A stretch of DNA of 64,000 nt from Isoperla grammatica (lineage: Eukaryota; Arthropoda; Insecta; Plecoptera; Perlodidae): positions 5,081,458-5,145,457 of the forward strand of contig OX246740.1 of the NCBI GenBank assembly GCA_945910005.1, written 5' to 3'. How positions within the stretch are numbered: position 1 is the stretch's first letter; each line of letters opens with the position of its first letter. Made by a program: the position numbers and the translations under genes. Positions 1-64,000 of the stretch are shown here, piece after piece. Under the pieces are notes generated by a model. It was not told where the DNA came from. It made no database searches and worked only from the letters and a program-made list of their open reading frames with translations.

Positions 1-144
1 GAAATTTAGGCATGTCTCAACTTATAACTCATCCAACCAACTCAGAAAAAAAACGATCAATCTCTCACAGCTCTCAGATTGATGTCAACTTTGAACTTGT
101 TTATCAATAACCTCGAATTGCCCTACATTCGATTACGTAGTCGG

Positions 145-1382
145 CAGTGTTGAGGCGAGAACTTTTTAAAAGAACGCGTTCCCGAGAACACGTTCTTTTT
201 TTGTGAACTTTCCAACGAACTTACTCTTTTTTCAAATGAGTGAACTTGAACTTTCAAAAGTTCTTTTTGAGAACGAACTTTTCAATTTTAGAAAGTTCTT
301 TTGAAAGTTCATTCTGTTCGATGATTGAGCATCTGTCAACGCGCCGTCGAGGAACACACGAATCGTTTTCGGTTCTCCTTCAGCTGATTTTAAAAAGCTA
401 CCGGCCACCATTCATGGAGTAGAATTACATTCAAGTCTGGCCGTTCGAACTCTACCCACCACAAGATGTTAGATCACTCGGTCGAGATAAGTGGGTCTGC
501 AAGTGCAAGTGCCCAAATACCAGAAGTAATGAGACACGATAATTGGGCGGGAGGAAACGACTCTACGTGGAACTCCATTCACTAATCAAAACGCAAGATT
601 GAAACATTTCTAGAGCCAGTGTAAATTCTCAAGAGGAACAGATTTCTCGGTTGACTAATGGATTTGTTGTTATAGGGTGTTTGTGTCACAATTCTACTAC
701 CGTTTCACTTTATCCTAAAATATGGTGTTACTGATCATCAAATCAATCATCATCAATCATCAAATGATCAATCAACACATCAATAATAAAATACATAACA
801 ATTATTATCAACAATTTTTACCAACTAAAGGGGCCTACTAGTCTTTGTAAAATAAAACAATAATAGGACGGGCTTAGCCCTGGTAGTTTTAGTGAAGAAC
901 AGCACTTTTGTACATACATATACATACACTATCACTAATCGCTATCACTATCACTAATTAATCGATACACTAATCGCTATTTTCACATGTCTGTAATAAT
1001 ATAAACTGAAATAACAATACAATTATCCTTCCTTGAAGTTCTTAAGTTTTTTATTTCTACAATGGTAGGCGCCTATAGCCCTACATCAGACACCTAATGG
1101 CTAATGCCAGCATTCAATATCTTACCTTAACATGCATGTTTTTCTTCCTATTTAAGCCATACAAGGCAATCGATTATTCGCATGACTGTTAATACAATGT
1201 GGTGACACTTTTTCACAAAAGAACTTTTAAAAGAACTTAGGCCTAGTTCATATTTTAAACGAACTTGAACTTTTCAAAATTTTAGGTTTTGAAAAGAACT
1301 TGAACTTTATTAAAGTTCATTATTTGAGCTGTGAACTGAACTTCTAGAAAGTTCATTTAAAAAAAGAACTGCCCCAACACTG
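145..1382. mobile_element. Non-autonomous hAT element
   Basis: Terminal inverted repeats CAGTGTTGAGGC (left) and CAGTGTTGGGGC (right, read inverted) bound a 1.24-kb segment flanked by a perfect 8-bp target duplication GTAGTCGG at 137-144 and 1383-1390. Eight-bp duplications and a CA-G start are diagnostic of hAT elements. The outer 150 bp at each end are packed with GAACTT/AAGTTC motifs, likely transposase-binding subterminal repeats. No transposase frame is visible, so it must have been moved in trans. Confidence 0.85.
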
Positions 1383-1530
1383 GTAGTCGGATGCCCAGAT
1401 TATTGTCGTCGTTGTTATATTGTTATGCAATGCATTTCCAGTTTTTACACTTCCAAAGCAGCAATGCCCTAAAGCTAGTTTTATCTTTGATGAATATGGG
1501 TGGTGGTGGTGGCTAAAGTTAGTGCATTTA

Positions 1531-2255
1531 GGGCCGGTTTCACCAGCATTGACTTTTGTCGAGTTCAGCTTGAACCTGAATGTTACCAATTTGCCAAAAA
1601 TAATAACTTGTACCTATTTAATTTCTCACATATCTCGCATTTTTGTTGTTTTGGATACTTTAGTTTTGTCACTGCATGTTTATTGTTTACAGAGAGATGG
1701 AAAGAATTTCTCAAAATGCCACTTATTGCCTTTTGTAATACCATCAAGTTTAAAATAATCCATGTAAAGATTGGTATACATGTTTGTTTACTCATGGTAC
1801 AGATGTATTTTGATGTAAAAATGATTAAACAAAAACTGCAAATGCATTGTTGGATAGAACCCTCGATGCCCACCGTTCAGATTTGTGATGATAATCTCCA
1901 AAGCAGTTCTGTCACTGCCTTCTGTACGTACTATGCACAAGCAGAGTACAAGTTATCCAGTAGGCAATGGCTAAACAATTGACTGTACATATCTTTGACA
2001 TTTATTACCAATCTGAGAAAATCTTTCTTCAATATCCTTCATATTTGCCATGAACAGGATACAATTGCATGCAAATGGGATTTAAATGTGTATTTTGTTT
2101 CACATAATTACTGAAACTATCTGTAAATCGACGTATAAAGCAACACATTATCAATAAACCATTTCACTCTTCATGCAGTGGATTTTTCAGTTCAAAGTTG
2201 GTGTTAGTGCCGTTCAACTGAACTTGGCCAAAGATGATCTTGGTGAAACCGGCCC
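1531..2255. mobile_element. MITE with TTA target duplication
   Basis: Inverted ends GGGCCGGTTTCACCA bound 725 bp. TTA lies at 1528-1530 and 2256-2258, the 3-bp duplication expected of PIF/Harbinger-type insertions. The subterminal GTTCAGCTTGAAC-like stretch recurs inverted at the other end. No transposase is visible. Confidence 0.7.
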
Positions 2256-2258
2256 TTA

Positions 2259-2412
2259 GGGCCAGTCTTACAATCTCCTAATAAGAAAGTTATTTGTAGC
2301 AATTAAGCTATTTGGAGGATTTCAAGGGTTTTGACTTTTGATTGGTTGTTGCCATGAGGCAATAAGCTATTCGACGGAAGAAATAGTTATTGGGATATTG
2401 TAAGGCTGGACC
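2259..2412. mobile_element. Short MITE abutting the previous one
   Basis: The 154-bp element has inverted ends GGGCCAGTCTTACAAT and GGTCCAGCCTTACAAT. TTA flanks both sides (2256-2258 and 2413-2415). The left TTA is the same triplet that ends the neighbouring 725-bp MITE, so one element landed in the target duplication of the other. Confidence 0.7.
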
Positions 2413-2415
2413 TTA

Positions 2416-3305
2416 CGAGTTTTAATATTTAATTCCATTTTTGACTGACAACTGTCGATTACACGGTGTATAAAGCTCGCAACGTATATAGGCTACACGA
2501 TCCGAAATACATATTATACAAATCAAGGATAGTAAAGATAATATCTACTTTATCGACACCTCGCCGGGATACTTTGGATTCCTATAGCACTGTCGGTGTT
2601 CATTAGGAGAGCGGGTTGTCTACGGCCCAGGCCTTGCGTACATGTCAAACTAAAAATAACATGCGCTTGCTGGGGAAGTTCTAGACTAGAAATAAGCCTG
2701 CACTAAAAAGTTCATATGCCAAAGTTCCTCTTCATGTAGGAGTAAGTATATAAAAGTTTCAGTAATAAAATAGGCAGAACGATTAGTCATACGAACACCA
2801 ATGAGCACCGATGCTATTGCGGCCTTTTGTAATGATCTGCTATACGAGTAAAACTGAAGCACCACGCACAAATTCCCTCTAAAAAACTTCAAGTGTTGAA
2901 AATATAATTTGATCAAAAATTACTTTCTCCATACTGACAGGTGGCTTCATTTGCCTCTCCGGCATAAGCACAGATGCATTTAGCAGATAACTTTAGTTCA
3001 GTCTGCCTTCTTTCATTAGTCACCATATTGGGCCTCATGAAAATTCACAACTGACTTGTTAGAAAGTCCAATTGGTTGTGAGAAAAGATAACTTGGTGAA
3101 GGCTATAACCTTGATTTATATATGTATGCTACTGTACATACTTAAGATTATATACACATTCCTTTCCATGCACCTTTACTGCTATCGATGAAAGATTGTA
3201 TACCCTAATAGGTTGAAATAAATATATTATAAAGATCACCTGTTTTGCAGATGTTTTACTAATATGTTTTATTTTATGACAATGCAGCAAGCTGGAACAC
3301 TTCAA
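2416..3305. other. Intergenic DNA, no gene seen
   Basis: AT-rich stretch without a supported exon, element boundary or tandem repeat. It should hold the upstream (signal-peptide) exon of the SVWC-like gene if that exon is nearby, but I could not find an ATG plus hydrophobic segment ending in a phase-1 donor here. Confidence 0.4.
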
Positions 3306-3586
3306 ATAACGTGGTTATGTCTTGTGTGTCCTAGACCGGACCTCGGACAGTGCTATAACAGCGCCTCTAGGACTGGTACACGATTGGTGCCAAGTGGCAG
3401 CCAGCCGGAGAGTGTGTGCAGAACACCTGTAACCGTGGGACAGCTGATAACGTGGTTATGTCTTGTGTGTCCTAGACCACCCCGGACAGTGCTATGACAG
3501 CGCCTCTAGGACCTGGTACACGATTGGTGCCAAGTGGCAGCCAGCCGGAGAGTGTGTGCAGAACACCTGTAACCGTGGGACAGCTG
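3306..3586 (+). repeat. Tandem duplication of ~140 bp covering an exon
   Basis: Copy 1 (3306-3446, 141 bp) and copy 2 (3447-3586, 140 bp) are almost identical. Each holds a pyrimidine-rich splice acceptor ending CCTAG and most of an exon of the SVWC-like gene. Copy 1 has a 2-nt excess near the exon start and lacks one C in the ACCTGG corresponding to the Thr-Trp codons, and it stops before the donor, so it is a broken exon copy. Copy 2 is intact. Confidence 0.85.
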
Positions 3587-5214
3587 CTCGCACCATGACT
3601 ATCCGCGGAGTCTCGTAAGGATTGCTATTACTACTTATATTGTTCTAACATAGAGGCATGTTTTGCACATGTACTACAACAGGTACTGCAATAATTATGA
3701 TTTGTTATTTCCTTGTTGAATCATTATGTACCTACTTCAAAAATCAAACATACCTATACATACATGACCCATAACTAGCCTAAAAGTAGCCTTTTAGTAG
3801 TACTAGTTATGATTGTTGTTATTATGTTGATGTTATAATTGTTTGAATTGTTATGTTATTAAAAGCGACACCTGCCGATTAGAAAAGGGTAACTACTAGC
3901 AGTAAAAAACTGCAAAAGAACTCAAAATAATTTAATATTAGGTAGGTAGGATATACCAACTAAATATAGCATTATGTATTAGGCTAATATTAAATAAAGG
4001 GGCATCGATATGATCAAAATGCAAGTCTAAATTATGTTCGCAGCATATTTGAGTGTAAAAAGAGCATAGCACGAATCCACGATAGACTATGTTTTAAAGT
4101 AGACATTTCAATTAATATCTGAGGCTATAGGCTATATCTGAAATGAGAAACTTGATCAAACTAATTAATAAAAATAATCAACACATATAGGAGGCCTATA
4201 AACGGCAAACGTAGAACATATTGAAATCTTATGGCAATAATTCCGTATAACTTCGAAATAGCTCAGGCGCTGTAGAGCGGGTTGAAAACAATAGCACACG
4301 TTTATATAGACCACTAGACAACAACAGAATCCAATAAATTAGGTTACGAGAATTTTGTGTATTCCTGTTAATATCATTTTCGGTCATAGTAAAAGACGAA
4401 ACGATTGAGGAACAATAAACTAATATTATAATAATAATAATAAGAAGAATAATAATAAATAATAATATTATTTAATTATTATTTAGGCCTACTATTAGCA
4501 TAATATAATGATTTAAATCTGTATATCATTACAAACTACCAAAGAAAGCTTTTTGTTAAGAGCAAAAGGTAGCTTTAGGTTATAAAACCGCAAACAAATT
4601 ACATTTGTAAATTAAACTGAAGAATGGACCTCAAAATAGAAAATCTGAAACAGCAGCTGACTGTGATTTGGTAAGCCCTACATACTGAATGCTCTAAATG
4701 TGTTTAACATTATAACCAGTGTGGTTGTTATTTTCATTTTATTACTAATTATGGATTTAATAATCAAAATGTAACTATCCTGATTATAAAATTTCATTCA
4801 ACCTGTAGGGCTTACCAAACCAGAGTCCGCTGTTTATTCCGATTTTCGATTTCGAGTAGCATTCTTGAGATATAATTCAAAAATTAAAACGTTGTGGGGT
4901 TTTTAACGTAAAGCTACCTTTTGCTCTGAAATACCACAACCCTAAACCTTAACAGATTTCATCATATGTAATTAGTTCAAATTTTGCTCATAGCACGGTT
5001 CTTAATGCCACAGTCGATGCAAATACTAAAAGCGCACGTTTAAAGTACAGTACATAATATATATATATAATAAAGGGTCAATGAATGCTTTCAACTCGAT
5101 GCTTCCAGATGCGGACAAGTCGGAGCCCTTCCGAAGCCAGAGTGCCACTTTTCACCAGCTAACCCGGCTCGCAACTACCCTGAGTGCTGCCCCAAGCCAG
5201 TGTGCCCGAAGTAA
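3476..5214 (+). CDS. SVWC-like small secreted protein, last two exons
   Basis: Two exons join in phase. Exon A is 3476-3614 (acceptor AG 3474-3475, donor GTAAGG at 3615), entered after one codon base and left after two. Exon B is 5109-5214 (acceptor TTCCAG, stop TAA 5212-5214). The joined frame has exactly eight cysteines. The first half carries C-Y-D, then Y-T-I-G-A-K-W-x-P-x-G-E-C and N-T-C; the second half carries S-C-G, P-E-C-H, Y-P-E-C-C-P and V-C-P-K at the C-terminus. The eight-Cys spacing, the Trp and the terminal YPxCCP fit the single-domain von Willebrand factor C family, small secreted proteins of invertebrates often tied to environmental or immune responses. The upstream exon with the signal peptide is not identified. 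The intron is about 1.5 kb and holds a MITE. Family assignment is by eye. Confidence 0.65.
4560..4926. mobile_element. Long-arm inverted repeat, possible Kolobok-type MITE
   Basis: The ends GAGCAAAAGGTAGCTTTA are inverted copies, and similarity between the arms continues inward for more than 100 bp with gaps (GTAAGCCCTACA-like inner motif). The left flank is TTAA and the right flank TGAA, suggesting a TTAA target with one substitution. It lies inside the intron of the SVWC-like gene. The superfamily is a guess from the target. Confidence 0.5.
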
Positions 5215-5762
5215 ATCAGCAGTGTATCGACCACCGATAGCTCTTTTACGTGTTTACAACCAGTCACCAGTTGGCAAAACATATTTCCAATAGCTTGATA
5301 CTGCTACAATTATAGATGCAACATATCGAGTATCACTATACAAATATATTAGCGGATCTTCATAGATTCCATTCTAATTACATAGGCCTACTTCGATAGA
5401 TACTGTAGGCTACTAAAAATATATGTTTGATATTAGAAGTATGGAATTTTAACACAAAAGTTGCTAAAAATGTCTTTACCACTACCAGAATCACAGTCAA
5501 TCTACCTAGATGTTAAAACATAGTAATAAATAAAATAGTTATGCATTAAAAATTGTTTCCACTACCGGTATATTTATTTACAACGCATCTTCCAATGTAT
5601 GATGATTGATACGACATCCCCCCGATTGATATGAAAGTGAAATACCCAGCTGTTAGTACATAGGTTATCACCATCGGTTGAAGGTAGTGCAGTGAACACT
5701 TGGAAAGTCCAATCGAACAGTAAACTAATCAGTCAGTAAACTAAACAGTACAGTAAACTACA
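5215..5762. other. 3' flank of the SVWC-like gene, no gene seen
   Basis: AT-rich DNA following the stop codon. It would hold the 3' UTR. No clear polyadenylation site, repeat or further exon can be supported. Confidence 0.35.
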
Positions 5763-5770
5763 CTTATCAT

Positions 5771-6245
5771 TAGGGGTGTGCAAAGCTTCGAAATTATCGA
5801 ATCAAGATCGAATCATTTATTATTCGAATTCGATTTGTCAATCGAATCCAAAATTCTAATATATTCGAAGAAATAGAGTATTCGAAGTAATTCGAATCCT
5901 GCACCGAACAAGATGACAAACCTCGCAATTATGTAGAATGGTCCATTTCCGAACTACAACTTGACTAACGTGACCACCGTCTACGTTGCGAAAGCTACTG
6001 CTGGGTTGGATACGACACTCTCGTTAAACAATAGCCTTCATCTTGGCTAACATTATTTTAAAGGTTCTACATATACAAAACTCTAAGCCAACAATATAGT
6101 ACAAAATATATACTAATTTAATTTATCTGTGATAGTTAAGATGGTTTGGGGGGTTAAAGAATATTTTGATTCGGATTCAAGGATATTCTACCTCAGGATA
6201 CGAGATTCGGACTCGAAATCAGAAAATAGGATTTGCACGCTCCTA
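5771..6245. mobile_element. hAT-type MITE
   Basis: Inverted ends TAGGGGTGTGCAAA and TAGGAGCGTGCAAA, a sequence form typical of hAT MITEs. The flanks CTTATCAT (5763-5770) and CTAATCAT (6246-6253) match at 7 of 8 bases, a slightly decayed 8-bp target duplication. The interior has repeated ATTCGAAT/ATCGAATC motifs near the left end. There is no coding potential. Confidence 0.75.
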
Positions 6246-6332
6246 CTAATCATCAATCATTTTAAAGAGTGAACAATTTTTTGAAAACCCCCGATGGTCT
6301 GCACCAACCTAGCTAGAGGTTTTATGACAATA

Positions 6333-7034
6333 GGGAAGGCTCACACATTTTTTTTATTTGCTTACTGGATACCTCAAGTTAAAATAAGCGGGAACTAATT
6401 GGTTTCGGCTCGAAAGGTGCATTAACATCGCTTTAACAGCAAGTCAAAGATATTGCTGTCAAAACACGCTCAGAAACGGACCTGCGCCATCTTGCTCGTG
6501 ATTTAAAGGTTCTGACGTCATAACTGTGTAAACAATCATTTTATATCATACAAATAGTACTGAAATCCCACAATTTAGTAGATTATTGCTCTCATAAGAC
6601 TTTAACTGAATCAACGTTTATTTCTAGTTAGTAAATGAACACTGCTCAACATTAATTAACCACGATATGTTAAATAATTGCATTATTTTAAACACGTTTT
6701 GGTAAATACTGTATCAAAATGTATTTTCTGAAGAAAAAAGTGGCATAAAAGACATTGTTGTAAAGTCACTGCATCCTAGATAATGTAAAATGTCCAACTT
6801 AATATCCTTGATATTATTAAGAATACTTCAAGGAGGCAGTTGTTGACAAGAGTTATGATGTCACGAGCCGTTTTTCAATTACGGAGCGGGTAGTTCCAAA
6901 TTTCAAACTTAAAATGCTAATAGAATTGAAAATATACACTTCTCAGATATAAAAATTATATAGTCTGTATTTTTAGATAATGGCCTTTCGTTTTTAGGTA
7001 CTTCGAGGAATATTTATTTTTCATGAGCCTTCCC
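6333..7034. mobile_element. MITE with TA target duplication
   Basis: Ends GGGAAGGCTCA are exactly inverted, with TA at 6331-6332 and 7035-7036, as expected for a Tc1/mariner-type insertion. The element is 702 bp with no transposase. The element at 33536-33922 has related ends. Confidence 0.65.
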
Positions 7035-7036
7035 TA

Positions 7037-8369
7037 TTACTGATACTACCTTATGAAGTTGTTCAAGTTTATAAAGCCGGATTTACATGAATCACTACTA
7101 CATACATCTTTCTCTTACATACCTTTACAACTTGTTTATATTATACCTACTGGTATTTGTCAACTTGGGTTGGACAGAAGTTCAGTTAACACATGCACGT
7201 TTAAACTAACTTTAACCAAGTAACCACTTGAAGGTGGTAGTTTCCAACCTTTACACAAAGCGCTGCACAACACATGCATTCTTGAAGGTTGTCATTGCCA
7301 TTTACATGGTTACAGTTTTTAAATTTTGACTGTATTTCAGTTCGGGTTGGCCAAATATCGTCAGAAAGAAGCAATGTGCTTTCGTCATAGCGTAGTGCGT
7401 GGTAAAGGATACTCGAGTAACCTGGACTACCGCGGGAGTTAAAAGTTCAACCATCGTAGCAACATGCGGTTGTCCACATGGCAAATTAAATTAACCAATG
7501 TAACACATCAACCAGTGTCAAACGCTCGAGTCTTACAGACGTGCACAGATCGAAAATACGTTCTCCCGCCACAACCGCAAAGGTGAAACTCAACCTGCAC
7601 TCGCAACCGAATTTTTTTAAAAAACCTTATCCGCACCCATGAGATCAAACGTGCACTTGCAACGGGACATAAATAATGTTAGCTTTCTTTGATTTCTGTA
7701 ATGTTTACAAAAACAATCTTCTAATGAATTTGTATTCATGTCATCACCTACTGATATTTTTATACTTCATGATCATACTTAGGCCTAGATGCTGCTTCAA
7801 ATTAGAATCAATAAAAAATGTGTGAAACAGCATTACTTTAGATTTAAGGACCCAAACCTTTTTTTTTTTTTTTTTATTGTGACAAGTTCTGATTTTCATC
7901 GACCAGCCCCCACACTTTACAGTCGCAAAGTGAGCAGTACGCAACCGACCACCAACTGCAACTTTAAACGTATCCTCACTACCTAACATCCCATACAACA
8001 TTATTTAGACTCGTGTATTTGCTGACTGGCTATTTCCCAACCTGTGTGTAGGCCTACATAGTAGCTAATTTAATTAAAGCCATGATCCACTTAATGACTT
8101 CCAATGGATTAACAGGAAATGATTTTAAATGTTAACTCCACAGTAAATTCAAGATTAGTGTGATTGGTAATTGTTTAGTATCACTGATCGCGTTTCGTAC
8201 TCACTTTTTTTCTGTATTCCTTTGCGATATTGATCATATGCGCAGTACATAATTGTTATTTCATGATTTATCTGTAAGCTCCAGTGATTTTCAATACAAA
8301 TAGTCTCTTCTTTCATATTAAATTATCGTTTTGAAGTTGCATCGATTTGACAACACAATCACGTTAAAT
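7037..8369. other. Intergenic DNA, no supported gene
   Basis: Contains an 18-base poly-T at about 7859-7876 and otherwise unremarkable AT-rich sequence. Short open frames here, including one through the poly-A complement, show no family resemblance. Confidence 0.4.
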
Positions 8370-8435
8370 ATGGCAATATGGCGGACGTGCGAGGGCGCAG
8401 CTGTTCGGAGCACACATAAAGTGTGGTCTACCAAC
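8370..8435 (+). CDS. Possible first coding exon, hypothetical
   Basis: An ATG at 8370 opens 22 codons that end exactly at a strong consensus donor GTAAGTAC (8436). The peptide starts M-A-I-W-R-T-C-E-G. No second exon was found and there is no family match, so the call rests only on the ATG plus donor. It could be chance. Confidence 0.25.
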
Positions 8436-8465
8436 GTAAGTACATGAAAAAACCCTACCTCTTGC

Positions 8466-8660
8466 GCCCGAAAGTGACTTTGCCCGAGGTTAGGGGGTGG
8501 TTTTGGATAGTTTGCCAGAGGTTAGGGGGGGGTTTTGGATGTACGTGCAAACTAGGCCCCTACGATTAAATACCCCTTCTTCAAATTATGCAATTATGCA
8601 GATTTGTGCCCGAAAGTGACTTTGCCCGAGGTTAGGGGGTGGTTTTGGATAGTTTGCCAT
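8466..8660 (+). repeat. Direct repeat of ~52 bp
   Basis: A segment starting GCCCGAAAGTGACTTTGCCC occurs at about 8466 and again, essentially identical, at about 8608, with a third partial copy (AGGTTAGGGGG...GGTTTTGGAT) between them at about 8520. This is a recent local duplication. Confidence 0.75.
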
Positions 8661-9229
8661 TGGCAGCACTGCACCGGACACAAGCAGGAAACAAGGAAGA
8701 AGACGTCAACTTTTCATATAAAAACTTCAAACAATCATTTATTACTCTTAAAAACTAACTACAATATTATGATAAGCATCAAAAGAAAGACAATTAAACA
8801 TTGTTCAATAAAAATAACACTTTAAACAAGACTTTGGCGTTTTTCATTAAAAAAAAGTGAGTAAGAAGCGCGATCAGTGATACTAAACAAATACCGTATG
8901 ATTTTGTTAGAGTACCGGTAGTATGCAGAAGGGACCATTTGTGTAGGTTAACAATTTGCTGTAAGTTGATATTTCCATTCGACCCTATGCACTCAACCTT
9001 AGGCATATGTTTCCTACTTAAATTTAGATTGTATTGACCGAGTTAAGTATTCATGAGTCATGACCTATCCAAGTTATTGACCTATCCCAGTTATACCAGC
9101 TAGAGATCACAATCACAATCCACAATGGTGATGCTTTGCAATTAATTGGGCAGGCCATAGCCTAGAAATAATAAGCTTTTACTCACACTGTGCTAGGTAA
9201 GGTAAGGGTGGTCAGATGCAGAGGCATGA

Positions 9230-9850
9230 AGGAAAGACAACAAGGAATTAACATAGGCCTAGACCACCCAAGGGGTATCCCTACACAAAGGCCCTAGGAG
9301 AACCAAAGTATTTGTCCAGCCCTATCTTATGAGTCAAGCACGTGTACTAGGCCTAGGTAGGCTGGGCCTAGGCTAGGGTTAAGGCCAAGTCATTAATCAA
9401 TAGAGAGGGAGGTTTGATGAAAAAATGTCAAAACATAGGCCTAGCCTACCGGTCGCACAGCCTACATGCCATTGCCAACAATCAGTTGTAAAAAGAACGT
9501 AAAAAAAATATGACCACCCTAGACCTGTAACGGGCACAATCGTAGGCTAGGCCTAGCCCTAGGGCCAGATATAGTGTCGATAGCCTTGGGCATGAAAAAT
9601 CATTGAACAGCAAGGTGTCAACACTGATCCATCATGTCCACAGGGCCCCTAAGGATAATGCTTGAACTCTCCCACTCTAGCGGTCTAGGCTTACATCTAG
9701 GTCTAGCCTGTGAACGAGGTTGGAGCTTGATGTGTTAAGAGTTTAGGTAGGCCTAAGCATAAGCCTAGGCTCTAGGCTTACACCTAGGCCTAACCTAGAA
9801 TTTAGCCTAGCCTAAGCCTAGGCCCTAGGCCTACATGCCGGTAGTTCGCG
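9230..9850. repeat. AGGCCTA/CCTAGG palindrome-dense tract
   Basis: The palindromes TAGGCCTA, CCTAGG and AGGCCT recur at very high density, often overlapping, from about 9250 to 9835. The same motif is scattered singly elsewhere in the window. No coding frame is involved. Confidence 0.7.
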
Positions 9851-10081
9851 GCAGGTGGGAGTACTGTCGAGCCTAGCAATAAAGAATATTTACCAGGTTA
9901 TTCGCAAATACGGTATAACACACGCAATTAGTTCGAAAAATAAGATAAAAAGCACACGAACAACTCACAAAAACGTTCAAAATCCCGACAAAATAACGAA
10001 TGAAACAACGGAAATTCACGCGGTAAAACGAAACTTCACCTCGCCGACGGGCTACCGCGACGAACGAACAGAAACTACAAC

Positions 10082-10728
10082 GGGTGTGTTCTTTGAAACG
10101 ATCTGTTGATCGAGTGGAGCTTGCGCGGTCACGTGACCGAATTGTCAGAGCATTGCAATGATAAAAGAACGTTGGAATGAACACACCGCTTGTGTGTTTG
10201 GTTTGGAACATCTAGAGATGAAAAATAACTTTATTTAGAACTTGATCCGACCACTTTATCTAAAGTTTCTCAACCATCAAGCGGTGTCTGCCCTATGATA
10301 GCTAAATAAAGGGTGGTAAACATTCTACTGGCATTAGCTATGGCCTAGCCATGCCTGGGTCTCCTAACCTCAAAACAGCTCAAAACATGGGCCTTCCCGC
10401 CAAAATCATTAATGAATGTTTTAACTTACGACTAAATTTGTATTAATCACTTACTTTTTACTGCATGTTGGCCCAGCATGTGGGCACCCACATATCCACG
10501 ATATTTACATTTATAAAAAATAGTACAAGAAGTATCAAGCATGCACATTGCACAAAAAGTGAATCAAGAAGGTTATGCATCTGTGAAATCTCATCCCCAG
10601 ATCCGAGTATGTGGAGCGCGCTCTGAGCGCTCCACTCGGGATTACAAGAACGATGCGGAGCGTGCTCTGATCAAATAAATCGAGTATAGAGCACTCTGAT
10701 TGCTCAGATCGTTTCAAAGAACACACCC
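10082..10728. mobile_element. Non-autonomous DNA transposon with 24-bp inverted ends
   Basis: The perfect terminal inverted repeat starts GGGTGTGTTCTTTGAAACGA and continues GATC for 24 bp. AAC flanks both sides (10079-10081 and 10729-10731), a 3-bp duplication. The ends resemble PIF/Harbinger, but AAC is not the usual TWA target, so the superfamily is open. A second internal GAACACACC motif lies at about 10177. The element is 647 bp without transposase. Confidence 0.65.
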
Positions 10729-10731
10729 AAC

Positions 10732-11234
10732 AAGTCGACCGCAGCGCGACATCGATCGGTCGAGCGAAGAGCTACGCCTCGTTACGAAGCGAGAAGGCGG
10801 TGAGTGAGAGGAACGAAATTTGAAATGCATTTCGTACGTGACAAGTTTCCCGATTGAACCACAGTACCAGCGCAAACTATGTAAATATCAAATTCCTTTC
10901 CTTGGAACCAAACGAAACAGTATACACTTATACACTACTATACAAGACGTAGTTTACTAGCTTATTAGCTTATTTTATTCATTCTTTTGGGAAATGTATG
11001 GATGGATGCGATTATTGAGCCGACTCAACCATAAGCCGAACTTCATTTAAAACAACTCATATTATAAAACTTACGTATCTGGAGATTCGCTTTACAGGCA
11101 AATAAAACTCCTATATTTCTCATGCGAGATGATAATGCGAGTTTAGTTTCGAATAATGTATAATTCATGTGACTTGCAGAAGACATGTCCATTGTCATGT
11201 AAATTATACATATTTGCCATGTATACGTAAACCA
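10732..11234. other. Intergenic DNA, no gene seen
   Basis: A GC-richer patch at 10735-10810 is followed by AT-rich sequence. No exon, tandem repeat or element boundary could be supported. Confidence 0.35.
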
Positions 11235-11357
11235 TCAAATCGAAGTGATGAGAAAATTATGAATCCAACCCTTTTTCGGACCGATACTTCGATAATTTCT
11301 CCGGGAACTTCCATTTTTTTGTTTTCCTCGAGGCGTGGATCCGTTTCTTCTTACCAT
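11235..11357 (-). CDS. Candidate thirteenth basic-exon locus
   Basis: An ATG at 11357 opens a strongly basic frame beginning M-V-R-R-N-G-S-T-P-R-G-K, followed by G-S-S-R-R-N-Y-R-S, like the first exons of the minus-strand family downstream in this window. It runs 40 codons to TGA at 11235. No phase-2 consensus donor is present; the best GT sites (GTATCG, GTCCGA) would be phase 1. It may be a decayed member or chance. Confidence 0.3.
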   Translation of the reverse strand: MVRRNGSTPRGKQKNGSSRRNYRSIGPKKGWIHNFLITSI

Positions 11358-11964
11358 AGCGGTAATCGTTTACATTCGTAGAGTCACTCATTGCACACTA
11401 ATCAATGAAAAACAACATTGGTAGCTGGTGAAAAAAAAACGTGAGGTACTGTGTGAACGACCCAGCTCGACTGCGGGTCAAATCCGTTCCGGGGACATCT
11501 CCGATACATATTAAATATATAATTGTTAAAACTATCATTTAGGGTAGTATTATATTGGGGGGGAATATCCCCTTTAATAATACAGGCTAGTTTGAACACG
11601 AAACACGACTGTTCAATAGAGAATGCATTTTATAATATTTGAATTTACCGCGTGTGCTTATTTTACGTGGTGTAGCATGGGCTTCTTGAGCAGGTAAGTG
11701 CGCAGGTAGATGGGGCTTCAGGTAGTGGGGTATCGGAGAGTGGGGCATCGGAGAGCGCCCCATCCGTTCCCGCCCACGAAAATTGCAAAACTACAAATGC
11801 AAGGGCGGTATGCAGTTACCATGTTATTCCCAGAAAAATGCAAGATCGGAGAGTGGGGTTATTGATAATTCGAAAAACTAAGTTTTCGATAACATAACCA
11901 TAAATTCCTTTCCGAAAATTCCAGGTAGTTATTGTAGGTCAAAATAATCTGATCATGTATTTCC

Positions 11965-11969
11965 TTCCT

Positions 11970-12032
<63 letters not shown>
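11965..12032 (+). repeat. (TTTC)n microsatellite
   Basis: About sixteen uninterrupted copies of the tetranucleotide, with slightly diverged leading copies. Confidence 0.95.
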
Positions 12033-12714
12033 GTCGCCTTATTGTCTGGAGATGCGGACTGAACTTCGCGCGTGGGTTTCTTATAATGTAAAATAGATTA
12101 ACATTGATCAATCAAAAGATCGTCTCGATTAACTAAATTATTATGCACTAACAAACACAACCACAACTCGAAAAAAAAAAAGACAAACTATGAAACGAAA
12201 TGCAGACGAACACCTGCGAGCTGCAACCAAACTCGACAAGTCGTCTTCTTTCAGCAACAAACAATAACCCCGCCCGTCCGGCGCCAAGCTTCTTTCTTTC
12301 CAACTCCAAGCAGTTGAGTTTCTAGCCAAACGAAGCGCTAGTAGTATTCACTGTTGAAACCAAATATCGGCGTTTTTCATAAGAATATTTCTTCATGAGT
12401 TTTGATATAAATGGTCAGTTTATTCACAACTGTGTTAAGCATTACATAATCTGTGTTAGAGCATTGGTAAAAAATGCATACTCGGTTGCATTGTGTTATT
12501 CAGCCATTCCTATTTAACAAGTTCGGTATTTTTTTACACAGCTCACATAATAAGAATTAACAATAGTTTGATGCTTAAACACAGATCATACAAAATAGTA
12601 GTCTGTTGAATTTTTTCAACGCGCTAGCATGAAAACCGAAGTAACAAAATTATGATGACTGAGTCGCTGCGCATAGCAAAGAAAAGCATGTCTGGTGAGA
12701 GAGACTCCTACCAT

Positions 12715-13131
12715 TCAACACGTGTTTTTTTTTTGTACTAGTCGTTTACTTCTCCCCCTCAAAATAGAGCTGTACCTAAAATCGCAGTTGTCTGTGGTGA
12801 ATGCATAGAGCGGACTCACATAGTGCTACTGACAAAGCAAAACGACATACCTTTTACTGTTGGCTGAGGTAATTGGTCCACCATATTCATTTCCTTTCAA
12901 TATATTTGCGTTGGCGCCGTGTTTTGTGCCCCAACTGAACCAAAGAAAATCAGAAATTAGTCACAATAAGCAACTCAAAGTGTCCCTTTATTTGTAAATC
13001 TTGTTTACGTTTAGGCATAGCTTTCCTTGTACTCACCGCTTTTCATTAAGCTTTCTAATGTTGATTTTGCGATGTTTTGTTTTTCTTCTCTGTAGGAGGG
13101 TCAACCTAGTTTTACTCGTTTTCCTACCCAT
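12715..13131 (-). CDS. Basic-exon family member, 3 exons, ~79 aa
   Basis: This is the most complete model of the undescribed minus-strand family. Exon 1 is 13131-13037 (95 nt, ATG, 31 codons plus 2 nt, donor GTGAGT). Exon 2 is 12934-12851 (84 nt, acceptor TTCTTTGGTTCAG, donor GTATGT). Exon 3 is 12775-12715 (acceptor GATTTTAG, stop TGA). Introns are 102 and 75 nt, and every junction is phase 2. The protein is very basic: it opens M-G-R-K-T-S-K-T-R, exon 1 ends R-K-L-N-E-K-R, and exon 3 encodes R-G-R-S-K-R. There is no signal peptide or membrane segment. A nuclear or nucleic-acid-binding role is only an inference from composition. Exon 1 aligns without gaps to the 15.1-kb locus. Exon 3 is the least certain part. 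Confidence 0.55.
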
Positions 13132-13258
13132 CACTTTAACCGCAAACGCGTTAACAAGTTTCAAGTAGGCTAGTGTTAGTATCTGGTGCTTTTCGGCCAG
13201 TGGCGTAACTCCCTATAGTGCAAGGTATGCGCTGCTTACGGGCGTAAAAGGTTTGATA

Positions 13259-13318
13259 TAATTATCGCTTGATGGTGGCCCCTAGGTCCCCGCGACCTAG
13301 GGGCCACCATCGAGCGAT
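13259..13318. repeat. Near-perfect hairpin palindrome
   Basis: Arms of about 27 nt starting ATTATCGCT and running into GGTGGCCCCTAGGTC face each other across a few GC bases, with one mismatch. It would form a strong cruciform or hairpin. It could be a compact fold-back MITE; no clear target duplication is seen. Confidence 0.75.
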
Positions 13319-13873
13319 AATAATATCCAACTTTTTAATTTAAAATATCTACTACCTTTTAGAATTTTGAGGACAGTTTACTGTGCGATAGTAGAATCGC
13401 TTTTGCTGTATGTTTTTTTTTGTGGGGACGTGCATCAAAATGCCATTTAAAAATCACTAATGGCATTGCAGAATCGAATCATTAAATCTATAACACCCAA
13501 TCTAAACCTTTTCATTCTAAAGCGTTATCAACTTTCTGGTGTGCTCCCAGTCTCGTCTTTACTTACTTTCTTTTAGATTGTTGCTTGCTTATTATTTCAA
13601 TGATAAATATAAAGTTATAAATGATGTCAGTAGGGTAAATCTCCGTCATAGAAATAGATATTTAGTACCCTCCTATATATGCAAGTATGGAATGAGAACT
13701 TTAAGATTTATAATTCTTAATGAATTAACAAGTTGCCATCAAATTTAAGTGAGTTTAGTTAAAATTAAATTCTAAGAGTTTTTTTTTTTTTAATTAACGT
13801 AGAGTAACTAATAGGGTAATATGTAACGTAGAGTAATATGCATTGCGTGTTTTTGCTAATTTATTTTGTGTTT

Positions 13874-14190
13874 TTATTTAAATTGTATATATATATGGTC
13901 AAGAATCGGTAATACAATGCTCATGTATAAACTACGGATAACAAAACTGGAGGAATGATGATCGCAGGTGCGTTTAATAGAGCCCAAGGTTTTGAAGGCA
14001 CGCTTCAATACATAATCAATGTGAGCGTTAAAATTAAGATCTTTAGCGATAACAACGCCAAGGTCGCACACACTGTCAACACGGCTAAGTAAAACACCAT
14101 CCGTTGTGTAGTTGAACATTATAACTTTCTGTTTATTAGTGAATGATATCACCTGACATTTAAGAAAAACGAAACTTTTATTATTCGCGT
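13874..14190 (-). pseudogene. Non-LTR retrotransposon reverse transcriptase, C-terminal fragment
   Basis: The frame contains the post-palm region typical of Jockey-like ORF2 proteins: K-C-Q-V-I-S-F-T, then R-V-D-S-V-C-D-L-G-V-V, H-I-D-Y-V-L-K-R-A, L-G-S-I-K-R and L-Y-M-S-I-V-L-P-I-L-D-H. The catalytic palm (YADD box) and endonuclease are absent, so it is a truncated relic. The 3' tail is not obvious. Confidence 0.75.
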
Positions 14191-14227
14191 TTCCTTCTTT
14201 TAGTATATAATACTTGAATCCTTGCAC

Positions 14228-15043
14228 TTAAATAGCAGATTAAGCCATATTTTGTACTTAAATATCAGACTACGCATTTTGTTGCAGCAATAGTTTCACG
14301 AAGAAGAATCAGAAATGGAACACATAATATTTTGATGCCCACCATCTTAAAAACAAGCGTTTTCGTTCCAAAATTACAAGTCAGCGCAGTAAGTATGACG
14401 TCATTTTCCGCTTATCTAATGCCTCTTCTAAACTAAGTGATTATCGCATGTAGTAATTACAATCTCCAGTTAACTCTCAGTGTAGAAGTGATCCACCAAC
14501 GATGATCTAATTACAGGGTAGGACCCCAAGTTAAGTGATGCACTGCCTTTCAAACATGTACTACTCGTTGCGTCCTCAAGACGATTTCCCACCAAATTCG
14601 TAGTTGAGGTTATGTTTAAACTTTCAGGTTCAATAACAGTAACGTTCGTACACTAGTGACCTTTACCTGTAGAGTTAACATTACTTAAACACCTGATAAG
14701 AAAGTTCTGCGAAGTACAATATGAAGCCATTGGGTTTGAAATATCCCAATGATGAAGCTGCTACGAGAATTTGTTTACTTTCGTTGTTACAAAAGTTACT
14801 ATTAGAGTAGAGGTCGCATAATCGATATTATCGGTGCAGTGTAGAAGTGCACGACGATCATCAGCCTCCAGGTAACTGCATATGATTATCACTGTCTGAG
14901 TGTAGAAGGAGCATAAGCGAACTCAGCAGCTAAATTCTGGCACGCGACTTATATTCTAGTGGAACATTCGCTACGCTCATCCAAAAATCATCAGTCAACG
15001 GTTTTAAAAGCCAACAAACAAATAAACATATGCATGTACTTAC
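14228..15043. other. Intergenic DNA with repeated TGTAGAAG modules
   Basis: Imperfect copies of a module containing TGTAGAAGTG plus CGATCATC-like sequence occur at about 14481, 14840 and 14901. On the minus strand, the acceptor at 14876-14877 (CATATGCAG) opens a 38-codon frame in the phase needed by the 15.1-kb first exon, so a second exon of that locus may start at 14875. This is not proven. Confidence 0.35.
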
Positions 15044-15138
15044 CGTTTCTCATTTAATTTTCGAATATTGTCCTTACGATATTTCACTTTTCTTTTCTGG
15101 GATAATTTCAGCCTTCGTCTGTTTTTTTCCCCATCCAT
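15044..15138 (-). CDS. Basic-exon family member, first exon (95 nt)
   Basis: ATG at 15138, 31 codons plus 2 nt, then donor GTAAGTAC. Length and phase are the same as the 13.1-kb exon, to which the peptide aligns without a gap: both contain Q-(R/K)-R-K, K-(H/Y)-R-K-x-N-I-R-K-L-N-E-K and end in Arg split by the intron. Thirteen of 31 residues are Lys or Arg. The function is unknown. A possible exon 2 begins at 14875 in the correct phase. Confidence 0.6.
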
Positions 15139-15466
15139 CACACACACCCCGTGCTCACACCGTTTTAAACAACACTTTTGGTTAAAACATCGAACATCGA
15201 GTAAAATAGCTAATTAATGAGTTCTTTATTCTTCATTATGGCGAAACGGAATAATAAATCCTAACTGCAATAGCACATTGTCAAAGGCAGATACAAAATA
15301 CGTAGCAACCACACATTTCAAATCTCGCTTTCGCGGCGCGCGAGTCTACGAGCCACTGAATGGAGGGTTCCCCTCGTCCCGCGTGAAGACCGAGTAGTCT
15401 CAACCTGTTTGGACTAGTAGGCGTAAATTGCAATAACATCTACGTTCCCGCTAAAGAAAGAATATT

Positions 15467-15518
15467 ATGGCGTTGGCATGGTTGTGCATAGCATGTGTTG
15501 TGATACATCAAATTAAAG
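15467..15518 (+). CDS. Possible signal-peptide exon of a secreted protein
   Basis: ATG at 15467 opens M-A-L-A-W-L-C-I-A-C-V-V-I-H-Q-I-K, a short hydrophobic segment that looks like a signal peptide core. It ends in phase 1 at AAAG|GTGAAAG. Coding on the plus strand, it sits between two minus-strand family loci. The next exon is not certain: the terminal exon at 16303 needs phase 2 entry, so at least one middle exon would be required. Confidence 0.35.
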
Positions 15519-16302
15519 GTGAAAGTGAGCTCTAAATGATGGTGGTATTGTATTTGTGTGTTCGTGTGTATTTAAAATGTAAAATGTGTTCAAAAGTACA
15601 AAACTTGAAATGCGTGTTAGCTAGCGCCGCATTTAATATTTTCTTCGTACATTAAAGTGTTAACTATGTGGATCGTGTTTGGATCGTGTTAAACAGTCGT
15701 ACATCGAACCTCTACATTGTGCAGTTATCGAAATGGAAATATATTGAACAGGTGAGACACAATCTTTACCGTTTTAGTATTGAGCATAGAACATGCCTTT
15801 GTAAGTTCAATATTTAATATTTACTTTGCGAATAATACAAGAGTAATTGTGCATCATGTTAATGGTTTGAGCCACAATTATAAAATGTTTGCAAAAAACC
15901 AAATCAAATTATCTCAAACCATTCAGGAGTTATCGATGCCATTAATTACGAAGTGTAAGATTAGGGTTATTAGTCATGACGTCATTGACTGAGCAGGCCC
16001 CTTAACGCATAAATGAAATTAATATGTGACTCATTCGTGAGGTAAACAACGCTGTTTATAAATGAATTTCTACACATATTGAAAAACAAAATTAATTAAT
16101 CGTAAATTTCCTGAAGCATTGAAGCATGAATTGCCCACGAAACATTATTATATTAATTACATAATTGTTGACGGTGGAATGAAAACTGTTGAGGCAGAAT
16201 ATATGAAACAGAAGTAAAAATACTGGAAGTAGGAAATATGCAGATCTATCAAGAAATCCACTTTCGTATAATCATTAATGAACAGTGTTTTGTATTTTAC
16301 AG
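15519..16302 (+). other. Possible intron, no firm exon
   Basis: Between the signal-peptide-like exon and the exon at 16303. Small acceptor/donor pairs exist (15724-15750, between TTGTGCAG and GTGAGA; 15777-15800, before GTAAGT). Neither can be chosen on sequence alone. Confidence 0.25.
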
Positions 16303-16468
16303 TTATGTTTTCCTCCATTGCGATGAGAAGGTGGTCTATATAGTGGTGGCAGGCGCACTAACTTACATCAAAGATTTGCTTACATCGCCAGAAGAAGTTC
16401 AAAGATTATGCCGCGTTTTAGTGTTTTCGAAGTGTAGCAGTCGCGAGCTGTACATCATCAACGAATAG
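16303..16468 (+). CDS. Terminal exon of an unidentified gene
   Basis: A strong acceptor (TTTTGTATTTTACAG, AG at 16301-16302) precedes a frame of one base plus 54 codons ending TAG at 16466-16468. The peptide reads like a folded domain end: L-H-C-D-E-K-V-V-Y-I-V-V-A-G-A, then L-T-S-P-E-E-V-Q-R-L-C and a C-terminal S-R-E-L-Y-I-I-N-E. The other two frames close quickly after the acceptor. I do not recognise the family. It may belong with the exon at 15467. Confidence 0.4.
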
Positions 16469-16867
16469 ATTGGAGTAATTAAAATCATGAAGTGTGTCTG
16501 GCCGTGCAGTCGCCCCCCCCCCCCCCACATCGTACGTCTAGCCGCTAACTGCGTTTACAACTCGCTGTCGTGCTGTCGGGATGTTTGAGCGATTTGAATC
16601 CGATTTGACGGTTTGTTTAATTGGCAGCTTCTCAACTTGAGCACAGTCAAGCCAGAAGAAAATAGATACGAGTTCATTAGGCTAGTTCGAGAATGGTAGA
16701 AATATTGAACAGAGCATGTCATGATTATTGAGAAAGTAAGTAGGCCTACTAGTGTGTATTAGTGACCTGCAATATTAATTATTATGATGTGATCTAATTT
16801 GATCAACCATTTACAATCATACTTAATAAAAAATAAAAAAATGTAAATAACCAAAACGAAAACTTAC

Positions 16868-16961
16868 TTTCTCCGTAAGGACAAATTACTTTTTTCCCCT
16901 TTCTTACACTTTTTTGCTTTTGATAGTCGTTTCTGCGTTTTACTTTCCGTCGAGTATCCAT
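16868..16961 (-). CDS. Basic-exon family member, first exon with a 1-nt slip
   Basis: ATG at 16961 opens M-D-T-R-R-K-V-K-R-R-N-D-Y and runs to donor GTAAGT after 94 nt (phase 1), while relatives have 95 nt and phase 2. Adding one A in the GGGGAAAAAAG run would restore K-G-K-K-S-N-L and the usual phase. This is either a frameshifted copy or a homopolymer error in the assembly. Confidence 0.5.
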
Positions 16962-17219
16962 GACGAATTGTCACTCCACAAAAATGTCTTGTATGATTGT
17001 CTTCGAGCAGCCGGATGTCTTCTGGTATAATCAGTCAACACTACCCCAACCCCCACCCCTTACCCCTGATACCCCTTCCCCTTCAACCACAACAAGAGCG
17101 TCAATAAGTTCTCCGGTCCTTCTTATTCATAGATTAGCTCAGTGAATAGAATACCAGACATTGTGTCTGTAAGGTTGAAAGAATTAGAATAACAAACAGT
17201 GCAGGACTGGTGCAAGTTG

Positions 17220-17392
17220 GCCTATGCACTTTTCAGAAAAATCGTACCAAGTAACATTGGCCATCTTCAGGACTGAAAATGGCCAATGTTACTTGGCCGA
17301 AACGTTGACTCAAGGAAGAGCGCGGCAGTCAACCCGAAAAATCGCAACTATCACATCCATTGGTCCGCGAAAACCTACGAGTAAATAGATAT
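17220..17392. mobile_element. Penelope-like element tail with degenerate ribozyme-like core
   Basis: The block CTGAAAATGGCC...GGCCGAAACGTTGACTC, preceded by its own inverted copy (CTGAAGATGGCC on the minus strand), resembles the 3' region of Penelope-like retroelements, which carry hammerhead-type motifs (CTGANGA, stem, GAAA). The plus copy has A where the general-acid G is required. The downstream GCGCGGCAGTCAACCCGAAAA and GGTCCGCGAAAACCTACGAG recur inverted at 41.38-41.45 kb. No reverse transcriptase is visible. Confidence 0.45.
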
Positions 17393-17752
17393 ATATCTAT
17401 ATATCGGTGAGTGTACACGTAATCGTAGACCTCATAGTAATTTGAAATATTCCACTAATGTCATTCATAACTGTTACTAACGTATTGAATGGAGGTGCTA
17501 CATTTGGAATGACACGATCATTGTGTTGAACACAAAATGTTCCTGAGGAAGATAGTACCGATTCATTCACAAGATTCCCTTTACCTTCGTCCAATGGCCA
17601 GAAACAGAACACGGGGTTGGGATCACGACAGGGCCACCGGGCTCACCGGGCAAAATCTCGATGACCATGACCTAACTAAATGACTGCCACCGAAATGGCT
17701 TACTGATCAAGCACGTTTATGAATTGTATAGACTATTGACGTAATGTCGGCT

Positions 17753-18128
17753 CTAGAATAGACGGAGTAAATATGGAAGTGTCGTGTCGGCTGTACCACT
17801 GTCTTCGTCTTCAATATATTCAGTCCCACAACACCAGGCTAGTCTAGGATGTTGGTTCCCTTACAAGTAGCCGAACGATGGTAAATTCAAAATATATAAT
17901 TTGAAATTTCCAATGTGCTATACGTGTGTTACATCCTATTTGAATAACACATTTATTTGTTATAATGCGTTACAATTAATACACTTACCTTGCATTCTTT
18001 CGACTTTCTCTCCATTTTACAAGAGGGTTTTCACTACCCTTGGGGTATACACGCTTTTTTCTGCGTGCGTTCAATGCTAAACGAGCTTTCCGTCTTTGTG
18101 TTCTTATTCTGCCGTTTATAGGCGCCAT
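17753..18128 (-). CDS. Basic-exon family member, 1-2 exons
   Basis: Exon 1 is 18128-17989 (ATG, 46 codons plus 2 nt, donor GTAAGT, phase 2). The peptide has Q-R-R-K-A-R-L-A-L-N-A-R-R-K-K-R-V and V-K-W-R-E-S-R-K-N-A-R, a longer version of the family core ending in K-W. A possible second and last exon, 17843-17753, follows an acceptor ATCCTAG in the right phase and encodes G-T-E-Y-I-E-D-E-D-S-G-T-A before TAG. It is acidic, unlike exon 1. Its 5' flank CATGACATTTCTC is shared with the 25.8-kb locus. Exon 1 is well supported, exon 2 weakly. Confidence 0.55.
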
Positions 18129-18974
18129 GACATTTCTCGACACTTATCACACGGTTATACTACACTTTCTAAATCAGCACTCGAAGTGGAAATAAAAAGG
18201 TGACGGGATGGTGAATTACCGCCGGAAGTTCATTGTGTCAGGGGGGGCAAATGAAAAGCTGTCGAATCGCGGGGGGTTTGGGGGGCAAGGCTCCCCAACA
18301 GACAGCCCTGCATGGATTTTTTTAGTGGGGGGGGGGGGGGGGGTTGAAGGCGGTTTTTCCGTTTTGCTTGCTTTGAAAGTTGGAACAAACAGCAATCAAC
18401 ATAATCGAATTAATTTCGAATGATACAGTCGGTCGTTTTAAAAAGCTATCTAGTGGTTTGTTTCCGCTCAGACATGGTTATAATTATGTGTATACACACT
18501 ACATTTAAAACATGCACGCAACTACAGGTCTTTCTCCGAGCCCCCTCGAAAAAGAATGTGTGGACAAAACAAAAGGGTAGTAAGATTGTTTTACAGATGA
18601 CCATGGCCATCCGTTGGTGGAATGAAGGGTGAGTGATGCCATTAGCGACATGAGACTTCGACAATTATTCGTTCCGCAATCATCTCCCCCACGTATATCC
18701 TGTTTAGGGATGAGTTGCACTGATTTTGGGGTGTATTCCCAATTTTAACCATTCCGGCATTATTTCCGGCCTATATTTCAAACCCAATGATTCCGGTTGT
18801 TATTATCGTAAATAATAAGTGCAAGAATGGTAATAGGCCTTGTTGAGAAGTGGCGGGACAGTTTCCGGGATAGGGCAACTTGCTATACTGGACACCATCA
18901 GTCCAGGGACCCCTTCTCTTTTCAGCGGGGGTTTTACGGTATTTTTAATAGGTGACGAGAGAAATAAGGACAAG
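18129..18974. other. Intergenic DNA with poly-G tract
   Basis: Holds GGGGG-rich sequence at 18240-18345, including an uninterrupted run of about 17 G, probably a decayed hAT-related repeat. Otherwise no gene or element boundary is supported. Confidence 0.4.
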
Positions 18975-18990
18975 TAAGGAAGTAAGTAAA

Positions 18991-19086
<96 letters not shown>
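18975..19086. repeat. (TAAG)n microsatellite
   Basis: About 27 copies of the tetranucleotide. Read on the minus strand it is (CTTA)n, the same repeat that forms the 3' tail of the non-LTR element ending at 39.9 kb, so it may be a leftover retrotransposon tail. Confidence 0.95.
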
Positions 19087-19095
19087 GGGAGAAAC

Positions 19096-19202
19096 AGAGA
19101 GAGAGAGAGAGAGAGAGAGATTGATTGATTCATTGATTAAAGTCTTTTATTAAAAGGCGGGATTAAGGCTAGCGAGAGAGATAGATAGATAGATAGATAG
19201 AT
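19096..19202 (-). repeat. Stacked retrotransposon 3' termini with microsatellite tails
   Basis: On the minus strand, GGCCTTAATCCCGCCTT followed by AATAAAG and (ATCT)n ends the element at 19203-20888. Immediately beyond, CTAGCCTTAATCCCGCCTTT with AATAAAAG, then (AATC)n and (TC)n, is a second, extremely short terminus of the same family (about 19135-19172). A third terminus is at 20962-20999. Confidence 0.8.
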
Positions 19203-20888
19203 GGTCTTTATTGAAGGCGGGATTAAGGCCAGTTGGGCCTTCTCTTACATCCAACCTACTTATACACTAACAAAAATCCACGTCTCATTCATCCATCCCA
19301 TTCACTCTATTTATTTTCCATTGACATTATTAAGGGAAGCATGGTCACATTACAACTACCAACGAGTACATTCTGCCATAATTGGTATTTAAAATAAGTG
19401 TTAATTTTTATTAAAATAGTGATTGTGAGTTTTGAATCGAAATAACCCTAAATTGTCATGATAAACATCCCTTATCTCTGCAGGTAGAGCATTCCAGGTG
19501 CGTATAGCATGTATTATGAAGGAATTATCTAAAATATTAGTTCTGTGGATAGGAAAAGCTAGTATAGTGCCGGATCTTGATCTGGTGTTGAAAGAGTGAT
19601 TTGAATGAAGATAATGGAAGTTTGACGCGAGATAACTAGGTGAAGAAGTAGAGAGAATACGGTGGGTAAGACAAACAGAATGAAGGTTACGACGGTCTTT
19701 TAAGCGGATCCAGGATAACTGTTTGAAGCCAGGAGTAATGTGGTCATATTTTCTTATTCCTAAGATAAACCTAACGCACGAGTTTTGGGCACGTTGAAGA
19801 CGGATGGCTAGGTCTTCTGTTAGGTCGTTGTAAACGACGTCACAGTAGGTCGTTCAAAGTTATTTTATGGACATTTGAAATGTTTATTTTATTCAACAAT
19901 TTATGATATCCAATTATTATAGATTGGGATTTAAGTGGGTTTATTAGCAACCCATGTTTGGTTGCCCAGGTAGTCAGATTTTCCAAGTCATTATTAATCA
20001 AATCTATAGCGGCGTCGAGTTTCAGTGGGGAGGCATGCAAGTATATTTGCAGATCGTCAGCATAGAGGTGGTGATGACAATACTTTAATGCTTTTGAAAT
20101 ACTATTTATGTAGAGAGAAAACAATAGAGGTCCGAGGACACTTCCTTGAGGAACACCAGCTCTTAATGTCTGCCATTGAGATTGACAATCAAGTGATATT
20201 ATACTTTGCTTACGATCACGAAAGTATGACTCGAACCATTGTATCACCGGCGCAGAAAAGTTTATGGTTTTCAGTTTTGCAATTAGTATATCTATATCGA
20301 CCGAGTCAAAGGCCTTGCTAAAGTCGAGTAATGTTAGGATAGTCAATTGTCTATGGTCCATTTTAGATCTAATGTCGTCAGTAACTTTTATAAGAGCTGT
20401 ACATGTGCTGTGGTTGACCCGAAACCCTGATTGATGTTGGTCTAAAATGTCGTTTTGTGTCAGGTATTCAGACACTTGAGTATGAACGATGTATTCGAGA
20501 ACTTTTGATAGTGCTGGTAATATGCTAATTGGTCTGTAGTCTCCTGCCGTTTCAGGCTTTACTTTTTTCGCAAGAGGACGAACTAATGCGTGTGTCCACA
20601 TATGAGGATAGGAAGAACTAGTAAGGGAGAAGTTAAGTAAATAAGTAATATGTTCAATTAAAAATGGGGAATGTTTGATCATGTGTTTAATAAGTTCTAT
20701 AGGGATATTATCTACTCCTTGGGCATTGGACTGGATACGATTTATAGCACGTAGAGCAGTTTGAGGCGTCACGTGTGAGAAATAGAACTTCTCATAAGGT
20801 TGTATATATTTCTATTGTTTGATAATTCGTTTAAAAATTCTTTTTTAATTGTGGGGTCGATTTCTTGCACTGGCTGGATAAAATGCGA
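19203..20888 (-). pseudogene. Non-LTR retrotransposon, 5'-truncated and internally deleted
   Basis: Minus-strand ORF2 relic of a Jockey/CR1-like element. The palm region is 20772-19842: G-V-D-N-I-P-I-E, D-Y-R-P-I-S-I-L-P, D-F-S-K-A-F-D-S-V-D, G-V-P-Q-G-S-V-L-G-P-L-L-F and the catalytic Y-A-D-D-L-Q. Just upstream, in another frame (about 20885-20780), is the preceding linker, split off by a 2-nt insertion at the CACACGTGACG site. At 19841 the frame breaks. Reading resumes from about 19842 as C-D-V-V-Y-N-D-L and runs to TAA at 19401-19403, with the usual W-N-A-L-P-A-E-I-R-D near the end. About 90 residues that normally join the two parts are missing. The 3' UTR ends with AATAAAG and an (ATCT)n tail. 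The endonuclease domain is absent. It is not functional. Confidence 0.85.
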
Positions 20889-20913
20889 GTTAAGAGAGAG
20901 AGAGAGGGAGAGA

Positions 20914-20965
<52 letters not shown>

Positions 20966-21024
20966 AAGGTATTTTATTAAAAGGCGGGATTAAGGCTAGC
21001 GAGAGAGAGAGAGAGAGAGAGAGA
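20889..21024 (-). repeat. (GA)n, (ATTG)n and a third retrotransposon 3' terminus
   Basis: From left to right: (GA)n, then about 13 copies of a GATT tetranucleotide to about 20966, then the short terminus GGCGGGATTAAGGCTAGC (inverse of the family 3' end) at about 20967-21000, then (GA)n again to 21024. Confidence 0.85.
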
Positions 21025-22056
21025 TTGTCGAATCTTGTCGGCCAAGTTCCCCTCAAACACGTGCGATGTAGCGACTCCGCGCTCGCAATGCCAGTTGGAG
21101 AAACTGGTCAACGCTGTAGAACTGTAGTTATAATGCGAAAATTAAGGATTTTCTATCTGTTTCGCAAGAGAGACCAACGGACGGTTCCAGTAACACGAAA
21201 TTTGGATATCTGATTTAGACAAATATTTATAGGCCCTATAATCACAAACTTGAAAAAAAAAATTAATCAAAAATCGGTATTATTAGGTACATTTATAATT
21301 TATTAGTAACATTACGCAAAAAAATATTGTCTCAAAAACTGCAACATTGGCAACGATTCTTCTGAAGGTCTGCAAGCCCACATCCTCTTTTAAACACGCA
21401 CGAAATGTGATCTTAATTTTGCAAAATTCAAAAGTCCCTGCGGGGCTATCCTGTGGGGCTCTAGGCCCCAGACCCCCTACGCGCCTATCGTCCCTTAGTA
21501 GCCTAGGTCACCCTATAGCTCTACCCAAAACCCAATGTGGCTGGCGCTTCGCTCTCGCCACATTCCATTTTACTTCCTAATCGACCCCCCCCCCCCCACA
21601 AAATTTCGCGACTGAGGTTGACAGTCCAAATTTATCTAATTCCAGAGATTGTTGCTACATTTCATATTTACCAGTACATTATAATGTTATTGAATGAACG
21701 TGTTTTCATAAAGTACGACTGTGTGTTCAATTAATTTTATTCACAACCCACGTCGCAAAATCGGATAAAAAGGGTTCCCGGAAAACTGGAAAATATCCTG
21801 GCAACGCCCATGCTTGATCCCCCTTGAAAAGAGAATGTGTACACACGTAACGTGTCATCCCGACTAATAGATTAATTTTTCTCAGCCGTATGCTAGGATC
21901 GAGTCCTATTTGTTTCCTGGGCTTTCGCCTTTGGAAATTGCAGGCTGCCACGAACCAATATTGCTTCTCGAATACATCAATATATCACTTATTCGATGCT
22001 AGCCATCATCAATCCGAACTAAATACGTCCGATATTCATTAGGCCGAGTCAACCAA
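21025..22056. other. Intergenic DNA with hAT-like GC-rich remnants
   Basis: A GC-rich patch at 21440-21600 (GGGGCTCTAGGCCCCAGACC and a run of about 15 C) resembles debris of the same poly-G/poly-C transposon family seen at 25.1 and 59.3 kb. No gene is supported. Confidence 0.4.
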
Positions 22057-22058
22057 TA

Positions 22059-22503
22059 GCGGCCTTTACGTAACTCTTGCGCGCACGCTTGCATGTCGCG
22101 TTCTTGCGCGAAGGAAAGACCGCGCGCAAAACCGTGGGTTGGAGCGCCGCGCAAGAGTGTGGTGTCTAAAACTGCATCACACTCTTGCGCGCACGCTCCG
22201 CAGGGAAACGAAAGCGCGCGTTCAAGAGTGTGCGTGTAAATGCCAATCCCTTCGTCTTAACACTTTTTTGTGTGGCGCGTGGAGTGTTCGGAGTGTTCAG
22301 ATGATTCACGACGTTCTTTCCCTTGCAAGGCATTTGCTTTTGCACGGACAGTTTTACCTGCACTCTTGCACGCGCGCAACCCTCAGATGATTCGCGACGT
22401 TCTTTCCCTTGCAAGGCATTTGCTTTTACACGGACAGTTTTACCCGCAGGAAAGAACGTGCGACAACGAATCCCGCGCGCAAGAGTGTACGCGTAAAGGC
22501 CGC
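22059..22503. mobile_element. MITE with TA target and internal direct repeats
   Basis: Ends GCGGCCTTTACG are inverted, flanked by TA (22057-22058, 22504-22505), suggesting a Tc1/mariner-type insertion. CTCTTGCGCGC motifs recur in both orientations. An internal unit beginning ATGATTC(A/G)CGACGTTC is directly repeated with a period of about 85 bp (about 22300 and 22385). Confidence 0.65.
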
Positions 22504-22589
22504 TAATGACTGAGAGTAGCATTCCATGAAAGAGGGTGGAAGTTGGCCTGAGAGCCGACCTGCAGCGAAATTGTGCTTTGCAGTTTGCG

Positions 22590-23293
22590 AATAGATAAGA
22601 TAAGATAAGATAAGATATTTATTTATTCTTCATGACATACATGGTAATTGTACAAAGTCTAAATCTATGACGAGATGTGCGAAGTGTGGTCTGCGTGTGC
22701 ACGCAGCACAGACATGACGGGTGTTTCCATTACAACACAAGTAGTAAAATTAATTATACACACAATTAAATACATGAACAGCATGAGCTTTGTTTTGACT
22801 TTGAATTCTTGTAATAAAGGATTCATTACTAGTATAATATAGCTATCGTTACCACAGCATAATTACGTATTTAGCACAATAGTATTTAAAGTTGAAATAT
22901 CTAGCCTGTAATAGGAACTTTCGCTTTGATGCATTATGCATCCTTTGTGCATCCACAATTGAATATATTAAACACAATAACATTTAAAGTTGAAGTAATT
23001 AGCCTTTAATAAGGACTTTGTTTTGAACTATTGTACATAATAAAGAAATCCTATAGTACATTAACAGTCTCAGTAACACTACATTAAGTAAATGGAGATA
23101 ATAGTTCCACAGCACATTTAAATGAAAACACTATACTGTAGGAACTTTTCTTTGAACTCTTGTACAGAATAACAGGATTCATCGATTAACATATTTTTAG
23201 CCTCAATTTGAATAATGATAAGCTAGTGCAGTCTTTTATTCCATATGGTAGTGCATTGTAGAGTAAGGTTCCCTGGTAAAATGGACTCTTATG
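22590..23293 (-). pseudogene. 5'-truncated non-LTR retrotransposon
   Basis: Only the ORF2 C-terminus remains (23293-23186 minus): H-K-S-P-F-Y-Q-G, then L-L-Y-N-A-L-P-Y-G-I-K, F-K-L-R-L-K-I-C and stop. This is the standard tail of Jockey/CR1-like proteins (N-A-L-P-x-x-I-K). A 3' UTR of about 570 bp ends in AATAAATAAATATC followed by (TTATC)n at 22596-22617. Confidence 0.75.
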
Positions 23294-23496
23294 GCGCTGT
23301 GTTAGTTAGTTGTTCAAGACACCTTTATACAGCTACTACACAACTCTGTCCACCCCGCTACACGTAACGGAGTCCAATCACTTATCCGGATAGGCCTACA
23401 CATGCAGTATCAGTGTATCACCCACTTTTCATAATGTCTATCATCTATTTGTAGAGATTTTCTTCATTTAGGGAAATAATGAAAATATGAATATAC

Positions 23497-23831
23497 CTTT
23501 GCGAATCAGAGTGTTCAGACGGAACTAACTCAGTTTGTTCCAACTGATATTGTATGCCAGACGTGCACGGTGTCGATGGACTAGGGGCTGGTTCATGCAT
23601 CTCTCTGTAATTGAAATAATAAACGTATTATTGTTATGCCATACACACGTGCCTGTGGAACATTAGTGTACATCAATGAACGTAGTTCTCTTACCTTGGA
23701 GGTGAATATTGCGGTTCCATGGCTTCTTTTTCACGCTCTTCTTTTTTTCTTTTAAAGCGTTTCACTGCCGCTTTGGCGTGCTTACTCCTTTTCCTTGGCC
23801 GACCTGGATTGACCTTCTTATTCCTCCCCAT
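23497..23831 (-). CDS. Basic-exon family member with AT-hook-like motif, 2 exons
   Basis: Exon 1 is 23831-23695 (ATG, 45 codons plus 2 nt, donor GTAAGA). It encodes N-P-G-R-P-R-K-R-S-K, an AT-hook-like core, then a Lys/Arg/Glu-rich helix-prone stretch (R-F-K-R-K-K-E-E-R-E-K-E) and Q-Y-S-P-P. A 90-nt intron ends TTTCAATTACAG. Exon 2 is 23604-23497 (108 nt, entered and left in phase 2, donor GTATAT), rich in Pro, Ser, Thr and Glu: E-P-A-P-S-P-S-T-P-C-T-S-G and S-E-H-S-D-S-Q. Exon 3 was not found; a retrotransposon relic lies just beyond. A DNA-binding role is suggested only by the AT-hook-like motif. Confidence 0.65.
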
Positions 23832-24648
23832 GTTGATCTTACCGCCTGCACGCACCCGACTTGCAGAAACCGTGGCTGCAACGCAAAGGGAAGATCGTAC
23901 TTCGCGGGTCGAGTCGCGTTGACCAGCCCGCAAACAGTTCCCGGTTTCGCCACTCGCGTCGCTACCGCCCGCGTTGAAACATTGCGAACACGAACGCCGC
24001 AGGAAGGTTTTTCCAGAGATTTACATAGCTTCACTAGACACAACGTTTCTCACTCAATTTTGGCCAGATTTTCACGATTTAAGGTTCCTCTAAAAGCTGA
24101 GGGTTCTGTGCATCAGCTTAACAAAAGGTATGGCGTAATGTATAAGTGTAAATTATTTACGTTTAACTGAACATGACCGATTTTGAAAACATTTTGAACG
24201 GTACATTAAAAAAATCACAGAAATAAAAATATTGAATTAATTAAAATAAAAATCCTTCAGCACATTAAGGAAATATCAGTTAGTATGGGATTTTATTTTC
24301 AGCTTCCTGGAATTTGCCATTCGGGCTAAAAACTGTGGCCAGTTTTGACTATTCAAATTACCGGGACTGCCCGAAAAAAATTAATAAAAATTAAGTTCGA
24401 TTTTTTGTACATAAAACATGTTATAAATAATCATTCTGTAACAATATTTATCAAATAAAAAAATAAAAGAATGTGTGACAGATTCCCCTTAATAGACGCA
24501 AAGCTACGGGTATCAGCATCATCGGGAAGTTCAGAAAACATCCCGAGATAGAAACGAAATAATGTTCTCATCTCGGGGCGTTTTCTGACGATCGGCTGGA
24601 ATTCATAGTTTCCGATGTTTTCTTCTTACGAGAGAAAGACCATAGCTA
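23832..24648. other. 5' flank of the 23.8-kb locus, no further gene
   Basis: A GC-richer stretch at 23840-24010 upstream of the minus-strand ATG could be a promoter or 5' UTR; then AT-rich sequence. The plus-strand frames here mirror the minus exon. Confidence 0.35.
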
Positions 24649-24965
24649 TGTTTACATGGCGGACCGTACTGAGTACCAGACTGAGAAGTGAGAACTTTCA
24701 TGGCAGCTTGCGTTTATATGAAGGTGTACCATCATTTAATCAATCAATCATTTACCATCTTATTCACCTACAAACAGCGTTCGTTCAAAGTTCCAGTTCT
24801 TCAGTCGGTACGTTCTACCCGTTTACATGATAGGACTGAGTCGGTCTTTCGGTACGGTCTAGCTTTTTTGGCGGACCGGACCCAGTCGGTTCGGTCCCAT
24901 TTTCTAGGTGTTTACATGGCCTGGACCGTACTCAGTACCGGACTCAGTCCGTCATGTAAACAGGG
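24649..24965. mobile_element. MITE-like inverted repeat, boundaries approximate
   Basis: TGTTTACATGGCGGACCGTA at the left and its inverted relative near 24965 (TGTTTACATGACGGACTGAG on the other strand) bound a segment with internal GTTTACATG and CGGACC(G)GAC repeats in both orientations. The target duplication is unclear. Confidence 0.5.
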
Positions 24966-25044
24966 TAATTATTTCCAAGAGATAATTACATACACTAGTG
25001 CAACTGCAAATTTAGTCAATCACAATGCCTGAGGCATAGGGTGC

Positions 25045-25195
25045 GAGTTGATGGCCTGACAGAGGGGGGGATGCCCAAGTATAGTATCTGCGTGGGTAGT
25101 AAGGGGTCTGGGGCAAAGCCCCAGCCGCCGGAGTCAAACATTTTTTGGGGGTATTATTGCCCTCAAGATGGCCTTAGAAGCGATCTGAGAGTTCA
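25045..25195 (+). mobile_element. Fragment of the hAT family seen at 58.7 kb
   Basis: Segment with GGGGCAAAGCCCCAGCCGCC and GATGGCCTTAGAAGCGATCT matches, in inverse orientation, the interior of the hAT element at about 59.21-59.33 kb. Confidence 0.6.
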
Positions 25196-25612
25196 TTGGT
25201 TTGGTTGTACAAGTACTTCTTGGCTAGGAATATATCTGTAAATTGACCCAACGGTACGAGATAAAGTCACTTGATGGGGATATGAGATGGGTATCCAGAG
25301 GTGGGGATTTAGCCATCCCCGGCGGGGATACCTTCCAGTAAAACAGAGCCAGGGATGGAATTTCCAGTGGGAGGGGGAGGGGGCGGAAGAAATCCCCCAT
25401 CCCCCCGTCAATTCGCACCCTGCTGAGGCATGATAACGAGATGCAACTAGATTTACGTTGGTAGTTGTAAAAAGCGTCAATCCCCTATTAAAAAGTCCGT
25501 GAAAACAACACCTTGCAAGTTAATTTAACGTGACTACAACAGTGTACCCAACAGCTATATAACCTATCTGTTACAATTTTGCTACTGGCTGATATAAATG
25601 CACACGGTGGCT

Positions 25613-25845
25613 TTAGAGTAATGCACATAATAAAATGGAGTAATGTCGCCCACTGACAATTATAAGTAACCGTGTGGGTATACATATACACGTAATAGGC
25701 TAACTACAACTAAATAGGCCTATAAGCTATTTATTTATTTATTTACTCACATCCATCTCCATATATTGTTTTTCTTTCCCTTTCTCGACCTTCTTCTCGC
25801 ATTTAGTGTCAAATTTCCACTGCTTCTAGGCGCGTTTACCCCCAT
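25613..25845 (-). CDS. Basic-exon family member, first exon (95 nt)
   Basis: Exon 1 is 25845-25751: ATG, 31 codons plus 2 nt, donor GTGAGT. It encodes L-T-L-N-A-R-R-R-S-R-K-G-K-K-N-N-I-W-R-W, the canonical family core. A phase-correct acceptor (ATTGTCAG) lies after 98 nt, the usual intron-1 size. The frame then stops after 12 codons (25652-25613), so the product would be very short or the second exon is broken. Confidence 0.6.
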
Positions 25846-26105
25846 GACATTTCTCTGTGATCTCTCCAAACTGCCAGTAAGTCAGTGCATCAGTTTGAAA
25901 TCGTAATTTTATGTTTATGTGCACGGTAGGATTCGTCACTATTCATTGATACGGAATAGGCGTAAGTGGGGTACTACACATGTTTTCAATGTTTCGTTGA
26001 TTGATTTTTCATTGATTGATTGATCATTCATGTTTTCAATTCTCAGCAAGAAGAACAAAATTGTTTATGCAATCCAATATAACTGAGAACAACTAACACG
26101 AGAGG

Positions 26106-26345
26106 TCAAAGACCGTCCGGGATAGAATAGGCCCAAAATGACTCTGCTAGTCGTAGGAGGCGACGAAAGGAGACCCTGTCACTTTCCCACTGAATATTTC
26201 CCCTCCCACTTGGCCCTGCCCTCCCTTGCTGGACTCCCCTTATGATGTGCCCCCGCGATGTGTATAATGAAACCGTTTCGTACATCATTTTTTCATCTTC
26301 ATAATTCACCCACTCATCGTCTCGACTCTCGATTAGCCAAGTTGC
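26106..26345 (+). repeat. Dispersed SINE-like repeat, copy 1
   Basis: Shares GACGAAAGGAGACCC, CCCTGCCCTCCCTTGCTGGA and other blocks with 30279-30530 in the same order and orientation. The second copy ends TACGTCGTTAAACA, a tail also seen near 50.57 kb. No coding function. Confidence 0.6.
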
Positions 26346-26350
26346 AAAAA

Positions 26351-27032
26351 TATGGGACGTAAAAGTAAACCCAAATATAAGCCCATGGTGCAAAGGCTCA
26401 ACCACAGACGACTCGAGGTAGTAACACCCCATCTAACAAACGGGTTACTCTCGCTGGTGGGGGGGATATGGAAAGGATCCCGCATTATTACGATGAAATA
26501 TTATGAAAGAAATTGCCTGCGTGATTGCTGTGGGGGGGGGGGGGAGGGGGACAGATTTGAATTGAAAAAATAATATTTTCTGCCTGATACAATATCTATG
26601 GAGATATTTCTTTAATTCGTTACCACATAATATTACATATTAAAGTAAGTTCCACAGCAACGTTGTGGATCCTGACGTCATAGATGAGTAAGGCTTGGCA
26701 AATAAAATGATGTCAGTATTAGCAAACGTTATTTATCTATAACGTTTGCATTCACATAATAAAAGTAGTTACTGTGGTGGAACGATTTTACAATCTGTTA
26801 GCTTGTTTGAATTCAGACTTACAATATACACTGTCCATAACATAGTTAGATTTTGTGTACGGCCTTTTGTTTTCAGTCTGAGTCCGTAATAAGAATATTA
26901 AACCTAAAGAAGAATTAGAATAGTGCATAGATTATTAGCCTACATAATGAAGGATCACGCCAGTAATTATTTAACAATACACTGATACATTTCTAATTTA
27001 TAACAGAAAAATTCGTGAATCAAAACACAAAC
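26351..27032. other. Flanking DNA, possible second exon only
   Basis: A poly-G tract (26530-26548) and AT-rich DNA. On the minus strand, an acceptor TTCTTCTTTAG at about 26904 would open a 10-codon terminal exon (26903-26873) for the 27.1-kb locus in the correct phase; weak. Confidence 0.3.
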
Positions 27033-27145
27033 CTTTGATTGGCTCTCCACGCTGCTAAGTTAGCAGAGCCTTTATTCTTTTTGCGCTTTGCAGAAAGAAA
27101 CAACGCGGTTTTTGTACCAAATCGACTGTCCCGCACTCTTCCCAT
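27033..27145 (-). CDS. Basic-exon family member, first exon (113 nt)
   Basis: ATG at 27145, 37 codons plus 2 nt, donor GTTTGT (phase 2, weaker than the consensus). The peptide opens M-G-R-V-R-D-S-R-F-G-T-K and has L-S-A-K-R-K-K-N-K-G-S-A-N-L-A-A-W-R-A-N-Q, matching the family pattern of a basic block, Asn, then a Trp-Arg near the splice junction. Downstream exons are uncertain. Confidence 0.5.
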
Positions 27146-27263
27146 TACGCTGCGACCTTCAATGCACTATACAAGTACAGACACAACACTGACGTATACA
27201 CCACACACGCACAGACCCACTGATTTATATTAGCACGATTGTCCACTACCCTAACTACTAACA

Positions 27264-27540
27264 CCGATAGAGGTGGCTCAGCGGTAAGACGCGATACTCT
27301 AATTCGGGAGGTCGCCGGTTCGATTCCGGCCACCGGCAGTCCTGACTGAAGGTTTTTTCCGAGGTTTTTATCAGTCGGAGAAGCAAATGCTGGGATTAAG
27401 ACCTCCTAGCAGCCCTCGGACATTCCTCCCCAGCTATCCTAACACCCTAATAACCTAGTTAGTCACCTGAAGAGGGGCACATCAGGTAAAGCTAGTGTGC
27501 ACCCTATAACGGGTATTCCTACGAACAATTAAATTATTAA
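27264..27540 (+). mobile_element. tRNA-derived SINE
   Basis: The head has a near-consensus A box (GTGGCTCAGCGGTAAGACGC) and a perfect B box (GGTTCGATTCC at about 27316), spaced like a tRNA gene. It is followed by a non-tRNA body (CCTGACTGAAGG...ATCAGTCGG) and an AT-rich end near 27540. No CCA end or clean cloverleaf acceptor stem, so it is a SINE rather than a tRNA gene. Confidence 0.7.
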
Positions 27541-27779
27541 CTACTTACACTGTTCATTCTGAGATTGTGTATACTGTTATATACCGTGGTAGGGTATACC
27601 CTTGGTCAACAAACTGAACTCTTCGAACATAACCGACCGAATGTAGGTGTGTGGGGGGGGGGGGGCACCCGAAGATTCCTTATTATACTTCATAATCAAA
27701 AACATGTATGCATACATCAACAAACTAACAATACGATAGATTGTAAAATGTCATCTCTATCTCTCAATCTGTTATTGCG

Positions 27780-27949
27780 CAAGCCGGAGCAGAGACCTTA
27801 GTTCGATTCCAAATCGAGCCAGAAGAGTAAAATAAAAGTGGCTCTGCAGGCAATCGAACCCCGGTCTCCCACTTGCAATGCGGGTATTCCGACCCGGGTA
27901 ACAAATGGGTAACCTATCTGGCTCCTTGTATTCTTTGGTCACTCGGCCG
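27780..27949 (-). mobile_element. tRNA-like SINE head, minus strand
   Basis: Minus strand reads GAGCCAGATAGGTTACCC ... GGGAGACCGGGGTTCGATTG with a B-box-like GGTTCGATTGC. Its upstream part is split from 28161 onward by the hAT MITE at 27950-28160. Confidence 0.55.
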
Positions 27950-28160
27950 TAGGGATGGGATAGTGTACACGCATGGACCACCCAACAGCGTCGACAGACA
28001 GCGCCGCTGAACCAATATCGCACACAAAATGCACGTGTACACTGCAATTCACGTGCAAAATCTATTGGGTAAGCAGGCTCACGCACAACCGTGTCCACGC
28101 CTTTCACAGAGGGAGGTTATTACAGGTTTACTGAAATACACGTTTTTTTGCCCATCCCTA
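27950..28160. mobile_element. hAT-type MITE with perfect 8-bp duplication
   Basis: Ends TAGGGATGGG are inverted, and CTCGGCCG flanks both sides (27942-27949 and 28161-28168). The element is 211 bp with no coding sequence. Removing it restores a continuous GGTCACTCGGCCGTTCACC. Confidence 0.85.
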
Positions 28161-28189
28161 CTCGGCCGTTCACCAAATGCGCCGCGAGC

Positions 28190-28380
28190 CCCGAAACGGG
28201 CGAACATGTCTCGCGACATGCTCGTGAACTTCGTGCTCGCGAGCATGTGTGAGCGTGTGGGGGGCTGTTACGAATAGCTCACACGTCATGCTGTACCTTG
28301 TCGTGGAATTGACATCAACAAGTTTTGATATTTTACCGATGCTCGTGAACATGTGTGAGCGTGTGGGGGGCTGCACACAC
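28190..28380 (+). repeat. Local direct repeat
   Basis: CATGTGTGAGCGTGTGGGGG with following GCTG occurs at about 28243 and again at about 28350, 107 bp apart, with CTCGCGA/CATGCTCG motifs repeated around it. Confidence 0.6.
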
Positions 28381-28639
28381 TTGCTTGTCAACATCTGACC
28401 ATTTCCAAGACACAAGTATTGGGATATGAATGAAATTATCCTCATTTCACGCAGTTTTTATGTCCCATTAAACGTAATATGATGCGTGCTGTTAAAATAC
28501 AAAATTATAATATTTTAATGCTATGTCCTATTGACAAAGGCTAACAATGTAAAATGATGTTCTGCGCCAGACTAGATGCTAGAATGTTTTCACACAAAAA
28601 AAAACTAATATTAATAAAACGATTCTAACGTATAGCAGA

Positions 28640-28804
28640 CTATTCACACGCAACACTGACAATGAAGTTCTCTAAACAATCATAGTCTTCTAGCAAGATG
28701 GTTTTCCCAGCATGAAAGTCGCGTCCTATGTGTTTTATGTTGTTTTGTACCCTTGACTTTACGATCCAATTCTTTCTGAAATTCAGGGTTGTTTCTCCAT
28801 ACAT
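28640..28804 (-). CDS. Open frame of unknown origin, 54 codons
   Basis: ATG at 28804 to TAG at 28640. It contains H-I-G-R-D-F-H-A-G-K-T and L-L-E-D-Y-D-C-L-E-N-F-I. It lies just downstream of the Harbinger transposase relic on the same strand and could be part of the same element. An overlapping frame is equally open over half its length. Weak. Confidence 0.2.
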   Translation of the reverse strand: MYGETTLNFRKNWIVKSRVQNNIKHIGRDFHAGKTILLEDYDCLENFIVSVACE

Positions 28805-28888
28805 ACAGCAGCGAAAGCGTATGTTGACCTCATTGGCTTTGTGGGGTTGGGGCTAAACATACCATCAAGGGCAAATAGGAACACTTAC

Positions 28889-29230
28889 TAAAACGTAAAA
28901 TGGAAGCACCCCTATTTGTCCTCCAGTTTCCAAAGTTCTTTTCAAAACGGAGGACGCTGTCGTACGTGGTATTCAATTTATTCAATATTTTATTTGTTAA
29001 TATTGCCAATCTCTCGGTGACCGTAATGGCAGGTCTCATGATTATGTTATTTATTTCGATAAGTGACCGCACAAGCTCTTCCAACTCATCAAAATGCCAA
29101 TTATCCATCCTTAAATAGTTTTTAAAATCCTCTGGCGCAAATGCTCTTAACTCGTTGATTAATGCAATATACGAATGCGATTATCGCTTTTTTAACCATT
29201 CTTTAACCCACATTTTTCGAGATCGCTTTT
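28889..29230 (-). pseudogene. PIF/Harbinger transposase N-terminal relic
   Basis: Minus-strand frame reads M-W-V-K-E-W-L-K-K-R, a stop, then Y-I-A-L-I-N-E-L-R, D-F-K-N-Y-L-R-M-D, F-D-E-L-E-E-L-V-R-S-L-I and M-R-P-A-I-T-V-T-E-R-L-A. This is the conserved N-terminal region of PIF/Harbinger (HARBI1-like) transposases. After E-R-L-A the similarity ends and the frame runs on to a consensus donor GTAAGT at 28888. The DDE catalytic domain is missing. An in-frame stop interrupts it near the start. Confidence 0.75.
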
Positions 29231-30278
29231 TTTCTTCTGTTTATTTATATGTAAAATAATAATACTAGCACAAGCAATTGCATGTTTCGATAGCACTGGA
29301 GCCATAGTGCGTGCGTGCTACCGAGCACGAGGAACTATCGCAACTGAGGCGGTTTTTAGTGTTTTAGGGGCGTTGTTCACAAGCATCTTGTCATTGACTA
29401 CGTTTATCAGGCGAGCTGAGCTCGGACTACTACCCCGGTAAAATAGCAATTTTACCCGGAATTAATTGGTACAGAATTTTTTTTTATCAGAAGTTGTTTG
29501 CTATATATACCTACATATGCCGAAGAAAGTTTACCGCCGTCCGACCCCCCTAATTAACGTAATTAATTAAAATGCTTTTATTAATTAATGCTTATATAAT
29601 CGTTATTTTCAAAGATTTGTCTGATATTGTATATTAAATACATTAAGTAAAGCCTTTTGTAATAAGAAAAACATTGAAAACCTGTGTATAAATATTTCGG
29701 CAAGCATTAATGAATTAATATCAATATAATAACATTTTTAATAAAATGGTTCCCGTGTATAATTCGTATAATGAAATATATGGCTAATAGTTGTAAATAT
29801 ATAAGTAGTAACATATAAAACTACTGTAGAAAGTTTACCGAAATAAAAGTAATATTCGTATGATAAATCAGCATAATTAATTATACATTAATTACCGATG
29901 TTTAAAAGGAATACATATTTGAATGTATGCATTATGGGTATCAAAAGAAAGCTGCCGATACGTGGGTTTCAATATCGGGTATCTCTAGGCGAAGTAAAAA
30001 AAAAAAAATCCTGGGGGGGGGGGGGGGAATGCTCTGCAGATGTTTCGTTAAACGTATCAATCGAAAGATATTAATACGTCGTTGTTTTTAGGAAAAGTAC
30101 TTCAAAAGGGCGATAAAAGAAAATGTACCCTAGTACTTGGCTAATATATTGTAGAGGGGGGGGGGGGGGGGGGGCGGGGGGTTAAGTAAAAGAGCGCCTT
30201 GTAAACTCAATTTCAATGTTTACCAAATTTAATTGATGTGACTTCATAGATATGAGGTTCGATTACTCCGATACAAAA

Positions 30279-30530
30279 GACCCGTCACGGCCTGGGTTAG
30301 AATAAGCCCAGAGTGACCCTGCTGGTCGGAAGAGGTGACGAAAGGAGACCCAGTGATATTCCTCCACCTCCACTATCCCACTGATGATTTATTCGCCCAC
30401 TTGTCCCTGCCCTCCCTTGCTGGACTCACTTTATGACGATTGACGACCTCGCGATGTAGATGGACCTGATTCGGAAGACGTCATATGACCTAAGGGGTCG
30501 AGTACGTCGTTAAACACCGCCAATAATATA
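30279..30530 (+). repeat. Dispersed SINE-like repeat, copy 2
   Basis: Same blocks as 26106-26345 (GACGAAAGGAGACCC, CCCTGCCCTCCCTTGCTGGA), with a fuller 3' end TACGTCGTTAAACACC. It lies in the centre of the large inverted-repeat element. Confidence 0.6.
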
Positions 30531-31757
30531 ATCCGATACAAAACTCTAGGCCCGTCTTCCATGATTCACTTTGCAGTGATTCACCATGCAATGAGGGTAG
30601 AATTCTCATGATTAGCTGACTCTACGTGCGGCATCATCTTGTGCTTGAATTAAGTAGTGTTATGAACTTATGATAGATTATTGTCTTGACCCGATGTAGG
30701 AAGCTTAGTGAATCATGATTTGTTAATTACACACCAATAATATGGCCACTTGATTGGGTTGGTGAGAAAATTTTGTTTGCTGCTCAAGCAAAAACAACAA
30801 GCAAACAGTCATGTTTGGCTCAACTGGATTGTAGTGCGTTTATTACCATGCCACTCCGTTTAAAATGATTTTTTTTTATTTTGCTATTGTTGATAGCCCA
30901 TTATAGTCGCCATCAACTACTACAGTAGTATTTTAGTATTTGCTTTTGATGTACTAAGCATGCATATTGCATAGCAGCTCTTCATAAGATTTGTCTCTAG
31001 ACCAAAGTATAAACGATGCAGTCAGTCCCTCCATAAAATACAAAGCAATTGTTATTTATTTTTTCATATTCCATATTCTCGTATTCATATTCATATTCGT
31101 GATCATAATCGGGATCGGGATGGATCGTTACCGTACATTTTCTCATGCTAAATCATTACGACAAGATTTTATTGTGAACAGCGCCATAAGAACCATGTAG
31201 GCCCACTCTTCCATGATTTCTTAATTGCGATTGCAATACCGATACCGACAATTGCGGTTGGGGCTTTATATTCCAAACAGTATGCAAAAGAGAAGAATTT
31301 TGATCTTGCCTTGGAACACTCAAATAGTAAAATAATCTGAAGGTAGTGAAATTACTATTCTGTTGTTGAAGTGTGTCAGTGATACTTGTTCGTTTAGCTA
31401 AATTTGAGTTTATTTCACATCGGGTCTATTTGACTATATTTTGAAATGTTATTTATATCTGGTATTTTAAAACATACGAAACAAGTTAGTTATTGCTAGA
31501 ATTTGATATATATACATACAAAGTAAGTAAGCTCTGGTATTCAAATAAGTACCAGTACGGCGCTGCGAAAGCGACTTTTTTATTTACCCCCCCCCCCCCC
31601 CCCCCCCCCGCCAACCGCCCTCCTCCCCAATATATAAGCCAAGCACTAAGGTACATTTTTTTAATCGCCCTGTTAAAGTACTTTTCCTAAAAGCAAGGTA
31701 TTAGCTTTTATTTGATACGTTTGACGAAATACCTGCATACCTAAAAAAATAAAATAC

Positions 31758-31791
<34 letters not shown>

Positions 31792-32677
31792 AAGGAAAAT
31801 GTAGTTTTTTTGTTTTACTTCACCCGGAGATACCGTCATTAAAACCTACGTATCGGCAGCTTTCTTTTGATACCCATAATGCATACATTCAAATATGTAT
31901 TCCTTTTAAACAATCGGTAATTAATGTATTAATTAATTATGCTGATTTATCATACGAATATTACTTTTATTTCGGTAAACTTTCTACAGTAGTTTCATAT
32001 GTTATTACTTATGTATTTACAACTATCAACAATATATTCCATTATACCAATTATACACGGGAACCATTTTATTAAAAATGTTATTATATTGATATTAATT
32101 AATTAATGCTTGCAGAAATATCTAAATACAGGTTTTCAATGTTGTTTTTATTACAGAAGTCCTTACTTAATGTATTTAAAATACAATATCAGAAAAATCT
32201 TTGAAAATAACGATTATATAAGCATTAATTAAATTTAGCAATTTAATTAATAACGTTAATTAGGGGGGTCGGACGGCGGTAAACTTTCTTCGGTGTATGA
32301 AGGTATATATAGCAAACAACTTCTGATAAAAAAAATTCTGTACCAATTAATTCCGGGTCAAGCCTATTTCAGCTTCTATATTACCGGGGTATACTCAGAT
32401 CGAGCTAGTTCAGTACACGCATAATTTATTTGCTAAACACGCCAGTCTTGTTGAGGTGCGAACCCATTTCAGCTCGCCAACAAAGCCGTGCCAGCTCACT
32501 TGATACGATCCGAAAAGTGTGTGATAAATCCAATCGAGCCGGATTTAGTCACGTGATAGAACCCACCGCCTTAAAAAGTAAACATTTCTAGGCCTGCTAA
32601 AGGGTCCAATCAGCTGTTTCGCGCCTACTCTGCTTCCCGCTTCGCGCTGTATCAAAAGTGTCTAATCTTTGTCAGAA

Positions 32678-32782
32678 TGTCATGTTCCAAGTTCGACGCA
32701 GAAGAAAAGAAAATGGAAAGTCGTGCTGTACGGAGCACGGCAGAAACAACAACAACAACAACTACATCCCAAGCGAGCTGAA
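32678..32782 (+). CDS. Short open frame inside the nested segment
   Basis: ATG at 32678 opens 34 codons to TGA: M-S-C-S-K-F-D-A-E-E-K-K-M-E-S-R, then a Thr run from (ACA)n. It lies in the 460-bp segment present only in the right arm. No family match; it may be a fragment of a transposon gene or chance. Confidence 0.2.
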
Positions 32783-33043
32783 CGGGAACTGGGGGGTGCG
32801 ATCTGAAAGTGCCTGATAAACACGTACCATACTACTGTGCTCGATCTGAGTAGTCCGAGCTCAGCTCGCCTGATAAACGTAGTCATTGGGTTTAAAATAT
32901 CTTGTGTTCCCGTGTGGGGGCTAACACGCCTTTACGGCTCGGGCTACGTCATGCGACCTTCAGTTGCTGCGCAATATGAGTCAAGTAAATAATAGAAGTA
33001 CCAACACAAACAACAAATCAGACTTTAAAAAACGTTTGCTTAC

Positions 33044-33138
33044 ATCAATTTTAATATATTGTTTACCTTCCCTCTTTTTGATTTTCTCCTAGCACTTGGG
33101 TACAAACGTTTGCTTCTTCCTTCAGTTTGTCTAGCCAT
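33044..33138 (-). CDS. Basic-exon family member, first exon (95 nt)
   Basis: ATG at 33138, 31 codons plus 2 nt, donor GTAAGC, phase 2. Peptide M-A-R-Q-T-E-G-R-S-K-R-L-Y-P, then S-A-R-R-K-S-K-R-G-K-V-N-N-I-L-K-L. Its 5' flank (AGTCTGTGGTAGGAA) and its intron (GAGTCAAGTAAATAAT) match the 51.5-kb locus, so the two are duplicates. The sequence aligned with that locus's exon 2 (from 32966 down) carries stops at once, so this copy looks broken after exon 1. Confidence 0.55.
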
Positions 33139-33535
33139 GCCATATAGCAACGCCAAAAGTGGTATACTGACCAGTCTGTGGTAGGAAGTATGCTAATGAA
33201 CACATTTTATGAACACATTTTATGTAAATCAAGCATTTGTCGAGCCGTGGTACTGTTGTTGTGTTGGTACATACGTTAGATGGGATCCTGCGCGAAAAGT
33301 TCCGAATGTTGCGTTGTTGAAAAAGTTGCAAACTAATCAACTAGCATGCCAAATGATTCTACAACGGTACCAAAATGGTCCTATAACAAAATTGTTGTGG
33401 AAATGAGTACTTTTATTCGTACCTCCCCCTCCCCCACCACATAAAACAATGTTGTTATGCGCCAGTCTGCTTTAACCCTATACAGACCATATAAGACCAT
33501 ATAAGAATATCACATTAGGTTCTGAACTGACAATA

Positions 33536-33922
33536 GGAAATGCTCATACGATTTTTTTAATTGATTTTTAAATACGTCGTCGCATATCTAATAAAAATAT
33601 GTTTTTAAATTTTGAAAATCGGATCAGCCTTTGCCTTAAAATAATTGATTTAGTAACCTCACATAAAAGCGCGCGCCAGTCGACAGTCCGTGCGGTGAGC
33701 CATAGGCGGAGCGCGTACACAAGTACAAACCCCTGACGTCACAACTGCCTCTAGCCAATCACGGGGCGTTTCTACCAAATTCAAATAATCGCAACCTAAA
33801 GTCCAATATTAAACCTATTTTAACAAAAAAATTTTAGTTGTGACTTTCATTAATATACTTTGTGTACCATATTATATTAAATTAAGTGTTTGGTTTAGCA
33901 AAAAAAATCGTATGAGCATTCC
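33536..33922. mobile_element. MITE related to the 6.3-kb element
   Basis: Ends GGAAATGCTCATACG and GGAATGCTCATACG (inverted) run into T-rich sequence. The left flank is TA; the right flank reads GTA, so the duplication is slightly decayed. No coding sequence. Confidence 0.6.
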
Positions 33923-35565
33923 GTAACCTTAGATTCGAGCTTATGATTGGAGGCGCATGCGCAGTAGCTCAGTTGGGCCAGTGTACGATTGCAATCTTTT
34001 TATAGACCGAGCTCTAAAGATTGTGAATCGTAGATCCGAGTCATGTGAACCAATCAGAACGATTAATTACCTATTGAGCACTGTCACAGCATAACCTCAA
34101 GCAACAACCACTTTAATGGAAACAAAGAGCCAATAACTGTAATTATATATTTGTTTGTGATTAAGGCTTGTCTTATTAGTTATTATTATTGAATTTATTT
34201 CCTAGTTGCACGGTTTTAGGATTTTCAGCTAGTCAAGTGTGATTGGAGAATTTGTAGATTGCGATTGCAATTGGCGACTCCAATAGGCCTACGGGTCTAT
34301 TTTTTCTTAGAACTGTCCAAAGTAACCCCAGTTGACGGAAGTGTGATATGGGCTATAAAGAATATAGCAACAAAGATTACTGACGTGGTTTTTCTGTAAA
34401 TAAGGTGGGTACCGGTATACATGTACTTGTGAATGTCAGTGAGTGACGGTAGTAGATATAATATATTCAATGCTAAGTAGATTTAAATGATGTAGCTGTC
34501 CGGACTAGCCCCCCCCCCCCCCCATCATATGGCAAATGCGATGTGTTGGCGTTTGTTCGTTTCAAAGCAATGTCATTTACCGGTAGAACATTTTTCAAGA
34601 CTCTTTGTCTCATCTCATACAACTGACCTTGCCGTGGAAGCAAAAATAATTATCGTGCACTAAAACTATCGTGCAAACGGCTTAATTTCAAGAAAGTGTA
34701 ACGGTAAAATCGTCAATAGTTTTAAAACAACACGAACACGATTGGTGTTCCGTTGTTGGTATGTATCATTTAAATGTTACCGCTCTCTCGATGCCAACGT
34801 CTAAACTTTAGTAGGCTTCGAAAATAATCCATTTTGATTGATCACATTCCGTTATTCTATAATCATGTGAATTCATGTCGATTTAAACAAATTTGAAAAA
34901 AATTCCATTCCTGCGTAAGGTTTTTTATGACTATTTTTTGGTGAGCGCTTGTTTTATTTTCACCTAGTGTATTTTTGTTCGTACAGTTGGTCATCATGCA
35001 ACGACAACCGGTGCTGCTGTCATCCACGCCACAGCAAGGTTAGGTTACTTTTACGAGACAAAGTGTCTAAAAATGATCAATGAGCCTACGTTATCGTTAT
35101 GGACCAATATATGATAGAAAAACCTATTATAAAATGCCGTCGCTATTTATGTTATTTATGGGGACCTTTCTCACTCACGATTTAAACCGTATCCGTTATT
35201 TTTGTGGACCACTCGATGGTTTTAGTTTTGTTGGTCAACGCACACGAAAACCCACTTGCCACTTCACTCGCAGTGTTTACATATTTTACGCGATGTGGCT
35301 TAATGACAACATTAGCCACAGACCGTCTGCCGACCGAATATTTAACGAACACGGTGACAAGGTCTGCAAGTAAGAACTGTTCACGAGAGAAATCACAGAC
35401 ACACATCAAGGACGCCCGCACACGACACAACTGCTGCTATCCTATGGTGAGCGCGCGAAACTGATTTCGTTCGTGCAATCGTACTCGGCGATGTCCGTTC
35501 GGCAGTTTCCGACTACCGCCGACCGAGGGTGAACGAGTGGGGCAAATACAAATGAGAGGAGGGCT
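33923..35565. other. Intergenic DNA with several overlapping open frames
   Basis: Poly-C at 34510. At 35080-35464 three frames are open at once, none with recognisable motifs. A plus-strand acceptor/donor pair (GTTCGTACAG before 34986; GTTAGG at 35038) could bound a small exon. Nothing can be chosen. Confidence 0.3.
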
Positions 35566-35587
35566 GTGCATTGTTTGTTTTTTTGGA

Positions 35588-36069
35588 CACCGTGGTGGCC
35601 AAAGATAGTAAGATATACACTGTCGGGTGGTGGTGGCCAAAGATGTGGTGGCCATCGGGGAAGCATGGATCTCATAACAATATACATAATATGGTACACG
35701 AACTGGACACCGTGGCGGCCTTACATCCCATCGGGGAAGCATGGATCTCATAACAATATACATAATATGGTACACGAACTGGACACCGTGGCGGCCTTAC
35801 ATCCCATCGGGGAAGCATGGATCTCATAACAATATACATAATATGGTACACGAACTGGACACCGTGGCGGCCTTACATCCCATCGGGGAAGCATGGATCT
35901 CATAACAATATACATAATATGGTACACGAACTGGACACCGTGGCGGCCTTACATCCCATCGGGGAAGCATGGATCTCATAACAATATACATAATATGGTA
36001 CACGAACTGGACACCGTGGCGGCCTTACATCCTATCGGGGAAGCATGGATCTCATAACAATATACATAA
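35588..36069 (+). repeat. 76-bp tandem repeat, about five to six copies
   Basis: The unit begins AACTGGACACCGTGGCGGCC and includes CATCGGGGAAGCATGGATCT. Copies start at 35701, 35777, 35853, 35929 and 36005, almost identical. A rearranged, diverged copy with GTGGTGGCC repeats occupies 35588-35700. The period is not a multiple of three, so the open frames are artefacts. Confidence 0.95.
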
Positions 36070-36240
36070 TTGTTTGCTATCCCAGTATTACTAAAGAGTA
36101 AAGCCGAGCCTTGGTAAAGAATAAAGATATACCATGACACCTGGTCGAGCCGGCGCCCCGCTACTAAATCTGAAGCCAGGGCAGCGTGTGCAGGAGGGTC
36201 CCATGGGGGCCAAAAACAAAACCCCGTCATAAGTTACTAT

Positions 36241-36463
36241 TTATTGTCTCCCCCCCCCCCCCCGGGAAAAATCAATATATGGATATTTGTGTACTCTTTT
36301 TTTACAATACAAAATAATGATATTAACTCAGTATAAAAAAAGTTACTTCTTATTGCCCCCCCCCCCCCCCCCCCCATCCCCGGGAAAAACCAATATATGG
36401 ATTTGTGTGTACTCATTTTTTTACAATACAAAATAATGATATTAACTTAGTATAAAAAAATAA
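36241..36463 (+). repeat. Direct duplication of ~110 bp with poly-C
   Basis: Unit TTATTG(T/C)(C)n...GGGAAAAA(T/C)CAATATATGG, then ACAATACAAAATAATGATAT occurs at 36241 and 36350 in tandem, each led by 15-20 C. A second smaller duplication (ATAAAATGACTTAATAAAAC) follows at 36497-36577. Confidence 0.85.
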
Positions 36464-36753
36464 GATCATTTGTGATGTAAATCTATAAATTAGATTTATA
36501 AAATGACTTAATAAAACACTGAACAATGACTTAATAAACAAAATCTATACATTAGATTGATAAAATGACTTAATAAAACAAAACAAATTCTCTTTGCGAA
36601 TTTGCCTCCGGCGGGCTTTGAGCGGGGCGTCGTAGCATAAGAAGCTATAAGTATGCCCCCTCCCTGATTTTCAACCTATAGGCGCGGGTGCCCGTACCCG
36701 TTGCTCTACTGCCAAGGGAACTCATAATAATTTATAGTAATTTAATTACTTAC

Positions 36754-36947
36754 TTAGTAGCAGGAATCATGTCGTTTGAAGTATCCTCATGGTGTACTTC
36801 AGTTTCAATGCGATCACTAACTTCACTGTCACTAATTATTGCACTGCTTTTCAGATTCGATTGTTTTAGCTTCTTTTTAGCATTCATGTTTTTAGCCAAC
36901 GTCTTGCGTGATCTTGCCCGCGAGGGCCATTTTCTTGCTTTAGGCAT
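36754..36947 (-). CDS. Basic-exon family member, long first exon (194 nt)
   Basis: ATG at 36947, 64 codons plus 2 nt, donor GTAAGT, phase 2. The N-terminal half is basic (M-P-K-A-R-K-W-P-S-R-A-R-S-R-K, then N-A-K-K-K-L-K). The C-terminal half is acidic/Ser-Thr (D-S-E-V-S-D-R-I-E-T-E-V and H-E-D-T-S-N-D), like an exon 1 fused to an exon 2. The next exon was not found. Confidence 0.5.
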
Positions 36948-37625
36948 AGCACTATGAGAACCAGCTCGGAACGCACTAGTCGGCTACCGTACTCAAACAA
37001 TATACCAGCAAATACATAACGGTGTGATCTCTGGCTCAGCTCGGAAACAACTAGTTCGACAATATTAGCTAGCACTGTACCAACTTGGGACGTCGGAATC
37101 TTTGCTTGGGACTGTGGGAGGACAAAACGGGTGTAAAATGGTGCGGCTTGTCTCAGAGAGTTGAAGTGATATTTGGGGTTTTATAAGTACCATATTTTTG
37201 CAACGAGGCTATATATTATATTATATGGACATGCTATAATTCATACGAAGCACTAAATAGCTTCCCGAAATGGGTTCTGGCAAAATAGTCGCCATGCATT
37301 TTTCAATAAGCTTATAACGGGAAGATGTTATATAGTTAGAATAAGTATTTCAACACAGATCCCTGTGGAATTGGTGAAGGGCTTCATCGGCTCTATAGAC
37401 CTTATTCGAACAAGTTAGTTGACGAGATATTAGGGCTGTCAATGTAAGCAAATATAAAAGAGGGATCGAACCCATGACTGTTTGTGGAAATATAAATTAT
37501 GTTCATCTACCATGTATGGTGACTATAGAGCCAGTGGAAGAAAACAGCAGTGATTGATTGAATAACGAATTACGTAGGTAACTAAACGTGTTTTATAACA
37601 TTTATTTTATTTATATAAACGCTAA

Positions 37626-37773
37626 TGCTACGTTTACAGCTACGCGTTGCGAGCGAAGCGAGGGCGCGAGCTCCAATCAGCGGCCGAGTTTCATGCAAAG
37701 AAGTTACAAACTCGGCCGCTGATTGGAGCTCGCGCCCTCGCTTCGCTCGCGACGCGTAGCTGTAAACGTAGCA
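37626..37773. mobile_element. 148-bp perfect-hairpin MITE
   Basis: Arms of about 64 bp starting TGCTACGTTTACAGCTACGC are inverted copies with one extra base, around a loop of about 20 bp. TAA flanks both sides (37623-37625, 37774-37776), a Harbinger-type 3-bp target. GC-rich, it would fold as a long hairpin RNA. Confidence 0.9.
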
Positions 37774-38372
37774 TAACGGTTCTGGGCCTTGATTCTCTAT
37801 GGTCAACGATAAGGTGATCATCGGTTTTGGTCGTTATGAGACGGCTGTGACCCAATCACAGCCATCCATTCGCCTTCCGTAACGTCAGAAACCGGTGAGA
37901 AATTTACCACAGATTTAGAGAATCGGGCTCCTGGTATGCATAGTCTCTGTGGTTCGGGCACTGCAAGTGCAATCCAAACATAGCTTGAAGGGCTTGTTAC
38001 TGCATTACAAGGGTATTTCAATGTATAGCAAATGAGAGGGAAGAGGGAAAGACTGCAGTGATGATTTCAGGCATATCCCGGGGGGGGCGGAGCCCCCCCC
38101 GGCAGTTGTAAATGCCCCCCCCCCTAGCAGATTGAAAAAATCACATGAAGTAATGTAAATTTGCAAAAAAAATGCAAAATACAAGAAAATGAGGTATATT
38201 TTTCCACCTCATATAGGACTAGGAAATAAATCGATTTCCACGAAAAACTCAACTACATAAATGTTGCAACATTTTATTTTCTTTTGAAACGATGTTAGGT
38301 AAAGGTAAGAATGGCAAATAGGAATCACCTCATATTCGAAAACTGAAAGGATGGCATCAACAGAGACCGTAA

Positions 38373-38531
38373 AGGTGCATTCACAATCTTTACTAGTACT
38401 ATGGTTTAATGATTAAGACTAAGCCACAGGCTTCTTTCATTGGCTGGGAGGGAGAATACTGCGCTCTGATTGGCTGTGACTAAGGTCTTAATCATTAAAC
38501 CATAGTACTAGTAAAGATTGTGAATGCACCT
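38373..38531. mobile_element. 159-bp MITE with 47-bp perfect inverted ends
   Basis: Ends begin AGGTGCATTCACAATCTTTA and stay perfectly inverted for about 47 bp. TAA flanks both sides (38370-38372, 38532-38534), as for PIF/Harbinger insertions. It looks young. Confidence 0.9.
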
Positions 38532-38590
38532 TAACCCCCTCCACCCCTGCCTTTTGTCACGGCGCATCCCTTCTTCCTCTTATATATATA

Positions 38591-39870
38591 ATACCTTACA
38601 GAAAGGATCCAACATGTTGAACTCAAATCCACAGATAAATCTAATAGTGAGAAATGCTACTTATCCGAAGCCATACAAGTTAAGTGCGGAGTCCCACAAG
38701 GCTCCATATTGGGGCCTTTATTATTTATCATATTTATAAATGATCTTACTAAAATTCTAAATAATGTAGGTATTGAATTGTTTGCCGACGATACTAGTAT
38801 TCTGATCCGAAGTAAAGTACATGAAAATTTATTAGAAATCAGTAGGGAAATACTTGCTGCAGTGACTAAATGGTTCCAAAATAACAAGCTTCTACTTAAC
38901 TCTAATAAAACTAATTTTATTGAGTTCTGTCCTAAAAAAACAAACAGTGATAACAACAATAGGCCTATAGCAGTCATAAAAAATGTGGTGGATGATACTG
39001 AGATAAACAAAGTTAACACAACAGAATTCCTAGGCATATATATAGATGAAAAATTGAACTGGCACAGACATTGTGAAATGCTGGCCAATAAATTAAGTTC
39101 TGCATGCTACTCATTAAAAACAATACATTTAATTACTAACATAAAAACAGCAAAAATAGCTTACTATGCAAATTTTGAATCCCACATGAGATATGGAATT
39201 GAAATATGGGGCAAATCAACAAAAGCAGATACAATATTTAAACTTCAAAAACGAGCACTTCGAAATATTCTAGGACTCAAACAAAAGAAAGACACATATG
39301 TCAAACCTCATTGTAAGCCACATTTTATCAAACACAAAATACTCACCTTCTATAGTCTATACATATATCAATCAATCTTAAATATAAAAAAAACAATGTT
39401 CAATCAGGAAAGTAACAAAAACATACATAATCATAACACAAGGCAAGCCAACAACATACATGCAAAATATTACAAAAGAACCATATCACAAGTCAACTCA
39501 TTTTATATTAATTCGAAACTCTATAACAAGCTCCCAACAAGTCTAAAGAACATTTCTAGTAGCAGTATCTTCAAAAATAAACTTAAACAAATCTTATGCA
39601 ACAAAGCTTACTACTCGATTGAAGAATTCCTGCAAGATAAAGAACTTTAAAATCATGTTACTAATCACAGCTATCATTCTTTTTGTAATTATATTCTCAT
39701 AATCATTTAATTATGTCCACCGCCTTCCAAACACCCTAAATAACAAGGTTTGTTTTTTAACTACCTTAAGGGTCAAGGCAAAATGTGTATTTACTATGTA
39801 TATGTATGTGTACTATAGGTACTATTACTATGTATGTGTATATTCTGTATGCATTTTGTGTTGGAAATAA

Positions 39871-39902
<32 letters not shown>
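38591..39902 (+). pseudogene. 5'-truncated non-LTR retrotransposon with (CTTA)n tail
   Basis: ORF2 reads from about 38595 to TAA at 39648-39650: Y-L-T-E-R-I-Q, K-C-G-V-P-Q-G-S-I-L-G-P-L-L-F, catalytic F-A-D-D-T-S, then N-T-T-E-F-L-G-I-Y-I-D, a R-Y-G-I-E-I-W-G motif and the C-terminus. The frame is intact for some 350 codons, so it is a recent insertion. The endonuclease and the start of the RT are lost, so it is not functional. The 3' UTR ends GGAAATAAA followed by seven CTTA repeats. The 5' junction is a (TA)n tract. Confidence 0.9.
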
Positions 39903-39978
39903 GTCAACCAAGTTTAGGATAATTACGCTCGGAAGAAACCCCGTAGAATCCGACTGCTCTAAACTGTGTAAGTAAATA

Positions 39979-40247
39979 CCTGGGCCCGGATTCACAAGTG
40001 GTCCTAAGTCTTTTTTGCTCTTATCTCAAAAAACCGACCTAACATTGAATCGCTTGTGGGTCCAGAGGCAAAATCTTAAAACAGATTCTAAAACATTATT
40101 ATAATTGGCATTGTGTCTTTGTTCCCACCTGGAATTAGTAATTTCTTCAGGTGACCTGGGTCTGGTTTTACAAGAGGTCGAAAGTTATGTCGTTCTTAGA
40201 GTTAAGACCAGAAAACGACTTAGGACCTTTGTGAATCCGGACCCTGG
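39979..40247. mobile_element. Tc1/mariner-type MITE
   Basis: Ends CCTGGGCCCGGATTCACAA and CCAGGGTCCGGATTCACAA (inverted), with TA at 39977-39978 and 40248-40249. Second-order inverted CCTAAGTC blocks follow inward. Confidence 0.8.
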
Positions 40248-40889
40248 TATTTAAAAAATAAATAGAATTGTTGATTTTATGATTATTTACACAACTATAA
40301 TATGGCGCTAGATTTCACAATTCGTGTGTATCAGGCTCCCCACTGGTTTTAGTATAAACATCACCCATTTTGTGCATCTTGTATCCCACACACAGGAAGA
40401 AAATTTGTTTCTAAACCCTAAGCCATAAAATGAGTTACTAATTTAGCAACACCCCAGATTTTTATCAGCCCCCCCTAGGAAAAATGTCTGAAATCATCAC
40501 TGGGAAAGAGAGAGAGGGGGGGGGGGCGCGGAAGACGTGCGTTGTTTCATGCGTTGCTCTGATGGTCATCACGACGTTAGTCAAGCCCCCGCATAACCAC
40601 ACCCCCCCGGCACCTCACTTTCAATTTTGTCTGACAGGTGTAGCCGATCCCTTTTCACAATGTCTGTCTTTCTCGAGTCTAGACCAATGAAACCTTTCTT
40701 TGTATTGCCCCCCCCCCCCCCCCGCTATCGGAGCTGAAATTTTGAACGGGAAATATCATTCGAAACAAACGGTCAACAAAACAATTCCTCACCCGAAAGT
40801 CTAAATCATTAATAGCAAGTTTAATTGATAGAATTCTACCACCTTGTGCCCAAACAACTAAAAGGCATTCATCATATTATCATATATAT

Positions 40890-41030
40890 ATTTTTACAAG
40901 AAATACTCTTGTCGTGATGGTGGTGGTGAAATTCCAGAAATAAAAAAACAACCCCGAATGGGAATCGTACCCAGGTCTCCCTTTTGCCGGGTGGGCGCCA
41001 TAACCCCTAATCATCGGGACCGGTAATTCA
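40890..41030 (-). mobile_element. tRNA-headed SINE, minus strand
   Basis: Minus strand: GGCGCCCACCCGGCAAAAGG, GGGTACGATTCC (B box with one change), then a tail matching 56895-57030 (inverse of CTTGTC(G/T)TGATGGTGGTGGT). Two members of one family. Confidence 0.65.
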
Positions 41031-41033
41031 ACG

Positions 41034-41245
41034 TGGGGAGGGAAGAGTGGTGGCAAGATAAGAGGAGATAGATGGAGAGGTTTCCTTTTATTCAATGCCG
41101 ACCCAACGCAAGATCTTGATGAACATTAGTGGTGCAGCGTTTGTCATCATCATCATCTGTTGCCACGTCCAACTCTGCGTTGGATCGGCATTGAAGATAA
41201 GCCTCTCCATCTTCTTCTATCCTGCCACCACTCTTCCCCCTCAAC
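41034..41245. repeat. Imperfect inverted repeat, arms ~85 bp
   Basis: GGAAGAGTGGTGGCA ... GGAGAGG ... TTCAATGCCGACCCAACGC recurs inverted at 41165-41245 with scattered mismatches. A fold-back structure of unknown origin. Confidence 0.7.
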
Positions 41246-41374
41246 TACATTCCAGTCCCCTCCTCGCATTTCCACATCCGTAAAAAAATAAATACAAAAA
41301 TAGAAAACATGTAATCTACCCGATGGTACATGTATCGGAATAATACATATATATATTTTAACAATATACATGTT

Positions 41375-41454
41375 GACTCGTAGGTTTTCGCGGACCGATG
41401 AATGTTTCTGTTGCACGTTTTCGGGTTGACTGCCGCGCTCTTTCTTGAGACAAC
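41375..41454 (-). repeat. Penelope-like tail fragment bordering the satellite
   Basis: On the minus strand AAGAGCGCGGCAGTCAACCC and GGTCCGCGAAAACCTACGAG match 17.30-17.38 kb in order. The satellite begins directly at its end. Confidence 0.6.
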
Positions 41455-44400
41455 GTTAGCCCCGCATTGTCCTGACGATAATGAAGAGAAAGGTATTGTC
41501 GGATAGCGTACAAGCACAACACCTTAGCTCCACATTGTGCTGACGATGCATGAAGAGAAAGGTATTGTCGGATAGCGTACAAGCACAACACGTTAGCCCC
41601 ACATTGTGAGACGATGCTGAAGAGAAAGGTATTGTCGGATAGCGTACAAGCACAACACGTTAGCCCCGCATTGTGCTGACGATGCTGAAGAGAAAGGTAT
41701 TGTCGGATAGCGTACAAGCACAACACGTTAGCCCCGCATTGTGCTGACGATGCTGAAGAGAAAGGTATTGTCGGATAGCGTACAAGCACAACACGTTAGC
41801 CCGCATTGTGCTGACGACGCTGAAGAGAAAGGTATTGTCAGATAGCGTACAAGCACAACACGTTAGCTCCGCATTGTGCTGACGATGCTGAAGAGAAAGG
41901 TATTGTCGGATAGCGTACAAGCACAACACGTTAGCCCGCATTGTGCTGACGACGCTGAAGAGAAAGGTATTGTCAGATAGCGTACAAGCACAACACGTTA
42001 GCTCCGCATTGTGCTGACGATGCTGAAGAGAAAGGTATTGTCGGATAGCGTACAAGCACAACACGTTAGCCACACATTGTGAGACGATGCTGAAGAGAAG
42101 GGTATTGTCGGATAGCGTACAAGCACAACACGTTAGCCTCGCATTGTGCTGACGATGCTGAAGAGAAAGGTATTGTCGGATAGCGTACAAGCACAACACG
42201 TTAGCCCCGCATTGTGCTGACGATGCTGAAGAGAAAGGTATTGTCGGATAGCGTACAAGCACAACACGTTAGCCCCGCATTGTGCTGACGATGCTGACGA
42301 GAAAGGTATTGTCCGATAGCGTACAAGCACAACACGTTAGCCCCGCATTGTGCTGACGATGCTGAAGAGAAAGGTATTGTCGGATAGCGTACAAGCACAA
42401 CACGTTAGCCCTGCATTGTGCTGACGATGCTGAAGAGAAAGGTATTGTCGGATAGTGTACAAGCACAACACGTTAGCCCCGCATTGTGCTGACGATGCTG
42501 AAGAGAAAGGTATTGTCGGATAGCGTACAAGCACAACACGTTAGCCCTGCATTGTGCTGACGATGCTGAAGAGAAAGGTATTGTCGGATAGTGTACAAGC
42601 ACAACACGTTAGCCCCGCATTGTGCTGACGATGCTGAAGAGAAAGGTATTGTCGGATAGCGTACAAGCACAACACGTTAGCCCCGCATTGTGCTGACGAT
42701 GCTGAAGAGAAAGGTATTGTCGGATAGCGTACAAGCACAACACGTTAGCCCTGCATTGTGCTGACGATGCTGAAGAGAAAGGTATTGTCCGATAGCGTAC
42801 AAGCACAACACGTTAGCCCTGCATTGTGCTGACGATGCTGAAGAGAAAGGTATTGTCGGATAGCGTACAAGCACAACACGTTAGCCTCGCATTGTGCTGA
42901 CGATGCTGAAGAGAAAGGTATTGTCGGATAGCGTACAAGCACAACACGTTAGCCCTGCATTGTGCTGACGATGCTGAAGAGAAAGGTATTGTCCGATAGC
43001 GTACAAGCACAACACGTTAGCCCTGCATTGTGCTGACGATGCTGAAGAGAAAGGTATTGTCGGATAGCGTACCAGCACAACACGTTAGCCCTGCATTGTG
43101 AGACGATGCTGAAGAGAAAGGTATTGTCGGATAGCGTACAAGCACAACACGTTAGCCCTGCATTGTGAGACGATGCTGAAGAGAAAGGTATTGTCGGATA
43201 GCGTACAAGCACAACACGTAAGGCCCGCATTGTCCTGACGATGCTGAAGAGAAAGGTATTGTCGGATAGCGTACAAGCACAACACGTTAGCCTCGCATTG
43301 TGCTGACGATGCTGAAGAGAAAGGTATTGTCGGATAGCGTACAAGCACAACACGTTAGCCCTGCATTGTGCTGACGATGCTGAAGAGAAAGGTATTGTCC
43401 GATAGCGTACAAGCACAACACGTTAGCCCTGCATTGTGCTGACGATGCTGAAGAGAAAGGTATTGTCGGATAGCGTACCAGCACAACACGTTAGCCCTGC
43501 ATTGTGAGACGATGCTGAAGAGAAAGGTATTGTCGGATAGCGTACAAGCACAACACGTAAGCCCTGCATTGTGCTGACGATGCTGAAGAGAAAGGTATTG
43601 TCGGATAGCGTACAAGCACAATACGTTAGCCCCGCATTGTGCTGACGATGCTGAAGAGAAAGGTATTGTCGGATAGCGTACAAGCACAATACGTTAGCCC
43701 CGCATTGTGCTGACGATGCTGAAGAGAAAGGTATTGTCGGATAGTGTACAAGCACAACACGTTAGCCCTGCATTGTGCTGACGATGCTGAAGAGAAAGGT
43801 ATTGTCGGATAGCGTACAAGCACAACACGTTAGCCCCGCATTGTGCTGACGATGCTGAAGAGAAAGGTATTGTCGGATAGCGTACAAGCACAACACGTTA
43901 GCCCGCATTGTGCTGACGATGCTGAAGAGAAAGGTATTGTCGGATAGCGTACAAGCACAACACGTTAGCCCGGTATTGTGAGACGATGCTGAAGAGAAAG
44001 GTATTGTCGGATAGCGTACAAGCACAACACGTTAGCCCCGCATTGTGCTGACGATGCTGAAGAGAAAGGTATTGTCGGATAGCGTACCAGCACAACACGT
44101 TAGCCCCGCATTGTGCTGACGATGCTGAAGAGAAAGGTATTGTCGGATAGCGTACAAGCACAACACGTTAGCCCAGCATTGTGAGACGATGCTGAAGAGA
44201 AAGGTATTGTCGGATAGCGTACAAGCACAACACGTTAGCCCGCATTGTGCTGACGATGCTGAAAAGAAAGGTATTGTCGGATAGCGTACCAGCACAACAC
44301 GTTAGCCCCGCATTGTGCTGACGATGCTGAAGAGAAAGGTATTGTCGGATAGCGTACAAGCAAAACACGTTAGCCCGGCATTGTGAGACGATGCTGAAGA

Positions 44401-44644
44401 GAAAGGTATTGTCGGATAGCGTACAAGCACAACACGTTAGCCCGGCGTTGTGAGACGATGCTGAAGAGAAAGGTATTGTCGGATAGCGTACCAGCACAAC
44501 ACGTTAGCCCCGCATTGTGCTGACGATGCTGAAGAGAAAGGTATTGTCGGATAGCGTACCAGCACAACACGTTACCCCCGCATTGTGCTGACGATGCTGA
44601 AGAGAAGGTATTATCGGATAGCGTACAAGCACAACACGTTAAGC

Positions 44645-45294
44645 CGTGGTTTTTAAGGACCACGCACGCGTCATTGCGTCAGCGTAATGCGTCGCGCGGA
44701 AGTCAAAGCTAAGTTTTTAAATGGAAGTGGTTTTTAATGCGTGCGTGCGTGAGTGCCTCGCAACGTCATTTCGAGGGTGCCGTTGCGTTGTGCGTGTGCG
44801 GGTTCCGGACCTAGACTTCTGCGTGATCACGCAGCACTCCCCTCACAACAGGTTGGTGTTTTGCCCCGAACAGGTTGTTGTTTTCTATCCTGCGTTCGTC
44901 ATGAGTTCTCAAGAGGATATTGCTGGCCATCGATTGCTGCTTGGAGTTGTAATGTCCTCCTTTATTTCTCTCAGGATAAAGTGGTAAATATCCCTTGACA
45001 CTCGGAAAAATTCCCGGAATTTCGTCTCATTATCCATCAAATGCCGTCCAATCAAATTGTAGTGACACCCTTCCTCTGCTCGCTTCTTAAAAATTTCGCT
45101 CGTATCCTCACTCGTACAGTAAGCTAATAGCAAATCGTCATCCTCTTCTTCCTCAAGCGCAATTGCCACAACGAGATCCTCCATGTTTCGCAGTACTCGA
45201 GTGACTGAGCACGCAACTTTAAAAACCACTACAAACTAGCGCGGCACGCACACTTATTGCTGCGGGACTCATGACGCTCACGCATTGACGCGTG
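44645..45294. mobile_element. Harbinger-derived insertion in the satellite
   Basis: A 650-bp non-satellite segment. GCACGCGTCATTGCGTCAGC at 44664 is mirrored, with two mismatches, at the right edge (45275-45295), and GTGGTTTTTAA occurs near both sides (44648, 44727 and inverted at 45228). Exact ends and target duplication are unclear. Confidence 0.65.
44907..45184 (-). pseudogene. PIF/Harbinger transposase, N-terminal fragment
   Basis: ATG at 45184; the frame reads M-E-D-L-V-V-A-I-A-L-E-E-E-E-D-D-D, E-I-F-K-K-R-A-E-E-G, H-Y-N-L-I, then K-F-R-E-F-F-R-V-S-R-D-I-Y-H-F-I-L and I-T-T-P-S-S-N-R-W-P-A-I-S-S before TGA. This order is that of HARBI1-like transposases (about 400 aa); only the first 92 residues remain and the DDE domain is missing. 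Confidence 0.8.
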
Positions 45295-48200
45295 CGGCAT
45301 TGTGAGACGATGCTGAAGAGAAAGGTATTGTCGGATAGCGTACAAGCACAACACGTTAGCCCAGCATTGTGAGACGATGCTGAAGAGAAAGTATTGTCGG
45401 ATAGCGTACAAGCACAACACGTAAGGCCCGCATTGTCCTGACGATGCTGAAGAGAAAGGTATTGTCGGATAGCGTACAAGCACAACACGTTAGCCTCGCA
45501 TTGTGAGACGATGCTGAAGAGAAAGGTATTGTCGGATAGCGTACAAGCACAACACGTTTGCCCCGCATTGTCCTGACGATGCTGAAGAGAAAGGTATTAT
45601 CGGATAGCGTACAAGCACAACACGTTAGCCCGGCATTGTGAGACGATGCTGAAGAGAAAGGTATTGTCCGATAGCGTACAAGCACAACACGTAAGGCCCG
45701 CATTGTGCTGACGATGCTGAAGAGAAGGGTATTGTCGGATAGCGTACCAGCACAACACGTTAGCCCCGCATTGTGCTGACGATGCTGAAGAGAAAGGTAT
45801 TGTCGGATAGCGTACAAGCACAACACGTTAGCCCGGCATTGTGAGACGATGCTGAAGAGAAAGGTATTGTCGGATAGCGTACAAGCACAACACGTAAGGC
45901 CCGCATTGTGCTGACGATGCTGAAGAGAAAGGTATTGTCGGATAGCGTACAAGCACAACACGTTAGCCCCGCATTGTGCTGACGATGCTGAAGAGAAAGG
46001 TATTGTCGGATAGCGTACAAGCACAACACGCTAGCCCCGCATTGTGCTGACGATGCTGAAGAGAAAGGTATTGTCGGATAGCGTACAAGCACAACACGTT
46101 AGCCCCGCATTGTCCTGACGATGCTGAAGAGAAAGGTATTGTCGGATAGCGTACCAGCACAACACGTTAGCCCCGCATTGTGCTGACGATGCTGAAGAGA
46201 AAGGTATTGTCGGATAGCGTACAAGCACAACACGTAAGCCCCGCATTGTGCTGACGATGCTGAAGAGAAAGGTATTGTCGGATAGCGTACAAGCACAACA
46301 CGTTAGCCCCGCATTGTGCTGACGATGCTGAAGAGAAAGGTATTGTCGGATAGCGTACAAGCACAACACGTAAGCCCTGCATTGTGAGACGATGCTGAAG
46401 AGAAAGGTATTGTCGGATAGCGTACCAGCACAACACGTTAGCCCCGCATTGTGCTGACGATGCTGAAGAGAAAGGTATTGTCGGATAGCGTACAAGCACA
46501 ACACGTAAGCCCCGCATTGTGCTGACGATGCTGAAGAGAAAGGTATTGTCGGATAGCGTACAAGCACAACACCTTAGCTCCACATTGTGCTGACGATGCT
46601 GAAGAGAAAGGTATTGTCGGATAGCGTACAAGCACAACACGTTAGCCCCGCATTGTGCTGACGATGCTGAAGAGAAAGGTATTGTCGGATAGCGTACAAG
46701 CACAACACGTTAGCCCCGCATTGTGCTGACGATGCTGAAGAGAAAGGTATTGTCGGATAGCGTACAAGCACAACACGTTAGCCCGGCATTGTGAGACGAT
46801 GCTGAAGAGAAAGGTATTGTCGGATAGCGTACAAGCACAACACGTTAGCCCGGCATTGTGAGACGATGCTGAAGAGAAAGGTATTGTCGGATAGCGTACA
46901 AGCACAACACGTTAGCCCGGCATTGTGAGACGATGCTGAAGAGAAAGGTATTGTCGGATAGCGTACAAGCACAACACGTTAGCCCGGCATTGTGAGACGA
47001 TGCTGAAGAGAAAGGTATTGTCGGATAGCGTACAAGCACAACACGTTAGCCCGGCATTGTGAGACGATGCTGAAGAGAAAGGTATTGTCCGATAGCGTAC
47101 AAGCACAACACGTAAGGCCCGCATTGTGCTGACGATGCTGAAGAGAAGGGTATTGTCGGATAGCGTACCAGCACAACACGTTAGCCCCGCATTGTGCTGA
47201 CGATGCTGAAGAGAAAGGTATTGTCGGATAGCGTACAAGCACAACACGTAAGCCCCGCATTGTGCTGACGATGCTGAAGAGAAAGGTATTGTCGGATAGC
47301 GTACAAGCACAACACCTTAGCTCCACATTGTGCTGACGATGCTGAAGAGAAAGGTATTGTCGGATAGCGTACAAGCACAACACGTTAGCCCCGCATTGTG
47401 CTGACGATGCTGAAGAGAAAGGTATTGTCGGATAGCGTACAAGCACAACACGTTAGCCCGGCATTGTGAGACGATGCTGAAGAGAAAGGTATTGTCGGAT
47501 AGCGTACAAGCACAACACGTTAGCCCCGCATTGTGCTGACGATGCTGAAGAGAAAGGTATTGTCGGATAGCGTACAAGCACAACACGTTAGCCCGGCATT
47601 GTGAGACGATGCTGAAGAGAAAGGTATTGTCGGATAGCGTACAAGCACAACACGTTAGCCCGGCATTGTGAGACGATGCTGAAGAGAAAGGTATTGTCGG
47701 ATAGCGTACAAGCACAACACGTTAGCCCGGCATTGTGAGACGATGCTGAAGAGAAAGGTATTGTCGGATAGCGTACAAGCACAACACGTTAGCCCGGCAT
47801 TGTGAGACGATGCTGAAGAGAAAGGTATTGTCGGATAGCGTACAAGCACAACACGTTAGCCCGGCATTGTGAGACGATGCTGAAGAGAAAGGTATTGTCC
47901 GATAGCGTACAAGCACAACACGTAAGGCCCGCATTGTGCTGACGATGCTGAAGAGAAGGGTATTGTCGGATAGCGTACCAGCACAACACGTTAGCCCCGC
48001 ATTGTGCTGACGATGCTGAAGAGAAAGGTATTGTCGGATAGCGTACAAGCACAACACGTTAGCCCGGCATTGTGCTGACGATGTTGAAGAGAAAGGTATT
48101 GTCGGATAGCGTACAAGCACAACACCTTAGCCCCGCATTGTGCTGACGATGCTGAAGAGAAAGGTATTGTCGGATAGCGTACCAGCACAACACGTTAGCC

Positions 48201-49149
48201 CGGCATTGTGAGACGATGCTGAAGAGAAAGGTATTGTCGGATAGCGTACAAGCACAACACGTTAGCCCCGCATTGTGCTGACGATGCTGAAGAGAAAGGT
48301 ATTGTCGGATAGCGTACAAGCACAACACGTTAGCCCCGCATTGTGCTGACGATGCTGAAGAGAAAGGTATTGTCGGATAGCGTACAAGCACAACACGTTA
48401 GCCCGGTATTGTGAGACGATGCTGAAGAGAAGGGTATTGTCGGATAGCGTACCAGCACAACACGTTAGCCCCGCATTGTGCTGACGATGCTGAAGAGAAA
48501 GGTATTGTCGGATAGCGTACAAGCACAACACGTTAGCCCGGCATTGTGCTGACGATGCTGAAGAGAAAGGTATTGTCGGATAGCGTACAAGCACAACACG
48601 TTAGCTCCGCATTGTGCTGACGATGCTGAAGAGAAAGGTATTGTCGGATAGCGTACAAGCACAACACGTTAGCCCCGCATTGTGCTGACGATGCTGAAGA
48701 GAAAGGTATTGTCGGATAGCGTACAAGCACAACACGTTAGCTCCGCATTGTGCTGACGATGCTGAAGAGAAAGGTATTGTCGGATAGCGTACAAGCACAA
48801 CACGTTAGCCCCGCATTGTGCTGACGATGCTGAAGAGAAAGGTATTGTCGGATAGCGTACAAGCACAACACCTTAGCCCCGCATTGTGCTGACGATGCTG
48901 AAGAGAAAGGTATTGTCGGATAGCGTACAAGCACAACACGTTAGCTCCGCATTGTGCTGACGATGCTGAAGAGAAAGGTATTGTCGGATAGCGTACAAGC
49001 ACAACACGTTAGCCCCGCATTGTGCTGACGATGCTGAAGAGAAAGGTATTGTCCGATAGCGTACAAGCACAACACGTTAGCCCCGCATTGTGCTGACGAT
49101 GCTGAAGAGAAAGGTATTGTCGGATAGCGTACAAGCACAGCACGTTAGC

Positions 49150-49283
49150 CACACATCAACACAACTGAACCCCTCACCAAAATCCTCAGCGTTAACGTCA
49201 GTATCATTTTTCGGAATTCTTTTTGCACAAGAAAATAAGTCACCATCAAACGTTGAATGAGTGTAGTACAATACTCCAATCAA
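49150..49283 (-). CDS. Short coding-like frame at the satellite edge
   Basis: The frame from ATG at 49283 reads G-V-L-Y-Y-T-H-S-T-F-D-G-D-L-F, then K-N-D-T-D-V-N-A-E-D-F-G-E-G-F-S-C-V-D before entering satellite sequence. It looks more protein-like than its surroundings but I cannot name it. It may be an exon truncated by the array. Confidence 0.25.
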
Positions 49284-49304
49284 TTGGAGACTCCAATTGA
49301 AGAA

Positions 49305-49636
49305 TGGTTGAATTCATAGTTCCCACGTGACGTCACAGCGGCCATGATTGCGACACAATTGATGCTAACCAATCCTAGATCATTCGCAAATACTATTGAA
49401 ATTTAATAAATAAGCCTAATTCAACACTTAAAAAGTAAACATAAGTAATAAACAAATAAAATATTTACACACATACCAATTGTATCTGAAAAACAGACTG
49501 AATTTTAAAGAACTAAGAATGTATGTGTTCTACCACAACAGCCTTCAATTGTTTCTCCATGGCAACGTAAAAGTTTGATCACAAATGTGGCCGCTACGCG
49601 CAAAGATGTGACGTACGTGCAACCTATGAATTAAGT
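49305..49636. mobile_element. MITE-like inverted repeat
   Basis: AATTCATAGTTCCCACGTGA at the left and its inverted relative (AATTCATAGGTTGCACGTAC) at the right, each followed by ACGTCAC and GCGGCCA. The target duplication is not clear. Confidence 0.55.
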
Positions 49637-49646
49637 CATCTGTACG

Positions 49647-50380
49647 AGAGCCACATTTATGAAATTGGATCAATCTGTCTTTACCCGTTGAAATCTATAC
49701 ATTCTTTAGAAAAAAATTATTTAGTATGGAACATTTCAATATCGGAAGGGTTAGTGGCGTTGCAACGCCCCAAGGCCAACCAATGCCTGAATGTCACGTA
49801 CGCACTTCTGTCAATTAAATAACTATAAGCTTATTATTTCTTCTAGGTAGAGCCATGAAATTCACTGTACTTAGCTCGTATGGTTATGATTGTTTACATA
49901 AACATAGTAAAAAACAAAAGAAATATTGATAAATACTCCGTTTCGTAAAACAAATAGGCAGCCTCAGCGAGAATTCTAGCAATATGAAGACTTTGGTTAC
50001 CCCTGAGAGCTATATTTATGAAATTGGATTGATGGTTTTTAACTTTTGAAATCAATGTATTATCTTATTTCATTATTTGGTATGGAATATGTCAATATCG
50101 GAAGGGATTGTGGCGTCGCAACGCCCCAAAGTTAAACATCGTCAGAATTTCGCGTACGCACTGTGTCTATGAATTAACTGTACCTTGTTATTGATTCTAG
50201 GAAGAGCCATAAAGTTAACTGTTATTAACTAGTAAGGTTAAGACTGTTTGCAGAACAAAATTTAAAATCAAAATAAATGTTGATAAGTACTCCGTTTCAT
50301 AAAATAATAGACCACGGTTTGGAATAATTTTTAACAATCTCGGTAATTTGGTTACCCCTGAGAGCCAGATTGATGAATTT
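49647..50380 (+). repeat. Tandem duplication, ~358-bp period, two copies plus a third start
   Basis: Units begin at GAGAGCCACATTTATGAAATTGG (49647), GAGAGCTATATTTATGAAATTG (50006) and GAGAGCCAGATTGATGAATT (50362). Shared landmarks are TCAATATCGGAAGGG, GCAACGCCCCAA, CTCCGTTTC and TTTGGTTACCCCTGAGAGC. Copies are clearly diverged. Each has a small ATG frame through ATATCGGAAGGG that I do not trust. Confidence 0.75.
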
Positions 50381-50499
50381 AGTTATCAATGTCTTCTACC
50401 ATTGGATTCGTCACACTCTGAGCAAATTATTATATAAAGCATATTTGTAATAATCCCAGGCAAAAAGCTTAAAAGAAGAGATTGAGCCCACCCACCAGC

Positions 50500-50605
50500 C
50501 TAGGGACTGCTACGTCCTTCTTGACACTTTCCTCCAAATACACCCGTCGTCATATGATCTTCGTTGTCGATTACGTCGTTAAACCAAAATAAATTTTAAA
50601 AAAAA
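50500..50605 (+). repeat. SINE-like 3' tail
   Basis: GTCATATGATCTTCG...GATTACGTCGTTAAACC, then A/T-rich, matches the tail of the repeat at 30279-30530. Confidence 0.5.
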
Positions 50606-51060
50606 ATTAGCCCACCCACATAGTTCACTCTTCCTTCAATAAGAAGCCCACTGGAGCAAAAGTTTGTACATTTGAGTACAGATTGACATGCAAGAAATTA
50701 AAATTCTACGTAACAATTAAGTTCTATAAAAATACGTGAATATCATATTTGTGTAGAATTCTAAGAGGAATCATTCTTGTTATATTCTATTTTGTCATGA
50801 AACTTGGCATTATGGAGATAAATGGGAAAAACACTTGCAGTGGCGACCATTTTGTTTTTTACGTACAGCTCGTGAATCTCTAAAATTTGAGACCGTACAT
50901 AGCATCCACAGTTCGGATTGGACAAAATAATGTGGACAATGATATATTAAGTAGTTCTAAGTAGATTTTAATAAGGTAAACACATGGAAATACTTGACAT
51001 TTGTGTCCGTACAACATGTTTATGCCGGTTTTGACCGAGTTTGTATGTATTGCAACAATA

Positions 51061-51061
51061 A

Positions 51062-51117
<56 letters not shown>

Positions 51118-51205
51118 TGATAATGATGATGATGCTAATGATAATGATAATGATAATGATAATGATGATAATGATAATGATAATGATAATAATGTTAATG
51201 TATAT
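51061..51205 (+). repeat. (AAT)n then (AATGAT)n microsatellite
   Basis: About 17 AAT units followed by compound GATAAT/AATGAT units. Confidence 0.95.
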
Positions 51206-51265
51206 GTAATGGATGACTATAATCTACCTACTTACAAATACAGAGACAAATTGGAGCTTGTTTAC

Positions 51266-51545
51266 CTCGAAATGTGGAAATGTGGAACCCCGGGCCCCGG
51301 TACCGCGAGCAAGCCACTGTCTGCGCTACGGTCTGGCTGTTTTGCACGGTTTCGAATGCTGCGCAACATGAGTCAAGTAAATAATGTTTACAAATTTAAA
51401 GTAAAACCAACAGTAAAGAATTTCAAATCAGATGAACAATGTTTACTTACTACCATTTGTAGATATTGCTTCTCTTTCCTCTTCGTGACTTTCTGCGCTC
51501 ATTTACGCGCAACTTTTGCGATCCTTCTCCCTTGCGTCTTGCCAT
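51266..51545 (-). CDS. Basic-exon family member, 2 exons
   Basis: Exon 1 is 51545-51451 (95 nt, donor GTAAGT, phase 2): M-A-R-R-K-G-E-G, L-R-V-N-E-R-R-K-S-R-R-G-K-R-S-N-I-Y-K-W, the best example of the family core. The 92-nt intron ends CATGTTGCGCAG. Exon 2 is 51358-51266 (93 nt, entered and left in phase 2, donor GTAAAC): R-N-R-A-K-Q-P-D-R-S-A-D-S-G and A-V-P-G-P-G-V-P-H-F-H-I-S. Exon 3 was not found; the (AAT)n tract follows. A sister copy is at 33.1 kb. Confidence 0.65.
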
Positions 51546-51896
51546 GGCAGCGCCAAGAGTGGCAATGACGGGTCTGTGGTAGGAACTGAACGTGGCGTGC
51601 GCAGAGGGTGATCAATGTGGGGCACAATGAATTCCCCGCCAAAAACTTCCCGGTGGCGCCACGGGGGGGGGGGGGGTCTGGGGGTATGCCCCCGTCACAA
51701 AAAAGCGGCGTACGCGATTTTTTATAAACATGCGTTTTTTTTTTGTTTTTTTTTGCGTATTAGCAGGAGTACAGGTTGTCTGTTGAATGGGTTAATTTCA
51801 CAAAATTCTTTGTGGATATCAGTGATACTGATATCATTGTACATGCAAAGTGATGGAAATGGTCAATCACGAAGCCAAAATCTTGGCGGTACAAAT

Positions 51897-52500
51897 GAGG
51901 GCACTGGGTCAAAAACAAGATAAGTCCACTTTTGGAAAAAAAAAGTTATGGCTGGTGAAAATTTGTATTATAAGTAAGCTTTCTTTTGGTGCAAAAACGA
52001 GATAAGTCCGGACTTGAATGGCTATGTTACATCCATTCTAATCCTAAAATAACCTCCATCGGTAGCAAAAACCAGACAAGTCCCTGGACTTGTCTGGTTT
52101 ATGAGCCAAAACATTCAATCGAGATGGCGGTGCTTGCCAGCTGGGAACTGTCATTTCATGTGACATTAGAGGTTAGGTAGTCGTTGTTTGGTCGTAATGA
52201 TGAACTCTTCTAAGAGAAAAAGCCAGAAAAAATCTATCTGATTTATTTTGCATTAAAATTTTGTTTGGTGCAAAAACAAGACAAGTCACATCAAATATAA
52301 AATTCATAATATGACTAATTATGAATATTTTTTTTTTTTTTATCTTGATTTTACTTAAAAACACCCGTAGGTTTAAGTTATGCTTCATAAATCAGCAATT
52401 ACATGAACAGATATATATGTTAGGAATTTTCAAACTTTGTTTTTCGATTTACTCAGAACTTACTTATGTGGACTTATCTAGTTTTTGCCCCAAGGCCCTC
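51897..52500. mobile_element. DNA transposon with repeated subterminal sites
   Basis: Ends GAGGGCACTGGGTCAAAAAC and GAGGGCCTTGGGGCAAAAAC (inverted), with AAAT on both sides (51893-51896, 52501-52504). The motif CAAAAACNAGAYAAGTCC occurs about six times in both orientations inside. No transposase. The superfamily is undetermined. Confidence 0.75.
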
Positions 52501-52504
52501 AAAT

Positions 52505-53100
52505 GTTAAACGTGCGAGTGTAGCCGAGCGGCAAACTGTGACAGAACACACATGATGCAACCGCGAGCAGAAGTCGAGATAGAGAAATTTCTACATTGTT
52601 GTGACTTGTGAGTAAGACGCTACCAAAGCTATTAAATAAGCACACCTACCCTAATACGGGGGGGGGAGGGGCAAATTCCCTTCTCATGCCCCCTCCCCCC
52701 CCCCCCCCCCCCCCCTGCGTACGCCTATGGAACTGAACTCAAAATGAATTCTGCAAGGGCTTCCTTTCTCTGAAGCTAATAAATTCCATGTGTCCAAATC
52801 TAGCAGTATATTGTGCTATCTTTCTATAAGGCCCCCACTCTCGCCCAGAACAAACTCAATACTAAGACAGCTTATTATCTTCCACTAAGGTTGTTGGTGT
52901 TATTTTTCTTCAAACTACAGACATAGAATCTACATCTTCAATTCTATTGATAAATGAAAAAAAATGTTCGCAAAAATGATTTTATCGGCAATAGTCACAA
53001 TTACACGCCTCCGCATGTGGTAAATAAAGGGGGGGGGGGGGAGGTCCTATACCATTCGGGTTATACAAATTATGCGGACTTCCCTGACAGATCCCTTCCT
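52505..53100. other. Intergenic DNA with poly-G/poly-C
   Basis: Runs at 52658-52667, 52690-52714 and 53029-53041. The first two bracket GCAAATTCCC and end in CTGCGTACGCCTATGG, resembling an end of the poly-G hAT family. No gene is supported. Confidence 0.4.
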
Positions 53101-53109
53101 AGCTGTCTG

Positions 53110-53215
53110 TGTGTCCCGTACGTTGGGGCGGGACGCCAGTCCTAAGCGTGTCGGCCACCTAGAGACGTGGGTTCGAATCCCAATTGTAATTGTAATTGTA
53201 ATTGTTACTTGTTAT
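53110..53215 (+). mobile_element. tRNA-like SINE fragment
   Basis: GTCCTAAGCGTGTCGGCCAC ... GTGGGTTCGAATCCCAATTG: a perfect B box (GGTTCGAATCC) after a degenerate A-box region, followed by an (AATTGT)n tail. Confidence 0.5.
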
Positions 53216-53828
53216 CACTGTGTATAATCTCTATGAAGATCTCTATGGTAATCTCTCGAATATCATGATTGTAATAATAGATACCTAAAGCAACAATAAT
53301 CAATATGTATCATTATCTTCACGAATCTCCCAACCCCTTCGATATTTGTTCTTGTACAGCATAAAACGAATAGCAACAAACTTCCAACAAACTTCGAATG
53401 TACGTCTACTGTTTGGCATTTGAACAAGCCCATGAGCATGAATGGAAGGAATGTGTTGTTTTGTTTGGGGAGCGGCTACAGCCAGCCAGCCAGCCAGCCA
53501 GCCAGGCGCCCGACCCACAGTTTCCACCCCACTCAAACGGCATCTAGAAAACATCATTGTGACATTTCAGTTGACCTCACTTCCAGCGAACGATCGAATT
53601 TAGGTTTTATGGCCTGTTTTCGTACGTTTCACATCTGTTGTGTTCAGCTTCACTTATTTTTAGTATACTATTTTTTTTTAGTTACACAAATTAAATGAAG
53701 TGGTTGAAATATTTAGCTTCTATTATCAATTGCACTTTTTTCGCCGAGTCGCTACGATAAAACCTGACCGAGTTGTTGATTTTAGAAGTTTGTACAGTAC
53801 TCAGAAAATAGGCCTACAACAATATTTT

Positions 53829-54140
53829 CTTCTCGTCACTGCTCGGCAGTCCAGGTTAGTAGAGGAACCTATATGACTGGTCAAAGTTACATCGTCCTTC
53901 TCGTCACTGCTCGGCAGTCCAGGTTAGTGGAGGAACCTATATGACTGGTCAAAGTTACATCGTCCTTTCGGATGGGACGTAAAGCCGATGGTCCCCTTGA
54001 TACTTTTCGACAGGAGTAGGTTACGTGACGGTACCGGCGGTGAGTGAGAAATGTACCGGGTTTCCCCGGGTTCCGGGTCCGGGTTTCCATAAGATCCCAA
54101 CGCTTTAGAGGGACTGACTTGCACCCCTATCAATGAAAAT
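53829..54140 (+). repeat. 68-bp tandem duplication leading into a SINE-like repeat
   Basis: CTTCTCGTCACTGCTCGGCA opens two near-identical 68-bp copies (53829-53896, 53897-53964). The following TTTCGGATGGGACGTAAAGC and GGTCCCC form is a common SINE/META-like 3' module in marine invertebrates (from memory). Confidence 0.6.
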
Positions 54141-55574
54141 ACTCCCCATTGCCATAATATGTTCGATATAAATTATTATAAGTTATTATTCCGTAGTAAA
54201 ACTAAGTATGCCTACAACAACTATTCGGTGATTGACTAGCCACAATAAGTAATAAAATACACAACCAAAATTAATGTTATCTAATACAGCCTACAGGCTA
54301 TAATAAACCAACTATAAGAAATAATAATAACACTAACGAACGTCAATGTCGTGTGAAATATGAATGGTAACTGGCCCGTCTGGCCGTGATAAAATGCATA
54401 TTTAAATGCAATATAAGCCCAAAAAAGGAAGGAAATTGTAAAAATAAAAAGTATAACTAAGCTACGTAGCTATCGAGCACAGGACGAGTGGTGCTGGGGC
54501 CGCGAGGTGGCGTGGTCATATTGCCCCCGCTCGGAACAGTCAGTCAGTGGTGCTTTTTGTATTTACAAACTTTATATGAAATGGCACATATAGCGCGTAT
54601 CGTATAGATAGCCAATTACAATTTTAAAATCCTGAAATCCAGGGGGGGGGGGGGGGGGCAAGTCCCCCCCAACGCGGCGCCCATGGCTGGTCGTGTACTG
54701 ACTCACGTTTCAACAACCCTAGCACGTGGAGGGTAACTATTGAGCAAGAGTGTGGAATGTGGCTCCTTTGTTTGGCTACTGTTCTGGCCAACTGGATGTA
54801 GGGGAAATCGCTTATAACGAGTTCTTTTTTTTTAGAGACGACCTGCACCGAAACACAAAAAGCGAACGTTTACTTTTCGCATTTGTGGCTTACCTAATAA
54901 AGACATCTTATTTGCATTTTAGAGCATTTGCATAAAAAAAATCGCATTGAGATAAGGGTAATAGTCTATGAGAATATATAACGTTTTACCCAAGACACTG
55001 TAATTAAGCCATGGTGTCCCTAAAAATCGAGAACTTTGAACCGAGTTATCTCAAAAACCAGTTCAGGGCAGAGGCTACGTTTTCTTCATATTGTAGTGAA
55101 GCTTTATAGATGACTAAAACTTTGGCCATTTTAGCTTGTGGTCTTATAATGGTATGGCGTTCCTAAATTCTTGGTACCTACTACCTACATTCAAATATTA
55201 TAAGCGTAGCAGTATTAATTTATTGGTAGACTTATACCTAATTTACTATATAGTAATTTAGTAAATAGTAATATAAATAATTTATAAATATATCTAATAT
55301 ATAAATAAAAATAAAATATAAAAATAAAATATAACATTTAAAATAAAAATAAATATAATTATAAATATATATATATATATATATATATAAATAATATCAT
55401 AAATAAAATAATAAGTAAATTTGCATTCTCAGTTTTATTTTCCAAGTCCTGAAATGTTGAGCCTCTTTTAAAATTGGCGTTTTTTGTACGTGTGCCCTCT
55501 TTGGTTTGTAACGGTTTGTCTTCTCCGTTTTGGGCTTGGCCTCTTTTTTGCAAATTTTTTTGCATTTTTGTTTG
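54141..55574. other. Intergenic DNA, mostly AT-rich
   Basis: Contains a poly-G tract at 54642-54658 and an (AT)n run at 55366-55388. A minus-strand frame (55565-55400) is Lys-rich and could be a third exon of the 55.9-kb gene, but no acceptor can be chosen. Confidence 0.35.
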
Positions 55575-55625
55575 GTATTTATTATACAGACTTCATACGC
55601 ATGCCGAATAAGTGACTATACGAAC

Positions 55626-55957
55626 CTTGAATTGAGCCTGTCAGCCCAGAGAGAACACCCTGGTTCTGAGGGGGGCCCTTGAGGACCAGGCGTGGTCGAC
55701 TGCGGCTCTGGTCCGGTCACTTCCGGTTCTTTCTTCAGTAATTGCGATCTGCATTATTATGATCGGAATAAACTATGTCAAGCATTCACATTATTGGTAT
55801 AAAATCAATAACAATTCAAATAGCCAAAACAAAATATAGCCACAACATACCTTCTCCATTTAGCAAAATTATTTCTATTTCCTCTTCTTGATTTCCTCCT
55901 CGTTGACAACCGTATTTTTCCAACGCCTTTCGTGGAGTAGCCGTACGGCCTGTCCAT
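55626..55957 (-). CDS. Basic-exon family member, 2 exons (cassette A)
   Basis: Exon 1 is 55957-55851 (107 nt, donor GTATGT, phase 2): M-D-R-P-Y-G-Y-S-T-K, then L-S-T-R-R-K-S-R-R-G-N-R-N-N-F-A-K-W-R. The intron is 102 nt (ends AATAATGCAG). Exon 2 is 55748-55626 (123 nt, phase 2 in and out, donor GTTCGT): S-Q-L-L-K-K-E-P-E-V, a Pro/Gly/Ser-rich stretch (T-T-P-G-P-Q-G-P-P-S-E-P), then C-S-L-W-A-D-R-L-N-S. The whole cassette is duplicated at 58.3-58.6 kb. Exon 3 is not found. Confidence 0.7.
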
Positions 55958-56171
55958 GTTGCAGCGTGGCTCGATATCTTGTGCAGAGGGAGGCCGTCGT
56001 CAAAGCACAATCCAAACTGCTCTTACCCCTGGCAATGACAATACGTGTTCCGGTCCATTCTGAGAAAGGGGGTCTGTGGGGGTCGCGGCCCACTTGTCAA
56101 TATAGTTATAAACACATAAACTCACACAAATGTGTTCCTCTGTAGCTGTAGCCCGGCCGACAAGTGGGAGA

Positions 56172-56558
56172 CCCAGCGAGGCTATTCTCGAAATAAGAGC
56201 ACGTCATATTACATCACCTCAAAAATCACGTGATATTTGTACCATTTCATAACTTACGGTACGGGTCTTATATAACCTAAAACTTCGCGATAAATTCGAA
56301 CGGGATTGAACGGGAAATGATTGTGATTGTAATACCTTCTTGCTATCTTGCTAAGTGTGGTGTGTGTATATAAATTAAATTTATCCAACAATTTGGAACA
56401 CATTTTTACTAAATTAATTATATACGCTTTGAGGCCGAACGGCGTAGTTTTGAGAAAGTGATAAAAGTTATGATTCATAATAACGCATCGCGTGGTAAAA
56501 ATTCGTCATAACTCGATCACTTGCTCACTGCTCACATTTCGAGAATAGCCCCGCTGGG
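56172..56558. mobile_element. 387-bp MITE inserted in a SINE
   Basis: Ends CCCAGCG(A/G)GGCTATTCTCGAAAT are inverted over 23 bp with one mismatch. They split a tRNA-headed SINE: GACAAGTGGGAGA lies before and TTCGATTCCCAGCACGGTCGG after. The target duplication is unclear because the ends overlap SINE sequence. Confidence 0.65.
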
Positions 56559-56644
56559 TTCGATTCCCAGCACGGTCGGTTTTTTGCTTTGTGTCTTGTC
56601 ACATAAAATATATATGTATATGTGTGAACTAAGACAGCAAGTTA

Positions 56645-56861
56645 AAAATTCCAACCCCGCTTGAAATCGAACCCAGGTCTCTTACTTGCCGACGTGGGAG
56701 TCCTGGATTCGATTCCCAGCGGGGTCGGATTTTTAACTTTCTGTCGTAGTTCACATAATATAAAACCCACAGTGGCTTACTATAAAAACCAGATTTTATA
56801 TATATTATATACGATTTTTTATATTTTGTTGGTTGCAGAATTTATTAAAGGATTGGTTTGA
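56645..56861 (+). mobile_element. tRNA-headed SINE with a second copy at 63.8 kb
   Basis: GGATTCGATTCCCAGC (B-box-like), then GGGGTCGGATTTTTAACTTT and a body ending ATTTTGTTGGTTGCA, matches 63816-63960 over about 145 bp. A minus-strand B box (GGGTTCGATTT) lies just upstream, so two heads face each other. Confidence 0.7.
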
Positions 56862-56894
56862 TCTGTACAAAAGTTTTCTTATAATATATATAAT

Positions 56895-57130
56895 ATCGAT
56901 ATTTTTTTAAGAGACACTTGTCTTGATGGTGGTGGTGAAAATCCAGAAAGTAAAAAACCAACCCCAACTGGGAATCGAAGTCAGGTATCCGGAGCACTTG
57001 CCGGGTGGGCGCCATGATGTCATAATGCACACAATCCAGCCGTTGAACCGGTCTCGGTGGTGTAAAGGTTATGGAGCCCACCCGGCAAGTGGTAGACCTG
57101 GGTTCGGTTCCCAGCTGGATCTCTTCTGGA
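56895..57130. mobile_element. Two tRNA-headed SINEs facing each other
   Basis: Minus-strand head at 56955-57015 and plus-strand head at 57050-57115 (GGAGCCCACCCGGCAAGTGG, then GGGTTCGGTTCC) share the CCACCCGGCAAGTG core. The minus copy is the sister of 40890-41030. Confidence 0.7.
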
Positions 57131-58216
57131 TCTCTCCAATATATATATATATGCATTGGATATTCTCGCACCAATACTGAGTTTGTAAATTGACATGAGT
57201 AAGGGGTAAAACTTGACTCCACTTTGTATAATATAGGCTACCTACATATAATTATAAACAATATTTTGGGGATTTCTTATCATGACTGTATCATTTATAA
57301 ATAAAATGTATAAAGAATACTTTTGTGTATTTGTATTTACACGAAGTAATAGATTTGTGAACATCGTGAACATCGTCCAAGTTTTCCGAATCAAAATCTT
57401 CTGACTCAAGTGTCCTGTTAGTGGTCGACCGACCGTGCTCCTTTCAAATGCATTTCAAATGTATTTACAGCAGATATTTACAAGCCAGCCAGCCAGGCGG
57501 CAATCCGACCGGCCGGCGGCTGGCTTTTGTTGTTGAAAGAAGGGTCGTCTATGGCTATGCATCTCTCTCTCAAACGAGCTTCCACTCGCGCAAAACCTCC
57601 CCTCCAAGAATCTTGCAGTCGGAGTGTTGTGGTTCGGAGACATTTCTATGGAGGGCAGCAAATTGTAGCTTGCCTAATCAAAAGATGCCGTTCCTAAATT
57701 CTTAGGACATTCTAATTATAAGCGGAGACCTTATATATTATGATGTGTTGGTTTTAGATTTTCTCTATATAGTTCAATTGAAAAGTCAACTTTAAAAAAT
57801 ATTTGCGGATACGACGGCGAGAATTTAAAAAATCCGAACCCACGCACAACTTGTACAGGAGTTGTCTGTACGAGGAAAAATGTTCATGAATATTGATTCA
57901 TTGGTTTACGAGTTTTACCTAATTTACTGTACCACTGCAAAATTAAGACTCATTCTTAGGGGCATTGACATTGTCATACTGGGCCTCGTTCAGAGATCTA
58001 TGAAGTGTGAATGTTAGAAATGACGACAACACGCCTATTTAGTACATATTATCAATATCAAGTATCAGTATAAATAAATATACGTTGAATGATTATTTAC
58101 AGTTTTCGCCGATTATTGAATGCAATTTGTAAACAAGCATTAAAACATTGTTTGCGTTTTAAACAACAACCATCAGACAACGATCAGTAAATTCTATTAT
58201 GAAGATAAAATGTTGT
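57131..58216. other. Intergenic DNA, no firm gene
   Basis: Holds CCAGCCAGCCAGG at 57485 and open frames on both strands at 57421-57705 with no motif. A minus-strand acidic frame at about 57415-57365 (E-S-E-D-F-D-S-E-N-L-D-D) follows an AG and might be an exon-2-like piece; weak. Confidence 0.3.
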
Positions 58217-58280
58217 CCTCATTTGTTATACACACTCCATACGCATGCGGCATGCCGAATAAGTGACTAGCTATACGAAC

Positions 58281-58613
58281 CTTGAATTGAGCCTGTCAGC
58301 CCAGTGAGAACACCCTGGTTCTGAGGGGGGCCCTTGAGGACCAGGCGTCGTCGACTGCGGCTCTGGTCCGGTCACTTCTTTCTTCAGTAATTGCGATCTG
58401 CAATATTATGATCGAAATTAATTATGTCAAGCATTCATAATTCACATTATTGGTATAAAATCAATAACAATTCATATAGCCAAAACAAAATATAGCCACA
58501 ACATACCTTCTCCATTTAGCAGAATTACTTCTTTTACCCCTTCTTGATTTTCTCCTCGTAGATAATTGTACGTTTCTAACGCCTTTCGTGGAGTAGCCGT
58601 GCGGCCTGTCCAT
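58281..58613 (-). CDS. Basic-exon family member, 2 exons (cassette B)
   Basis: Exon 1 is 58613-58507 (107 nt, donor GTATGT): M-D-R-P-H-G-Y-S-T-K, then L-S-T-R-R-K-S-R-R-G-K-R-S-N-S-A-K-W-R. The intron is 109 nt. Exon 2 is 58397-58281 (117 nt, phase 2 in and out). It is cassette A with a 6-nt in-frame deletion (E-P lost from K-K-E-P-E-V) and one amino-acid change (C-S-H-W instead of C-S-L-W). No stop or frameshift. A hAT element has landed 60 bp upstream (58674), in the probable 5' UTR or promoter. Confidence 0.7.
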
Positions 58614-58673
58614 GTCCCAGCGTGGCTCGATATCTTATGCCGAGGGAGGCCGTCGTCAAAGAACAAGCCAGAC

Positions 58674-59877
58674 CAGTGGCGTAGGAACCGGGGGGGAAGG
58701 GGGGCAATGCCCCCCCCCCCCCCCCCCCAAGTTTGATCCAGGGGGGGGGGGGGGCAGGGGGGGCAATGCTCGGCCCCCAGTGCCAAAAATTAGTTTTCTA
58801 TCGATATTTTCGGAGAAAAACTGTCAATAAAGAGCACTAGGCATACACTTATGAAGGAGCCTATAATCATAGGATTTCACCTGACAGCTAGAATGTTCAG
58901 TCAACTAGGGTGAAGAAACTTGTGCTTCTTGAAAAGTCCAACCATTTCTTTGTAAAATCACCCTATCAATGCGTGGGTTGCAAAACCGTTCGTTTAGCCA
59001 GACCACGGATTTATAGGATCTCGTAACGTTAATAAATAATTCGTCATTTTACACATATTATATTCTTAGCAATGAAGTGTTTGTGATAGACGATTACAAA
59101 ATTAATTTACATAGTAGGTTTCAACTACAAAACAATGTTGATGATAGATTAAAATACGAGAATAAAATATCTTAATACTAGATATTTTAATCTTCCTTTT
59201 CCAAAAAATACCTCAGATCGCTTCTAAGGCCATCTTGGTGGCAATAGTACTTCCAAAAAAAATTGCCTCCGGCGGCTGGGCCTTTGCCCCAGACCCCAGA
59301 CTTCCCACGCAAATACTGTTGATCGTAGGTTGAGCCCCCACCAAGGAAAGCCGAAACTCAGCGCCTATGGACACAACAGAGACTCAACAATCTATGTATC
59401 TGTAAAGCCTACCAAGATCATTTAGACCGTCTCGACATAAATCATGTTATTGAAGGTTCAGCATATAGGCGTGATGTTTCTAGATTTGGTAAAATTGCAA
59501 CGAGCAAGTTAATAATATTTACTACAGAATCAAAACACACCTTATTTTAGATAGTAAGCTTATGCCTATTTGTTATTTTATTCGTAGGAATACGTTTTAT
59601 TTAATATTCTCATTTTTTTTAATATCCATATTTTATTTTTTTATTTTAGGGAGTTTTATTTTCAACTTTGATAAAGTGTTTTTTTTTTTACTTGCATGCG
59701 AATGATGCAGTAATGAATATTTAACTTACTCCCGCGCTTACTTTATTGATTACTGAATGATACTTACATGATGAATGCCCTCTCCCCCCCCCCCCCCCCC
59801 ACATGTTGAGACAGGAGAGAGTCCTCATAAATTTGCCCCCCCCCCCCCCCAACTTTCAAAACGTTCCTACGCGCCTG
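58674..59877. mobile_element. Non-autonomous hAT element, perfect 8-bp duplication
   Basis: Ends CAGTGGCGTAGGAAC and CAGGCGCGTAGGAAC (inverted), with AGCCAGAC at 58666-58673 and 59878-59885. The 1.2-kb interior has poly-G/poly-C near each end and a GCCTCCGGCGGCTGGGCCTT block also found inverted at 25.1 kb. The paralogous cassette at 56.03 kb is the empty site. No transposase. Confidence 0.9.
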
Positions 59878-59889
59878 AGCCAGACTGCG

Positions 59890-60465
59890 TTTCCACTAGC
59901 AGGACATGTCCGGTGAGCTTTGTCCGATGAACATTTGTCCCGAGACATTTGTCCCAGGACATTGTCCACCGGACATATACGTTTCCACTTGTAGGCGGAC
60001 ATTTTACAGCAACAGTGGCATGTTTGCCTTCTAGGATGGAGGATGATACTGTTGGGCTGGTTTTATTGGGTATAACTGCATCTTTTATTTCAATTAGTGA
60101 GTCTCTTCAAAAAAAGAAACGAAAACGTCCAAAACAGTACTGCCACAAAAAAGCTTACATAGCTCGTCAAGAGCGTCTTTTCTTTTTTTTTTATTTTTAT
60201 AATGAGGATTGTTTACATTCTACAACACTTGTCTTTTCTCTAGTTCTTCAATGAAATTCAGAATAATGTCCTTAATCCTTATCCCATTCCAATTGAATGG
60301 GGAGCGTCTTCGGTAGTGGGTATTGTGAGCGCGTCAAGCATGTCATCTGGTAATGGGTCCGAGCTGGCATGCAACTCGTCCTGTACGGCAACTAACAAAC
60401 ATTGACCGGAGTCCATGGAATCTTCCATAGAGAAAGGAATCTTCTATGCTAGTGAACATGCGGAA
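59890..60465. mobile_element. Probable Harbinger derivative
   Basis: GTTTCCACTAGCA near the left end and a looser inverted counterpart (GTTTCCGC...ACTAGCA) near 60440-60465 bound a segment with a transposase-like start on the plus strand and a 45-codon acidic frame on the minus strand (60419-60282: M-D-S-G-Q-C-L-L-V-A-V, then D-P-L-P-D-D-M-L-D-A-L). Two divergent genes are usual in Harbinger elements. Confidence 0.4.
60036..60254 (+). pseudogene. Harbinger-like transposase start
   Basis: ATG at 60036: M-E-D-D-T-V-G-L-V-L-L-G-I, then L-Q-K-K-K-R-K-R-P-K-Q-Y and A-Y-I-A-R-Q-E-R-L, resembling the N-terminus of PIF/Harbinger transposases (acidic start, Arg/Lys block, I-A-R). After that the frame degenerates into Phe-rich sequence. 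Only the beginning remains. Confidence 0.45.
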
Positions 60466-61379
60466 ACACTGAATTGATCTATCATTATTTTTAAAGTGAG
60501 TTTGGCATAATGTTTCGAAGGTAATTAAAAGCGGCTATGTACATTGTCGGTTTATGTATAACCTGCACTCCAACAGCATCTGCATGAGCCATAATGGACG
60601 GGAAAAACAAATCGTAACCAATAATCAGAAGCTAAACATTCGGGCTACCAGATCAGATTTTTGGTTTTAGGTTTGGGGGGGGGGGGGGGGGAATTTCTTA
60701 TCATTTTCGGCAGGTGTACAACCAGCTTTAATCATAAAGCTTATGTTCCACTTTGCGTGCGAGGCGAGCGTCGAAATATTCTTTGAAAATGTCGTCGATT
60801 ACATTTCTACAACACTGTTATTTTTTACGACCAAATGCAAAGTAATAGGTGCCAATGGTTCCTTCCATGCACTAACTACACCCGACAAAATGTTTGTCAT
60901 ATTATAATTAGCATAAGACATTCTGCGTTCACCTGTTCCACTGTCGACTAATGTTAGTTAGTCGCACTGTAAGACGGTTTGAACCGAGTCGAAGCCTATT
61001 ACTCGATGACACGCTTGACGCGCTCACAATACCCTGGTCATGGTATGTGGTTTAGGGGTGGAGCTACAAGGGTTTGCGCGTGCGCAGTACGAAATGTCCT
61101 GCAGACACCCCGGCCAAGCTTACGACCAGGTCGCAAGAGTGTGTTGCACAGGTTCTTATGAGGGTGGCCATGCCAGGTATTTTAAACTCAATGGCCATGC
61201 TGCGCTGCGACCTGCGACAGCGACAAAAACGCCCGAGTGAGCGTTTTCTTGTCGTGGCGACAGAAACGCTCACCATTATAACTTACGGGGCCGGCCAAGC
61301 TTGCGACCTGGTCCCAGGCTGTCGCCGGCGCGCATGCGCGTTCTTTCTTTCCTCGCGAGTACCGACAGCCTTTATTTGG
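60466..61379. other. Intergenic DNA, no gene supported
   Basis: A poly-G run at 60676-60691. GGCCAAGCTT(A/G)CGACC recurs at about 61112 and 61293, and GCGC(G)TGCGC at both edges of 61075-61340 hints at a decayed inverted repeat. Confidence 0.35.
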
Positions 61380-61387
61380 CTGCTGAG

Positions 61388-63381
61388 CAGGGGCGTTTTA
61401 ACAAGTTTGGCGCCCATAGGCCCAAACTTCTACGGCGCCCCCCCCCCCCCCCCCTCTGCTCCCCATACCCCCACCATGATAGCATTAAATAGTGGTTTGC
61501 ATTGGATTTAAATCATATTTATCTGCCCAGGACTTCTAATTAGTTTTGTATACGATAATATTACTCACCCAATCACCAATAATTGCATCAAAGTCGACTC
61601 TCGGCGTTGGTATTTTTTATAAAGGCTTCTTGTGAGTTTTTTTTTCGCAAACTCCTTTATGATACGGTCAAAGGAAATCTTCTCTGTCATGTCACTTTCT
61701 ATTGCAAGTATTGATAGTGCATTCAACGCTTCTGGCCCATCGTCGATCTGCAGTAGTTTTTGACACGTTGCAGTGTTGAAAACGAACGTTCGCCTGAACA
61801 GTTAGCACTCGCCATAGATGTAAACATCCTTACTGCGATGTGTATATTAGGGTAAAGGTAAACGGACTGGAGTTTGTGTTCAACTATTAATTTGCCAATG
61901 CGAATAGCATTCACAGATTCGATTAGGTCGAAACTCTTAAGGCAACCTTTGAAATGGAGACATTCTTCGGGAAAAGTGTTTTCCAAATCATGACTATAGG
62001 TATCCTTAAGGGTTGACGCACTTTTTATTATGTCCGCAGAATCCATTTTAACAAGCTTTGTCAGAAATCCAAATTTATTGTTAAGTTCACAGTGTGCTGT
62101 CTTCCTCTTTTTCAGTTCTGTTCATAAGGAATCGATTATTACAATAAATGTATTTATTCTATAATTTTCTTTCCCTGTCATTACAACGTCGTCTGACGAT
62201 TCCAACTCTCCGAACTGGACTACACGTTTAGGTTTACGCTTGCTGTCAAATGCGTAATCCTTTAGCCTGACATTTCAAACGCCTTTTGTTCAAGCACATC
62301 ATAACTATCGCGGACTTCTTTCAAATATTCTTCGAGAGTTTCATACAGCAATACAACAGATCCAATATCTATGTCAACAGACTGTAAAGTTTTACTCGTA
62401 GTATTGAATCTGTCCATTACATTGTTCCAAAATGTAGTTATGATAGCAGTTTCCAGCAGTCTTAGCTCTAATGCAATATTCTCTGCTTCTTTCCTCGCAG
62501 CTAACTTTTCTGTGGCATCTTGGCAAATTTCCTCTTATGCAGCAACAATTTCTGAGTAGGCACTAGCTAGAGCTTTCCAGGCTTCGGCACGAGCTGACCA
62601 TCGTGTAAGAGACTGTTTGCCTGTTAGCTTTTTATGAAGTATTTCCCATCTATCAGTAGAGCACGAAAAGAAATTGTAGATGCGTTGGACAAGGGAGAAA
62701 AATGATTCAGCTGCATCACAACATTCGGCTGCACACGTTCCGACGAGATTTAGGGAATGAGCAGAACAAGGCACCCTTACTGCGAGTGGATTATGTTGTA
62801 CAATTCTTGCTTGTAGCCCACTGTATGCACCGGACATATTGCTGGCATTGTCATAGCTTTGACCGCGACAATCGTCTATGTTGATATCGTACGTTTTCAG
62901 TGTGCTCAAAACCGTGTTCTCCAGTAGTTCGGATTTATGACCCGAGTTTGGTATGAATTTGAGAAATCTTTCCACTGGTGTGCCATCAGGTTGAACATAT
63001 CAAACTATAAAAGTCAATTGGTCGACATGTGAGACATCGGGTGTTGAGTCTACACTAATCGAATAGTATTTTGCGATTTTTATTTATTTTATGATTTCGC
63101 TACTAACCATTTCCCCCATTATTGTAACGAACTCGTCACAGATTGTAGCTTTTATATAATTTTATACTATCATGTCATAATAACTACATAATCATAATGT
63201 ATGCGTATAATAGAATCGAATCGCGGCAAAAAAATAATTAAATAAAATAAATTTTAGAATTTCCCAGCGTTTTGAATATTGTAGTAAATTAATCAGGGGT
63301 CAGGGGGCGCCGTGCGGCGCCCCCTGACGATCCGGCGCCCTAGGCCCGGGCCTACCGGGCCTATGCGTTAAAACGCCCCTG
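61388..63381 (-). mobile_element. hAT element with transposase relic and perfect 8-bp duplication
   Basis: Ends CAGGGGCGTTTTAAC are inverted, and CTGCTGAG flanks both sides (61380-61387, 63382-63389). Subterminal GGCGCC and AGGCCC motifs occur at both ends. The 1994-bp element carries a broken minus-strand transposase. Confidence 0.95.
61560..63140 (-). pseudogene. hAT transposase (ZMYM1-like/DUF4371 type), broken
   Basis: Reading from 63140 down: D-E-F-V-T-I-M-G-E-M-V, a stop, I-S-V-D-S-T-P-D-V-S-H-V-D-Q-L, another stop, G-T-P-V-E-R-F-L-K-F-I-P, D-C-R-G-Q-S-Y-D-N-A-S-N-M-S-G, A-H-S-L-N-L-V-G, T-R-W-S-A-R, and near the end the dimerisation motif A-N-C-S-G-E-R-S-F-S-T-L-Q-R-V-K-N-Y. These are the DSTPDVSH, DGASNM-like and C-terminal dimerisation blocks of this hAT group. 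There are at least four stops or frameshifts (about 63089, 63002, 62535, 61724). The N-terminal zinc-finger half is missing. About 500 of roughly 800 residues remain. Not functional. Confidence 0.9.
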
Positions 63382-63389
63382 CTGCTGAG

Positions 63390-63815
63390 GGTTCTGCGGT
63401 GAAGTCCGGTGCAATATGTTTGATACAGAATTATTTATTAACGAAGCGAATACCAGACCACCGCGGAGACAACAAATCTAAGTTGTGGATTGAAGTATTT
63501 CATTTCATTAAATTTAGTTTTTGCCTAGAAAATACAATATTAACTTTATTTTTTGTTTGTAACTTTACAGCTATCAATGAAGTAGGGTGGATGCTTATAA
63601 CAATATAGGAATACTAATTTACACAATTTGTGGTTTCCGTTGAGTAAGAAGAAGACTGGGGTCTGAGGTCCGAGAATTAGGTCCCCTGGACACGTTTGTT
63701 TATGGACGGATTCAATGTAAGCAAACAATTCGTACCACACAATGCCCGCCGAGTGACGTCTATTCAATGCACCATTATAATAAATAGTTTAAAAAAAATA
63801 GCAACGCAAAAAAAA
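63390..63815. other. hAT flank, no gene seen
   Basis: AT-rich DNA between the hAT target duplication and the SINE copy. Open frames here lack motifs. Confidence 0.35.
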
Positions 63816-63960
63816 CCAGCGGGGTCGGATTTTTAACTTTCTGTCTTAGTTCACATCATATAAAACCCATAGTGGCTTACTATGAAAACCAGATTTCATA
63901 AATATTATTTACGATTTTTTATATTTTGTTGGTTGCAAAATGTATTCTAAGGATTGGTTG
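63816..63960 (+). mobile_element. SINE body, copy of 56717-56861
   Basis: Starts CCAGCGGGGTCGGATTTTTA and runs through AACCAGATTTCATA to GGTTGCAAAATGTATTC. About 145 bp match the 56.7-kb copy, but here the tRNA-like head is missing (5' truncated after an A-rich stretch). Confidence 0.7.
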
Positions 63961-64000
63961 GTGGTGATTGGTGACCGGTATACGTTACGGAGGGATCTCA

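Follow-up and report, generated by a model that had tools for sequence, protein, structure and literature searches.

A one-strand array of about fifty short first coding exons in Isoperla grammatica and its possible use as alternative N-termini of a ZAD-type gene

Why do about 50 short first coding exons lie in one orientation over 207,000 bases of Isoperla grammatica contig OX246740.1 (C8), and what might they feed? The window, the whole stretch of DNA that was analysed, covers 64,000 nt (OX246740.1 positions 5,081,458 to 5,145,457, forward strand). Window positions equal the genomic C8 position minus 5081457, and negative values lie left of window base 1. For the array as a whole, 314 kb of C8 (C8:4.93-5.24 Mb) were compared. 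The original prediction of at least twelve exons on one strand described something real but too small: in a profile search the array continued about 148 kb past the left window edge, and the 105 kb that were read beyond 58613 on the right gave no family match. All 13 positions proposed as starts carry an ATG on the minus strand, and the five exons said to be exactly 95 nt long (13131, 15138, 25845, 33138 and 51545) are so. The units in the window are as follows.

58507..58613, minus strand: family A basic first exon, phase-2 donor AAG/GTATGT
55851..55957, minus strand: family A basic first exon, duplicate of 58613 (88%), phase-2 donor
51451..51545, minus strand: family A basic first exon, 95 nt, phase-2 donor
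36754..36947, minus strand: family C basic first exon (MPKARKW...), 194 nt, acidic tail, phase-2 donor
33044..33138, minus strand: family A basic first exon, 95 nt, phase-2 donor
27033..27145, minus strand: family A basic first exon, weak phase-2 donor AAG/GTTTGT
25751..25845, minus strand: family A basic first exon, 95 nt, phase-2 donor
23695..23831, minus strand: family B basic first exon with GRPRKR (AT-hook-like by eye), phase-2 donor
17989..18128, minus strand: family A basic first exon, strong phase-2 donor AAG/GTAAGT
16868..17034, minus strand: degenerate or frame-shifted family A unit (E 0.0065), contains ATG 16961
15044..15138, minus strand: family A basic first exon, 95 nt, phase-2 donor
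13037..13131, minus strand: family A basic first exon, 95 nt, phase-2 donor
11260..11397, minus strand: degenerate family A relative (E 2.5e-5, outside the model-building set), usable donor absent

Two units needed correction. The ATG at 16961 is in a different frame from the family A match, but the donor is in phase 2 in the matching frame. The weaker unit at 11357 is indeed a family A relative, but its match lies in another frame than the proposed ATG.

As to the core peptide thought to be shared by many units, a profile built from seven core peptides finds these seven at E<=2.3e-11; 27145 (0.27), 18128 (1.4) and 16961 (~9) score weakly. In leave-one-out tests against the larger model of their own family, nine of the 11 units of the window that were used reach E<1e-3, 13131 and 15138 scoring 0.014 and 0.011, and 23831 and 36947 represent the separate families B and C, respectively. 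Across the 314 kb, the profile search at E<1e-3 yielded 37 basic first exons, which fall into three families, and 12 exons with a THAP zinc finger. The models had themselves been built from 34 of the 37 basic and 9 of the 12 THAP ORFs; when each of the 34 basic exons was left out in turn, 22 were recovered at E<1e-3, seven more at E<1, and five failed. Unit 27145 shares 51% identity over 39 aa with the unit at -34077.

The occurrence of the exons on both strands had been named beforehand as a refutation. The matches at E<1e-3 are on the minus strand only (37/37 basic and 12/12 THAP ORFs, 49/49 in total), and the best plus-strand match in any profile run reached just 0.0028. This result rules out transposon debris in random orientation, as had been argued from one-strandedness in the window. 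A position-independent scan of the window (ATG to GT[AG]AG or GTATGT, K+R >=28%) gave no hits on the plus strand and 11 rows at 10 ATGs on the minus strand, units 27145, 36947 and 11357 lying outside its limits; together with the controls, it rules out chance basic peptides. A protein database search with two unit peptides as queries found no homologue, and an Rfam search, a tRNA scan and a scan of viral contigs with a piece of the minisatellite unit returned nothing informative.

The ATGs of the basic units look like genuine starts. A purine is found at -3 in all 33 chosen basic units, compared with 48-52% of control ATGs, and a G at +4 in 23 of the 33 (70%), compared with 22%. The motif TCAGT lies within 100 nt of the start in 30% of the 33 chosen units and in 9-12% of controls; an enrichment of TATA at unit starts was not found. 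Among the THAP starts, just 9 of 13 have a purine at -3. An upstream in-frame stop, present at 33/33 units, was discarded as evidence because chance alone gives nearly 33/33 over 400 nt. Purifying selection, seen as dN<dS in 12/12 chosen pairs, likewise speaks for genuine starts. Positive selection as the reason why exon 1 diverges more than its intron was rejected because the excess is mostly synonymous (C5 comparison).

Donor phase is ordered by zone: phase 2 prevails on the right, and phase 1 among the THAP exons that lie farther to the left. Within the right zone, 39 of 42 basic ORFs have a donor (those without any are 11397, -67932 and -117142), in phase 2 in 35 of the 39 and in 23 of 24 strong donors; the phase-2 share in the controls is 225/838 and 229/905 (25-27%). 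Exceptions with a best donor in phase 0 are 33138, where it slightly outscores the phase-2 donor (3.1 vs 2.8), -37661 and the THAP ORF at -4600; those in phase 1 are -61005 and -116093. The best donor of the left-zone THAP ORFs is in phase 1 in six of seven cases, and the seventh runs on into an exon with a phase-1 exit. Above Pfam's cut-off for THAP (PF05485) were 9 of 10 submitted ORFs, the tenth being YqaJ.

Beyond the last THAP exon, a gene with a zf-AD (ZAD) domain starts at a distance of 3.9 kb on the same strand. The following elements lie to the left of the window.

-123689..-123828, minus strand: putative linker exon between the zones, strong, Pro/Ser-rich, phase 2 to 1
-149998..-150113, minus strand: putative small exon, phase 1 to 0, weak site scores (0.6 and 2.6)
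-152329..-152547 and -153884..-154027, minus strand: phase-0 exons of the ZAD (zf-AD) gene

The second ZAD exon alone matches zf-AD (PF07776) at E 4.9e-8, above the cut-off, and the first alone gives no match; joined, in a peptide without the two junction residues, they reach E 3e-11 and 43.9 bits. No C2H2 fingers were seen by eye in the 2.5 kb following the ZAD exons. Because the ZAD exon accepts phase 0 and the units exit in phase 2 or 1, linkers are required. The linker at -123689 is the sole strict Pro/Ser-rich internal exon on the minus strand inside the array span, by criteria fixed only after it had been seen, and by the same criteria the plus strand of the span also has one. The exon at -149998 was picked post hoc among 22 candidates listed in the 3.9 kb.

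We consider it slightly better than an even bet that this is one locus in which about 50 alternative N-terminal modules feed a common ZAD-type gene. The window would then be the upstream portion of a bank made up of alternative 5′ coding exons. Every unit would have its own start codon and probably its own promoter, and would encode a basic peptide with a putative DNA-binding or nuclear-targeting role or, in some downstream units, a THAP zinc finger instead. A transcript would begin at one unit, and splicing would skip all downstream units to reach the constant exons, directly or via a small second exon. The phase-2 exons of the right zone would join the linker at -123689..-123828, changing phase 2 to 1, and the left-zone THAP exons, which already exit in phase 1, would be joined onward like the linker's output. 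Both zones would then join -149998..-150113 (1 to 0) and the phase-0 ZAD exons, to yield a transcription factor of the ZAD type whose N-terminal head can be exchanged among about 50. The complete plan, in which a single ZAD transcription-factor locus picks its heads (THAP or three basic families) by promoter choice through a two-tier, frame-coded exon arrangement, we put forward more tentatively, at somewhat below an even chance.

Alternatively, each basic or THAP exon may open a short gene of its own, in which the second and last exons evolve fast; we regard this as unlikely but worth weighing. Five units have plausible local second exons, some of them Pro-rich.

58281..58397, minus strand: predicted second exon of 58613, Pro/Ser/Thr-rich, enters and leaves in phase 2
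55626..55748, minus strand: predicted second exon of 55957, Pro/Ser/Thr-rich, enters and leaves in phase 2
51266..51358, minus strand: possible second exon of 51545, enters and leaves in phase 2
23497..23604, minus strand: possible second exon of 23831, Pro/Ser/Glu-rich, enters and leaves in phase 2
12851..12934, minus strand: possible second exon of 13131, enters and leaves in phase 2

A search with strict site scores gave almost no second-exon candidates, and a looser one gave candidates at 11 of 32 units, not clearly beyond chance; both demanded a donor and covered internal exons, so that last exons ending in a stop codon would be missed. Such genes would fit into the distances of 1 to 14 kb between units, and tandem duplication of whole genes would likewise preserve strand and phase. 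Against separate genes, the first exons are recognisably related, yet no downstream or last-exon family common to the units was seen in a self-tblastx of the 314 kb (by eye, matches >=20 aa), and the duplicates 55957 and 58613 share only about 0.45 kb, comprising 60 nt upstream, the two exons and the second donor. A locus on C5 (L031) and unit 58613 remain alike for about 0.3 kb past the second donor, which exceeds what a bare first-exon cassette would give and counts against the bank. Of the two options in the original prediction, tandem small nuclear proteins fit less well than a bank of 5′ exons feeding a gene to the left, because a common downstream exon is unseen in the 314 kb, the phase is nearly uniform within zones, and a ZAD gene follows on the same strand.

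Still less probable, in our estimate, is that transposase-like genes of the Mutator-like and THAP-bearing kinds have left their 5′ ends piled up at one locus. These families are large (847 Mutator and 1284 THAP candidates at first look genome-wide), and copies of the 55957 type are dispersed in the genome. One broken relative of this type on C1 (L040) has the same intron and second-exon start, followed by a Mutator-like domain (E 7.7e-6, one bit short of Pfam's cut-off); one or more of the exon types therefore also stand at the front of transposase-like genes. By eye, a stretch at C1:98.79 Mb is a mixture of Mutator-like, hAT-like and second-exon pieces. Inside the array, a partial Mutator plus YqaJ at -108536..-109964 is the sole partial transposase copy; as a constant exon, this piece was rejected, being partial, mid-array and from a multicopy family. 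Against such an accumulation stand the single strand of all 49 matches, with no copies in both orientations at E<1e-3, the start context, dN<dS and the uniform donor phase. Three Mutator/YqaJ pieces used as queries found no further copies in the 314 kb, not one of the 125 listed Mutator matches from across the genome falls in C8:4.93-5.24 Mb (114 of the 847 candidates were scored), and within the array no transposase domain is attached to the units, unlike in the dispersed relative L040.

A common gene other than the ZAD gene, for example a phase-2 bank beside a phase-1 THAP bank, each with an unseen constant part, would suit the differing donor phases and the dependence of the ZAD chain on putative linkers, but is very improbable given that the linker at -123689 converts phase 2 to precisely the phase of the next zone and that the ZAD gene lies so close on the same strand.

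The bank feeding a ZAD gene would have partial counterparts. Drosophila lola and mod(mdg4) are transcription-factor loci that combine a single constant part with many interchangeable exons differing in the DNA-binding domain; their constant BTB end is N-terminal and their variable zinc fingers are C-terminal, whereas here the variable end would be N-terminal. Clustered protocadherins use alternative promoters and splice one variable first exon per transcript to common 3′ exons; their variable exons of about 2.4 kb encode whole ectodomains, whereas the array exons are about 0.1 kb and very divergent. In PMC4835542, which also names the vertebrate clustered protocadherins, the shortened Dscam (sDscam) of Chelicerata is described as having tandem 5′ variable cassettes that are preceded by promoters and spliced to a constant exon; each cassette is made of few exons and codes for Ig domains of Dscam-like molecules. 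Compared with this description, the tandem 5′ variable units and the cassettes of few exons are alike, with promoters and splicing that are putative here; the array differs in that its units encode basic peptides or THAP zinc fingers, presumably of a nuclear factor, and in having two zones with different donor phases. The domains resemble those of known THAP and ZAD proteins, but neither a tandem bank of alternative THAP exons nor a THAP-ZAD fusion was found in an open-licence literature search.

Known giant 5′ banks, those of protocadherins and sDscam, diversify cell-surface molecules. If the proposed bank is real, protocadherin logic would be applied to a nuclear protein, one gene would address dozens of target sets via its DNA-binding end, and the question would arise of how one promoter among fifty is chosen. 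In that case the heads were perhaps borrowed from, or are aimed at, the many THAP and Mutator-like transposons of this genome; as some resemble transposase N-termini, the recruitment of transposon DNA-binding modules by the host into a switchable regulator would be a testable idea.

The array extends far leftward beyond the window. We read 314 kb of the contig (C8:4931458-5245457, window included) and 6.5 kb further left, in a genome of 874 Mb and 603 contigs; coordinates below 1 lie left of the window (genomic position minus 5,081,457), and each first exon, here called a unit, is named by its ATG. The original prediction had proposed a series of Lys/Arg-rich first exons confined to one strand, and a minus-strand ATG with a Lys/Arg-rich peptide is indeed present at every position it claimed. 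The strand bias likewise held in a scan of both strands for Lys/Arg-rich segments running from an ATG to a good splice donor, which yielded 10 loci on the minus and none on the plus strand of the window. Over 264 kb, the same scan gave 30 minus-strand versus 2 plus-strand rows, and 51 versus 11 with looser limits. Right of 58613, the strict scan returned rows at 66761 and 105266, both weak, and looser limits added a few more; none of them matches an exon family.

Three profile families of basic first exons were distinguished: A (consensus LxLSxRRKSRRGKxxNxxKWR), B (RPRKRxKKAK, which we take to resemble an AT hook) and C (MPKxRKWPS...). Within the 314 kb, they matched 19, 13 and 5 ORFs, respectively, at E<1e-3, all on the minus strand, and the best plus-strand match of the full profiles reached only 0.0079. 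Because 34 of these 37 ORFs had been used to build the models, each was left out in turn: 22 were recovered at E<1e-3 and 7 at E<1, 5 were missed, and plus-strand matches were never better than 0.0028. Three matches (-34193, 11397, -68024) had never been part of the models. A THAP profile, built from nine of the 12 ORFs that it matched at E<1e-3 in the 314 kb, likewise hit the minus strand only; Pfam placed THAP above cut-off in nine of ten submitted ORFs, the tenth being YqaJ. The THAP exon at -31615 ends, just before its donor, in a family A-like motif (E 0.013), which ties the THAP and basic kinds together.

Start contexts were examined in 33 basic units picked for a clear ATG, doubtful starts being excluded. 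Position -3 is a purine in 33/33 and position +4 a G in 23/33, and TCAGT occurs at most 100 nt upstream in 30%, compared with 48–52%, 22% and 10–12% for control ATGs whose reading frame stays open for 31 codons or more; TATA was not enriched upstream of the 33 units. THAP starts have a purine at -3 in 9/13, and several carry AG immediately 5′ of the ATG, as if a 5′ untranslated exon preceded. Exon 1 showed dN<dS in 12/12 pairs, which were chosen and not all independent.

Donor phase divides the array into two zones. Among 42 right-zone basic ORFs (E<0.1; donors counted at scores of at least 0.9), 39 have a donor, the best being in phase 2 in 35, and at scores of at least 4 the proportion is 23/24. 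Control ORFs of the region, whose donors were sought in the last 36 codons, not quite the same stretch as for the units, gave phase 2 in 225/838 (plus) and 229/905 (minus). Right-zone THAP ORFs use phase 2 in 7/8 best donors. Left of -131 kb, the best donor is in phase 1 in six of seven THAP ORFs, one of these six donors being weak (1.4) and another lying within the THAP domain, where the next-best donor also has phase 1; the seventh, a half domain, runs on into an exon exiting in phase 1.

Candidate linker exons and the ZAD (zf-AD) gene.
-123689..-123828, minus: linker exon, phase 2 in and 1 out, Pro/Ser/Gly-rich, good splice sites
-149998..-150113, minus: weaker exon, converting phase 1 to 0
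-152329..-152547, minus: first ZAD gene exon, phase 0
-153884..-154027, minus: second ZAD gene exon, phase 0, zf-AD match E 4.9e-8

The -123689 linker sits between the two phase zones. A strict search of 320.5 kb for exons of this kind, its limits fixed after this exon had been seen, returned on the minus strand only the linker and 99317, outside the array, and on the plus strand two exons, one inside the array span. Joined, the ZAD exons match zf-AD, a domain typical of arthropods, at E 3e-11 (peptide minus two junction residues). The phase chain 2, 1, 0, put together after the fact, would carry the reading frame of the units through the linkers into the ZAD gene. Judged from sequence, the best explanation is an exon bank feeding a common ZAD-type gene, which we hold to be narrowly probable.

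Alternatively, each first exon could belong to a separate small gene. When the 314 kb were compared with themselves in translation (query from the minus strand, with tandem repeats masked and plus-strand-matching stretches removed afterwards), no downstream exon common to several units emerged, as judged by eye because sum statistics distort the E-values. The remaining matches were to first exons and THAP domains, to tandem repeats and pieces of reverse transcriptase, to a duplication around units -116105 and -117166, and to a repeat (89%) shared by -11618 and -114844, besides unconvincing short matches. Candidate local second exons were found for 11/32 units versus 20–24% by chance, five of them convincing in appearance, in a search covering exons with a donor. 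The 55957-type unit also has dispersed relatives.

Copies of the 55957-type unit elsewhere in the genome.
C5:81951470: L031, same two-exon plan and donor
C5:89103533: degenerate copy
C1:66965507: L040, broken exon 1, same intron, then Mutator-like sequence

Units 55957 and 58613 have ~0.45 kb in common, beginning ~60 nt 5′ of the ATG and ending shortly after the second donor. L031 resembles 58613 for ~0.3 kb past that donor and has pieces in common with 55957 up to 0.3 kb upstream, more flank than a bare first exon. Because of this flank, and because the second-exon search covered exons with a donor, we regard separate genes as unlikely rather than negligible and set the exon bank no higher than stated. 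Across three copies (55851-56010, 58507-58666, L031), exon 1 diverges by 13–27% versus 5–10% for the intron, the excess against L031 being mostly synonymous; the intron may be under constraint, or exon 1 may have undergone conversion.

L040 joins a 55957-type exon 1 and intron to sequence matching a Mutator-like transposase family (E 7.7e-6, one bit below the Pfam cut-off). Given this locus, the dispersed copies, and the large size of the Mutator and THAP families in this genome, some heads may have arisen from the N-termini of transposases, or part of the units may be fragments. The majority of units appear intact and ordered, and we therefore rank this reading third. Separately, ~150 bases spanning the upstream region and start of 55957 (55951-56100) recur 14 times at 85–89% identity, 10 times on C15, and in the one copy examined (L039) unrelated coding sequence follows. 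Among 125 listed Mutator matches there are same-strand clusters of 3 or 4 (C1:98.46-98.89, C1:90.70-90.89, C14:16.58-16.81 and C16:39.09-39.33 Mb), which is odd for transposons.

The window holds further elements. A 68-base minisatellite forms two arrays within the exon array, of 47 and 57 copies (41453-49150); 33 bases of its unit had no exact match in viral contigs. Inverted arms of ~0.8 kb each, 84% identical (29451-30194/31575-32361), are probably a fold-back element. Two RVT_1 reverse transcriptase ORFs, together with what remains of a hAT-like transposase (weak matches below Pfam cut-offs), occupy 19843-20811 (-), 38592-39647 (+) and 61726-62999 (-), and an ORF at 28833-29180 (-) resembles, by eye, a Harbinger transposase N-terminus. 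The 46-base core at 13198-13243 recurs more than 60 times, including arrays of ~103-base period in opposite orientations at C6:35.76 and 35.81 Mb.

Clustered protocadherins have a similar overall plan, and lola and mod(mdg4) offer a further comparison. In the portions of the literature open to full-text search, no locus was found that gives THAP alternative first exons or that unites THAP and ZAD. The strongest resemblance in plan is to the sDscam genes of Chelicerata, in which 5′ cassettes with promoters are spliced to a constant exon (PMC4835542). Unlike protocadherins and sDscam, the array in I. grammatica encodes putative DNA-binding heads.
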